A stretch of 64,000 bases of DNA from positions 310,001 through 374,000 of the forward strand of contig JABSSW010000044.1 in NCBI GenBank assembly GCA_018902385.1, given 5' to 3'. The DNA is from Physcia stellaris (Eukaryota; Ascomycota; Lecanoromycetes; Caliciales; Physciaceae). Positions 1-64,000 of the stretch are shown piece after piece; positions within the stretch are counted from its first letter, which is position 1, and every line of letters starts with the position of its first letter. The notes under the pieces are model-generated. The model saw only the letters and a list, made by a program, of their open reading frames with translations. It was not told the origin of the DNA and did not search any database. A program made the translations under genes and the position numbers.

Positions 1-381
1 GTCAACAGGAGGGATGGTCAGGCCCATTCTCTCAGAGACAGTTGTGCCAGGTCTGCCAATACAAGTCTCAGCTGTAGGAGAATAATGCCTGCAATCTTGT
101 GCTCGGTAAGCAATCATCTTACTATCCACTACGTCATATCACACATATATGAGCCGCTTCGGACTTAGTCGCCCGAAGGCTCTTTTCAATTTACTTCTAC
201 GGCTCCTACTTGTGCCACCTTCATACACTGCCGCTTGGCTACCGCCAATCGAAGGGAACAAGCTCACTTTGACGGATATCCGCGGACCTCGGGATTTCAG
301 CTCTTTTTAAGTTCTCTGCAATGATATACCCGTCAGACTCTTCAGAGTTGCCGCCTGCTCTTCTCGCAGCTTCCTGGAGTG
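1..381. other. 5' intergenic segment
   Basis: No gene can be supported here. It should hold the promoter of the receptor-like gene that starts at 382. No long open frame or repeat was seen. Confidence 0.5.
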
Positions 382-1682
382 ATGGCATCGGCATCGGTAA
401 CATCAGAACAATATGGATACTACATACGGCATGCCAACGATAATAAGCAAGCCAATCTCATCGCCACTATCATCTTGTGTCTCGCTCTCCCATGTGTCGG
501 CGTAGCTTTGAGGTTTCTCTCAAGACGAATTACTGGAGCTGGATACAAAGCGGATGACTGGCTCATCTTGACAGCGCTCGTGAGTAAAATCACAGAGTAA
601 CCCTCAAAGGCAATACAGTTCTGATCTATGTTCTCAGGTTCCTCTAGCTGGCATGAGTACAACAACTGGACTCACTATTAGGTATGGCGAGGGCAGACAT
701 ATCATCTTCGTGAGTGACGTAGAAGGATTTGCCAAGGTACGCAACGAAATTAGAAAATGTGTAGACACTTGATGGATTTCTTGCAGGCTTATATTGCTGG
801 CGTCGTTGTCTACGCGTTGACGGTTATCTTCACCAAGCTCTCAATTCTATATCTATATCATCGAATATTTCAATCGAAGCTGCTTGCGATCCTTGCATGC
901 TTCATCTCGGCTTTGGTCCTAGCTTACAACGCGGCTTTGATCCTCTTTGCGTTCTTGCAATGCGTTCCGCTCTCAAAGCTATGGACTGGCGAGCCTGGAG
1001 GAAGATGCGTTAAAACTACCCCAGCTTACGTTACTTTAGCGTAAGCCATTCCAGTCGGTAGAAGGTACCAAAGGCTTACACGCATCTAGGGTAATGAATG
1101 TTGTCACAGATATTATGATTCTAACATTGCCCATCAAGTATGTGATGAAGCTTCAAATGAAACCGAGCCGGAAAGTCCAGCTTTTGGGCACTTTCTTCCT
1201 AGGTGGCATGTAAGCTCATCCTCCAACAGCCAGTACTGTGTATTGTCAGCTAATCAAAGTTGGCAAAACAACAGAGTGTGCATTTTTGGTGTTGTGCGTA
1301 CTTACTACGTAGGCAAAGTAACTGCAGCTGATGCCTCCTGTAATGCTCCTCAAACTTTGACAACATATACTTGACTGATGGTATTGCAGGGACTGCCTCA
1401 GACGGTGCTATTTGGTCCCAGGTCGAAATCTCAGTTGGCATCATCAGCGCTTGTCTTCCGACTTACAGACCACTAATCACCTACAGAGGCCAACAGATCG
1501 CCAAACAGTCTCAATCGACCCACATAGTTGAACACCTAAGCAAGCAGAAAAGATCCAAACCCAGACACATTCGAATAGAGGACTACCCACTTCAGCAGAA
1601 CTCCCTCAAAGGCTCGGAAAGACTGATCTTTGACGAATTCCAAGGAACAGCGATTATTACCAAGCCCAAAGATACAGTCTAG
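382..1682 (+). CDS. Rhodopsin-like seven-helix integral membrane protein (Pth11/SAT-type fungal family)
   Basis: Six exons (382-579, 638-736, 787-1040, 1090-1209, 1275-1339, 1390-1682) join in frame to 342 aa with consistent GT-AG introns of 46-65 bp. The start is the ATG at 382. The motif YKADDWLILTALV after the first helices, the stretch TIRYGEGRHIIF, the loop Cys in FLQCVPLSKLW, the helix VCIFGVVRTYYVG and the last helix AIWSQVEISVGIISACLP are all typical of the fungal rhodopsin-domain family (PF20684-like). The tail after the last helix, about 80 residues, is polar and probably cytosolic. Members are plasma-membrane proteins, some receptor-like, with mostly unknown ligands, so the role here is inferred only at family level. 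It lies outside the biosynthetic cluster. Confidence 0.88.
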
Positions 1683-2709
1683 CCACTGGGGAAAATGTCA
1701 AAATTACTGCCTAAGTGGATTGTCATAGATGAACATGATTGACCCCTCAAATCCTCTGTAACCGATACTGTCGGTAGAGTGATTGAGTTCTAGCCCGATT
1801 GTTATAGACTGGGGTAACATACCTCCCAAGAATTCAACATTCTCCACATTTGCAACAGCTTTATGCACAGATGAGATGGCTGAAGGAGCTCTCCCTTGCC
1901 TTTTCACTGTACTTTTCAGCAAGCCCAATGATTTTGATTACCATGAAGCACCGTCTAGCCATTTCCATCTGTGAGTCAAGGGAATGACGGATACAGTCCC
2001 TAGTCCAGACCTCAGATTTTACCAAAGCATAGTAATTCGCGATACCATGTGCATGGTCTCGCGATTATGACCAAGTTGGGGAAGGATCATGTGTTCCGCC
2101 TGACAAGTATAGGGGCGACAGGTACTTGACGCATAGTCTCGCAATTATGACCATGTTGGGAAAGTTCAAGGTGTCCCGTCTGACGTGCATATAGAACGCT
2201 GCAGTAGACCGGATTCGATCGAGTCGTGCGGTTCGTCCATCTTCCTGCAAAAGAGAGACTATGGGAAGATGTGGGCCCCACATTAAGTAGGTGACACAGC
2301 GGCTGTCAATGGAAGCAAAGTCCGTGACTGCAGCGAGGATCTTCAGTCGACGAAAGGAAGCATTTAATACGATCTGTGTTATCTTGCATTGGTTGCAGTC
2401 CGCACTAGAGAGGGCTACGAGGAGAGAGCAGTGGTTGACTGTCAGGCTATGGGGCGTCAACCACATTCTCCAAGCCATGCACATTGCTAGGGATTTTATA
2501 TCCGGCAAACTGCAATTGCTGTGGCTGCATGGTTCATGCGAGACAGATTATGCATTAACAGAACTTCAATTCATGCCATGCATGCGTAAGCTAAGCCGAA
2601 CTGACAGCTGCTGGCCTCCTAGCGCGCCTTCCTCTCAGATGATTTCACACGATTGCGATTAAATGACGCTCACTGTTGTGGGTAGGCCAGCCTTCGGCCA
2701 TGTCAGAGC
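1683..2709. other. Intergenic region with an imperfect 80-bp duplication
   Basis: No gene is supported. A 147-codon minus-strand frame at 2065-2508 shows no recognisable motif. The only structure seen is the direct duplication at 2051-2190, listed separately. The promoter of the tyrosinase gene should lie in the 3' part. Confidence 0.45.
2051..2190. repeat. Imperfect direct repeat, 80-bp period, about 1.75 copies
   Basis: The segment beginning gcatggtctcgcgattatga at 2051 recurs at 2131 as gcatagtctcgcaattatga. The two copies stay alignable for about 55-60 bp. Several of the differences are C/T or G/A transitions. Confidence 0.7.
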
Positions 2710-4006
2710 ATGTCCTGCTTGTCTCGATACCGAGAGCGCTACGCGCCGATTCCCAATAGCGATGAATACGACGAAGGCAAGAATAGTGGACTCAGCCCTC
2801 ACGACAATTTGAGATCGAAAACCAATCCATACCGGTCGTCGCATCCCTTTCACTATATCACTGGGTTTGTTGCGATTGGGGTCCTCGGCTTAGCGGTAGG
2901 CTTCACAGCCTGCTTGCTACTGCTGAGCCTGAAGTCCTCTGTACCGTCTTCGAAATACAGCCCACTTCCGCAAAGATGCACCAATCCGTCTCTTCGGAGA
3001 GAGTGGCGAAGTCTTGCCGAGAGGGAGAAGATTGAATATATCGACGCTGTTCAATGTTTGACCACAACGTCCTCCACGTTAGGACTGAATCAAAGCCTGC
3101 ACGATGACTTTGCCTGGATCCATAAGCGCATTGGAGAATACTGTATGCATCGGATGTCCGACATGTCAGCCCGTCATCTAGGCTAATCTCGTAACCACTT
3201 TTGAAGCCCACGATGCAGCCCCCTTTCTGGCTTGGCATAGGTACTTTATCCATGTATACGAAGGCTACCTGCGAGATCGTTGCGACTATACTGGAAGCTT
3301 AACGTAAGAGCTACAGTCAAACGAATAGGCAGTACACAGACTGACAGCGAGCAGGTACTGGGATTGGACCTTAGACTGGGCGAATATCACAACCTCTCCG
3401 GTCTGGGACTCGGCTCTCGGGTTCGGCGGCAATGGTAATAAGAGCATGGGGCCTTCATACTTCAATGGCTACTGTGTGACCGATGGTCCATTTGCTATGC
3501 TCGAGATCCCATACCTCGAGGACATCCATCTTCCTCATTGCTTGCTCCGCGGCTTCGAAAACAGCAGCTCACTCGCGTCACTGGGGAAAGCGCTCAGCCC
3601 TGCGACGTTGGAAGCGCTGCTCGGATCAGCAGACTATGAAACTTTTAATCTTGGTCTGGAGAATGGGCCACATATCGCCATCCCACGCAGCATCAACGGC
3701 GATTTCTCGCTGCATACTGCGCCGTTCGGTAAGATTCCCCGCGACAACAGGTTATGTAGACAACTCATATTCTGTCTAGACCCGGTATTCTTCCTCCATC
3801 ACACTCAGTTGGATCGCATGTGGTGGCGATGGCAGCATTTAGATCATAGAAAACGCGCTGGGGAGTATTTGGGGAGAGCAGCAACGAATTCATCGTCTCT
3901 AGCAGCGCCTTCGGATCGCCTTCCCATGGGAGACCTTGCACCAGCAGTTACAGTGGCTGAGATTATGGATACAGAATCGGGGATCCTCTGCTATCGATAC
4001 TTCTGA
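2710..4006 (+). CDS. Membrane-anchored tyrosinase-family copper oxidase
   Basis: Four exons (2710-3142, 3207-3303, 3355-3728, 3780-4006) give 376 aa. A polar N-tail of about 48 residues and one hydrophobic helix (about 49-73) suggest a type II membrane protein with its catalytic domain in the secretory lumen or outside. The copper A site is seen as WIHKRIGEY followed by HDAAPFLAWHRYF, then YWDWT. The copper B region has GPHIAIPRSINGDF and DPVFFLHHTQLDRMWW. The C-terminus ending LCYRYF is complete for the family. Removing the 51-bp intron 3729-3779 creates the Asp of the DPVFFLHH motif. In the copper B region the usual second His is not obvious, so activity should be treated as likely but unproven. 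Tyrosinases oxidise phenols to quinones. The substrate is unknown and the gene lies 3 kb from the PKS, so cluster membership is doubtful. Confidence 0.9.
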
Positions 4007-4881
4007 CGTTGGCTGGATGATGAAGTCTTCAGACCATTATTAACCTGTCTACTAGTACTACGAACGAGCGTGCTCGAGTCAGGTACATCTGGGGGTTTTT
4101 CTTCCAGGTCGTACCATCCACGACGATTATTTAGTATCTAATGATACTCCGTTATCATTCTGTAGCGCTTCTTAGCTAGTGAGTGTTTAATCAAGCTTTG
4201 CGAGCTTTGTGGGGATTCCTGACAGAAGTGTTTGGTTGTATTGTTATCACTGTATGTAACGGTCATCCCTTTAAGAATATGGAGTCTGTTTTTAGAGGAT
4301 ATCTTGCGTCTTGAGTCACGTGATCAATAATGCTCAATGGTTGACCTATGGCGTTCCAAACCAATCTGACACTGTGCTCTCTGTTACATAATAGTTTTTT
4401 TAGCGACGAGCATCGGTCTAGGATGATGTTCAGCTCAGGAGATCACTTGAGACAGAAAAGAGAAAGAGAGCGACGAGGTTACATAGGATGGGAGATTTAT
4501 GGTTTCAGCTCGGGGTTTTTCCCCTGAAAAGGAGATAGCTCGGATAGGTTCAGTGGTTCTATTCGAAGTGCATGACTAATCAGCTCGCTTAGTGCTTACC
4601 TCGCCGTCTACGCCGTTAGCCAAGCCCCAGCCAACGTCGGATCAATGTCCACTCAACCAAACATCTTGCGAGTGTGCATCCTCATCGCCCATCATGAAAC
4701 GATGTCACTAAGATACGCAACGATGTGAGGCTGGACCAATAATGCCCCGAGAATGGTGGAAAACAGTGGGGTCTGACTTTGGGGCTGAAGAATCGTCCCA
4801 ACTCTACCTCGATGACAGCTTTCATTCAACATTCGTGATACAATGCAGTTCTTGACCATTTCTACAGCTTTCGTATAGCCC
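4007..4881. other. Intergenic region
   Basis: No coding frame with recognisable content on either strand, and no repeat was noticed. It holds the tyrosinase 3' end and the upstream region of the gene at 4882. Confidence 0.5.
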
Positions 4882-5987
4882 ATGCAATCTCATCGCCGGC
4901 GATGGCTTTCACCTTTCGTTACTATCCCAGTCGCTCTCATGGCAGCTGGCCTCTCTGTCGTTACGGCTCAATCAAGCTGCTACTTTCCCAATGGCACTGA
5001 CGGTAAGTCCTTTCGAAAGCCTTTCTTCTCTTTTCTCGATATACCCTCGAGCCCGGAACTATCCTACCACCAAGGCAGCTCAAGAACCCAGATCAATGAC
5101 CGTTTCCACGGTACGGGAAAAGCTGATCATCACCAGCAAACCGCCTGTTCCCCCACCATCCTCAGTACCTCCCTTGCAACGCCGACGACCCTGTTAGCAT
5201 GTGCTGTCACATCGGCGACAGATGCCGCTCCGACGGGCTCTGCCAAAGCACCTCGTCTGATAACAACGTTTCTCGGGAATTTTGCACAGACAAAAATTGG
5301 AAAAGCCCCAGCTGTGTGAAGCTCTGCGTTAAAGGAAGAAGTAAAAGCCCACCCCATCCCTTCCGCATCCACCGGCGCAATGCACCGAGGAGCAGGAAAC
5401 AATGGAAAGGCAGAGAATGCAGACGCTGACACAAAATAGCGGGAGCAAGCTACGGAAACATCGAACGCGCCGACACCGCAATTGGCGTTACACCCTGTGG
5501 CGACAGCTCTTACTGTTGTGGCAATGGCACCATAGCTTCAAACTGCTGCTACAACGGCAACGGCTTTTTCATCGACCCTTCCTCCGGCGACGCCGTGCGC
5601 ACCAACCCCTCCCCCGCCACATCCAGCGTCCGCCACACCGTCACAGCGAGTGTCAGTGTGACCTCCGCGCCAACCAAGAAGAAATCCGTCCCCGCGGGCG
5701 TAATCGCTGGCTCTGTGATCGCCGTGGCAGTAGTGCTGGCTGCGGGCGGTGTAGGTGCGTGGATCGTGCTGTATAAAAGGCGGAGGGCGAGGCATGCGGG
5801 GCCGCAAGCGATAGGGGAAATAGGCAAGAAATATTCCGAAATGCCGGACAGCGAGCTAGCGTCCATCGATCCGAGGGGAGAGGAGACGGATACAAGGGTT
5901 CCGGAGAACGTGGAGCTGGATTCGGGACAACGACATGAAATGCTGGATGATCAGACCTCGGTAGTTAGGCATGAGCTTGGGACTTGA
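4882..5987 (+). CDS. Cys-rich single-pass surface protein with signal peptide and mid-anchor
   Basis: Three exons (4882-5002, 5137-5340, 5440-5987) join in frame to 290 aa. Residues 1-29 form a signal peptide ending LSVVTA. The extracellular part has a conserved fungal Cys pattern: SCYFPNGTDANR, CNADDPVSMCCHIGDRC, SDGLCQ, FCTDKNW, SCVKLC, then TPCGDSSYCCGNGT and NCCYNGNG. A Ser/Thr-rich spacer and a transmembrane helix (about 194-220) follow, with the stop-transfer sequence KRRRARH and a 70-residue cytoplasmic tail. Proteins of this layout are common and uncharacterised in Pezizomycotina. They resemble wall-sensor or mid2-like architecture, but no function can be assigned. The intron boundaries were chosen because only they keep the Cys-rich blocks in one frame. 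Confidence 0.85.
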
Positions 5988-6987
5988 AAAGAATTTGAGC
6001 TGGGCGTCTCTGGGATAATCTGTGGGCCGGGATATATTTTCTCAAAAAAGGGTTGAAATGGTATTTGTCACATCCCTTACCTCCTTTCAATACACTCAAA
6101 TCTACTTCTGAACCTGATACGGTAATTGTACTAGGAACATTCTGATCGGTCGACAAGGTACCGAAAAAACCTCATGGTCGTTGGATGCGAAACATGCCGA
6201 TTTGCGTGTTTCGTCTCTGACATCGAAGCCATCCATCTATCATTCCCTAAGATTCTAGATTTCTCACGCTGTGATGGTGAAAAGCTATTGGTGTACTTTC
6301 AACAGAGTTCTCCAGATCCTTGCTTTAATAAAAATTGTCCGGCGATCAGATTTGCCATTCATTCCCTCTGGCCCCCTTTCCTTCTTCCTGCGTTCATGTC
6401 CCTCCCAATAAACTTGCACGTCGATTCAGCCTCCCTCGCCTGCGATAAACTCAAACATTCCGAAGACCGCGGCGGCGGAGGCGACTGACTGCTGAACATC
6501 TGAACAGAAAAAGCCTGCGTGGCATTAGACCTGCATGCAAAGCTCGTAAATTTGTCTAGCCCGACTGCGGTAAGAGGCATGAGCGATTTTGCTTATTGGT
6601 GTGCGAGAGAGACGATGCAATGTGACTGTTCGACTTTTGTCTTCCCTGTTTCATTCACAGGAAGATTAGACGGGGAAGGGAAGCAGAGTAAGTGCCCCGG
6701 GGGAGGGGGAGGAAAGGGGAGAAGGAGAATAAGTGCAGGAAAAGGTGGTCTAACGGGGAGTAGGCATGAGCAGCTTGTTCTGAAATTCCTCTGATAGATT
6801 CGGTAAACAAGGATTGCAGATGTTGAATCTGGAGTAAAGCGCCGGAGTGTCAACTCGGGATGTTTCTCGTCCTATCGAAATTTTCTTTCATGCGATCGAA
6901 GCAGCAATACAATCCAGGACTTCAATGAAAGTTGCACTTGTAAGGCTGATAATCTGCCTGATCACCAATAACCTAAAGGCAGTCCTT
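5988..6987. other. Intergenic region between convergent genes
   Basis: No gene supported. A purine-rich G/A tract lies at about 6700-6735 within a slightly low-complexity stretch. Short open frames here lack recognisable features. Both flanking genes end here (surface protein on plus, PKS on minus), so it should contain two 3' ends. Confidence 0.5.
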
Positions 6988-9900
6988 TCACTCCAGGAAG
7001 CCAATCTCCTTCCAAACATGAATATACTTCCTCACCACCGCCTCACTCACCGGCCCCACAGCGCGCAGCGTCTTCGAATGCTCCATCGTCTTGCTCACAT
7101 CCAACACCAGGCCCCCGCACGACATCCTCTCATAGTTCCCCTCCAGAAACTCCAGCAAGTTCGCCGCCGGATTGCCCCTCTGCGGCGCTTTCCTCACTCG
7201 CTGGACCCACTCCGCAAATGGCAGCAGCTCCCGCACTCCCAGCGCACCTGCTAGAACGGTATTCATCTCCCGCCACGGCTGCCCGACTGGATTGTCGACG
7301 TGATATACCGGCCATGGCGTGTGCTCCCCAAGCACCAGATCCGCCAATGCGCTCGCCACGTCCTCCACGGGAGTCCAGTACAGCGTGCCCTGCGTGTCCG
7401 GCAGCGCGCCCAGCTTCTGGCTCGACTTGGCCACGAAGCTGAAATGCTCCATTGGGTTCCAGTAGCCGCTGGTTTTGCTGCCAGCGATCTGGCCCAGGCG
7501 CACGGCCATGGTGCGGAAGCGCGTCGGGTGCCGGTGCAAAGTCGCGTCGAGCATCCGCTCGCAGCACCATTTGGCCTCGCTGTAGCCGTTGGGGAGCACG
7601 GAGTCGATGGTGACGCGCGATTCGGGTACTACGGTGCGGTGCTTCTTTTGAGCGTTGTTGGGGGAGGAGGATGGGGGCAGGCGTTGTTCGTGGTGGCCCA
7701 CCACTCCGATGGACGACACCATCTGGAAACTGAATTTGAAGCTCTCCGGGTGCCGCATGGCAACGTCGCGGGCGAAGTCGATCAGGTTGCGCATTATCTG
7801 GAGTTGGGGCTCGAATCCGGGGAGGGCGCGTTTCGCGCTCATAGGCCATGCATTGTGGATGAGGTGGGTGACGGAGTTGACGAGGTCTTCGTAGTCGGTG
7901 CCTGAGAGTCCGAGCTTTGGCGCAGTACTGTTGGACTGCAGGATCAACAGCTTGGATCTGATTTTGTCGAAAGAGCGAATGCCTTTGTCTCGCATGGCCT
8001 TCTGCTGTCGCAGATAGGGCTCTGTGTTTTTCTCGCGGTTGAGACAGATGACGGTCTTGACGTCGGGCTTTTGTGCAATCTGATCGACCAAGTGGCTTCC
8101 TAAACTCCCTGACGCCCCTGTCACAAGGACAACCTTTGCGTTATCATTGAGTGCAGAGGATGATGGTGAGGAAAGGGGTATGGAGAAACCGGCGGTATAC
8201 TTCTGGACATAGTCGTCGACAGACTTCTTGCGAGCTGCAAGCGCCGCATTTTCGCTGTCACTGTGCATTTGCGTGTTACTTCCATTGACCAGGTCCTCCA
8301 ATGTCTCAGACGTCAGAGTAGGAATCATCGACTTTGCGGGGCTGCTTGCGGTCATATCTCCTAGTAGAGAATGCTTCAGGTCGGCCACGGTTGGATAATC
8401 CATAAGAACGGACTCTTCACGAATATCAAGGTCGAGCTCATCGCGCAACCTGCTTACGATGACGAGCGACAAGAGAGAGTCGATACCGGTGTCTGCAAAG
8501 TTGGTATCGACGGTGAAATCCTCTGTCGCAACTCCACTTTCCTCCGAAATGATCCGAAGAACACGTTCAAAGTCGACTTTGGGTGTCACAAGGTCCTTGT
8601 CAGATTCAGGCGTGGTGATGTTTGTCGTGCCAGATCTCGGCGAGTTGCTGGAATTCGAAATGGAGGTTGCAGCTGCGCTGGCCTCGGGCTCTCCCAAGAA
8701 GGTCCTGAGATCACGGACCGTGGGACATTCATAGAAAAGCGCATTGAAGTCAAGGTCAACATCAAGCTCTTCCTTAAACCGAGCCGAGACGGTCAAACCC
8801 ATCAGAGAATCGACTCCAACGTCACCGAAAAAGGTATCGTCGTTTAGATCAGTCGGTGCAAGCCCGCTTTCTGCGGCAATAATCGACAATGCTTGTGCAA
8901 GCTTTGACGCATGAGTCGGTTCGCTAATAGCAGCATTGACTTCTGTCGCATCGGCAATAGGATCGGATTTCAAGGGCGCAGCCTGGTTTCTGTGCGTAGG
9001 CTGTTGCTTCTGTGGCTTGTTTCCGCTTTCGATGGACAGGATGACTTTGAGGACTCGGCGAGGCACACCTTGAATCTGGGGGATATTTAGAATGTGCTTT
9101 CAGAACTAGAGGAAGTGGAGAAACGAACCGCAATCTGTCCAAAGTATGCAACGACTTCTTCGCCATCAAAGATCACTACATCGCCATGCCACAGCTTATC
9201 CGCTCCCTCGACCATATGCGTATAGGTCGTGTACTTCCTATCGAAATTCAGTGATTCGAATATTTGGAACGATCCCCATCCATGGTTCATAAAGACTTCT
9301 TGATCCAAGTCGGTGCCATCATTACAATTCATGGTGAATCCGCAAGATTGCGTCAGAGAGTCAATGATGGCCGGATGGGTGTGGTATGTGCCGTCTCTTT
9401 TCACGTTTTCGAAGCTAATCTGACTCGAGGCCTCCAACGTGTTGCTATTTAGTACTATCTCATTTATCGCTCGGTAATCTTCGTGAAAGCGTGCCAAAGG
9501 CCGAATCGCGCGATACACCATGGGGCGGTTGAAACGAGCGCTGACTCCTGTGGCGATACCATCTCGGAGGGTCTGCATCTTGTGCTTCACATTCGCCAAA
9601 GTTTTCTGCAATTCTTGCGTCAGGTTCCGATCTTTGAAGCGCACAACACATCGAGAATGTTCTTGTAATTTCTGGTGTTTCTGTGGTCACACGTGTCAGT
9701 CCCAAACTTTTGTAGGCGGAGCAGAATAGCTATAGGAAAAAACCTACATCGAAGGACATGAACTGGATGGCCGCGGCATCTGTCGACCAGTCGACTTCTA
9801 CACGAGCTTGAAGGAGCTGCTGAGCGGCGCCAGCACGAAGGATCAGGGCTTTCGATATTGTCATATCCGAAACGTCCACGAGAATATTATCCTGATGCGG

Positions 9901-12900
9901 ACGATAACGCTTCTGAAGGTAGGTACCCAGGGTTAAGGCCATGTCTGCATAAACAGATGGTGTGCAAAGCGGGATCCCGTCAACCTCATGTCCTTGCACC
10001 AGCGGGCTAAGATCTTTCCGTGCAATATCTGCCTGTACGATGATACGGGTCTTTTGAGAATCACTTATTTCTTCAACGATATTATGGATGGTGGTGGTCT
10101 CAAGCGTTAGTGGGTCATCGATTGTCAGGGGACCGTCTCCCTTGCGTAACGACCAGTCATTGACATACTGCATCCAGTACTCTTTCAAGTCCCAGCTGTA
10201 TGCTGGTAGGGAGATAACCTGATGGGACATTTGAAAATCGTGATGATACCTAGACCAGCCAATATGGGCACCTGCAACGTAAAGGCTCTTCAGGGTTGCC
10301 GAAAAGGTCTGAAATGCGGGTCTGCCGCGCTGTAACGGCGCGAGAGTTGCAATCTGTGGGCCCAGGACTGACCTGACCATACCTGAGATAGCGGGGTGGG
10401 GGCCAATTTCCAGCGTCATAGTCTGGTCTGTAATGAGATGATTACTACGCGCTGTCAGAAGTGCCTTGAGCATGTTGACAGGTTCGCGGCAGTGACGTGC
10501 AAGGTATTCAGGGCTGAAGCTGCCCTTGCCGTCGACAATGCTTCCATCTAAGGGGCACAGGATAGGTATTCTGGCTTGGGAGAACGTCACACCACTGACT
10601 AGCTTCTTGAAATCGGCCAGCACTGGTTCTACCTGGGAGGAATGGAAGGCGTAGGGAACCTTCATGATCTTCGATTTATTACCGGCACTATTGAGTATTT
10701 CTTGAAGAGCGAGGATGTTCCCATTCGGCCCAGCCAAGACCGTCTCGATCGGCGAATTGATACAAGCGATCTCATACAGATTGTTTCCGAGAACGGCTGC
10801 GATCTCATCTATAGATCCCTTTACCACAAGCATAGCGTGGGTACCTCTCGTGCATGTTCTCTGAAGTAGCTCAGCTCTCTTGCCAACAAGATAAAGTGTG
10901 TCTGCATCCGATAGAACTCCAGCGCTATTAAGAGCAGCATATTCGCCTAAGCTGTGTCCAACAACAGCGGTAGGTACAATATTCCACGATACCCATAGCT
11001 TGCTGAGTGCAACTTGAATGCATACGCTTGCTAGCTGGACAACGAGAGGTTCGAAGGTGTCAATATCTTTGTCGTCGGATTGGATGACAGGTAGTATGGA
11101 CGGAAGCCCTAGACTGTTACCTATCTTTTCCAACCGGCGGATTTCATTGCGGAATAGCGAAAAGTTATCGAATAGAGTTTTTCCCATCCCAGGATATTGT
11201 GCACCCTGGCCAGTAAAAGCAAAGATGATCTTCGGGGCGCTTTTGGGTCTAATCACGCCAGCTTGGTCGCGAAGTGCTACCTCGATCTGAGGCCACAGCT
11301 CCTCAACAGATGAGCCACTGAACATGACACGGTGAAGATGATGCAAGCGCCGTGCTGTGGTGGTGTACGACAGCTTGCCGAGGGAGACACCTGGATTCTG
11401 ATTCAAGTATTTGAGCATGGATCTGAGGTTTCCCTGCAAGGAGACCCCATTTTTGGCCGAAACAGCTACAACATGATGACTTCGTGGATCGTCCACCTCG
11501 TCGGAGGACTCGCCCTTTAGCGGTGCATCCTCGAGCAACAACGCTGAATTCCCGCCTGCGGCACTGAAGTTATTTACGAAGGCCCGTCTGGGCTTCGAGG
11601 GACAGGAGTTCCTTTCCCAAGGCGTTGGTTCAAGGGCAATGTTAACATTGCGCTCTTTCAAGTCGGTCGGAAACCTATGGTTGATCTTCGTCTTGATCCC
11701 GCAATGGGGAACAATCATACTCTTCTGCATCATCAATAGCACCTTGATTAAGCTTGAGACACCCGAAGCAGCTTCACCATGTCCGATATTCGCTTTTGCA
11801 GATCCCAAGTAGAGCGGCTCATCAGTGCGCCGAACGCGCTTGGTTGACTCAAGAGGAGGTGCAAATATGTCTAGAACACTGGACATCTCGCCGGCGTCCC
11901 CAACCTGGGTCCCTGTTCCGTGCATCTCGACATAACTGACATCATAGGGGTTAATGTCGCCTTGATGTAAGATCTTTCTGAAAATTTCACGCTGAGCTCC
12001 GACATGTGGACGAGTAATTGACTCAGATTCTGCTGAATGGTTGGTGTATGCACTCAATATAACCCCGAGAACTGGGTCACTATCGGCAATAGCATCATTT
12101 AAACGTTTGATGATCACTGTGCCAATCCCCTCTCCCCGACAATATCCATCAGCCGAGTCGTCGAAGGTTTTACAATTACCAGTACGTGAAAGGAAGTGAC
12201 CTCTGTCGAGCCCAGCCGTAAAATCGGGGTTCGTGAGGATGTTGGTTCCGCCAGCGATGGCCGTATCAATGTCCCCTTGCCACAGTGAATTGCACGCAAG
12301 ATGAATGCTCGCGAGACTAGATGAACATGCAGTATCGACGGCAAAACTTGGACCACTGAATTTAAAACAGTAGTTGATACGTCCAGGTATGAACGCTCTA
12401 TTTCCACCTGGAATGAAATAAGTATCAATGTCTTGAGCACTGTTTGTTTCCATCCAATCATTGCTGGTCACGCCGTAGAAGACACCGACTCGATCACGTC
12501 TGGTCGACGGAGTTGCGTCTGAAATAATGCCAGCTTGCTCAACAGCCTCATATGCTGTCATCAAAGCCAACCTCTGCGCAGGATCGATTTGCGGAGCTTC
12601 CCGTGGGGAGATATTGAAGAAGCGAGCATCAAACATGGCTGGGTCATCAAGCCAGCACCCGTACGGTGTTGCGCTTGTGTTTTTCCGACTCTCCAAAGGG
12701 TCCACATGCGTTTTGATATCCCAATGGAGGACCGGAACAGGTCTGTGGACATCCAGACCGCGATATAGAAGGTCCCAGAATGCATCGTTGTCTTTTGCAG
12801 CAGGGAATCTGCCTGACATTCCGATAATAGCGAGCTTTGTCTTTTCATGCCTGGAGCTTCCGCTATCTTCATGAATAGACCGTCTAAAATTTCCTCGTGT

Positions 12901-14085
12901 AGATAGCAAATCTCTATTCGGTGATGCCTGCTTGAGCGCCGTGTAGATGAGTTGGTCGGCCTTGGTTCCGATGGGGGTTATATTGAGTGTCTTAGAACTG
13001 AGTTCTTGTAGGCATGCATTTAGTTCTTCAAGAATACCGCTCCAGCAAAATGGTCGTAACAATATATCGGCAACAGAAGCTTCTAAAAGTGTTCCAAATC
13101 TGCCGGCCTCAGAACTGGTCCCTGCGCTCGAAAGAGCGAGAACCTGGTGACGACTAGCATCCACATTATTGTGTGATCTCAGGCGCCCGAGGACCTCATC
13201 GACATCCTCATGAGAGTAGAGATGTGGCGCATGGTATGGCCCATGGATCCGGATATCTTGGAATTTGAGATCCCTGAAGGGTCCGGACTCTTTGAGCTGT
13301 ACTAACGAGCAAGGCGGTCCACTTACAGTTATCCCGTGAGGCATGTACGCGCTAACATAAGGTTGGTTGATTAGGTGCAGCGTCTAATTTAGGCGCTGGA
13401 TTAGCTGCTGAACGACCATCGGCGTGAAACAATACGACAACATATTTGCGAAAATTCTTACAGTGTGGCCATTGAAGCTATTCACAGCAGCTTCAGCGGC
13501 CGCCAAGCCAGCAACAGTCATTGACCAGCTCTGGTCCAAAGCATCCGAGGGCGCAACTCGTTGTGCAACATCCATCACAATCACTCCTATTCTGAAAGCA
13601 ACGATGATTGCATCGATTGCCATGGGGAGGAGATCAAGCATGCCATGGCTACAGCTGACTGCAGCCGCAACCAAGGCTCCTGTACACAGACCAAGTACGC
13701 GGACGTTGTTGTTGCAGAAATCTTGAGAGTCGGCCTGACTGCACAGAACGCTTAGCTTCTGGCTCAGATTACGTAGAAGCTGTGCCTACCTGATGAATGT
13801 TCCAAGCTGATATACGCAGGTCATGGCCATTTCCAAAGGCGTACATCCTTTCCCACCTTCCTCCCGGAAGATCAGATCATTGAAGCACGTGAATCGAGGT
13901 AGCTCATCCCGGACCTCCTGTGGTAGGGTGTATATCTCTATGCGAATTGCATCGTATGCTTTGGCAAAGAAGTTTGCCAAAATTGGATTTTGTTTGTGCT
14001 CAAGCAGGTCTTTCAAATCTGACTGTGTATCGTATGTCTGGTCTCCGAAGAGGTACAATTTCATCTGGTCTGCCATTACAAACAT
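6988..14085 (-). CDS. Non-reducing polyketide synthase, SAT-KS-AT-PT-ACP-ACP-R
   Basis: Minus strand, exons 14085-13790, 13738-13462, 13383-9748, 9680-9129 and 9075-6988, giving 2282 aa with phases that all agree. SAT: GLCTGALVAAAV with Cys117. KS: VDTACSSS with Cys544, plus VEMHGTGT and KANIGHGEAASG. AT: GHSLGEY with Ser1002. Product template: His1323 in LVQGHEVDG and Asp1510 in HPAIIDSL. Two acyl carrier domains: GVDSLMG (Ser1677) and GIDSLLS (Ser1787). C-terminal thioester reductase: TGASGSLG at 1906-1913 and YSEAK with Tyr2085. There is no methyltransferase and no thioesterase. Such enzymes build a non-reduced polyketone from malonyl units, fold it in the PT pocket and, with an R domain, release it as an aldehyde using NADPH. 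Chain length and product are not readable from sequence. The donor at 9128 is GTTCGT, which is unusual but the only one that keeps the PT-ACP junction in frame. Confidence 0.95.
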
Positions 14086-15480
14086 TTAGGGCTTATGTTC
14101 TGAGCTCAACCTATCACAATTTCAGCGTTTATTGTCTATACAGAAATCTGAGGCGTTAGACGCGCTCAGCCAGAAAGAACAAGATAGCGAGCTTGCATAT
14201 ATCGTTTTTGGCAGGGTCATATGCAAGCGGCTTTAGATAGAGCTTTCACTTTCACTTTCTCTAGTTCTGCACTATGTCCAAAGCCTCTGTCATCAGTACC
14301 AATAGGGGAGATTAAAAGCCCCGAGTATTCGAGCCGAAGGTTTCCAACGCCATTCCGTAGTATCCTGTACCTATTATGAGAGCATTGAGCCGGTGAGATC
14401 GTCATCTTGACGAATCAATGTAGTGTCACCGTGACTCGATCAGCCACGAAATCGACACTCGGTCCCAAATAAGAACCCTTCAGCGCTTACGCCATGAGCC
14501 ACTGTCCTTGAGAAAACGCAACCAGCGACGACACTTGACGGACCCATGTCAGGCTCTACTAGCATGAGACCGTAAGTCATCTGAGCAAGGCTTTGATTGT
14601 ATCAATCAAGATCGCTATGGCTTGTAGTCTAGAGATTTCCTCCTGGAGTAGAGTTGACAAGCCTCTGGAGGCACTAGTGACGCGACCATTGTGGGCTCTT
14701 GGCATTCGCGATTCAAACCATTGCATTGCCCTATTGGTCGCTAGTAATGTACTTTAGCTGAAAGACCCATGTAAGGATACACGTGGCTGATGGCCGGGAA
14801 TCCTTCGCAGATGCAATGAAAATCCATCGGGTTTCGTTCGGGAGTCATTGAGAGATACTCAGGGGCGTTTTTCGGGAGTTCTCAAAACTACTAGGCTCAT
14901 ATAGGCAAAGCTTGAGAGCTCCCGAAAAACGCCCCTGAGTAGTTTGACAGGGATCATTGACGATCAGTAAGCTCTTATCACTCAAAACGGCACAGCGGCT
15001 CACTAACTCAAGGCCGGCCCGCATGCTTGCGCGCATCAGCTTGCTGATACGGACCTGAATTTGCTTATCAGGACTTGGCACTCCACATCATATCAGATAA
15101 CCACCACGTCAGCGAGTTAAAGATTGATCATCACACTGGTTGATTGATGTTCGATCTGTGTCGGAGTGTGCGATATCCAGGGAGGTTCTTGTGTCACGTG
15201 ATATTTGTCCATGGGTCCAATCGTCAATATCGTATATCGATAGTCAATGCTTTCACATCTGGATTTCTACTTAATCAATCAATCAAAGTCTGAACCGATG
15301 TGCTTTAACTATTCAATCAATGAAGATTCGATTGAATTGATGTGTAAAATGTTGAAATTTCAGAATTGCATCTTTGTTTCATTGCTTATTTAAGATGCTA
15401 GAAGTGAGATTTCCATGTGAGCCTTGCGACGTGCCAAGCCCCGCCTAGCCTTCCTCGTCAGACTTAGCGTGTCATTAGGG
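14086..15480. other. PKS upstream region up to the AT-rich block
   Basis: No gene supported. It contains the PKS promoter (minus-strand transcription starting left of about 14.2 kb) and a strong 86-bp inverted repeat at 14856-14941. From about 15480 the composition changes abruptly to AT-rich. Confidence 0.55.
14856..14941. repeat. Short inverted-repeat element (30-bp arms) flanked by TA
   Basis: Arms 14856-14885 and 14912-14941 are reverse complements with one mismatch, separated by a 26-bp loop. The outermost bases are TA on both sides, followed inward by CTCAGGGGCG. This fits a tiny MITE remnant of the TA-targeting kind, or a strong cruciform or hairpin. Confidence 0.8.
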
Positions 15481-15844
15481 ATATTCAAAATTTCTTTTTT
15501 CGATTTCATTTCTTGATTTGTTTTCAAGGCCAACGCTAATAATGCAACTACCAGTTAGTATGCTTGGCATGGTGGTTAGATTCCGCAAACCTCGATTTCG
15601 TTGATTTTGCATGCTTGTTGCATTGTTCACACCCGAATCGTTATGCCACGTTCCGAAATACGTATAACAATTTGTTGTTGACGTTTTTAACGATACACAG
15701 ATATCAGACAGCGATTACATTTTTTTTTCGATCTTCTCATCGCTTTCGCACGAGTTTTTCACCGAAATCGAGTTTTCATCGTTTTTTCATCAAAACGCTC
15801 AAATACGAAGCTTCTCCCCCATTTCCACATCGATTCCTACATAT

Positions 15845-16096
15845 TTGAAATTCGAAACGTTGAAAAAGCAAATGAAAACACTCGAAAAAAAATTCAAACA
15901 AACGACGAAAAAGCGAAAAATGCTCAAACATCACGTACAAAAATTGAAGCGTTTGATGATGATTTTGCAAAAAATAATCACTCAATTGAATGACTTTGCA
16001 AATATCATCGGTTGTGTTCAGTACGAAATAACTGTAAACGAATCATTAAACTTTACTGAGTTTGATGTCATTGATGAAAACAATCAAAACAAATAA
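15845..16096 (+). pseudogene. Accessory transposon ORF with coiled-coil character, tail-to-tail with the piggyBac transposase
   Basis: An 83-codon open frame without ATG. It is rich in Lys/Leu heptads (for example TLEKKFKQTTKKRKMLKHH) followed by an acidic end, TEFDVIDENN. Upstream in another frame, 15564-15848 carries more open sequence, so the original gene was probably longer and is now frameshifted. Its stop overlaps the transposase stop region at 16068-16096, which suggests both belong to the same element. Family unknown. Confidence 0.4.
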
Positions 16097-16469
16097 AATG
16101 ATTTGAATCGCATATAAAACAATCAAATCGACTCAAAGCTATTTTCACAATTTGTTGAAACATTGAACGTTTGTATTTGCAATATTCGCATGATTTTTTG
16201 ATGTTCGAAAATCGTCTTTTTTCGTGCGTATCAGATGCAAATCGTATGAATGACAATTGATAATTTTTATTCACATAATTTTTTGCGCGAGTCGTATGAT
16301 TATTATTTCGTGATGTAGCATTTGATTTGTACTGATCATGATGTCTAGATTGTACAAAATTTTCGATAATTAATCGTTTGATTCAGTTTTCGTTTAATTC
16401 ACGAGCATTTGCAATGACTAGATTTCAAACCAATCGCATACGAAACGAACGTTGTGAAATGTGAATTTT

Positions 16470-16779
16470 TGTAAGAAATTCAGAATTCAAGATCTGCAGA
16501 AAGCGCGAACCGAATTTCGATTGTCGAGATTTCAAATCAAACAAATTCGAAACATCAGATCGATTATACAATGAAACAAACAATTTCGTCATATTAATAA
16601 AATCAGCGCAACAACGATTATCGCTTCGATACTTGCGCATATGCGTTGAATGATGTGTACGTTGCATCAAGCAAAACGTGTATATAACAAACTTCGTGAA
16701 AAGTAGTTAGTTTTGCAATTATTAATCTAGAAATAATATCGTCTCCTGCTATACATCTTTGATGTTCAAGTTTTTTACA
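16470..16779 (+). repeat. 5' LTR of the Gypsy element
   Basis: 310 bp, TGTAAGAAATTC to TTTTTTACA. It aligns along its whole length with 22686-22995, with mainly C/T and G/A differences. The segment gtgtacgttgcatcaagc is identical in both. Confidence 0.92.
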
Positions 16780-16846
16780 TTCTAATAATTATCATAATCA
16801 TCAAATTAACATCACTCGTGTATAACTACAATTAAGTATATTCTCA

Positions 16847-17960
16847 ATGATTGCACGCGATATCTCATCGCTGTCAAATTTCGATGCGAAATCTTTGTTC
16901 GAAGAATTTGCAACAAAAGCATCTATTGCACAATGAAAAATTTATACTCGTCAACAAATGACTTTAGCACGTCAACGTTTCATGCAATCATCGTTTTTTG
17001 TTGCATTTGAAATTTTTCGTCGCAACGATAAATTTTATCATATCAAAACAATTGAACAAACATTTGCGCTTTACATTGAAAAATTTTACGTCGAATGAAT
17101 ATCTCATATTCGAATCATGAAAAATCAATTCAAAATCAATCAATGCGATCGTTTCGCAAACGATTCGAATAATGTTAAATTTGTGTACGTCGAAATTTTT
17201 TTGAAACGAAAAATCATTATTCACATGTTATGAGAAATTGACGTCATTGCAAAATCAAATGAAAAACGTATCTGAATCGAATACAAGAACTTTTTGAAAA
17301 TTAACGTACAAAAAATCTTCATCAAAGTCGAAAATATTTACGATAAATATTTGAATTATAAACAGATCAACAAGCAATCTGTTATAAACTATGACGTCAA
17401 TCGAATCGCTTTTATGACTCAGTTTACGTCAAAACTGAAATTCAATAATCACGAAAAATTTCAAAACTTCATAAAAGAATTGTTTTCGAAACATAAACGT
17501 TTTTTTTTTAAAAAACGCGATATGCATATCAAGATGAAGATTTTGAATCGTTTCAAAAAATCGAAAACGTCGATTATCAAAACAATCAATATAACAAACA
17601 AAAACATATCGAAAATAACATCAACAATAATTTCAACAAACGCAAAAAAAATGACGATAATTTCATCAACGAAAAAAAACAGTTCAACAAAAAGAGCAAA
17701 CTCAACAACAATGACAACGAAAATAGCAATGACAGTGAAAAAAACGATAAAAAATTCAAATTCGATAATTTTGACAAGAATTCAATCAAGTTTAAATTGT
17801 ATCGTTGAATCAAAATCGAATTCGCTGTCATAAAAAAAAGTGAAAAATGTTTTGAATGTGATAAAAACGAACATGATATCAATGTTTGCATCAATAAAAA
17901 GAAATGCATTGTTTTTGCAAAGTTTCTGCTCGAAATCGAAAAAACAAAAAATTAAACGAT
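16847..17960 (+). pseudogene. Gypsy gag remnant with CCHC zinc knuckle
   Basis: The frame starts at the ATG at 16847 (MIARDISSLSNF) and continues with several in-frame stops. Near the end the nucleocapsid motif CFECDKNEHDINVC (C-x2-C-x4-H-x4-C) is intact, at about 17855-17900. It is the structural capsid protein of the retroelement and is inactive because of RIP stops and probable frame changes. Confidence 0.8.
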
Positions 17961-18019
17961 TTAACATTTTTCAATCAAATTGATATAATGAAAAACTTTT
18001 TAACGAACAATAACAACGA

Positions 18020-21000
18020 CGACGAATTTTTCTCGACGAATTTTAACGATATCATCAACAAACGTCGTCGAAAAAAATTTCGCACAATTAAATGTGATAA
18101 AATCAAAATCAAAATCAATGATATCGAGATTTTTGCAATCATGAATTCAAAAACAAAAATTAATTTGATAAATAACGTTTTTGTTAAAAAATTCAAATTA
18201 ATTTTGTTCGACGTTTTTTTTTGTGAAATTATGATTTTCGACAGCAATCAACTCAAAATTTATAAAATTTATTTCGTACGATTAAAAATTTCGAACGAGA
18301 ACGACGTGAATCGTTTTTTCAACGAAAATTTTCTAAAAGTCGATTTACTTTGAGATATATCGTTAAATCTGTCATGATTTAAATTATCAAAAACAAAAAT
18401 GAATTGAATTGTTGATAAAATTCGATTTTGACAATTATCAACTCAAAATTTTCTTCTCATCATGAATCGTATCGAGAAAATCGAATCGAAAAAATTAGTC
18501 AACGATATGATTGACGAAAAAAATGAAATTTTCGTCATGTTCGTACGAACATTTCATGACGAGAAAAATGATTTGAATGAAATTCATATCGAACGACGAA
18601 TTTAGATAAATTCAATTCTAATGAAAATAAAAAAAAAATCAAATATCAAGATTATCATATTCGAAATTCTGAAGAAATTCGCAAAAATCTCGAATGAAAA
18701 AAAGATTTACGAATTGTCGATTCATGAATTTGACGATCACGCAATAAACTTGAAATCGAACAAGAAATCTTTTTATGAGTTTATTTATTCGCTATTTGAA
18801 AACGAGTTAACAATATTGAAAATTTATTTGAACAAACATTTGAAAAACGACTTTATCAAATCGTTTATTTTCGCAACGAAAATTTCAATTTTCTTCGTCA
18901 AAAAAAAGAACGAAAATTTACGACTGTGCGTGAATTACAAAAATTTAAATTTGTTAATCATTAAGAACAAATACTTTTTATCGTTGATCGATGAAAATCT
19001 TAATCGTTTAAACAAAATTCGTATTTATACAAGTCTCGATATGATCGCGACATACAATAAATTTCGTATCAAAAAAAATGATGAATGAAAAACAGCGTTT
19101 CGAACGCGATATGAACATTTTGAATATATCGTTTTATTTTTTGATTTCACTAATGTATTTGCAACGTTTCAAAACTTTGTCAACAAAATTCTGACAAAAC
19201 GATTCGATTTTTGCGTCATAATATATCTTGACGATATCGTCATTTATTCTATGAACAAAAAACAGCATATCGAGAACGTCAAATGAGTTTTTCAACGTTT
19301 AAAGAAACATAAATTGTTCATCAATAACGACAAATGCAAATGATTCACAAACAACATCGAATTTTTGAATTTTGTCGTCTTTTCAAAGAATGTGCAAATG
19401 CAAAAAAACAAAATCGATGCGATACAAAACTGATCGATTTCGAAAAACGTGTTTGAAATTTTGAATTTTTTGAAATTGTGTAATTTTTACAGACGTTTCA
19501 TCAAGAATTTCAATAAACTGACATTATTTTTGACTTTCATGCTAAAGAAATCAGCAAATTTTCACAAAAAGAAAATCAAACGAAAACGAACTGTCAATCG
19601 AAATCGAAATCGAAATAAAGAACGAATATCAAATAACTTTTTGATTTTCGAGATTTTCGAAACGTTCAAACTTTTTAAACAGACGTTTCTGAAAGCATTC
19701 ATTTTTCGACATTTCGATTCAACTAAACAAATTCGCGTGAAAATCGACGCTTCGAACAAAATCATAAAAAAAATTCTGTGTCAATCAGACGACGAAAAAC
19801 ACTGACATTCGATAATTTACTTTTCGAAAAAGATGATTTCGACGAAATGTCATTACGAAATTCATGACAAAAAATTATTGATCATTGTATTTGTTTTCAA
19901 ACAATGACGATATTATTTCGAAAAAATCAAAAAAAAAAATTTCGTTTTGACAAATCATCGAAATCTCAATCGTTTCATAACAACAACGAAATTGTCATTT
20001 CGACAAATTCGATGAATTCAAAAATTATCACGTTACGATTTCATCATCGATTATCGTTTTGATACAAAGAATTTTGCGAACGATTTGTCTCGACGATCAA
20101 ATCATATGATGATTTTTGAAAAAAAATCGAAAACAATCGTCAAATCTTAAATCAATTGCGACGATTTCTTCAAGCAAACTCGTTGAAATTTCGAATTTGT
20201 ATCGATGCGATTCAAGCAGCAATGCAAAAATCAAACTATCAACACGATTCGTCTTCGAAATGTCAAAATGCTCAAAAAACGAAATCAAACGTGATCATCA
20301 ATGAGTGAAAAATCATAATATTGAATAGTGCAACAATTTTTCGATCGATCGATGAAATGATTGCGCGAAAGCATATTTACGAAATCGAAACAACATACGA
20401 CGAAAAAATCATCGAAAAAATTATTGAATTGATGCGATCATTGTTAAACAAAAATTTTTGCGTCGTATAAGTGAAAAAGAAATTAATTACTTTTGATATG
20501 TACAATGAACAATGACGAAACGAAAATAAAATGTTATGACACGAAAAATGTTTGTATTTGTCATCAAATTTGAAAAAAAACGTCATCAAATCGAATCATG
20601 ACAATTTTTTGATCGAACACTTTAGCGTTGAACGCATCTTAAAATTGATACAAAAAAATACTATTGATCGAATTCAAAGCGAAATGAGAAAAACATCGAA
20701 CAAAATCGTGACATGCGTGCACAAATCAAGAAATATTGCGAAACATGCGTCATTTGCAAGAAAAGCAAAATTTCTCGTCACAAATCATACGAAAAGTTAT
20801 CGTTTTTTTCTATATCGAAATTCAAATGAATTGATTTGACAATGAATTTCGTGACAAAATTATTTGAAAACAAAACATGAAACGAAATCACACATGATTC
20901 GATACTCGTCGTGATGAATAAACTGACGAAAATGATTCATTACATCTCAATCACGAAAACGATGATCGCAGAAAATCTGACTGAAATTCTGATACGAAAA

Positions 21001-21760
21001 GTAATAAAACTTCATGATTTTTCGTCGTCAATAACAACTGATCGAAATTTTATTTTCACGTCAAAGTATCACGATTCGTTGTGTTACGCACTCAAAATCA
21101 AATTTAAATTGTTCACGACATATCATTCGCAAATCGATGATCAGACAAAACGACAAAATAACATCATGAAACAGTATTTTCGAACGTTCGTCAATTTCGA
21201 GCAAAACAACTGAATAAAATTATTGCTCATGACGAAATTCGTTTACAACAACAATAAACATGCGTCTATTCAAATGTCATCATTCGAAATCATGCAAAAA
21301 TACATTTCAAAAATGTCATTCGAGAATTTCGCGAATTTCAAAATTAAATCAAAGTTTGTCAACGAACATGTCAAATATCTGACAGAATTGCTAAATGTAT
21401 TTAAAATCAATTTAATTCACGCACAGAAACAACAAATCAAATACAAAAATGTTAGAACAAAAACGTCGATGAAATTCAAAATGAAAAGTTACGTCAATTT
21501 CAACGTCAAAAATATTCGCACAAAACGTAATAAAAAGTTCGAATAAAAATTCTTCGAATCATTCAAGATATTCGAAATTATAGAAAATCAAGTTTATCGT
21601 ATAAATATATCAAAACGCTGACGAATTCACAATGTTTTTCATGTGTCGTTTCTTGAAGAAATCAAAACTAAACGAAAAAAAAAGCTTCGCTAGAGTTCAC
21701 ATATCAGTTCAAAAATATTAACATTGAAAAAAACGAAATCACAAAAAAAATATACGACGT
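18020..21760 (+). pseudogene. Gypsy pol remnant: protease, reverse transcriptase, RNase H, integrase, chromodomain-like end
   Basis: Protease: IMNSKTKINLI at about 18140, a mutated D-S/T-G site. Reverse transcriptase, 18621-19290: FVKKKNENLRLCVNYKNLN, then SLDMIATYNKFRI and the catalytic YLDDIVIYS at about 19222. RNase H: KIDASNKIIKKI at about 19740. Integrase: SSSITTDRNFIFTS and AYxSQIDDQT-like YHSQIDDQTKRQN, 20911-21213. The tail INISK..RIHNVFHVSFLEE (about 21600-21660) is typical of the chromodomain region. At least eight in-frame stops, for example at 19086 (former Trp) and 19284, make it non-functional. Confidence 0.9.
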
Positions 21761-22685
21761 TGAAACAATTGAAAATAATAAAATTTTCAAAAAAATCAGA
21801 TTTCGAAAAATCATACAGCGAATCAGATTTTTACTATTTCATTCGCTGAGAAAATTATGAAAAACGCATTTGAAAATCAGTATCGATGATCAAACATTTG
21901 AAAAATCTGATACGAAAATTTCACACAAAGAATTCGAAAAAGAACGATGTCAACAAGTTGTCGAATCGACGTCGTATTCGACGTCAAATAAATGCAATTT
22001 TCTTGATGAAATCATTGACTAGAAAACAAACTCGTTAATGATTTTGTGCTGCTTATTGTCAAAAGTTTACGTCGCATAGAAAACTGAATTGTGTCAAAAA
22101 CATTTTCAGAAACTGTTGCTCGATTTAATTGAACGTCGAATATCGTGATAAAATAGAAGTAAAAAATCGAGAAAATTTTCGAAATTTGATATATTCAATG
22201 CGATCGCGTCTATTCGGCGTCTTTTGCGTTTGATCATCTTTTTTGAACAACTCGTCGATTTCAATATTCGAAGCAAAAAAATAAGAAAATAATGATTGAT
22301 TCAAATTCAGATTTCACTGTCATTCAATTAATTGTCAGTCATCAGATCGAAAATCGTGAATTGTACGAAGTCAAACTTTCGATATTGAAAGCAACGAGCA
22401 GTCAAATCATCAAATCATGCTTTTTCTGAATCATTCAAAAGATGTATTCTCAGATTTTTAACGCAGACTGACTAGAAGTCGAATAAAATGATAAAATATT
22501 CGATGCGAAAATCACGATCACAGTGATTTTTCAAATCATAAGATTTTCGAATGCGAAGATCGCGATTACAGCGATTTTTCAAATCTCATGAATACAACAT
22601 AAAGACACAAGTTTTCAATTTCAACAATGATTCAAATCAGATGATATTGTTATCTCAAAAACTTCGATGTTTAGAAGAAAACGCG

Positions 22686-22995
22686 TGTAAAAAATTCAAA
22701 ATTCAAAATTTGCAGAAAGCGCGAATCGAATTCCGATTGTCGAGATTTCAAATCAAGCAAGTTCGAAACATCAAATCGATTATACAATGAAACAAGCAAT
22801 TTCGTCATATTAATAGAATCAACGCAACAACGATTATCGTTTCGATATTTGCGCATATGCGCTGAATGATGTGTACGTTGCATCAAGCAAAACGTGTATA
22901 TAACAAACTTCGTGAAAAATAGTTAGTTCTGCAGTTATTAGTCTAGAACTAATATCGTTTTCTGTTATACATCTCTGGTGTCCAAGTCTCTTACA
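22686..22995 (+). repeat. 3' LTR of the Gypsy element
   Basis: 310 bp, TGTAAAAAATTC to TCTCTTACA, collinear with the 5' LTR. It is followed directly by ATTTT, matching the five bases before the 5' LTR. Confidence 0.92.
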
Positions 22996-24889
22996 ATTTT
23001 TTCTTTGATATGTTTTCAGAGCGTTCTGCACATGATATAAACGTTTATAATGATCGCATTCAATAGAAAAAAAAACAAAAATAGTCAAGCTCGTACACTG
23101 ATTAATTGAATAAAAACATAATTTCTCATTTGATCATGTCGATTCACATCGTTCATATGATTGTTATAATCAATTGAATAAACAAAAAAATTCAAAGACA
23201 ATTGATCGTGTTTTTTTCATATGTTGATCATCATATTTTTGAATCATTTCGAATTGTTACGAGTCGACGAGCGTTTACGTTGCTTTATGACGTATACAAA
23301 AAAATTGTGAATCGTAATAGCGAATTGTATCAGATTTTTGTTTTGTCATATCAAACAACAAACGTTTGAATGAATTACAACGCTCGTTTGATAATTGAAC
23401 GTAAAACGAATTGTTTTTCGTTTGATTAATTTTTTGAAAATTTCGAATCAATTTTTATTGTCTGAACGAGCAGTATCGCATGTCGCAAAATCGTAATATC
23501 GTAAAACGTGAAACAAATCGGCGTTGATAAAAAAATTATCGCAATAAAATGTGAAAAACAATTCGATCGATAATAAAAGCATCAAATGTAAAATCGTTTT
23601 ATTGATTTTGCTCAAAACTTTGATCATTTTCTGAATTTCTGCATGCAAATTTATATGCAATTGACTCATTTGATGATCAAACAATAAAGTTTTTTCAAAA
23701 CATGACGAAACGTTTGCAAATTCAATTTTCGAATTACTAAATACGAAAACATAACAATAATTCGTTTCACATAAGATCAGAACGTTGAAATCTACAAAAC
23801 ATGATTTGTCTCGTATCATCACAATGTGTTTGTTGCGATTTGTAAATCGAATCATGATTTCGTCAATTGCAACGAGAATAATTGATGTACAATAACGTCG
23901 AAAAGAACGTTGAATCATCGAAACAGTAAATTTCATTTTTTCGAAAAATCGCGTCATAGATTGTTTGATTCGACTAAAAAATGAAATGTGAAAATAGCTT
24001 TTCAATTGAGAAAATCGTAAAGTATCTCTGAATCGCATTATACAATGAATAAATCATTCGTCGTTCTTGATTCAGTATTCGTTGTTTTTAGCGAATCTAA
24101 TCATCGACATGTAAATGATTTGATTTATTCAAATCATGAATTCGACAACAATCGTATTTTTTCAAAAACGATTTTCGTCAACTTCATTCATGACGACATA
24201 AGCGTTTGTAAAAAAAATCATTTGCTCGAAAATTTTTCGTGTGAAAAAAAATGAAAACAACAACAACGATAAATTTCAACGTTTTTCAAAAGAAATCTCA
24301 TCGAATATGTGATGACGTAAACAAATTTTTCTGATTCATCAGAACAACAAGCGCTGTTACAAACAATTGACGAAATGATTCTGAATCGAACATCGAAATT
24401 CGAAAATAAATGAAATTGACGAGCATGATGTTGATTTTGCAAATGCTGAAAATCAAATATTTCAAATAAACGTGCTTGAACGTTGATATTCAATGACTTC
24501 GCGTTTTCGTCATTTTCAATCGTCTTTTGCAATTCATTTGATTCAATCTCGTCATTCATTGCATAAAATTTCGTCACGTCAAAAACATCGTCGTCAAAAT
24601 TCAAAACTCAATTTGATTTTGCATCCGTCGCTGAAAAAATGACGTAATTCGAAACGAAAAAAAAAACATAATTGAAAAAAGTTGACGAATTTGACGAAAT
24701 CGAAAAAAACGTAACGAACGCGTTTGAAGCAAAAGCTTGCGAAATGACAAATTGATTTAATTGAATTTCAAACGAGTCAGCATATTGTTTTCAAAATGCA
24801 AAAAATCTATTAAAAATACGAAAAATCATATTTGATAAAATTGTATTGAATTCTTGCAATTGAATCGATTACAGTAAATCTGCTCTTCA

Positions 24890-25773
24890 AATCTTACAAA
24901 TCACCAAAAAGCATTTCGCGTATACTTCTGTATCAGACATAGTGACAGCCTGATGCAGTTAGCGTGCAAGAAAATCGGCGTCGGACGGTGCTTGGTGGTT
25001 TGCATTAACGTGCATTAGTGTTGGCCGTGAAATTTCAAGACGAAAGAAGGGATATGGGCCATATGTATTGCAAACAGGGGGTGAAACACCCCCCACACTA
25101 ATTTTTGTCGCAATTTCGTACTACATGGCCCACATGTCCTGCAAACAAAGTCAGACGAATTCGTCTGACTTTACTTGCAGGTCGGTCCCATATGGCCTGC
25201 AAGTACTAGCGTTGAACACGGATTACTCGCTTAACGCATTGTTGTTGTTGTTTGTGTACGCCAAGATGTTTCTACGAATGCTACTATACTCTTTATTGAT
25301 TAGCATGACAGCATACAGGAAATCTGTTTCACGGGGTCTTCACGCCCGAAGGCCTCCATGTGGCCCATATAGTACATGTGGGACGCAAGATAAATCGGTC
25401 AAAAAAGAGGTTCTGAATACCCCTATTTTAACATCAGATAATTGGCCATAGATTTCCGTCCACATGCGGGGACTGTGGGGTGGTCTGATATCTCTGTGAG
25501 GCTCGGACCGCTCAGAGATTGTCCGCGGCCTTATTCAACCCTCCCGCGTTTGAATCCGTTTTGCTTGGATGCCTTGTAACCCTTTCGCTTAGCGCCGCTC
25601 ATGATTGGGTGTCAGTCTGTGTTTGATATCTTGGCAACGGAGCTATTTGCTTTGAGATCCAACGTGGTCTATCTGTCGCTGAACTGCTGCTACTTCCTTG
25701 TATGTAGCATCAGTGTCATATACTCGATCCTCCATGGTCTTGAACATTAAGAAAAGGAGCCTTTTCATCCACC
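24890..25773. other. Transition from AT-rich block to cluster; motif repeats and palindromes
   Basis: No gene supported. It holds a 26-bp perfect palindrome (25147-25172), a G/C hairpin with arms gggggtg/caccccc (25077-25093) and several copies of an atggcc(c)atatgt...tgcaa motif. The 3' 300 bp should be the promoter of the regulator gene at 25774. Confidence 0.5.
25147..25172. repeat. 26-bp perfect palindrome
   Basis: Centred at 25159/25160 on gacgaattcgtc, with arms of 13 bp. Perfect over 26 bp and lost at the next base pair. Confidence 0.85.
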
Positions 25774-27160
25774 ATGGTCGATGCGCAACCCCGAGTGCCT
25801 CGGCAACCTAAGCTACGGTCCAGCTGTAATGCTTGTGGTGCTTCGAAGCTGAAATGTGATCGCGGACATCCCGAATGCGAGCGCTGCCTTTCACTAGGTC
25901 TGGCATGTGTGTACGGGGTCTCTCGGAAAATGGGAAAGCCGCCGCGAGAGAGACTCCGCACTGCGGAGGAGCCGACCAAATCTGGCGCAGCCAGCCAACA
26001 TCAAAGCAGTCACGCAAGCACTAGAAGCAAAGGTTTCAATGAGGGTAATAGAGGCTTTGATTATGATGGTACCGCTCCAGATCTGAGGATGTCGAAAGGA
26101 TGTTAATGTGTGTTCAGACAGCACCGCCGGTGACGGCCAGTATGATAACCTTCACATGAGTGTTGACGGACTGAACGTAATGAACAACGATATGTTTGGA
26201 CCTTTGGTGCCTAACTTTACGTCCTTGGATTTCGGCAACACTTTGTCTTCGAGTATGGAGGCTATACCTCTCTCCACATGGGGATCACCAATCCCAGAAG
26301 ACTACTCAAGTCCAACGACGCGGACGGAAGTCTCTCAATTTCAGCTCGACGAGGGGACTAAGTATCTCAATAGTGCTTTGCTGTCATCTGTAGGGAGCAA
26401 GGGTCATGACTGTTTCAGAGAAGCGTATGCCATATTGGGTGGCATGTCTGCTCACAGCCTCAACAACGCTCTCTCCTCGGATGAACTACGGTCGGATCTC
26501 GCTTCGACGACACCAAGCCATGCCAATCAGGTGCCTTTGGATCACATACTACGATACAATCGCGACGCCAGCGAGCGACTGGGCCGTGTCCTGACCTGCT
26601 CTTGCGGTGGATCTTCTCGGCTCGCTTTGCTTTGTGCCTCAATCATTTCCCATATCCTGATATGGTACCAGCATTCAGCTGGCTGCACTCAGATTGATTC
26701 ATGGGGACCTGGGACTACAGAGTTGCCTGCAGTGTCACACCCAGCTTACCGGACCGGGTCTCTTTCAGGCTCTGGCTCCAGCTCCGAGGGCGGATCTTCC
26801 ACGTGGTCAAGCACGCTAGCCAGCGGCTTCAGCGCAGATGGCAGTGCGAGTACATCGGCGCTGACGCAGTCCACTAGGCTTGCTGTTACACCAGCGAAGA
26901 TGGCCATTGGAAATTTTGATGTCGATGATCTACGTGTACAGACGGCCTTGAAGATCCAGTTACTGTCGGGGGAGATGAGAAGGGCCGGCCGTTTGATAGA
27001 TCAGTTTGCTTCGCGCAATACTGGCAGCCAGTGTTCTGCTGATGATCATACTTTCGGCGCCGTTAATAATTTGTGTCAAAGTCTAGAATCCTGGTTGAGG
27101 GGTGAGCACTCAAGGATTGCTAACATGATGAGGTCGAAGCTGAGGGAGCTCAACACTTAG
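25774..27160 (+). CDS. AflR-type Zn2Cys6 transcription factor, cluster regulator
   Basis: Two exons (25774-26044, 26118-27160) give 437 aa, close to the usual size of AflR proteins. The binuclear zinc cluster is Cys18, 21, 28, 35, 38, 45 in CNACGASKLKC ... CERCLSLGLAC, followed by the basic linker KMGKPPRERLR. The C-terminal half carries AflR-family features: TCSCGGSSRLALLCASIISHILIWYQ, then the domain containing KIQLLSGEMRRAGRLIDQF. Such proteins bind CGG-containing half sites and activate polyketide clusters. A second in-phase donor at 26069 would give a slightly longer exon 1. The gene ends 112 bp from the convergent P450 gene. Confidence 0.92.
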
Positions 27161-27271
27161 ATAATTTAAATTTTCCCAAAGACTCCCAAAATTTGTATAT
27201 TTTCGCTTCCATCTGGATGATTTGGACGCCTCCAACAATTCACTACGCGTATCTTCTTCCATTCTCATTCA

Positions 27272-28903
27272 TTACTGAATCATGCCATCAATATCAACTG
27301 GCACACCCCTCAATTCATAGCCTTCCTCCATCGCGGTCTTCCACTGCGCCTTGACGAGATGAAGTTTTGCCTCATTCCTGGGAATGAACCTGGCTGCGAA
27401 TGGCTTAGGTATGGTAAACCCTGCGTCCAGATATCCATTGTCGCTCAAATCCATCTCAGCTTCGACGCCGTTGGAAAGCGGCGGTCGGATCTCGAACGCC
27501 CACATGATCCCGGCGAGTGCGATGCTAAGAGAGTTCTCAGCCAGCCGCGCACCCGGGCATGTCCTTCTACCTGTGCTGAAGGTAAAATGATCACGCTTGA
27601 ACGGATCGCTCATAGCCGCGTACTCGGAGCTGTATAGATTATGGTCAAGGTAGCGCTCAGGCATAAACTCATTCGGTTTCGTGAAGCGCTGTGGGTCATA
27701 ATGTAAGAATGCAGTGTTGGCAAGCAGCACCGTCCCCTTAGGAATGACATGACATTTATAGACTACATCTTCTTCCGCGTAATGTCGTATTCCTGGAGAA
27801 AGAATCGGGTTCATACGGAGCATCTCTTTGACACAGGCGCGAACATAGGGCAGGTTGCTCATGTCCGCGAACGTGGGTGGCCGATTCAATCCAACAACGC
27901 GCACCAACTCTTTCTGTGCTTCATTCTGTACCCGAGGGTTTGCAGCAAGATGAAGCGTAAGGCTATTGAGTGTGGCTGCCGTTGTCTCGAAACCCGCCTC
28001 AACGAGCCCACCGGAAACCCATGCCAAATGCTCTTCTGTGAGTCCTTGATCATACCACGATTCCTTGCTATCATATATCTCACGTGCATAGCAGTGAGGA
28101 GCCTTTCCCAGTTTAATTTGCTTTTCTAATCGACGCCACAGCTCCATCTTAATATCCAGTACTTCTTTAGCAGCCTCCTTGGCCTCGCTCAGACCGGGCT
28201 GTAGCCATCTTGGCAGAATGGCCAGGGGCGGTAGTTCGTCAACGAGAAAAGCGCCTGGACGGGATGTTCTTCTGAGTATTGCCTGACTTCTCACCGCATT
28301 TTGTACATCCGGGTGGTCTAAACTCTGGACGCGTGTGCCAAATGTGTTCGTCATTATGATACTGAAAGCGTAACGGCGCATATGCTGATAGAAGTTGCGT
28401 TGGTTCTGGTTATCAGTAGCCAAGTCGAAAAGTAACTGTTTGGTTTCGAACTCTTGGCTCGGGACAAACGTCGTCGTCATCGGCACCGTGGTGATCTGGC
28501 GTATAATCGACCGCAAAGCGCGCCAGTGCGGCCCGTAGGGCATTGTAGGCATCCGATTCCCACCTGTGACTACATCGTGGCCCATTGGCGAAGGCGCCTT
28601 AGAAGATGTAAGGACAGCTTGCTTTTCTAGGATCTCACGTATCGCTTCCGGGCTGTTGATAACAACCCAATCATACCACCCTACCCGTATCTTGAAGACG
28701 TCACCGTATTGCATCGCCCATTCGCGGAAAACGGCAGGCGCTTTGGTCGGAAGTTTGTGACCTATGCCAAACATCGGGTATCCCTTGGGACCCGGTATCG
28801 TGCTGAGTCTCCGGTCACGAAGCAGCCACTCCAGAATGAGCACTGCAATGCAGATGAATACTGTGGGACTGGTCACATGATAGCGAGCAAGTACTTCGAA
28901 CAT
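27272..28903 (-). CDS. Cytochrome P450 monooxygenase
   Basis: Intronless, 543 aa from the ATG at 28903; the frame stays open 30 bp further upstream but without an ATG. The N-terminal helix (about 9-28, PTVFICIAVLILEWLL) is an ER anchor, followed by the proline-rich hinge TIPGPKGYP. The I-helix is GLVEAGFETTAATL, the ExxR pair lies in KEMLRMNP, the PERF-like stretch is FMPERYL, and the heme loop is FSTGRRTCPGARLAE with Cys449. These CYPs hydroxylate or oxidise the polyketide backbone with a P450 reductase partner. The family resembles those in aromatic polyketide clusters, but the CYP number and the position oxidised are not deduced. It is convergent with the regulator gene. Confidence 0.95.
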   Translation of the reverse strand: MFEVLARYHVTSPTVFICIAVLILEWLLRDRRLSTIPGPKGYPMFGIGHKLPTKAPAVFREWAMQYGDVFKIRVGWYDWVVINSPEAIREILEKQAVLTSSKAPSPMGHDVVTGGNRMPTMPYGPHWRALRSIIRQITTVPMTTTFVPSQEFETKQLLFDLATDNQNQRNFYQHMRRYAFSIIMTNTFGTRVQSLDHPDVQNAVRSQAILRRTSRPGAFLVDELPPLAILPRWLQPGLSEAKEAAKEVLDIKMELWRRLEKQIKLGKAPHCYAREIYDSKESWYDQGLTEEHLAWVSGGLVEAGFETTAATLNSLTLHLAANPRVQNEAQKELVRVVGLNRPPTFADMSNLPYVRACVKEMLRMNPILSPGIRHYAEEDVVYKCHVIPKGTVLLANTAFLHYDPQRFTKPNEFMPERYLDHNLYSSEYAAMSDPFKRDHFTFSTGRRTCPGARLAENSLSIALAGIMWAFEIRPPLSNGVEAEMDLSDNGYLDAGFTIPKPFAARFIPRNEAKLHLVKAQWKTAMEEGYELRGVPVDIDGMIQ

Positions 28904-29958
28904 CTTGGTATTGAGAATAGGGTATCGGATCAAGTGCGTTTTTCAATCACATCAAATAGCCTCCTTGAATAAGCAACTTTGAACCATGCGAGTAGATAAT
29001 GCATGTGTTATAACCGAGCGACAAAGATTCAGACAGAAAAAATCTGTTTTTTTGATCAGCGTTGATCATCGTGACATCAATGAGCGTATTATATTTAGCT
29101 ACATAATTATTCCCTTGTTTATCTGCCTAACGAGTAAGACGCGGAATGGAGGCTCCTTCCAGGCCAAACGGGCATGGCCTTTGATCCCCGAAGCGAAGCC
29201 TTTCGGGCTAGAGGGTCTTATAAACTCGGGTTTCGGTTTGTCTGTCGGCGGCATGCCTGTTGAATGGTACGAGGTACGCGCTCAGCCCGTGAGTCAACAT
29301 GCTTAGATGACATAATGCAACTATCTTTTGATCATGGCCTTGATCATCGCTTGATCGGGAGGACATTTACGAGATAGTGTCGCTAGATGTCACAACCGAT
29401 TCAACGTGGGATCACTTGGTCAACATCGGCGCTGATTCCAGGGTCGCTTCGATCACATTCATGCCCGAATCCAAGGTCGGTCATAGTCCCGATTCTAGCC
29501 CCTGGGATGAGAAACAAGCCCGCACATTCCCGCCAGACTGGTTTTACCGCCTTCGCTTGAACCTTGTGTTAGAGGACACGCAGTCTAATGTACATGAAGA
29601 ATGGCCGATGCCGTATTGGCCACCCGAAAATGAATATGTATGAAGAAGGAAACATGGTATTCAATGTAAAGTAGGAAAGATTATATTCTCGGTTACTGAG
29701 ACGTTCCATAATTTTGGGCGTTGGAGCTCTCACTTCACTATTCACGGTCTTTGTCAATAATGTCCCCAGAGGATACGATCGTTATGTTGTGTCGGAGGCC
29801 AATGACAAGGAGAATTTGTATCAGATGTGATTAATCTCCGATAATTATGTAGACAGTCGAGGTCTTTATCATATTCAATGTCGTGAAGCAAAGCTAGACA
29901 GGTGAATTCGAGACTGTAACACTAATAATAATCGAGAAAGTTGCAAGAACTGCTTGGC
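28904..29958. other. Upstream region of the P450 gene and 3' side of the AflY-like gene
   Basis: Open frames at 28986-29306 and 29377-29643 are short and show no family motif; the second has no ATG. I treat the stretch as non-coding promoter and 3' flank. Confidence 0.45.
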
Positions 29959-31511
29959 TCAGGCAGATTGGTTTGCTGTTCTCTTCGAGTCGGGAACGTA
30001 CTGCCAGGCCTTTTCAAGTCCACCGTAAAACACCCACCTCACCATATTAGTCACCACCATCTCACCACCTTGGCCGACCTGCTTGATTACCGCATCCGCA
30101 ACAGCCTCCGGCATACTATGACCTTGGGGCTCGAACGCCCTTTCAACAGAGTCTACAGCCATATGTGCAATCTTGACAAAATCACTCTTCGCAATTGGGA
30201 AACCAGATACTGTTTCGCCTAGCTCCTCCAGGCTAAACAAGGCTCTTATCAATTTCACAACATGACCTTCGTCATGATGGATTATAGAGCGGTGGAAGAG
30301 CTCAGCCCAGCCGTCTTGGGGACGTCGTGGCACATAATCTACGATGCGAGCGGGGTGTAGCTCTGGACTCTTGCAGGCAGCATAAAGAACAATGTCAACC
30401 CTAGCCTTGGCTTCGAGAAATCTGCACTTGTCATGATCAGACAGCCACTCCTGGGTCAAGATAGCGGGATAAAAGACCATAAGTGTCACACTGTGCAAGA
30501 GGACGAAGTCCAATGCCTCGCACTTGCCCGGACGCTGCGCGGCACCCATCATGTATGCGGAAGTGTGCATCATCTCGGTCAATTTGCGTTGCATGTCGTC
30601 CAGTGTTGGCTTAACTTGAAATTGGCTCAAATAGGGCGCAAGCTGCTCTCCGGTGACTCGCTTGAGGAGGCCATCACGGACCTTGTTGAAGGGATCTGTG
30701 TCCTTCACGGCAGAAGTGAAATCAGGATCATGGCGTATGATGTCGAAGATTTGCAGCAGCGACTTAGAAGGCGTATCTGGTTGAACAAAACCCTCAGTTG
30801 GCAGAAGAAAGTCTTTGGGCCAGTCATCGTGGACGCAGGCTGCTGCAAGCGCTTCTGCAACCAAGCTGGGCTGCTTAAATTCAATAGCATAACCAAGATG
30901 AATGATAGGATGCACTAGGTCTGCGATTGTCTTTGTCAAGAGTGATCCTGAAATTACTTGTAGAGGCTTCACTCACCAGTGTACATGCGGCAGAAGATGT
31001 CATTTGCTCGAGCATCGCCTTTCAGCACATACTCTTTGATGACGTCTGGTACCCCCCTCTCCCCAACTTCATTCTCGAAAAATCTCATGAAGTCTGCATA
31101 GTATTCGTCTTTGCCAAGACATCTGTCAAAGATGACCGGATCCTTCAAATCTAAATCTTTGCATATTGGTGTTTCATGCTGTTCAATCGGAGCTTGGTAG
31201 GGTTTGTTGAAGTACCACATATCTTGCAATTCGTCTGGCGACGCTCCTAAGGCCCAGAGGGCGAGAAGGTGGTGAGTGATATGATCTGAACCTAGGGTCA
31301 ACTCAGATTTCCCATTGAGTACCTTATGTTTTCACCTACTGTGGAAGCCGCCATTGAATCGTGTATGATACAAATTGTGGTTTAAATTGAGTAGCTCAGA
31401 TGCTCTGCTTGCGCTTTTCTCCGCAAGGCCCTGTGCATGTGTACGGCCTGGAGTGAGAGCGACAGACAATTGAACATTGCCTGACGCACCTTGTTGGTCG
31501 TTGGGTCGCAT
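29959..31511 (-). CDS. Questin oxidase-like / AflY-like oxygenase (DUF4243)
   Basis: Three exons (31511-31340, 31291-30977, 30920-29959) give 482 aa, the usual length for the family. The start is the first ATG after an upstream stop, followed by VQLSVALTPG. Family features include LLNLNHNLYHTRFNGGFHS, then HITHHLLALWALGASPDEL at the first splice junction, DLVHPIIHLGYAIEF at the second, and AAQRPGKCEALDFVLLHSVTL followed by HHDEGHVVKLIRAL. The nearest acceptor would give a 29-bp intron, which is too short. The one 27 bp further keeps the frame and gives a 56-bp intron. Known relatives (GedK, AflY) take part in oxidative ring cleavage of anthraquinones or in xanthone formation. That role here is inference. 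It sits beside an AflX-like gene, a pairing also found in aflatoxin-type clusters. Confidence 0.93.
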
Positions 31512-32614
31512 ATCGGATGAAGTGGTTCTGGCGGTGTACGCACAATTTGATATGGAGCTGCTGCAAGCGACGCTATTACGATGAGGAGCACCTTAGAGAT
31601 GGCAGACAGTACCTGATTTCAAGTCGGAACACAGCTCAGCCGTATAATCGACAGCATGACTATATCATGACTAAAGGAGACAACGCCGTAGGGTCGCAGC
31701 CTTCCCGGTCATCGATCGGGTTCCGAGTGCCTTGACCTCCAATTGCCGGGTGTCAGCAACGTAACATTGCATGATGTCCGAATGCCTGTAGCGAGCGACC
31801 TGCATGCCGTATAAACTACTTCAAATGCAAGTATCGTAAGGTTCATGTTTTTCTGGAGGTGGTATTGAATGTAATGCGTCCGTGATATTTACCATTGTTT
31901 CATTTTAGGGTTCCCTTGGAGCCTTCGGCCTGATATACGCGGCACTCAGAAAGTCAATGGCGCTCATTACGCAAGGCATCGCATCCAGAGAGCTCATGTG
32001 GGTTGTGATACAGGGAGAAGTATTCTTTCGCGGCTGAGCAAACGTAGTTTACTGACTTCTCTAGGTTTCAAGTGGACTGTTGAGTATTGAGAAGGTGTTG
32101 CCATATACATAGAAAGCTTCGACAACATACTAACTGTGCTCAGGAGCCCGCTTCGCAACCGTCTGATACTTTTGCGCCATGATTTGAGCCATGTCAAAGC
32201 TGGACGTTACTTTGGTATTAAAAGCAATCGAGTAATAGCCCTCCTGGTCCCGATATGCCCTGCTCAGCCGTAGAAGACCGTTTCGTTACCGGCAGACCCA
32301 TACCCGACTTGACCCCAACGATAATTGATCGCGGGGTTTTCCGGACGGACTTACCGGACGGAGTTAATGTATCAGACCCCTCTTGCAGGTCGAATGATTT
32401 TAATGAGCACCATCTGCATGATCAAAGGTCGAGATATCCATCCTCGAACGCCATATGGCTGATGCGACTACGATCAATGGTGCGTTACACACGGATTGCT
32501 GGTAATTTACAAATAAGTCATCTGCTCATTAGTCGTGGAGCGGCGTGGGCGGCATCTAGCAGAAGGCGCAAACAATATTTTCTTCATTCTTCGACCTCCA
32601 TTAGAGGTACGACC
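31512..32614. promoter_or_regulatory. Divergent promoter region between the AflY-like and NmrA-like genes
   Basis: The two genes are transcribed away from each other from this 1.1-kb region. It contains the direct repeat CCGGACGGA at 32341-32349 and 32354-32362, candidate CGG half sites for a Zn2Cys6 factor. A weak minus-strand coding signal at 31954-32285 is listed separately. Confidence 0.45.
31954..32285 (-). CDS. Possible small gene or gene fragment, 5' end unresolved
   Basis: Minus strand. An open stretch 32285-32135 (LLRLSRAYRDQEGYYSIAFN and onward to AKRAPEH) can be spliced to 32051-31954 (NYVCSAAKEYFSLYHNPHE, then a stop) with a GT-AG intron of 83 bp in the right phase. No start codon is visible upstream before a stop at 32286-32288, so it is either 5' truncated or has another exon I could not find. 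I do not recognise the family. It may be a cluster gene or a decayed one. Confidence 0.25.
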
Positions 32615-33873
32615 ATGGCTGGAGGATATGCAAAAGACCAACCGCAGGGCTTCTCCAATCGCATCAAGAATGTAGCGATTGTTGGGGTCAGTCGAATATT
32701 CATGCTCCTTTGCATATCTGATGTCGTCCATATCTAATCGAACAACAGGCCGGCGGCCAGGTAGGAAAGCACTTAGCAGAGGGCTTACTCAGGACTGGCA
32801 AGCACGTGGTGACTGCTATCACACGATCCAGCAGCACAAATAAACTGCCTGAGGGCGTAGAAATTGCGCGGGTCAACTATGACGGCGACGACGACGCCGA
32901 CCTGGTGGAAGCACTCAAAGAACAGCAAGTCTTGATCATTACTATGTCAGTGACCGCTCCGAAGGACACTATAAGTAAGCTTGTGCGCGCGGCCGCCAAG
33001 GCCGGGGTTCCATATATCCTGCCCAATTGGTTTGGCCACGATGCGGCCAATGATGCGCTTTGTAAAGACAGCTTTCTTAGCAGCAGCCGTGACAACATCT
33101 GTGCTGAGATCAAGAGCCTTGGCGTCAGCTCGTATTTGCTGCTATGTTGCAATTTCTGGTACGAATTCAGCTTAGGCGGCGGACCGGATCGTTTTGGCTT
33201 CGACTTCCAGAAGCGCTCCTTCATCTTGTTCGACGAAGGCAATGTGGTTATCAACACCAGCACTTGGCCTCAGTGCGGCCGAGCAATCGCCAATTTGCTG
33301 AGTCTGAAGGAACTCCCAGAAGATGTAAACGATGCATCGCCCACGCTCTCGCAATTTCGCAATGGCGCCATCTATATTTCGAGCTTCCGCCTGAGCCAAC
33401 AGGACATGTTCCTCGTTGTCAAGCGCGTAACCGGCACCACCGATTCTGACTGGACCATTACCAACGAGTCCGCCGAACGGCGCTGGGAGGATGGCCAGAC
33501 AGCCTTGCAGCAGGGCAATTGGGGTGCTTTCACTAAGATGCTGTACAGTCGCATGTTCTTCGCCAATGACGACGGCAACTACGAATCGACCCGAGGCCTC
33601 CATAACGACCTGCTCGGACTTCCTGTGGAAGATTTGGACCAATTCACATCTGTTGCGGTCCGTATGGGAGAACAAGGCGAGGTGGCAGTGTCACATCATG
33701 ATGGAAGTACCGCTTGCCCTGAAAGACCGATGAAGCCTCTGGAGGGATGGCTCGGCTCGAGTGACATCTCGAGGAGTCTGCTTGGCTACGATGATGATGA
33801 TAAGTCCATATGCAGCTGTAGACAGCCGTTAGTGTCGCGGGCCAGGCTAGCTTTGAAGCAACCTTCTCAATAG
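32615..33873 (+). CDS. NmrA-like NAD(P)-dependent oxidoreductase, AflX-like
   Basis: Two exons (32615-32686, 32749-33873) give 398 aa. The splice creates the Rossmann motif NVAIVGAGGQVGKHL (about residues 19-33). The body follows the NmrA/isoflavone-reductase fold with VPYILPNWFGHDAAND and SLGVSSYLLLCCNFWYEFSL. These proteins are reductase-like members of the short-chain dehydrogenase superfamily. AflX acts together with AflY between versicolorin A and demethylsterigmatocystin. A comparable role here is inference from the neighbourhood. The last 55-60 residues, after VAVRMGEQGEVAVS, are longer than usual and acidic, so the true C-terminus may be earlier if a late intron was missed. Confidence 0.9.
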
Positions 33874-34017
33874 TGTCCATAAGGCAAAGTTGATGTTGCT
33901 TGTGAATGGGAGGAAATTGCACCAAGTGGCTAGGTTGTAAGTAGCTTAGTGTCAGATGATGAGGTGGCGAGGGTGAGTTTTTCGGCATATCAGTTTATCC
34001 GTGCCCAACTACGAGTA

Positions 34018-34250
34018 GCGTGAAAAATTGCTTGCAAATCCTTGGCATCCTCCTCCCGGGTCCCCTTTTCTCAGATTTGTATGATAGCACGTAACCTGTG
34101 ATGAATTTTCAATTGATTTTTTCAAGTATTATATGAATCATAAATGATTGCAATATCAATTGAAAAGTTTCTCAAATTACTATCATACAAATTTGGGAAA
34201 GAGATCCCAGGCGGAGGATGCCAAAAAATTCGCAAGCAATTTTTCCACGC
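34018..34250. mobile_element. MITE, 233 bp, long terminal inverted repeats, TA target duplication
   Basis: Arms of about 70 bp (34018-34087 and 34180-34250) are imperfect reverse complements, sharing ttgcttgc, ttggcatcctcc and atttgtatgatag. Inner parts also pair (ttttcaattga / tcaattgaaaa), so nearly the whole element folds. It is flanked by TA at 34016-34017 and 34251-34252, as in Tc1/mariner-type insertions. It has no coding capacity. Confidence 0.87.
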
Positions 34251-34252
34251 TA

Positions 34253-34796
34253 AAAGCGGAAGATCCAGTTCCTGTCATCATTCAACAACACAGAGACAAC
34301 ACAGAACCCTAGGTAGAAAATTATTTCGATCTGCGTTGACTCTTCTTGACATGATCGCAGGCTGAGCTTAAGGACCTCCACCCGGGTGTGCGCCTCGCTC
34401 TTTGAGCACACGCTGTGGACCATTATCATTCAATACTCGATCGTAGTCTGGGAAATCTGTGACCACGTGAATGGGAATGCCATATGTTGGACATATCGCT
34501 CATCGAGTCTTTTTACGAGTAACAACCCTGAGCACAATCAAACATGTAAGGCTATGGTATTGCGCTTAAGAAGTTAAGCAAAGGGAGGGCTGCATTTCCC
34601 ATGTCCTGAATGAAGCTAAGTGGAGATTCCAGATAGCCACAAGTCCTCACTCGGTTCTATCTGAGAATGTGTTTGGTATGGAGAATGATGTTTTCCCAAA
34701 TCCGTAAACTGGCACTAAGCGTGGACAATAACACGAGGAATCTACGCCTCCTGACAAGGAGAACATGAGACAGTCTCGGTCTAATAACACCGTATC
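34253..34796. other. Intergenic region
   Basis: No supported gene between the MITE and the 3' end of the MFS gene. Short frames are without recognisable content. Confidence 0.5.
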
Positions 34797-36753
34797 TTAT
34801 CCGGATGCGGCCTTCTTAGTGGCCCTCTGCTCCATCACTATGCGCCTTCGTTCCTCCTCCCCGGCAAGCCCGGTTTTCACCTCGACATGGGTCTCATTCA
34901 ATTTCTTGTATGTGATGAGGAGGCAGACCAACAAACCTGCTGCTGCGAAACACGCAGCGTTTATCCAAATGTCCCGTATCGATGTCCATGATGCTCTGTG
35001 AACGGTATTCCGTTGTCCGTCTCCCAGGTTGTTGATATAAAGAACGTTGGCCTGCGCATTATTTCCAGAGAACAGGTTAGCTGTCGAAACGCCTAATACG
35101 TCAATCAGTTCTTTTCGCTGAATGTTCATCTTGTTCGCGAAAACTGCAGAACCGACGACTACGCCGATCGCACTCGCAACGTTTCGCACAAGGCCAAAAG
35201 AAGCAGTTGCTGCAGCATTATCTTGAGCGTGGAGGTTGTTCTGCAATGCGATGAGCGGTGGCTGAAAGTTGAGCCCAACACCAAAACCGACAGGGATCTG
35301 GTAGATAATGATCTTTGACCAAGTCTTCGATGCCGGCAGGTCACAAAAGAGCCCAAGACCAAGGACTAAGAGGAGGAAGCCAAAGCGGATGCAGTCAAGA
35401 TACCGGCCCGTGATCTTGAGGTAGTTGCCGGACCCCACTGTGGCAACAGACATGGCCACGGCGAAGGGAAGCAGCAGGACGCCAGAGAGGAGCGGCTCTG
35501 CTCCGAGAACCGACTGGCAATACAAAGGGAGGAAATAGGTCGCTTGGGTTAAGACTATCCCATGGAATAAGTTGACTACTAGGATAGCCGAGTTGGATAT
35601 GCTCGTATACAAATGTACAGGGACAAGAGGATACCGAGCGAAGTACCGCTCGATCGCAAGGAAGACTAGCAGAGTGAGGATCCCGAATACAATCAGACAA
35701 ATGACCGTTGGTGAACTCCAGGGGTGAACCGTGCCTCCAAATGTGAGCCCGAGGAGGAACATTAGGAGGCCACCTATTAGCGCGAGGCTACCGGCCCAGT
35801 CGACAGCCTTGAGTCCTGCGAGTATGGGTGTCTTTGGCGTCTCTAATCGCAACATAAAGGCAATTATGATGAATGAAGTCCCCGAGATTGGCACTGTGGA
35901 AAATACGTGGTTAGCATGCTGTTTTATATGATTATTTGGGAAGCTGGCAAAAAAAGAGCGTACAATTGACATAAAAACACCACCTCCACGACACGTTTTT
36001 GGTAAAGGCGCCTCCAACCAATGGGCCTAGCGTGAAGGCAACAGCCCATACCATGCCTACTATTCCGTAGTATTTGCCGCGTTCTCTTCGTAGCCGAGAG
36101 TTAGTCCATACCCCATTTCACTCTGGTTCAGCCGAACTCACCTTTGGGAGAAGAGATCGCCAACAACTATGCTCACCAAAGAGAGCAGACCCCCGGCGGC
36201 CGCGCCCTGGACGGATCTACCAACGATGAGCATTGTGATGCTCACAGCAGCACCGCAGAGTGCGCTTCCAACAAAGAAAACTGCTATAACTATTAGAAGA
36301 ATTGCTTTTCGGCCCCAAATATCGCTAAATTTCGCCCAGCTTGGTGCCACAACTGCAGCGCCCAGGAGAAAAGCCGAGCCAATCCACGTAAATCCTGACG
36401 TGGATTGGAAGTGGTCTGAGATGGTTGGCAGCGCTGTGGAGACTATTGTGATGTCGAGGGCGGCAAGAAAAACAGCTGACTACAAAGTACAGATCCGTGA
36501 GCCTTGAATGGTATGCGCTCGTCAGTGACGCGAACGAACTTACACACAGCGTTGCCATCAAAACCACAGTCTGCCATCTAGTCCTCTTTTCGAATTGAGC
36601 TGCACCACCTGCTGCTTGAGCATCGTTGTCCTGAACGCTGCCTAATCCTGGAGCATTTGAGGTCTCAGACTCTTGTTTGTCCCCTAATTCTACATCTGAT
36701 TCGAACTCCTTTTGATCTTTCTGCGAGGTGCTTGATCGGGTTGAGTTATCCAT
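34797..36753 (-). CDS. MFS transporter, DHA2-type (14 helices), likely product exporter
   Basis: Four exons (36753-36544, 36479-36142, 36085-35964, 35893-34797) give 588 aa. A 60-residue acidic N-terminal tail precedes the first helix. DITIVSTALPTISDHF is the classic opening loop. Motif A is WAKFSDIWGRKAILL, and motif C is seen as GMVWAVAFTLGPLVGGAF. WRWCFYVNLPI is the typical helix 5-6 junction of 14-helix drug:H+ antiporters. The C-terminus is short and basic. In secondary-metabolite clusters these proteins export the product across the plasma membrane or load vesicles, and may give self-resistance. It shares a divergent promoter with the methyltransferase gene. Confidence 0.95.
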
Positions 36754-37669
36754 TACGATTTCAGCGTTTAAGCTCGTTGCTAGAATCAATTACTCTGAGG
36801 CAAGCACTGAGAATGAGGAGGACTTCCGTTGCCTTATAGATTCGAGACGAGAATATGAATATAGAGAGGGGCCGGGCTAACTTACTAAAGCCGGGACTTA
36901 AGTCCGGGGTCTGCAGCAAGGCTCCTGCAAGGCTTGGAGGCATGACGAGACTCCCGCATAGTGAGTCTAGCTGAGTCTTGATGATTAGAGTGGAGTCGGT
37001 TATAAGGCTCGTGCTGAAGGCAATGATGCGTCATCGGAACAGGATTGCAGACAGGATCATTACTCTTCTAGCACGATGAATATGCGTCCCACCTGAAAAT
37101 CAGATTCTGCCCGAATCCGGGTATGAATGACTGAAGGTGTTCGCCTGGCATTCAAGTCAAGTCCGATTGGTGAAAGTTAGTGGTGTGCTCACAAATGCCA
37201 AGGAATTTCAGATCCCGACTAAAACCCGACAAATTATTGATGCCCTCTTTTGAAGCCCGAAAGTCGCCGACGTCTTGGTCAACGTTTCGGGTGGAACTTC
37301 TACGGAGCTGGTCACTAGTATGCACTTTGCTGAGTGGTTATATCACAAACATCTGGTTCGAGATCAACAGCCACACGAAAACATACTTTATCGTAAATAC
37401 CGAGATCCGCGATACGGGAGTCGAGCGGGGAGGTAGCTGCATCGGCAAGCATGGTCTAATTTTTCGTGAGTTCGAACCCTTCTATATTCCGCGAGCTGAG
37501 CGGGATATGCCAACGAAAGTGTTCCAGGGTGTTGAGGTGCGTTTTCAAGAGATCTTCAAGAGATCAGTATTTTGGGACGGTACATTGCTTTGGTATTCTA
37601 TTATTATTCGTCATAACCTGCCAATTGCGAGTAGAGTATAGCGAAAGGTCTCCTCAAAAAAACAACAGC
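36754..37669. promoter_or_regulatory. Divergent promoter region between MFS and methyltransferase genes
   Basis: A 0.9-kb region with no supported gene. It contains the 12-bp palindrome GGACTTAAGTCC at 36894-36905, about 140 bp upstream of the MFS start, and another AAGTCCG at about 37154. GGACTT also occurs at 32347-32352 upstream of the NmrA-like gene. These are candidate operator half sites only. Confidence 0.4.
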
Positions 37670-39114
37670 ATGTCTGAAACAAGTCATCCTCTTGAGGCGC
37701 TGGGTTCGACAATCGCACAGAATGCCAACATTGTAAGCCATTATCTGGGATTAAATCACCTTAAGCAACCGTCATTTGACTGCGATGGACCCCATGCTGT
37801 CATTCCAAGCGATTCGCCGCCCAAAATTCAACAAGCACGGCAAGACCTCATCGCAGCAGCGCTGGAGATGGTACAGCTTGCCACTGGGCCTAGCGATTTC
37901 TTGCCTAACCTTGCCACAGGTGTAAGATTTGAACGTTCTTACCATGGAATTCACGGATAGGCGTATTTATGATCTTCTAGTTTCAATATATCTCCTGCCT
38001 CTCATGGCTCTGTCACTATGACATATTTCACATCGTGCCCCTGGGCAACACGATTAGCTATTCAGAAATTGCTGCTGCCGCCCGTGTTCCCGAGCAGCGT
38101 CTAAAGAGCATTCTCCGCATGGCCATGACCAGCACACTCTTCCAGGAGCAACCCGACGGCAAACATGTGGGCCACACAGCCACATCAGCGTTGTTGGCAC
38201 GCAATGACGACACTCACGCCTATGCTACCTACATGTGTGCCAAATCGGCGCCAATGGCCATGCACATGACAGCAGCTCACAGGAAATGGGGATCCGCGAG
38301 CAAACGCTCTTACGAAACTGCCTACAACATCGCCTTTGATACGGATCTACCCTTCTTCGACCACATTGCGCGAGATGAAGCCAGGATGGAGGAGTTTGCT
38401 AGGTATATGCGGAATGTGAGGAGCAGCGAGGGCATTGACTTTAGACACCTCGTCACTGGCTTCACAAGGCTGGACATACCCGACGGAGGAGTGATCATCG
38501 ACGTAAGTGTGCCCAATTTGCTAGACCACTATATGACTCGAAAAAACAACCATCGTTAACCTCTTTGCCATGTCCAGGTAGGTGGATCGACTGGTGGCGC
38601 TGCGATAGCTCTAGCCAAAACCTTTCACAGCCTAAAATTTGTAGTACAGGATCTACAGAGCAACGTGGACAGCGGCCGTAAAACGGCCTCAGAGACGTTG
38701 GCCCCTCACATCGCCTCTCGCCTCACGTTCCAGGAGCATGATTTTACCAAGCCGCAGCCTATTCGAGCTGCCGACGTATATTTCCTCAGAATGATTTTGC
38801 ACGACTGGCCTGATGATGAGGCGGTCAAGATTCTCAGAAACGTTGTTGCAGCAATGGATAAGGTAAAATCTCGGCTCCTCGTTATGGACACGGTTTTACC
38901 GAAGCCAGGATCGGTACCTCTCTCCGTCGAGCGCATTGTCCGTGCCAGGGACTTGACCATGTTACAGGCATTCAACAGCAAAGAAAGGGACCTGGGTGAT
39001 TGGAAACAGCTATTTGCCGATGCTGATCCCACATTGCACTTGGTGGACGTTTTTCAGCCTGTTGGTAGTGCCATGTCGATTCTGGAACTGGCGTTAGGTT
39101 CTCCATCAGCATGA
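37670..39114 (+). CDS. S-adenosylmethionine-dependent O-methyltransferase, OmtA/AflP-like
   Basis: Three exons (37670-37921, 37981-38502, 38578-39114) give 436 aa, the normal size for this plant/fungal COMT-type family. A dimerisation and winged-helix region (LSWLCHYDIFHIVPLGNTIS, SYSEIAAAARVPEQ) is followed by the SAM-binding loop DVGGSTGG at 258-265 and QDLQSN. The catalytic base motif LHDWPDDEAVKIL has His333. The start ATG is preceded by an A-rich leader. The enzyme would methylate a phenolic hydroxyl of the polyketide. Substrate and position are unknown. It is divergent from the MFS gene, so co-regulation is likely. Confidence 0.95.
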
Positions 39115-40318
39115 AAGAACAAAAAGGTTCCTGCCATGAGCTTTCCTGACTGCAATACAGAGTGTTAAGAGAATTGAAGATAAACCAAGGGCTCTGTGCA
39201 AGGCCTTCACAAATGTTGAAATCTTATGGGGAAGCCTACGTAAATACTGTATGCGCTATCTGCAAGCAGTATCATTGTCAATCGTCATTCAGCGGTGAAA
39301 CAAATGACTGTTCCCTTAATACTCAATGACTTTTTATACGCTTCCGTCCCTAGCCCACTTTATTTGAGGTGCAGGTGTACTCTTCAAGGCTGTCATCCCA
39401 ACTACGTGCATGACTTATGGTAGACATCTTGACATTTCGTTTCTGCTGTGTCATTTGCCATACCCTTGTATCGAAGTACTGCGTGGGGGTGTTTTGAGGA
39501 TCTCCTCAGTGTACCCGGAGTACTCCTTGTCACGCTAGAAGCTCCAAAGAAATATTCCTGGAAAAAGCTCCAAGAGAAGAAAGGACTTCCTAGAATGCGG
39601 TCTCGGAAGGCTGCGAAATCGCGTGCACGGGCAGAAGTGGGCGGCTTGCCGTCCTAATCTGGATTTCAAGCGGTTGTCATGCCAATCGTTCACAAAACCA
39701 TACGTCTTTGGATTTGATCTACAATACGAAGTGGTGTCCTGCGAGGGGCTTCGGTAAGTAGCCATGCATTCTCGGAGATTTGTGCACACCATCTTGTACC
39801 TGCATATTCGGTACCCGCCTGAAGGATACAGTATCGGGGACCGAAACCAGTGACTGAGCAGACGCTGACTTTGTTTCTTGTCGGCATCCCACGTATCGCG
39901 TGTCATTTGCCGAGCCTTCCAGGAAGGTATCAGGGGTCTGCTTCTCCGGATCAAAAGAAAGATATTGCAGACCTTCTTTAGGATTGGATAATCATTGGTA
40001 GCTGAGGACAAGCTGCCATGAAGCTGTCAGCCTATGCAGCGATATCATTCAGGCCAAGGTTTCACGATGTGACTAACCGAGCTCCCGGCCTTCATCAACT
40101 GCCCCTATCAGTCCACGTAAGCTGTCTCAGCCACTGCCCTACTCCGTTTGGTCGGAGACAGATTCAAGGTGGGGTGTTATGACGAAATATAGAGGAACCT
40201 CCTGTTTAGCAACTTGTGGATCATTTGTGCAATCTAAGGATATATAAATACACTGGCTTCTTAGAGCGAAGAGCTTGGTGTTTGCGTTATATTTGTGACT
40301 CAACTTAGAAGAGGAATC
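39115..40318. other. Intergenic region
   Basis: No gene supported. Frames at 39448-39657 (plus) and 39535-40011 (minus) have no recognisable motif. The 3' part is the promoter of the flavin oxidoreductase gene. Confidence 0.5.
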
Positions 40319-42197
40319 ATGCATCAACACATCTTATCAGTTGTTTGTTCTGGCTTACTGTTTGCCTTCAGAGCTAACGCCAAGGATCTCTTCGACCCTC
40401 GTGGCTATGCCAGCAAAGATGTAATCACTCGCGACGTTGCCGTGATTGGAGGCGGTGCCTCCGGTACATTTGGTGCTATTAACCTACGCAGACTAGGGAA
40501 AAGTGTTATGATGATTGAACGGGATGCCCAACTCGGCGGTCACACTAACACCTATACCGACCCAAGTACTGGCGTCAGTATCGACTATGGCACTCAAGCA
40601 TTCTGGAATAGTATGTCGTCCGAGGTATTCCAATCTTTAAGTCGCCGGTCGACAAGTGGATTATTATGATCTTCGACCGCAATATCTCTGCCATACGCAC
40701 TGCATCTGGAAAAAGCTTTCGAATGACTGCTGACTCTTATGCTCTGGCAGTCTCTGTGACGCGCGACTACTTCTCTCATTTGAATATCACCGTCAAGCGG
40801 CCAGTATTCGCTCCGCTAACTACACTCTATGCAGACTTCCAAACGGGCCAGCAGGTGACTGTCGAAGCTAGTACAAACTTCACGCCATATACCGAGCAGC
40901 TATCAAAATACCCATATCTGCTATACAGCTGGAAACTTCCATCTCCTGTCCCTGAGGATCTTTTTTTGCCTTTTGCGGCCTTTATAGCCAAATACAACCT
41001 TCGGGATGTCGCATTCAGCATATTCTCCGCCGGCCAAGGATTTGCCAACATTCTGGATCAGCTGACAGTACATGTCATGAAGATGGTCGACGAGTCGTAT
41101 ATTCAATCTGTAGCTGGCGACTCTATAGTGCCACAAGATAACAACGGCGAGATATACGTGAAAGCTGCAGCTTTCCTGGGTCAAGATGTGCTCTTGTCGT
41201 CGACAGTGGTGGCTGCCCGTCGCCCATCCAAAAGTGGCTTGGGAATACGGCTCGTCGTTCAGACACCGTCTGGACAAAAACTCATCCAAGCTTCGAAGCT
41301 TCTAATCACTATTCCGCCGCTCCTAGACAACAGTAAGCGCTCCCCAGAATCATGTTCTCACTCATAAAGCCATCACTCAATCATTTGTTTCTCTCTGGTC
41401 GTAAACAGCACAGAGAGCACGAAGCCACATCCCAACCCTCCCGCTCAACCCCTCAAGACCCAGAATCATTAGCAGTGAAAAGCCCCCAGTTAACCACGTC
41501 ATTCCTCCACAGTGAAACCCTTCTATCTCGACCACAAAGAATCTAACATCTTTTCCCAATGGAGCTACTCCAACTATTTCACCATGCTCATCACGAACAC
41601 CGGCCTCCCCTCCGGATTCCACTACGCCAATGCCAACGCCTCCACAAGCACTTTCAACATTCCTCCCCTCCCCGCCCCATACCAGATCACCGCGACGCGT
41701 ATCCCGGGCCTGTTCTACGTCTGGTACGGCAGCCCCACCACGCTAACCCCAGCGGAGGTGAAAGCAGACGTTGCGGCCGTGATCAAGCGGCTGCGTCCGC
41801 TGATTGCTGCGAACGGTAATTCGACGGTGAGCGCCGCGCCAAGGTTCGTGAGGTTTAGGAGCCATACCCCATTTAAGCTGGTGGTGTCGAGGCAAGCGAT
41901 CGAGGGCGGGTTCTATGAGCGACTAGAGGGCCGTGAGTCTTTTTGCCTTTTCTTTTCGGCCCTTTCCCTTCTCGTGCCCTATTCCCTTTCCGGGCTTTGA
42001 AAAGGACTGAAGAGATAGTCTTTTGATTGGTCTGGTCGTGGAGAGACCCTGGCTTTTCTTATTGGCTGATCGTTGGGAATTTAGTGCAAGGCCATCGCCG
42101 GACATGGTATACCGGTGCTGCGTTCATATCACACGACGCGGCCGTCATCTGGAATTATACCCAGGCTGTGGTTTTGCCGAAACTTCTTGCGGGCTGA
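40319..42197 (+). CDS. Secreted FAD-dependent oxidoreductase, amine-oxidase / beta-cyclopiazonate dehydrogenase-like
   Basis: Four exons (40319-40610, 40751-41332, 41513-41932, 42085-42197) give 468 aa, with introns of 140, 180 and 152 bp that are long for this locus. Residues 1-21 are a signal peptide (SGLLFAFRANA). The ADP-binding motif VAVIGGGASGTFGAINL (about 40-56) is followed by the flavin signature ERDAQLGGHTNTY. Other family marks are DYGTQAFWN, GQGFANILDQLTV, LITIPPLLDN and, at the end, TGAAFISHDAAVIWNYTQ, which contacts the flavin ring. CpaO-type relatives carry out dehydrogenation or oxidative cyclisation. Here it is the last cluster gene, and its substrate is presumably the polyketide or a phenolic intermediate (inference). 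Confidence 0.92.
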
Positions 42198-42320
42198 GCG
42201 CCGGTTCCTAGGTTACGTGAGAAATATTTAAAACCTCAGTGAGGACTGCTCTGGTAACTGTTCTTGTTGGTTCGGTGTGGTAGCAAGTGTCGCCATGGAA
42301 CCAGCCTTCGGAGTCCTCTA

Positions 42321-43099
42321 GCTTGAGATATGTGCCCGTTGATTGGTCAATGACGAGCATTGGCCAATCAACGTCGTTCGTTCGCCAATGAACGTCTGTT
42401 GGCCAATAAACGCGTTCATTGGTCAATATTCAGATCATTGGCAAACGATCTAGTGTATTGCCCAACGCACGGAAATGTTGCTGTTTCAACGCATGCTGCT
42501 TTTGTGACTTGACGTATTAGCTGGGGCTCCGCAGGCGGTACTGTGCAGCGAAGTCCCCCGCAGGTGGCCCGCCCATACCGTGCAGCGGAGCCCCTGTCAT
42601 GCCTATACAGCTGCACAACGCATGTTTCATCGCAAGTGACCGCCGAAGAAAACTTTACACCCGATTGCCTAGCTTTGGGTGGGCGTGACAAGAAGTCAAG
42701 AACCCTACTTCAACTCTATAGAGGGAATGGATGATGATGAGACTAGATTTGGAAATTGTGATAGACTTTTTGGTGTTTTGAAGTGAGCAGATCTCAATGG
42801 GCTTGAGTGAGCATCAATGGTAGTACTAATCAATGGGTTTTCTACTGCAGATTGCAGAACCGCCATGTTCTCTTTGCCTTAGCTCGTATGCAAGGTTCCT
42901 GCGGAATAAAAGCAGCAATAGTAAACACGTTGATTTGGCAATAAACGAGGTGGTTTGCCAATGATCTGAATATTGATCAATGAACGCGTTTATTGGTCAA
43001 TACTTGTTCATTGACCAATGAACGCGTTGAATGACGAATGAACGTACGTTGATTGGCCAATAAACTTATTGGTGTATGAACGGGCACAAGATATCAAGC
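42321..43099. mobile_element. Foldback-like non-autonomous element with subterminal repeats
   Basis: The left arm (about 42321-42470) starts gcttgagatatgtgcccgtt. The right arm (about 42945-43099), read on the opposite strand, starts gcttgatatcttgtgcccgtt. Both arms are built from many copies of an attggccaat(c/a)aacg motif in both orientations, including gaacgcgttcattg-type palindromes. The 470-bp centre has no supported gene. No clear target duplication was found, so the ends are approximate. Confidence 0.75.
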
Positions 43100-43182
43100 G
43101 TTGAATTTTTCGTTATCAGACTTCATGAAGGCATCGAATGGATAGCTTTCGCTGTTTGTTGGTTGTACGCTGATATTTAACT

Positions 43183-44696
43183 ATGTCTCATATCTATAAT
43201 ATCGGCTTTATCAGATACGATGCTTTGTTAGAGGCGTTCAAATGTAAGTTGGAAGCATACGAAAATTATGAGCTCAAAGTGGAATATGAAAGGTTCAGTA
43301 TCTGTAGTGTTGTATTAGAGCTGAAACCTGCAGACGACCTCACCCCAGCGACAGCAACGATGCTCAGTCCCGACCTCGCATTTGAACCTACAGCTGGGCA
43401 TCTTGAGACTATGAAGCAATTGCTACACCAGCTGGTCTTAGGGGGAAGTGAAGCCTTTGCATCGTTCAAAAAGCCCTGGTAGACACAAATGATAGCCTAC
43501 ACAATCTTTTGCCAGCAGTGCTTCGGCAGAAGTGCCAAACTCTGATTGAGGAGAGATTGATTGCCGCTGCAGACGCAGAAGAACTTAAACGGGCCGAAGA
43601 GTCGTTCCAGACAACCCTGTCGTACAAAAAATTAGGCATGCTTGCTGCTATCAAGCGAATGACCTTATTAGCAAATTCTCGAAAAGTGCAATGCCGCCCA
43701 GACCTAGATTTGCAGTCGGAATCAGGTTTGATACGTCGAACAGAGCGTTTCGGTGATCATGCCCTCGGAACAATCACGGGTCGATATCTCTTTGATAGAC
43801 ACGAAAGACAGGTCTTCATAGAATACCTGAGATATGATGTAGGCTGGAAAGGTCCTGTTACGGAAGAAATGATGGTACGCATAGAAGCTATTGCCGAAAT
43901 GCACAGCCAGGCAGACAAACCGACCGACATCCGATCGCTCAATTGCATTGGCTACTTTCATTCAGCCCCGGAGCGAGCTTTCTGCATCGTCTACGATTTT
44001 CCACTAGAGCCTGACTTGAAGGATGAGAAAACCCAAGTTTACAGCCTGAGTAAAGTGATTATGCTGAGCCAAAAATGGATTCAGAGACCTTTCCTAGAAG
44101 ACCGATATAGACTCGCACAGACCTTGGCCATATCGCTCCTTGAGTTTCACACCGTTGACTGGCTCCATAAAAATCTCTCCGCCCACAACATCATTTTTTT
44201 CAACAATGAATCCAAGGTAGGCAAGAACAATCTCCAACGCATCCGGGAGCTGGAAGCGCCATTCATAATTGGCTTCAGTCGCAGTCGACCTAATGAGCCG
44301 GCCGCATACACAAATGGACCAAGCATCTCAAGCGAAAGCCGTATTTACCAGCACCCGCAGTATGCAGAACGCAAACACAGTTACCGCCCTGAATTCGACT
44401 ACTACAGCCTTGGTCTTATTTTGCTTGAGATCGGGCTTTGGATGCCCCTGACCAGGATGATAGCAGATCAAAAAATTTCGTCATTAGAGCAGCAGAGGCT
44501 CTTGTTATTGCGCACTCGTGTTCCGCTTCTTGGCCATTATATGGGCAAAGACTATTTAGCGGCTGTCTCTGTTTGCCTCCAGACATTTGGAGACTCGACC
44601 GACAACCAGGAGGATGGTCTTGTGGAACGGAGTGCGTCCAAGCGTCTCATGTTCAGTGACGAAGTCGTGGCAAGGTTGAGGAGACTACGATCTTGA
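43183..44696 (+). pseudogene. Kinase-like (pseudokinase) protein of the HeLo/prion-propagation type, probably frameshifted
   Basis: Two plus-strand frames that overlap at 43452-43480 make up one gene: 43183-43482, then 43452-44696. The first part (LLEAFKCKLEAYENY...) resembles the end of a HeLo-like helical domain. The second has a linker, then a kinase fold in which the HRD motif is replaced by LHKNLSAHNIIFF, the DFG by IIGFSRS, and the VAIK Lys is absent, so it would not phosphorylate. EFDYYSLGLILLEIGLW matches the kinase C-lobe. One extra A in the A5 run at 43468-43472 would restore a single frame. Such proteins act in fungal self-recognition and cell-death signalling (family knowledge). 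The usual first hydrophobic helix is missing, and the foldback element ends 84 bp upstream. Confidence 0.65.
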
Positions 44697-44869
44697 GTGA
44701 ACTAGAGAGTAGGGCTGCTGGCTAGGAAAATCTGTGTTCTTCGAGTCTTTTCGAGTGCGAGCTTGTTTAGTGCATGTGACTCAGGCCATTGTAGGACTAA
44801 GCTGATGCTGCTCAAGGGGTATCTCATATATTATTGCTATCAAACATTAGTAGCCGCAACGATCAACGT

Positions 44870-44929
44870 CGCTATGCCTCCCATCGCTATGCTTCCCAAC
44901 GCTATGCTTCCCATCGCTATGCTCCACAA
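44870..44929. repeat. 15-bp minisatellite, four copies
   Basis: The unit cgctatgcttcccat is repeated four times with small changes. It lies 16 bp beyond the stop of the secreted-protein gene, in its 3' flank. Confidence 0.85.
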
Positions 44930-44944
44930 ATCCGTCGTGTCCAC

Positions 44945-45481
44945 CTACGCGTGCACAATCGCCCCACCCTCCTGCATCACCGAGCCCGCCAAATACGCAT
45001 CATTTTCCTGAAAGATCTTATCGAAATACGCCCCCGCTCCAATCTGATACACGCTCTTGGTCCCATCCTGCGCAATCTCACTGTTATCACTGCTGAGATT
45101 CACAAACCCGCCATCATTCGTGTTCGGCTCCTCCACGATGCACGTGCTTATCACGGCTGATAGCGTAGTCGTGCATTCGTCGACCGTAGGCACTGGCATC
45201 TGGTCGGTGTGGTACACCATGGCGCGGCAACTCCCACTGTCGAGGGATGTCCAGCCGTTGACGGTCCACGCCTCGCCGGGTATCATAGCGCAGAGCTGGG
45301 TTGCGGCGGCGGTGCAGTCCGAGGGGCTGGTTTGGGAGTAGGACCAGACCCAGTTCTCGGTGTTGGCGCAGGATTGAACGGGTTCGACTTGGCGGCGGGA
45401 CAGGGTGGGAAGGGCGTTGGTGACAATGGGGAGGAGAAGGTAGAGAGGGAGAATGGACAGATGGGGAGATTTAGTCAGCAT
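44945..45481 (-). CDS. Small secreted Cys-containing protein, hypothetical
   Basis: Intronless, 178 aa from the ATG at 45481; upstream frame sequence is low-complexity and unlikely to be translated. A signal peptide (LSILPLYLLLPIVTNA) is followed by a dibasic site SRRQ, suggesting Kex2-type processing. The mature part has six Cys (SCANT, DCTAA, LCAMI, SCRAM, ECTTT, TCIVE), enough for three disulfides, and aromatic motifs NWVWSYSQ and GEAWTVNGW. No known domain recognised. Proteins of this kind include candidate effectors and wall proteins, but no role can be assigned. Confidence 0.75.
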   Translation of the reverse strand: MLTKSPHLSILPLYLLLPIVTNALPTLSRRQVEPVQSCANTENWVWSYSQTSPSDCTAAATQLCAMIPGEAWTVNGWTSLDSGSCRAMVYHTDQMPVPTVDECTTTLSAVISTCIVEEPNTNDGGFVNLSSDNSEIAQDGTKSVYQIGAGAYFDKIFQENDAYLAGSVMQEGGAIVHA

Positions 45482-46010
45482 CGAGGATGGTGGTGATGGA
45501 GTGTGAGAGAGAGATAGGCAACTTATGATTATTTTGATTATAGATAGAGTAGCTGTCAAAGCATTATCATAGAGATAGAGATCAGGCAGTAATATACTCA
45601 TGCAATGTTGATCTCAATGAGCAAGGGGGCACAGTCGTCTTTATAGTGAGACAGAGGATGAGGCGGTACAGCACAGTATACGATCACGAGTTATTGAAGA
45701 ATCATGGGACCAAGTCGACCCACTCGATCGCTGAGGATTTGCAGGAGGCATGTCCTGCGGCTCATTGGACGTCCGCAGGCTGATACTGTCTGCCGTGTTT
45801 GACAGATGGTCCTTAACTTGGCCACCGGGACACCGCTCTTGTTGAAGGCAAGAGAACCACTGCAGCGTCGGTGGGATATCCTGCTGACACATTGTAAGCC
45901 TCGGACGGGCGAACATCGCGTTCCCCACACTTGAAATGGGGTTTCAGCCAACCGGATAAGTTTTTCGTGACTTGTTCGACTAACTTTGCGCCTCAATCTC
46001 TTGACAATCA
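45482..46010. other. Promoter region of the secreted protein and border of the second AT-rich block
   Basis: No gene supported. The minus-strand frames at 45641-46011 lack motifs. The composition switches abruptly to AT-rich at about 46010. Confidence 0.5.
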
Positions 46011-46290
46011 AAAATTGCGATTTTACATTATTAGTTTCGTTTTAAATTCAATATATTACATACATTATTGAACGTCATATTAAAATAATAAAAATCAAAA
46101 AATGTTTTTTCGATGTTAATTCATTCGAAATTGAAATTTTGCGTTAATTCATGATACGTTTCAAATTTCGAATATTTTTGTCGTTTTTGTTTCGTTTTGT
46201 ATTGAATGATTCGAACACAAATACATTTATTAAATTTTTCATTCAAATTTGAAATGTTCGAAAATTTATTCAAACAAATTGAAAAAATAA

Positions 46291-46428
46291 AAAATTATTT
46301 GTGAAATCAAATATATTGAATTTTGTTAACATGTACGATGATTGAATTTCAAACGTATTTAAAATTTGAATTTGAACGAAATTTTTTGCATAAATGTTCG
46401 ATATGAAAATGAATTCATTGCGATTGTT
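46291..46428 (+). repeat. Dispersed direct repeat, copy 1
   Basis: About 138 bp, including aacatgtacgatgattgaat and cataaatg...gcgattgtt. It matches 48181-48320 in the same orientation, 1.89 kb away. These could be paired ends or LTR pieces of a decayed element. Confidence 0.7.
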
Positions 46429-48180
46429 TGTTTGAAAATATATTTTTTTTTTGTGTTTTTTACAAAAATATTCGAAATGATTTGAAATTTTTTTGACGAA
46501 TAATTGATTTGTGAAAATTACGATAATTCGTTCACAAAAATAATATCGTTTTTGATTAATTTAATTATCGAAAATTTTTTTAATATTATTTTTTTTGTTA
46601 TTGCGTTTTTAATTTTTTTTGTTTTCACGAATCGTTTTCGTGAAAAAATTTTGATTAAATTTTGTGCGTTGTTTTCGATTACGATCGTTTTAATGTCAAT
46701 CTCATCAAAAATGACACGAAAAAATTAATAGCAATTGACACGATCGCGACGTTTTCATCGATTCATTTCGATAAAATTCGATATTTTTTTTTAATGTCAA
46801 AACAACATTCGTAATAATTATGATAATTTCAAATTCAATTGCAATCGAAAAATTTTTCACATTCGAAAAAATTGATTTTTCGAACGTTCGATAAATTTGT
46901 AAAAATCGTTTTTCAAAACATGTTTTTCGTATCAAACGATTTCTTGTTTTTCGAAACAACGAAATTTGAAAAATTTGATCATTTTTGATCATAACAATCG
47001 TCAATTGATTTTTTAATTTTTTGACGAAATCGAACGAAACAAAATTTGTTGCGAATTTACGATCGTTGAATTTTTTAGAAACATCATTTGTAACGAAATG
47101 TTGATTTCGCTTTTCGTGATTGAGAAATTGTGAATGATAAAAAAATTCTTTTTGATTTTAAAAATTGATGAGTATTTGTTTTGAATTCGCGATAAACGAT
47201 AAATGCAAAATTCATCATTATCGACGTCACAATTTCAAACTTTTTAAAGTTTTTTCAATGTCGACAATGATTGTTTTTTTGACAAGCAATTCAATGTTAT
47301 CGAGTTTAAATGTGATCGAACATTTCGTGACATGTTTTATTCGTCGTATTGAATGAACATCGAAACGATTTATTCATTGTTTGACGATTTGTTCATCGAT
47401 GAATAATGTTACGATCGAAATTTCTGATGACTCGTCGAGATCGCAATCGTTGTCGTCAATCACTGAAACGATATTTTTCAATTTTATGATGTTTGTCATT
47501 TAGTCAATTGAAACGTTTTAATTCGAAATATGAAATACACAATCGACAATTGATTTTATAAAATTTCGTTTCATTTCGTTTTTGAAAATATATATATATA
47601 TATTTAAAAATACAAATTTTTCATTCGAATTCAAAATATTGAATAATACATTTTTCGATATCGATAATGATTGTTTTTTTAACAAACGATCGTTTTCGAT
47701 TGTTAAACGATTTTGATTAAATTACGATTTTCAATTTCATTTTCAATAATGATTTGAATCAAACGTATCAATAAAACATTCGATAAATATTTTGAATTGT
47801 AATTTACATCATATTGAAAAATAAAAATGATAAATAATTCAAACATTTTGTGCGAATTGACAATAACAATAATTTTTTTTTAATCGTATTGAAAACAAAA
47901 CGATCAATGCATTTTAAATTTTTGTATTGTTGATATCAAATATTGTTAACACGTTCGAAATCATTCAAAAACGTTTTGAATTTTTCGACAATTTTCACGA
48001 TAACGAATTCGCGTGAACATTCTGTGAATCGGAAATGATAAACGAGATAAACTTGTTAGAATCAGAAATTGAGAAAAGTTCGAAAGTGAATTTAGATATA
48101 TATATATATTTGTAAAAATACAAATTTTTCGCTCGAATTCAAGATATTGAATAGTACATTCAAATGAGTTGAGATGATAA

Positions 48181-48320
48181 GAAATTATTCGTGAAATCAA
48201 ATATATATCGTATTTTGTTGACATGTACGATGATTGAATTTCAAACGCATTTGAAATTTAAATTTGAATTAAATTTTTCGCATAAATGACAAATGTGAAA
48301 ATGATTTTTTTGCGATTGTT
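48181..48320 (+). repeat. Dispersed direct repeat, copy 2
   Basis: Partner of 46291-46428. It shares gtgaaatcaaatatat, gacatgtacgatgattgaat and tgcgattgttaat with scattered C/T and G/A differences. Confidence 0.7.
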
Positions 48321-48479
48321 AATTGTTGAGCGAAATTCAATGTCAGATTCAGTGAAACAAGCTAAAAAGTTTTTTGAAACAAAGATGAAAAATATATCGA
48401 TTGTACGTCGATTAACAAGTAATGAATTTGCGTCAAAAATTGAATCAGATTTTGTGCGCGTGTCGCTGATTCATTGAAT

Positions 48480-50890
48480 GTGAAATGATAAAGTTTGAGT
48501 CAAATCTGAATCAAAAATTGAGCGAAAGTCAATTATCAATCGATTTTGCATTAATTGTGAAATATTCGAATTTGATTTAATTTAATTCAAATTCTGTGCA
48601 CGTTTCACTGATTCATTGATTGTGAGATGATAAATTCTGAATCAAAATCTGAACAACTAATTCGTTGATTGTGAGATGACGAATTCCGAATCAGAATTTG
48701 AATCAAAAATTGAGCGAAAGTCAATGATTAGTCGATTGCTCATTAATTGTGAAATATTCGAATTTGATTTAATTTGATTCAGATTCTGTGCACGTGTCAA
48801 TGATTCATTAATTTCATTGTGAGAAGATAAAAGCAAAACTTGCGAAATGAATCGTTTCGAAAATATAAAAATAAATTGAGATTCAGATGTTTAAGACAGA
48901 AATCTGACAATGATTGTTTCGAGAAAATCATTGCGAATGTATATTCGAACAGCGATTAGCGATTAACGACGAAATATCAAGAAATGATGAATTTTCGAAA
49001 TTTTTCAGTTTATTGTAACAGATGTTCAAACGCGAAAAGTAAAAACATATTGAAAAACGCTCGAGCGAGATTTTTTCAAATTTTCGACGTTCAAACACTT
49101 CGAAACAGTATATTTACGAATTATTTTCATAGATTCGACTTTTTGTAAGACTTGCTGAAGCAAAAATTTCTTGTTATGTATTTTGTCAATATCGATTAAT
49201 TAGAAAATTTATAGATTGAAAACAATCAAAATCGAAAATGATAAAATTTGAATCAAAATTCGAACATAAGTCAATGAAAATTATATTATTTATTGATTGT
49301 GAAAGAATTGAATTTGATTCAAAATTTGAATTAAATTTTGTGCACGTATTATTGATTCATTAATTGTAAAATATAAAATTTAAATCAAAATTTAAATCAA
49401 AAATTGAACATAAATCAATGATTAATCGATTGTTCATCAATTGCGAAATATTCGAATTTGATTTAATTTGATTCAAATTCTGTGCACGTGTCAATGATTC
49501 ATTAATTTTATTGTGAAAAAATAAAAACAAAATTTGCGAAATGAATCGTTTCGAAAATATAAAAATAAATTGAAATTCAAATGTTTAAAACAAAAATTTG
49601 ACAATGATTGTTTCGAAAAAATTATTGCGAATATATATTCGGACAGCGACTAACGATTAACGACGAAATATCAAGAAATGATGAATTTTCGAAATTTTTT
49701 CAATTTATTGTAACAGATGTTCAAACGCGAAAAATAAAAATATATTGAAAAACGTTCGAACGAAATTTTTTCAAATTTTCGACGTTCAAACATTTCGAAA
49801 CAATATATTTACGAATTATTTTCATAAATTCGAATTTTTGTAAAATTTGTTGAAACAAAAAATTTTTGTTATGTATTTTGTCAATATCGATTAATTAAAA
49901 AATTTACAAATTGAAAACAATCAAAATCGAAAATGATAAAATTTGAATCAAAATTCGAACATAAATCAATGAAAATTATATTATCTATTGATTGTGAGAG
50001 AATTGAATTTGATTCAGAATTTGAGTCAAATTTTGTGCACGTCTCATTGATTCATTGATTGTGAAATATAGAATCTGAATCAGAATTTGAATCAAAAATT
50101 GAACATAAATCAATGATTAGTCGATTGTTCATCAATTGCGAAATATTCGAATCTGATTTAATCTGATTCAAATTCTGTGCACGTGTCAATGATTCATTAA
50201 TTTCATTATGAGAAAATAGAAGCAAAACTTGCGAAATGAATCGTTTCGAAAATATAAAGATAAATTGAAATTCAAATGTCTAAGACAGAAATTTGACAAT
50301 GATTGTCTCGAGAAAATCATTGCGAATGTATATTCGAACAGCGACTAACGACTAGCGACGAAATATCAAGAAATGATGAATTTTCGAAATTTTTTCAATT
50401 TATTGTAACAGATGTTCAAACGCGAAAAATAAAAGTATGTGAAGAAAAGTTCGAGTGAAAAAAAGAAAATTCAAGCGAAATTCTTTCAAATTTTTAACGT
50501 TCAAACATTTCGAAACAGTATATTGACGAAATACTTTAATAAATTCGATTTTTTGTAAAGATTGTTGAAACAAAGATTTCGTGTTATGTATTTTGCTAAT
50601 ATCGATTCATTAAAGAATTCACAAATTGAAAACAATCAAAATCGAACATTGTAAATTCTGAATAGCATAAATCAATGAATTTATTGATTGTGCGAAAATT
50701 GATTCTGAATCAGAATCTGAATCAAAATTTGTGCACGTATCACTGATTTTTGATTGAAATGAAAGAATTTGAATCGAAATCTGAATCGAAATCTGAATCG
50801 AAATCTGAATCAAAATCTGAATCAGAATTCGAATCAAAAGATCGAGTACAAATCAACTGTTAATCGATTTTTAATTAATTGTGAGACGAT
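48480..50890 (+). repeat. Tandem array, about 695-bp unit, three to four copies
   Basis: The anchor gtgcacgtgtcaatgattca occurs at 48788, 49482 and 50177 (spacings 694 and 695). The anchor cgaaatatcaagaaatgatg occurs at 48970, 49664 and 50359 (694 and 695). Partial units extend on both sides. Copies differ mainly by transitions. Each unit contains smaller repeats of gaatttgaatcaaaa-like words. Confidence 0.9.
50769..50836 (+). repeat. 12-bp minisatellite inside the tandem array
   Basis: The unit gaatcgaaatct is repeated about five to six times, with decay at the 3' end. Confidence 0.85.
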
Positions 50891-53800
50891 AAAATTCAAT
50901 TCAAATTCTAAAGCAAAAACTCAACACAATGAAAAAAAACAATTAATTGCATGTTAATCATTAATTAACGCACAAAAATTGTCATGAATATCATGCAATA
51001 ATGCAATTATGAATAAATAAGTGATTGATTAACTAGAAAAATGTGTGAGAAAGTATTTACATGTTCGCGTTTAACGAGAATCGAAAACGTCTGAAAAAGA
51101 AAAATTGTTTTAATTTGAAAACAATTTCGTTATTATTGATTTTTCGACAAACATGATATAAAATTCGATAATAATAAAATATAATTTCGAAAATAAATTG
51201 CAAAAAATGTTGATTGCATAAATGCAAATTGTTGAAACGAAATTGACAATGTATTTTTTGAACGTTTTGATACGAAATTTGATGCAAAATTCGCGATAAA
51301 TGAATTTTTGAATAAAATGATTTGTTTCGATGTAAAAAAAAATGAAAAAATGTTTTCGATTGCGATGTAAATTTCAAATTATTAAATAAAAAAATTATCG
51401 ATTGCGAAAATGTAATAAAAAAAATAAAATGATTCGAAACAACAAATTTCGATTTTTTCGCATGATAATCGCGAATATGTTCGTGTAATTCAATATTTCG
51501 TTGAATAATATTTGCATACAAAAATCGTCAATCGAATTTCTTTTTGTTTTTTTGCAATTCGAATTTTTTCGATTTTTTTGTCGATTTGTTATTGTTTTTT
51601 GAATATACGTGTTTGTTCGTCACGTTTTTATTGTTTTTGACGAATCAAACAAATTTTGTAAATTCGAATTTTTTCGATTTTTTGACGTTTTTTGATTAAA
51701 CGAATTTATTCGATTTGTTGTTGTTGTTTTGCGAAACGATTTTGTTTTATTTTTTGACGAACGTAAAAAATTTGTTGATCAAAAATTTTGCGAATTTGTT
51801 AAATTTGCAAAATTCATCGACAATCAAAATTTCAATCTTGATAAATTTCGTAAAATCGTTGAAAAACAATAAAATTAAATACGTTATCGAAAAAATGATT
51901 TAATAATAAAATTCAAAACGATAATGAAATCATGACGTACGAATAATAAAAATAATGCAAAAAAAAATTCGTAAACAAATAAATAAATAAATGAATTTTG
52001 ATTTAATAAATGTAATTCAAATCGAATCAATTTGTTTCAAATTAATGATTGATAATATTTTTTTTGTTTAAATACGTCGTTTGTTTTTTTTGTTACAATT
52101 TCTCATATCGAAAAGTTGTGTAAAAAACGATTTTTTTTATGAAATATTTCGTGCGTGCGATAATTCAAAATTGTTATATAATTTTTCGACGTAAATTGAA
52201 AATAAAAAAAATTCAATTATCGTGAACGCGATCACGCGACGAAATAAATATGAATATTTATTCGAAATTTTATGTGCGTTTCATATGTTCGAAATTTTTT
52301 TTTGATATTTTTGTTTTCGTCATTTTCAATATTGAAAACAATTATTGATTCAAATTTCGATCGATTAATTTTTAATTTTGTGAACATTTTTTTTGTTTTT
52401 TATTATTTTTTTCATTTTCATTCAAATTGTTTGATTGTTTTTTCAACATTCGATTTATTAATTTATCTTTTTCAAACAATCATTTGTTTGTTATATCAAA
52501 ATTTATTTGATTTTTTGTTAATTTACATTAAACACGACAATTCAACATTTTTTTTATTTTTTCAATTTGATTTTTTGTTGTTTTTCGTTTGATATTCGAT
52601 TTTATTCGTTTGATTTTTGATTGTTTCAAATTCGAAACGATTTCGCGACATTTTTTCATTTCAACGTTTGACGAATCGCGTTCAAAATTTAATCATGATT
52701 TATTAATCACAAAAAAATATCGATTATGTTACAAATTCATCGAAATCAAAAAATTGAATCAGAATTTACGTGAAAAACGTTTATTCGCGCGATCATGAAA
52801 AAACAATCGATATTTTGTTCACGATCGTTAACAATTTGATCATTAAATACGATTTAATATCATTTAATTATGCGCGTCACGAAATGACATTCAAAAATAT
52901 TTTAAAACAATATCGAAAATGAATGTATCAAAATGCGTTTTCGTTTGAATATGCAATTCAATTTTTCATCGCGAATCAATTCGACTGATTCGAATTTTTG
53001 AAATTAAACATTTTATTTTATCAAATCATTTTTGAATTGAATTCGAAAGCGATCAATGTTTTTTGCGTGTTTCATCATGATTTGATTTCGTGATGTTGAT
53101 TTTTAATAAATGTTTTTCATTTCGTTTTTTTTGATTGTCAATTCGTTTTTTTTTTTCGTCAATTCGTTTTTTTTTTTTTTGCTTTTTCGTTTGTGTTTTC
53201 ACAAATCGTTTCGTTTTCGAGATTTTTTTGCTCAAACAACAATCGCGAATCAATTTTCAAACAAATTCGTTACACGAAAAAATGTGAACGATTTCGTTAT
53301 TTATTGTCAATCGATGCGACAAATTGTTCAAATATTTAACGCAATCGTGAAAAGTTTGCAATTCGTGAATTTTTCGAATATGTTTGTTTTTAGCGCTGAA
53401 TTATCTGTGAAACATTTGAAATATCATCAATTGTTTCGAATATTGAAAAATTCAAACATCATGTCGAACGAAAATCATCAAAATTTGATTTACGATTTGA
53501 ATGACATTCGTAATATTAACATCACGAATGATGAATCGTTTCGTGCGACAATTGAAATTCGTGTGAACAATGAATTTTCAACGATGCAAATTCGAATCGT
53601 GAATAATAACGATTTCGATACGCATTTTTTCATCGATGAAAACAAAAAAATCGTTTAATGAATGCGCAAAAATTTCATTTGACGAAAATTTATTTCACGA
53701 TATTTTTAAAGATTTTCAAACGAAAAAATTGATATCGCATGTCAAATTCAAAAACAACGTTGCAACAAACGATACGTATTTGCATTTTTTTCGAACATTA

Positions 53801-56800
53801 TTTCAAATTTACGTCGTGACGTTGTTGAATTTCAAACAAATAAACGAATCAAATTAAATATTTTTTCGTCGTCAAATTCAAAAATCGTTTTACAATTTAA
53901 CGTCACAACGTCAAATTCATTCACAAACAAATCGTTTAAAAAAAAACGAAAAATAATGCGCAATTTTTCACGTACATTTTAATGAACGATTTTTTGATCA
54001 ATTCAAACGTATCAAAACAATCGTTCGCGAAAATCGAAAAAAACGAAAAAAATGTTATTCAACATGCATTAATACATTATTTGCGATAAACATTACAAAA
54101 ATTGATCGAAATTTAACATTCAAATTTTTTTAAATTCGAAATTTATCGAACACGTGCACGACAACACATAATCAAAAATCAAACAATTTTTGAAATTAAA
54201 CACGAACGACAATAACAAAAACAAAATTTCAATTCATAATTTCAAAAAAAAATATTTTATTGACAATGAATTGCGATATATTATATGTTTAAATGCAATC
54301 AAAATCAAAATGATCAAATGAAAAATTTAATTAAAAATGAATTCGAATTGAACAAAATATGCGATGTTCAAAAACAATGTTGAATATCATCATTAACATT
54401 GTGAATTTCAAACGATTATAACGATCGCGATAACAATATTTCGATTTCAATAATTTCGAAAAAAACGAAAATCAAAAAAAAAATGAAAAATTTCATCGCA
54501 ACATTTCAAACATTTTTTTTTGATGCGTTTGACAATGTCAAATGTTTAATTATCGATAATTTTTTTTACAAATATTCGTGTTAATCGAATAACGAATTTT
54601 ATAATTGAAATTTTATCGATGAAATCACAATTTTTTTTGTTTTAAACAATTTTTTTGAACAATGAATTGAACACATTCGAAATTGAATTGATTTCAAAAT
54701 CATTAATATTCATATTTTCGTTTGTTATTCGTCGACGAATCAAAAAATTTTCGAACAAACAATGTCGTACGACAACGTCAAACATTTTGTTGAAATCAAA
54801 ATCGACATTTCAAATTCGTTTTATAAATTGTCGTCGTTTCGATTTCGTTTGAATATTAATTTCGTTAAACAAATAAATTTGTTTGATTCAAAATCGAACA
54901 ATTTTTGAATCGTCGACACATAACAAATTCTCAAAAAACGAAATGCAATATTGATTTTAATTCACAATTACAAATTTCAAAAGCATAAAAAAACAAAAAA
55001 ACATATCGAAAAATTTTATTTGAATCATTACGATTTGATCATCGTGAATGAATGTTATTTTGTGAAAACGTTTCGCAAAAATTTTGAAAAAATTTCAAAA
55101 ACAATTCGACATGCGATCGACGTTGCGATTTATGATGATAAAAATGTTTAAAACAATGATCGATCGCAATGTCGTCGTCGATTTGAACGAAACGATTTTT
55201 TTATGAAATCACGAAATTTGAAAAATTCAAAATCATCGATTTCATCAATTGCATTCGACGACGTTGATCAAAACAATCAAAAAAATAAAAACGATCAAAA
55301 TGAAAATGCGTTTGAAACGACACGAAAAAACGATAACAACAATTCGAAAACTGTTTAATGTTTTTTCGCATGTTGCAATAATTCGTGACGATATTACGCG
55401 ATAAAAAAACGATAAATTATTATTTCTTTTTGAATTCGTTGTTATGTGAATTCAATTAAATTTTCTCGATACATATTTCGTTGTTTTTCAAAATATAATA
55501 AAATCAAAAAAAAAATTAAAATGTTGATTCAATTGCAAACAACGTAAAAACAAAATTGTAAACGAAATACGCAATACGAAATCGTCAATTCGAATCGTTT
55601 TAAAAAATTTGATTTTAAACATTTATTGAATAAAATTCGTTTTGTGTAAATGATAACGAATTTGTCAATAATAATTACATTGATTATCAATGTCGATTAA
55701 AAATAAATTAACGCGAAAATAAAAAAAAATTTTATATTAACGATTGATAAATCATTAATTCGTAAAAACGTATTCGATCAAATGTATCGACAAATTGTCG
55801 TTTTTTGTTTCAAATTTAATGTTTTGAAAAATATATTAACGCACAAACATTCGAAAACGCATGCGTTAATTATGTCGCAATTTTCGAAAATTTGTTTGAT
55901 AATTTTTGAAATAAATTCGTTTTCGAACAAATCGACATACATTTATTATTTTTTTTTAAATTTTTTTTAACGTATATTATTTTTTGTGTCGCATGTGATA
56001 TTGATTGCGATTTGTTATTCAATATATACGAAAAAATTTCGCGTTCAAAAATCGATTGTTTTACATGTTTTTCGATTTCGAAAAAAGACGAAATTCAATT
56101 CGTCGCGTTTTTCAAAAAAATATCGATGAAAATAATAAATCAATCGAAAAATATTAATCGAATATTTTGATAAACATCACAAACAAAATAAAAACGTTAT
56201 TGAATTTCACAAAAACAATTGTGATAATTTTAATGAAATTCGTGTACAATTCGCAATTAATTGTTCAGATATTCAAACGAATACATCGTCAAAAACAAAA
56301 TTTTTCGATGTATTTTTACGATTTTCACGAGCAAATTTGAATCGAAAATTTAATGAACAAAGCACGTTTGTTCACAGAAATTTTGACGAAAAAATTTTCG
56401 AAAATGCAAAAACATCGCGAACGTTTTCATGAAACTATGATGACATAAATATGATAATCGAAACTTGACAATTTTCAATATAACAAAATGAGCAATTAGT
56501 TGAGAAATAATTTAACAATTCAATAACAATTCATAATGATTGTTTTTGTATCAAGACAGTTCACACGCGCAAACATCGAAATTTCAAAATTTCGAACGAT
56601 TTTTATTTTTAGCACAAATTAAATTAGACTTTTTCACTGTTAGTCATCGTTGCAACGAGCGTTGTTGTTTTTCAACAACATCGAATTACACGATCGAAAC
56701 AGAAAAAACGAACAAATTCAAAAACAACAACGTATTTGAACGACGATTTTAAAAAAAAAAACGACGTCAATAACACACACGTATGCGATCATGATCAATG

Positions 56801-58384
56801 AAATGAAAATCAAATATTTACAACAAAAGAAAAAGAAAAACGAAACGCACGTTCAAAGAGAAAAATCAAAATGTGAAAAAATTAAAAAAATGAAAACATT
56901 GTACACGTCGTGAAAAATCAAGTTCACAAACGTCGCACAGTATCACGCAACGATCATTGAAATTACGATTTCAAAATGAATAATGTCATGTTGAATAATT
57001 GCAACATGATCGTTGAAAAAAGTTGAAAATTTGTTCATTTTTACGAACACATTCGACTCGAATACGCATCGATCGTAATTTTTCGTTCACATGAACATTT
57101 ATGATAACACGAAGCGATTCATCATTCATGATATTAATATTGAAAAAGTCATTTCATTTTCGTCGTATATCAATTCATGAAAATCGTTCGAAATTTTGTT
57201 CGATTTTTTCAATCATCGAATCAATTTAATATAAATTAAATGTTTCAAAGATATTTTCGTTCGAAAAACAAACACATTGAATGAATCAACAAAATGAAAT
57301 TTTTCACGTTTTTCGCAAACACATCGATCGCTCGAAAATGATATCGATTTTGATAAAACACGAATTGTGTGAAATCGATTTTTCATTCGTTCACAATCAT
57401 GTTTATAGCGTCAATGCAAAATTTATTTTGAATTTTTCATTGAACGTTTTTGCAAATGTTGTATCAATAAATTTCAAGAATCACGTAATTTTCTCGATGA
57501 TGAAATGATCGATGAAAATGTGTAAAAAGTTATCAAAATAACGAAAACATCGTCGTCATCGAATTGAGTCGTCGTTTGAAAGCGAGAAAAGAAAATAAAA
57601 TTATCAAAAAAATTTTCAATTTTTTCAAATCATGCAATTTCAAAATTGTCATATATTTTTTTTATATCACGATCAAGAATCATGTTTTTTTTGTTTGACG
57701 TTCAATTCGTTTATAAAATTTCGTCTAGCAATTCATTCAAGTTGAAAAAAAGTTCGAAAAAACAAATTCAAAATTTCATTGAGTGAAAAATTCAAAAAAA
57801 TTTCTGCTCATAATTTGAACGCAATTTAGATGTTTATCGAATGCAAATGAAATTTTAATTCAAAACGATTTCAATTTTCGTCAAATACAAACTGAAAAAA
57901 ACATCGAAATTTGATGAATTCAGCAAATTATCAAATTTGATATCGACGACGAGCTTGTCATTTGTGCGAAGACTTTTGAAAAAATTTGATTAAAATTTGA
58001 AATAAATTTCAAACAATGCATCGAAAATTCGAATTTGTTTGACAACATGCGCGATGATTTAACGCATTCATTATTCTTTGATAATTAAACATTTTGATAT
58101 GAACGTGAATCAAAATGACGCTAAAATGTGTAACAAAACATCACAATTTTAGCGTTTGACTTTTGATGTTGAAATCGTACATGTTTTGACTTTAACGTTG
58201 TAATTTATTCGTAAAATACAATCGCAAAGTCGCGCAAAATTTCAATATTCAAATTTTTCGCACACGCAATGAGAATTTATAATCATTATTGAAATCATTT
58301 TCGCTAACAAAACTTCGTAAAAAGCGAATGTGAAATGAATAAAATTGTAATGCTTGAAATTCTATTTACAAATTTGTTAAAAAA

Positions 58385-58535
58385 TTTATAAACACGTTTT
58401 GTTTGATGCAACGTACACATAAATTATTGCACATGCGCGATTCTCAATGCGATAGTCGTGAATGTGATGATTTTATCAATGTGACGAAATTGCTTGTTTC
58501 ATGATACAATCGATTTGATGTTTCGTCTGATAAAT
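58385..58535 (-). repeat. Divergent LTR relative (solo or fragment), minus strand
   Basis: Read on the minus strand it matches the core of the Gypsy LTRs at 16470 and 22686. Shared words include acatcaaatcgatt, atgaaacaagcaatttcgtc and tgtgtacgttgcatca. The 5' and 3' LTR ends are not recognisable, and no internal Gypsy domain lies next to it. Confidence 0.7.
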
Positions 58536-60544
58536 AGAATTTTACTCGTTGTTTCGAGCACGAATACTGTACTTGATTTAAAATTTTCGATTCGACGAAA
58601 AAGATGTTTCATTGATTTTGACGTCGAAAATCGATTTCGAGTCGATTAGTCACATAATCAAAAACATTGTTTTTGTTTATTATTGTTTTTCGAATCGACG
58701 ATTATTTTTGATTATCATTGTTAAACAATTGAATTAATGCAACGATCAATTTTATCGATGAACAGAATTTGTTCGTTGCATTATTGTTTTGTAAATTTAA
58801 ATTAATTAATGATGATTCGACTAGAACAACATCAAAAATTCATCGATTTATCGATCATCGTTTTTATTTGTTCGCTTTCATGTTGTTTTCAACAAGATAC
58901 GTTCAATCTAGTTGATGTCGATGATTAATTCTAATTTCGATCGTAATAAAAAAAATGAAGAAAAAAGAAATTTAATGTTTGATCATGCAAGCAAACTTTT
59001 GAATGCTAAATAATTCATGTTAAATGAGTGACGTCATTGATGAAAATGATTCAACAATGTGCAAAGAAAAATCGAGAAACAGCAACAAGTTTTCATTTTT
59101 TCGTTCATTGTAAAATATTGCTCGTCATTTTTTTGTTCAATCTGTATTCAGAAATTTCTTCAAATTTTTCATATCAATATTCGTTATTGTGAAAGAAATC
59201 GAAGTGATTTTCGACGTAATCGAAGAATTGATATTAAATTTGAATCAATACGATTTTTTTTTGAACATTTTCATTTCGACGATTTTGATATCAATATAAC
59301 AATTTTTCATTCGAGTCAGAATTAAAAATTTTCAAATTTGAATATAGTTCTCGAAAACGAATCGATTTTTATTGAACAATTTTCGTAATTCAAACATCGT
59401 TTTCGCATTGTTTCAATTCATGCGTTCGAACAAAATTTGTTCAATGACGATGTCATCGTTCAACGACATTGCAACAAAAAAGTTTTCGTTGATTGATGAA
59501 TACATTTTGCGCATATTTGCAAAAAAATTGATTGATTTTTTTAACGACATGTGACAATCAGCGATTTTTGTGACATTGTCACAATTCGAAATTTTCAATT
59601 CGTTTTTGTCGTTTACGATCATCAACATAAAATACACTGTTATCAATTTTGTGTTCGTTGAATTTTTTGATTCATATGAAATTTGAAAAAAAAAAAATCG
59701 AATGAATTCAATTTTTGTAAAGCAATTATTTCACGTTGTTTCGAAATTTTTCATATTTTCGTCAATGAAACTGTTGCGATTATAAAAATTGATACGATTT
59801 TTTTAGCAATTTTCGATTTTTCAATCGATCGCATCATTTTTCAAAATTATTTTGAATTTCTGTCAACAAAAAAGAATTATTATTCTCGTTTTTCTCAGTG
59901 AATGTTATTGATGTCGAATAACAATGCAAAATTTTTGCATCGAATAACAGTTGCGCATTTCGATTTAAATTTCGAAATTCAATTTCATTATTGAGCAACG
60001 CGAAGCGCATATTCATTGAATACGACATTAAACGATGATTATAATTCAATCGTAAACATATCATTGTTTTGTACAGCAAAGAATTCGTGCGCACAATTTG
60101 TTGTAATGTCGAGTGTATACAATTTTCAAGTCATTCGCGTTCGAATTCAATTTTGATGATAAACATATGATATCGATACATTTTTAACTCATTTACGAAC
60201 ATGTTTCAAATGTCGAAAATGTTCAGAAGTCAACTGTATGCGTTATTTATGTTCACAAAATCATTTCTTTTCATGTTTTTTATTCAATTCGATTTCGCGT
60301 ACATTTTAGTAATCTCGTAATTTACATTAAATTTCATTGAAGTCATGACTGAAAGTCTGAAATATGACGACGAGTTCGTAATTGAACTTTGCGACTTTAC
60401 AGTCGATTTGAACGATGTGAAAAAATTTGATGATTGATTTGATTTTTTTTTGTTGATTTTGTCGAATTTGTGTGACGATTTATACGTGAAATCTCGTTGT
60501 GATTTTTTAAATTTCGATTGAAATTTTTTCATCGACGTTCATTG

Positions 60545-60765
60545 CATTTTTCGAAATCGCGAAAACACTAAAAGTCGCGAAAAACACAAAGACACGAAAA
60601 TTCGAAAAAATCACAAAAACACGAAATTTCGCGAAAAACACGAAGACATGAAAAGTCGTGAAAAACACGAAGACACGAAAAGTCGTTGAGAGCACGAAAA
60701 CACGAAAAATCGTGAAAAACACGAAAACACGAAAAATCGTGAAAAACACGAAAACTGAAAAAGAT
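60545..60765 (+). repeat. 27-bp minisatellite, about seven to eight copies
   Basis: The unit is similar to gtgaaaaacacgaagacacg followed by aaaagtc. Because 27 is a multiple of three, all six frames stay open across it and show nine-residue periodicity (FFTIFRVFV on the minus strand). This is not evidence of a gene. Confidence 0.85.
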
Positions 60766-63314
60766 GAAAATTGTGAAAAACGAACAGATGTTCAAATTGT
60801 TTGTTTTTCGATTGATGAAATCGAAATGTTAAAGAAAACGTCGAAAAATGAAATTTGTGAACGAGAAAATGTTGAATTTGTCGATTCGTTGACGAATCGT
60901 CATCCAATGTACGATGATTGATTCGAAACGTTTGATGAAACGTAAAAATTTTTCGAAATAACGTGAAATGTATTGAGCAATGTTTTCGCACGATTTGTAA
61001 TGAAAAAATCGTTAAATTTATATTTTAATTCGCGATTTGTTCGTATCAAATTCAATCGTGACAAGAAATTCGTCGTAAAAAATGTTGCATGATCGTATTT
61101 TTCATTTAAGATTTGCTGTAAATTTGCGATTGAAACATTTGAATTTTTTCGTTTTTTTGAATTTTCAAAAACATTCACTCGATTCATCACGACATTTTTC
61201 ATCATTGAACGTATTCGATCGACATTCGAATATTTTTTGACGAAATTGTTAAAAACGTTCAAAATTTTGCAATTGCGTGCGAATGCATCATTTGTTTCAC
61301 GATGTCAAAATTTCAAATTTGTTTCAATTTCTGTTTTGCTCGAAATTTTCGCTTTTTTTCAAAACGATATTTATTGATTTTTTTTCGCATGTTTGTTCAG
61401 CGATCGTTTTGCAATTCGATTCGATTCATTGACAATTTTTTCATCAATTGATAAAAGTCGATCATAAATCGCTTTATTTCATGACACATAGTCATCACAA
61501 AATTTCGCACATTTCGTATCAAATTTTCAGCATATATTTCGCGTGCTCTGTGCGTCAAAAAATATTTCAACTCGTCGATATAATTGAAAACATTAAATTG
61601 AATCATCAAGCGTTGATTCGTTCATTTCAAAAAAATATTGATACGACGTTCGATTGTCATTACGAATGCTGATTTTACGAATGTTTTTACGAATGTCATT
61701 GTTGATTTGAAACTCGTTAATGAAACATGAACAAATCAAAATTCTGTAAATTTACGCAATTTATGAGAGTTGAACTTTGAAATATCAAATGAAAATCAAA
61801 GTTTTTTGCAAGTCTGAGCGATTTTTGAAAATTAATTCAAACAAAATTCAAAGATTGATTTGTGAAATATGATATCAAGTGAATCAAAATTTTGCAAAAT
61901 TGAACGATTTCTGAGAATTAATCGATAAGATATCAAATGAGATGAAAATTGTATTCACAATTCAAAAAATCAGACTCGAAAAAACGAAACAAACATTGAA
62001 ATCATTGAAAAGAAATGAATCTGCATGTCGATTATTAATTTAAATCAAGTGAATCTTCACGATCAATGTTTTTCATTTTCTGACACGCAATTGTTAATGT
62101 TTATTGCTTTCATTTCATTTGATACTTTACACACATTTTATTGAAAAAAATGTCTGTCTTGATTTTAAGCAAAAACAGATTTTCAAAAACTACGAACTGA
62201 AATATTTCATTTTGTTTTCAAACAATTCAGTTCAAATGCAGATTTTTTTGTAAAGTACACATTTATTTGTTGAATTTTGATCGTATTTTGAAAAATTCAG
62301 TCGACGTAATGATATTTTCAGATTATGACGATTTTTAAAATCGAGTTTGTGTATCAACGCGATATTTTTTTTTGCAATAAAATTTTTTTAATTGATGTGT
62401 ATTACGAAGCAGATTTTTATTATTTTTTTTTAACGTTTCAGACGTGACGAAATCATTGCGCAAAATTCATAATTTCAATTAAAATGCAACTTTTTTTTTC
62501 GTGATTCGAACGATAACATCGATATCGTTTGTAAATTTCGACAGATTTTTTTTTTTGCGTAACGAGACGATGTTATCACTATTTATTTGCGACATTTCGA
62601 CAAAGTGATTGTATTGAACGATCAAGATTCGCGATATTTATTCGTCGATCGTTGAATAAAACGATTGAATTGAACGATCAAAATCATCAATATTTATTCT
62701 GAATTTGACTCGATATGAATAAAAACATATTTTTTGAAAGTTTTCGCGAGTTCGCGATATTTTTCTTCGTCGCATTGTTTTTTGTTTTTTATTCATTTCG
62801 TCAATCGTTTTCATAATGTGATAGATGTTGTTTTTGATTGTTTTCATTCATTTGTTGTATCGTTTCATTTTATTTCCGAACATCGACATCGACGACTAAA
62901 ATCATTTTTTTTGTTTCGTATTCATTCATCAACCGATTTTTTAACGCGAAAGACGTCGTCTTTCAAAAATTTCATTCACTTGTTGCATCGTTTCATTTCA
63001 TTTTCAAAAAACAACATTGACGACAATAATTATTTTTTTCGCTTTCGATCAACAATGATTTTCAAAATCGAATATTCAACAATAAATGTACACATCAATG
63101 AAAGCGCGAGTCTCGAACATTTTCACGCACGCGAATCATTTTACACTTTTCATAATTTTTTGTTTTCGAATGTTTGTTTATTTTCGCGCAATTCAAATCG
63201 ACAAAATAACAGAAAATTTGATTAAGCTTTGTGTTGTTCGATTCGACTCGAAAAACGCGCGCGAAAAAAAAAATTTCAACATCAAAATTTAAATTTCTTC
63301 ATGATTCAAACGTT

Positions 63315-63575
63315 TTGACTTTTTATTGATCAAAACAATTTTTGCATCAGCGTTTATTTGATGCAAAAATTTTTTATTGATGAAACAATCGCGATTCTTG
63401 ACACAATTCGAATTTTGAATGAAATTTCAATTTTTGTGTTGATCTTTTTCAACATCAAAATTTAATTTTTAATTTTTTATTGATCAAACAGTTTCTGCAT
63501 CAGCGTTTATTTGATGCAGAAATTTTTCATTGATGAAATAATCGCGATTCTTGACACAATTCGAATTTCTGATGA
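63315..63575 (+). repeat. Duplicated 153-bp unit, each with a 9-nt-loop hairpin
   Basis: The segment with gcatcagcgtttatttgatg occurs at 63344 and 63497, and flanking sequence (attcttgacacaattcgaat) repeats at the same spacing. In each copy tttgcatca / tgatgcaaa-type arms can form a stem. Confidence 0.85.
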
Positions 63576-64000
63576 AAAAAACAACATTGTTTGCGAATTC
63601 ACATGTTGTTAAAAAAGAACTTGCAACGCGACAACTTCGAAAACGACAAGATGATGTTTTTTTAAAACGAAAAACAAGTTCGCAAACGTTTCGTAATCGA
63701 TTGAAATTGTAAAAAAATGAAAAATTCGAAGAAAAGAAAAGAAACGAGAAAATTTTTGACAACAATAGATTGATTATCGAGACTGTTGATCACGACGAAT
63801 AATTGACGTTTGAAATTTGACAATGACGACACAAATTTGTTCGCGACGACGACAACAAACTTGTTGTTTTGCGAAAACGTCTATAACGCGTGATGAAAGT
63901 TTGAAACATGAAAAATTGTTACGCATTGAATGACAGCGAAATCGATTGAAAAAATCATTACAAACAAATGTAAAATTTGAAATAAAAAAAACGAAACGAT

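Follow-up and report, generated by a model that had tools for sequence, protein, structure and literature searches.

The locus belongs to the lichen fungus Physcia stellaris and sits on a contig of 417,486 bases, within a stretch of 64,000 nucleotides that was analysed as a whole (the window). Its genes are real and intact (Table 1). Gene models and Pfam searches agreed with the preliminary description of the locus with respect to the AflR-domain Zn2Cys6 regulator, the P450, the PF14027 questin-oxidase-like protein, the NmrA-family protein, the MFS transporter, the Methyltransf_2 protein and the flavoprotein. The right edge of the cluster, which had been placed at 42197, coincides with the end of the flavoprotein gene. 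The O-methyltransferase and the Zn2Cys6/AflR regulator are present at class level according to Pfam, which detected no lactamase-type gene among the modelled cluster genes.

Table 1 Genes and other features of the P. stellaris cluster, given in window positions
Feature	Position	Strand	Exons and domains
NR-PKS, Fsr1 type, 2282 aa	6988..14085	-	exons 14085-13790, 13738-13462, 13383-9748, 9680-9129, 9075-6988 (stop included)
AT-rich block: mutated ORFs of retroelements, transposase fragment (23451-24053, -)	16000..24600 (approx.)		
AflR-domain Zn2Cys6 regulator, 447 aa	25774..27160	+	exons 25774-26044, 26088-27160; PF08493 5.5e-16, PF00172 1.4e-8
Cytochrome P450, 543 aa	27272..28903	-	single exon; PF00067 2.9e-74
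DUF4243 / questin-oxidase-like putative ring-cleaving dioxygenase, 480 aa	29959..31511	-	exons 31511-31340, 31285-30977, 30920-29959; PF14027 5.8e-101
Candidate regulator-site palindrome TCGGGTTCCGA (weak), flanked by the divergently oriented genes for DUF4243 and NmrA	31716..31726		
NmrA-family / CipA-like NAD(P)H reductase, 398 aa	32615..33873	+	exons 32615-32686, 32749-33873
MFS transporter, 588 aa	34797..36753	-	exons 36753-36544, 36479-36142, 36085-35964, 35893-34797; PF07690, PF06609
O-methyltransferase, 436 aa	37670..39114	+	exons 37670-37921, 37981-38502, 38578-39114; PF00891 4.6e-24
Second exact palindrome TCGGNNNCCGA (weak candidate), upstream of the flavoprotein gene	39834..39844		
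CpaO (beta-cyclopiazonate dehydrogenase)-like flavoprotein, 468 aa	40319..42197	+	exons 40319-40610, 40751-41332, 41513-41932, 42085-42197

The AT-rich transposon block separates the PKS gene from the remaining cluster genes and is itself outside the pathway. In such blocks CpC dinucleotides are almost entirely gone, as opposed to the CpA target of classical RIP; a low TpA/ApT index of these AT-rich stretches led to the rejection of classical CpA-RIP. With respect to regulation, the classical AflR site TCGN5CGA was not enriched in the window (26 sites versus 23.9 expected), and CGGN3CCG occurred six times versus 4.95 expected. An exact copy of the combined palindrome TCGGNNNCCGA occurs twice in the 64 kb, each time in a cluster promoter. 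A simulation on promoter DNA gave P = 0.0015 for at least two sites, but because the pattern was picked after the sites had been seen and four of the six promoter regions lack an exact palindrome, these candidate regulator sites carry little weight.

The PKS has the domain order SAT-KS-AT-PT-ACP-ACP-R. Pfam recovered SAT, KS, AT, a PT-type DH, two PP-binding stretches and NAD_binding_4 and detected neither a methyltransferase nor a thioesterase (TE) domain, as expected for the reductase-terminated synthase with two carriers and without CMeT or TE that had been described before. The accompanying claim that such a non-reducing PKS (NR-PKS) is undescribed was not borne out: the architecture is not new, since the protein groups with a solved pathway, the Fsr1 (fusarubin/bostrycoidin) family as presented in the available part of PMC7589453. 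Among the matches listed, 119 other relatives are 57-74% identical; Fusarium sequences reach about 60-63% over the full length, and P0002 from the lichen Nephromopsis pallescens (72%) is among the closest. In an alignment of 119 rows, 10 of the 13 catalytic or motif positions checked were invariant, a position labelled KS His2 having been left out of the count as it was off by one residue. The PT Asp was kept in 118 rows (one gap) and the SAT Cys in 107 (nine gaps). The PT and R domains are 68-80% and 62-72% identical, respectively, to six chosen relatives. In the tree of the 119 rows, which was midpoint-rooted and built without an outside NR-PKS group, the 15 Fusarium rows form a single clade (100*). 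The nearest NR-PKS paralogue in the Physcia genome, C10, ends in a TE. Judged by its sequence, the Physcia PKS is a typical Fsr1/PGL1 (fusarubin) synthase.

The DUF4243 protein had been called AflY/questin-oxidase-like, and this call was confirmed by its PF14027 domain and by matches to PDB sequences (8yxs, 8z4q and 7y3w), at 2e-68 for 8yxs, 2.5e-67 for the hydroquinone dioxygenase PaD and 3e-58 for BTG13. The five matching solved sequences carry the names AflY, hydroquinone dioxygenase or questin oxidase. At E ≤ 0.001, a fold model of the relative P0122, used in place of the window protein, matched no more than six PDB chains; every one belongs to the DUF4243 family, and TM (query) values were 0.83-0.84. 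Residues H48, H150, H177, H289, H366 and K369 align with H58, H158, H185, H296, H374 and K377 of BTG13; H177, H289, H366 and K369 are kept in at least 98% of the aligned rows, and H48 and H150 fall outside this list. Numbering and searches refer to a 466-aa model without the segment 31489-31448. In this segment the reading frame is open, and its presence in relatives (N-terminus, P0121) shows it to be coding and not an intron, giving the best model of 480 aa. A branch with full support in the DUF4243 tree sets the Physcia protein, together with the 81 rows closest to it, apart from AflY 8yxs, BTG13 and PaD. Sequence and modelled fold together argue for homology to solved hydroquinone ring-cleaving dioxygenases. 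Solved members of the DUF4243 family take their names from anthraquinone or hydroquinone substrates, and we know of none that acts on an Fsr1 product.

For the adjoining reductase, previously termed AflX/NmrA-like, only membership in the NmrA superfamily stands (NmrA/NAD_binding_10 domains). AflX identity was not upheld, as its specifically named relatives are called oxidoreductase CipA and PDB sequence matches were weak. Its fold matches NADPH reductases, with the quinone oxidoreductase QOR2 at rank 20. Likewise, the 'OmtA-like' methyltransferase holds at class level, its nearest solved relatives being HpiI, LepI and GedA. The flavin enzyme proved to be CpaO-like as described, with beta-cyclopiazonate dehydrogenase as best solved relatives (7e-74). 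In a gene model from Monosporascus, an Fsr1-type PKS is fused to a flavoprotein that shares 46% identity with the Physcia one. An Fsr3-type FAD_binding_3 (PF01494) monooxygenase did not reach a passing score in the seven cluster proteins, the scan covering these modelled genes rather than every small ORF; the best score (18.9 versus a cut-off of 22 bits) was that of the CpaO-like flavoprotein.

The Physcia cluster shares PKS family, domain order and O-methyltransferase with the Fusarium fusarubin/bostrycoidin clusters (Fsr1, PGL1, oPKS3), and an AflR-type regulator is common to Physcia and the fusarubin cluster (PMC4591646, in part). The published fusarubin core comprises the PKS, an OMT and an FAD monooxygenase plus others and, in the available parts of PMC4872168 and PMC7589453, no DUF4243 is named. 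Instead of the Fusarium Fsr3, Physcia has DUF4243, the CipA-like NmrA protein, the P450 and the CpaO-like flavoprotein. The DUF4243 gene is an unusual component of the Physcia Fsr1-type cluster. In the sources available in part, AflX/AflY-type ring-openers are placed with anthraquinone-type clusters (geodin, monodictyphenone and aflatoxin routes). GedF with GedK, MdpK with MdpL and AflX with AflY have in common with Physcia the dioxygenase family, a divergent adjoining NmrA-family reductase and an AflR-type regulator. However, the CipA-like Physcia reductase is only distantly comparable to GedF, MdpK and AflX, and those systems use TE-terminated synthases such as PksA or group V synthases with a lactamase-type TE, as is typical of aflatoxin and group V1 clusters, whereas the Fsr1-type Physcia PKS carries R and no TE.

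Among lichens, Nppks3 of N. pallescens has the same domain order as the Physcia PKS (PMC6051580, in part), and P0002 presumably corresponds to it. The Cladonia biruloquinone and cristazarin clusters resemble that of Physcia in combining an NR-PKS, an OMT, a flavin enzyme and a regulator, the latter cluster also having an NmrA-family gene, crz3. However, DUF4243 is absent from both gene tables, and either identity was rejected for the Physcia locus as the PKSs belong to other groups: that of cristazarin has a terminal TE and is near group II, and that of biruloquinone is CTB1-related. Pseudocercospora PKS8-4 was irrelevant as a comparison, its PKS being assigned to the lovastatin/betaenone clade in the part of the source consulted.

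Among the rows listed (116 PKS rows with contig data and 120 DUF4243 rows, Physcia included throughout), 22 contigs hold both an Fsr1-type PKS and a DUF4243 protein. Since 21 of these are from others than Physcia, the pairing occurs in many fungi and is no lichen accident. Sixteen are shorter than 1 Mb, versus an expectation of 0.14 under the assumption of a 40-Mb genome; the other six exceed 1 Mb, a size at which a shared contig is weak evidence of clustering. Seven of the 22 also hold a relative of the NmrA/CipA-like reductase, for which there is less linkage: the 120 NmrA rows listed yield 13 shared contigs. The remaining 94 PKS rows have no listed DUF4243 protein on their contig, in part because a database cluster is represented by a single contig; for Fusarium, none of 13 PKS rows with contig data is linked to a listed DUF4243 protein. 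The linked PKSs are scattered over the Fsr1 tree, and PKS and DUF4243 co-diverge (Mantel r = 0.52, p = 0.0002, 22 pairs), a signal that partly reflects shared species history.

We did not find the pairing described in the literature searched, and the available parts of the Hypoxylaceae and Pyrenophora literature, which credits Pyrenophora teres with a fusarubin-like cluster, held nothing on it. Of the undescribed route suggested earlier, the PKS part falls away and the pairing part stands in altered form: no AflY-type ring-cleaver is named beside the fusarubin/PGL genes in the parts of that literature consulted, a comparison outside which the 17 further genes said to lie in the F. solani cluster fall (PMC7589453, in part), and the pairing is widespread, with a changed view of the substrate. 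This substrate is likely a naphthoquinone of heptaketide origin and not an anthraquinone.

By analogy with known pathways, we lean towards reading the locus, on balance, as an intact Fsr1 cluster of a widespread type that makes a ring-opened product. Fusarium Fsr1 releases the heptaketide aldehyde 6-O-demethylfusarubinaldehyde, and roles are also described for Fsr2 and Fsr3 (PMC7589453, in part). By family membership, the Physcia PKS would likewise form a C4-C9-cyclised heptaketide and release it reductively as a naphthalene aldehyde of this type. The P450 and/or the CpaO-like flavoprotein may then oxidise the aldehyde to a naphthoquinone, and the methyltransferase may cap a phenol. As GedF and GedK do in anthraquinone ring cleavage by reductase and dioxygenase (PMC9890505, in part), the NmrA/CipA-like protein would reduce the quinone to the hydroquinone with NADPH, and DUF4243, as an iron-type hydroquinone dioxygenase, would cleave the quinone ring. 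The ring-opened acid could close again, forming a chromone; export of the product would fall to the MFS pump, and control of the cluster to the AflR-type regulator.

It is rather unlikely that the cluster makes an ordinary, intact pigment of the fusarubin/javanicin type, with DUF4243 replacing the Fsr3-type monooxygenase and hydroxylating or oxidising the naphthalene without cleavage. The PKS is a standard Fsr1, and as no FAD_binding_3 monooxygenase passed the cut-off, another oxidase must act early; yet the P450 and the flavoprotein are at hand for oxidation, the residues aligned with BTG13 are conserved, and the solved DUF4243 matches bear ring-cleaver names. Still less probable is an off-pathway role of DUF4243 and NmrA in detoxification or self-protection, degrading excess quinone. 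Quinones are reactive, the cluster has an MFS pump, and NmrA relatives are abundant (1475 matches), some of them off the PKS contig, e.g. in Thermocarpiscus and Xylographa soralifera, but across classes of fungi the DUF4243 clade follows the PKS. The route first proposed, with an anthraquinone that leaves the synthase as an aldehyde and is processed by AflX/AflY-type enzymes, is very improbable: the gene set with its AflR domain resembles group V1 and aflatoxin clusters, but the PKS belongs to the TE-less heptaketide Fsr1 family, the Physcia DUF4243 protein and its nearest rows split from AflY, BTG13 and PaD, and the AflX call was not secured.

Ring cleavage of a heptaketide naphthoquinone can be taken further, though only tentatively and with doubt: Fsr1-type PKS, DUF4243 and CipA-like reductase might form a conserved fungal route that turns a fusarubin-type naphthoquinone, by reduction and cleavage, into pyranochromones such as fulvic acid, citromycetin and polivione, the Fusarium clusters being derived by loss of the ring-cleaver. 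A pyranochromone of the fulvic acid/citromycetin type is our boldest guess at the product. No gene cluster for fulvic acid was found in the literature searched, and we know of no genetic basis for this class.

A widespread cluster of PKS and DUF4243 would carry quinone ring cleavage over from anthraquinones to naphthoquinones and provide a genetic route to ring-opened heptaketides that can be tested. The fusarubin cluster of Fusarium, the subject of much study, might then be a reduced version, and for lichens an orphan cluster would gain a concrete candidate for its metabolite class.

The window (G000:C44:310001-374000) lies on a contig of 417,486 bases from Physcia stellaris, a lichen-forming fungus with 74 secondary-metabolite regions and 20 predicted type I PKSs (PMC7513301). 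Gene models were spliced manually, guided by introns and homology, and then scanned with Pfam. None contained an internal stop, and the families recovered uphold the gene set of the preliminary description. The palindrome TCGGNNNCCGA has only two exact copies in the window, one in the DUF4243/NmrA divergent promoter (31716-31726) and one upstream of the flavoprotein gene (39834-39844); as a pattern picked post hoc, it is a possible candidate site for the regulator.

Features of the window from left to right
Feature	Window position	Strand	Placement or basis
Fungal rhodopsin-domain ORF	754-1041		flanking
Tyrosinase-domain ORF	3329-4006		flanking
PKS	6988-14085	-	leftmost of cluster; Pfam
AT-rich transposon block	16001-24000		right of PKS, before regulator gene
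AflR-domain Zn2Cys6 factor		+	right of transposon block
P450		-	right of AflR-domain factor
DUF4243 questin-oxidase-like	29959-31511	-	right of P450
NmrA-family reductase		+	divergent from DUF4243
MFS		-	right of NmrA gene
O-methyltransferase		+	right of MFS
CpaO-like flavoprotein	to 42197	+	rightmost of cluster
DUF7580 ORF	43452-44696		flanking, right of cluster

Pfam resolved the PKS into SAT-KS-AT-PT-ACP-ACP-R and detected neither CMeT nor TE, which bears out the predicted reductase terminus behind two carrier domains. The novelty claimed for this architecture, however, did not hold: judged by domains, identity and named relatives, the enzyme is an ordinary Fsr1-type PKS and not new in kind. 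It is 57-99% identical to the best 120 of 2353 database relatives (57-74% without Physcia itself), some of which bear the name fsr1 or fusarubin cluster PKS; the 99% match is a deposited P. stellaris protein. Against six chosen relatives, the PT domain is 68-80% and the R domain 62-72% identical. Fsr1 produces 6-O-demethylfusarubinaldehyde and, together with Fsr2 and Fsr3, yields javanicin and anhydrofusarubin or, with ammonia, bostrycoidin (PMC7589453). It was handled as a separate clade in an NR-PKS survey (PMC12470490), and its R domain has been explained as a TE replacement (PMC5635595).

The new aspect is the recurrent pairing of this PKS with a ring-cleaving dioxygenase. Linkage was compared among 116 PKS rows with contig data (from the best 120 of 2353 relatives), the best 120 of 338 DUF4243 matches and the best 120 of 1475 NmrA matches. 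Among the matches listed, PKS and DUF4243 shared at least 22 contigs, Physcia included, and at least seven contigs held NmrA as well; PKS and NmrA shared at least three more, and DUF4243 and NmrA at least three. Sixteen of the 22 contigs were shorter than 1 Mb, against a chance expectation of 0.14 for an assumed 40-Mb genome; the counts are limits both ways, as one contig is shown per database cluster and contigs above 1 Mb are weak proof. No DUF4243 partner was found among the matches listed for 94 of the 116 PKS rows, and no PKS or DUF4243 partner for 107 of the 120 NmrA rows. Locus tags were close for DUF4243/PKS in Thermocarpiscus (8606/8607), Chaetothyriales (g3766/g3768) and Astrocystis (471969/471964), for NmrA/DUF4243 in Penicillium macrosclerotiorum (000625/000631) and Parahypoxylon (005333/005340), and for NmrA/PKS in Thermothelomyces (5160/5164). 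In a Monosporascus gene model the PKS is fused to a CpaO-like flavoprotein 46% identical to that of the window, and in a Chaetothyriales model DUF4243 is fused to an MFS protein (27% to the window's over 154 residues). The pairing of Fsr1-type PKS with DUF4243 is widespread. We recognised no report of it among the open-access papers listed in literature searches, which is not proof of absence.

By family, the window DUF4243 protein is a predicted ring-cleaving dioxygenase. The AflY/questin-oxidase-like call was confirmed by PF14027 (5.8e-101) and by PDB sequence matches to 8yxs (2e-68; titled as a non-heme iron dioxygenase of Aspergillus brunneoviolaceus), the hydroquinone dioxygenase PaD (8z4q, 2.5e-67) and the questin oxidase BTG13 (7y3w, 3e-58). 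At E<=0.001, the AlphaFold model of the close relative P0122 (pLDDT 91) had just six PDB chain matches, each within the DUF4243 family. BTG13 binds iron through histidines and the carboxylated Lys377. Residues H48, H150, H177, H289, H366 and K369 (numbered on a 466-residue model, 14 coding codons shorter than the best model) align with BTG13 H58, H158, H185, H296, H374 and K377; H177, H289, H366 and K369 are conserved in at least 98% of rows, a list that does not include H48 and H150. H58F is present as a BTG13 mutant among the PDB structure matches. The best model has 480 residues, since the 14 codons are kept in the relatives' alignment and in the deposited Physcia protein P0121. Missing from the P0121 model is a segment, with an open frame in the DNA, that carries the three conserved counterparts of BTG13 H296, H374 and K377. 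P0121 is named a cytochrome P450 monooxygenase, yet PF14027 is the sole Pfam listed for it.

In the geodin route, GedF first reduces questin and GedK, which acts as a dioxygenase rather than a Baeyer-Villiger monooxygenase, then cleaves it. Two further enzyme pairs, MdpK/MdpL and AflX/AflY, are treated as parallels (PMC9890505, PMC4591646). The sources differ on the metal: GedK is termed cofactor-free in the review (PMC9890505), whereas a solved relative is titled iron-dependent. Koczyk et al. (2015) list linkage to DUF4243 for the emodin-type clade, and linkage to AflR and a methyltransferase for the aflatoxin/fusarubin clade (PMC5635595). The F. solani fusarubin cluster has 17 genes beyond the named ones (PMC7589453).

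From the directly observed gene set, families and linkage, we infer that an aldehyde naphthalene would be oxidised by the P450 and/or the flavoprotein, the quinone would be reduced by the NmrA protein and DUF4243 would perform the cleavage. Structurally, the NmrA model (P0241, pLDDT 80) matches NADPH reductases in a generic way, isoflavone and pinoresinol reductases and QOR2 among them. Fusarubin is a naphthoquinone with a fused 3-hydroxy-3-methyl pyran; in fulvic acid this pyran is fused to a chromone, with a carboxyl next to the ketone. This arrangement would be expected if the quinone ring were cut and then reclosed by a phenol. Penicillium griseofulvum produces fulvic acid, and Dichotomopilus funicola is a source of fulvic-like inhibitors. 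The former has the PKS (P0050) and P. cf. griseofulvum the DUF4243 protein (P0166), on differently sized contigs; in D. funicola both (P0068, P0139) lie on one 1.2-Mb contig. A related, anhydrofulvic-type skeleton has been described (PMC6337093). A fulvic acid-type product of Fsr1-type PKS and DUF4243, suggested by known chemistry, is a lead, and its production by Physcia is speculative.

All 23 linked rows of an 85-row DUF4243 tree, two of which are the window and deposited Physcia proteins, fell within a single 66-row clade (support 100). Outside were P0162, 15 further rows (11 named Aspergillus) and three PDB references on long branches; distant members are under-sampled, because rows were gathered with the window protein. 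In the PKS tree (119 rows), linked rows were scattered over the family and 15 Fusarium proteins formed a single clade (support 100). None of the 13 Fusarium PKS rows with contig data was linked to DUF4243 among the matches listed, and no row named Fusarium occurred in the best 120 of 338 DUF4243 matches, many of them nameless. With only a weak midpoint root and no outgroup in the PKS tree, loss of DUF4243 in the Fusarium line is our preferred reading, and later or repeated gain may apply instead. Over 22 pairs, the distances of PKS and DUF4243 are correlated (r=0.52, p=0.0002), in part through shared species history.

The nearest NR-PKS paralogue in the genome is TE-terminated (L019-L020, G000:C10:557001-577000; 54% identical over 1208 residues). 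Its locus also encodes an FAD_binding_3 oxygenase, an NmrA relative and two proteins with an AflR domain, in one of which no Zn cluster was detected. A second, more distant DUF4243 gene (L021, G000:C14:261629-262891) is 34-39% identical over longer matches; the PKS search of genome contigs listed no match on C14. A further CpaO-like flavoprotein gene (L022, G000:C38:412692-415841; 39% identical to that of the window) has an NmrA relative (44-48%) some 0.7 kb away, which suggests that the two recur as a pair.

Dinucleotide composition was analysed in the AT-rich transposon blocks (window 16001-24000 and 46001-64000, L024) and the retroelement copies L025-L044. CpC/GpG occurred nine times against 332 expected in the 16-24 kb block and six times against 615 in the 46-64 kb block. 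CpT was likewise depleted, CpG about threefold enriched and CpA kept. Across the loci analysed, some overlapping, CpC odds were 0.01 in 125 AT-rich and 0.92 in 115 GC-normal 1-kb windows. Twenty retroelement copies were compared with the copy in the window, which was itself counted and contributes nothing but shared sites; C/T differences affected 82% of CpT sites versus 17-19% of CpA and CpG sites. Classical RIP prefers CpA. The pattern here resembles a RIP-type C-to-T process with the opposite preference, targeting CpC and CpT, and it may be newer than the PKS finding.
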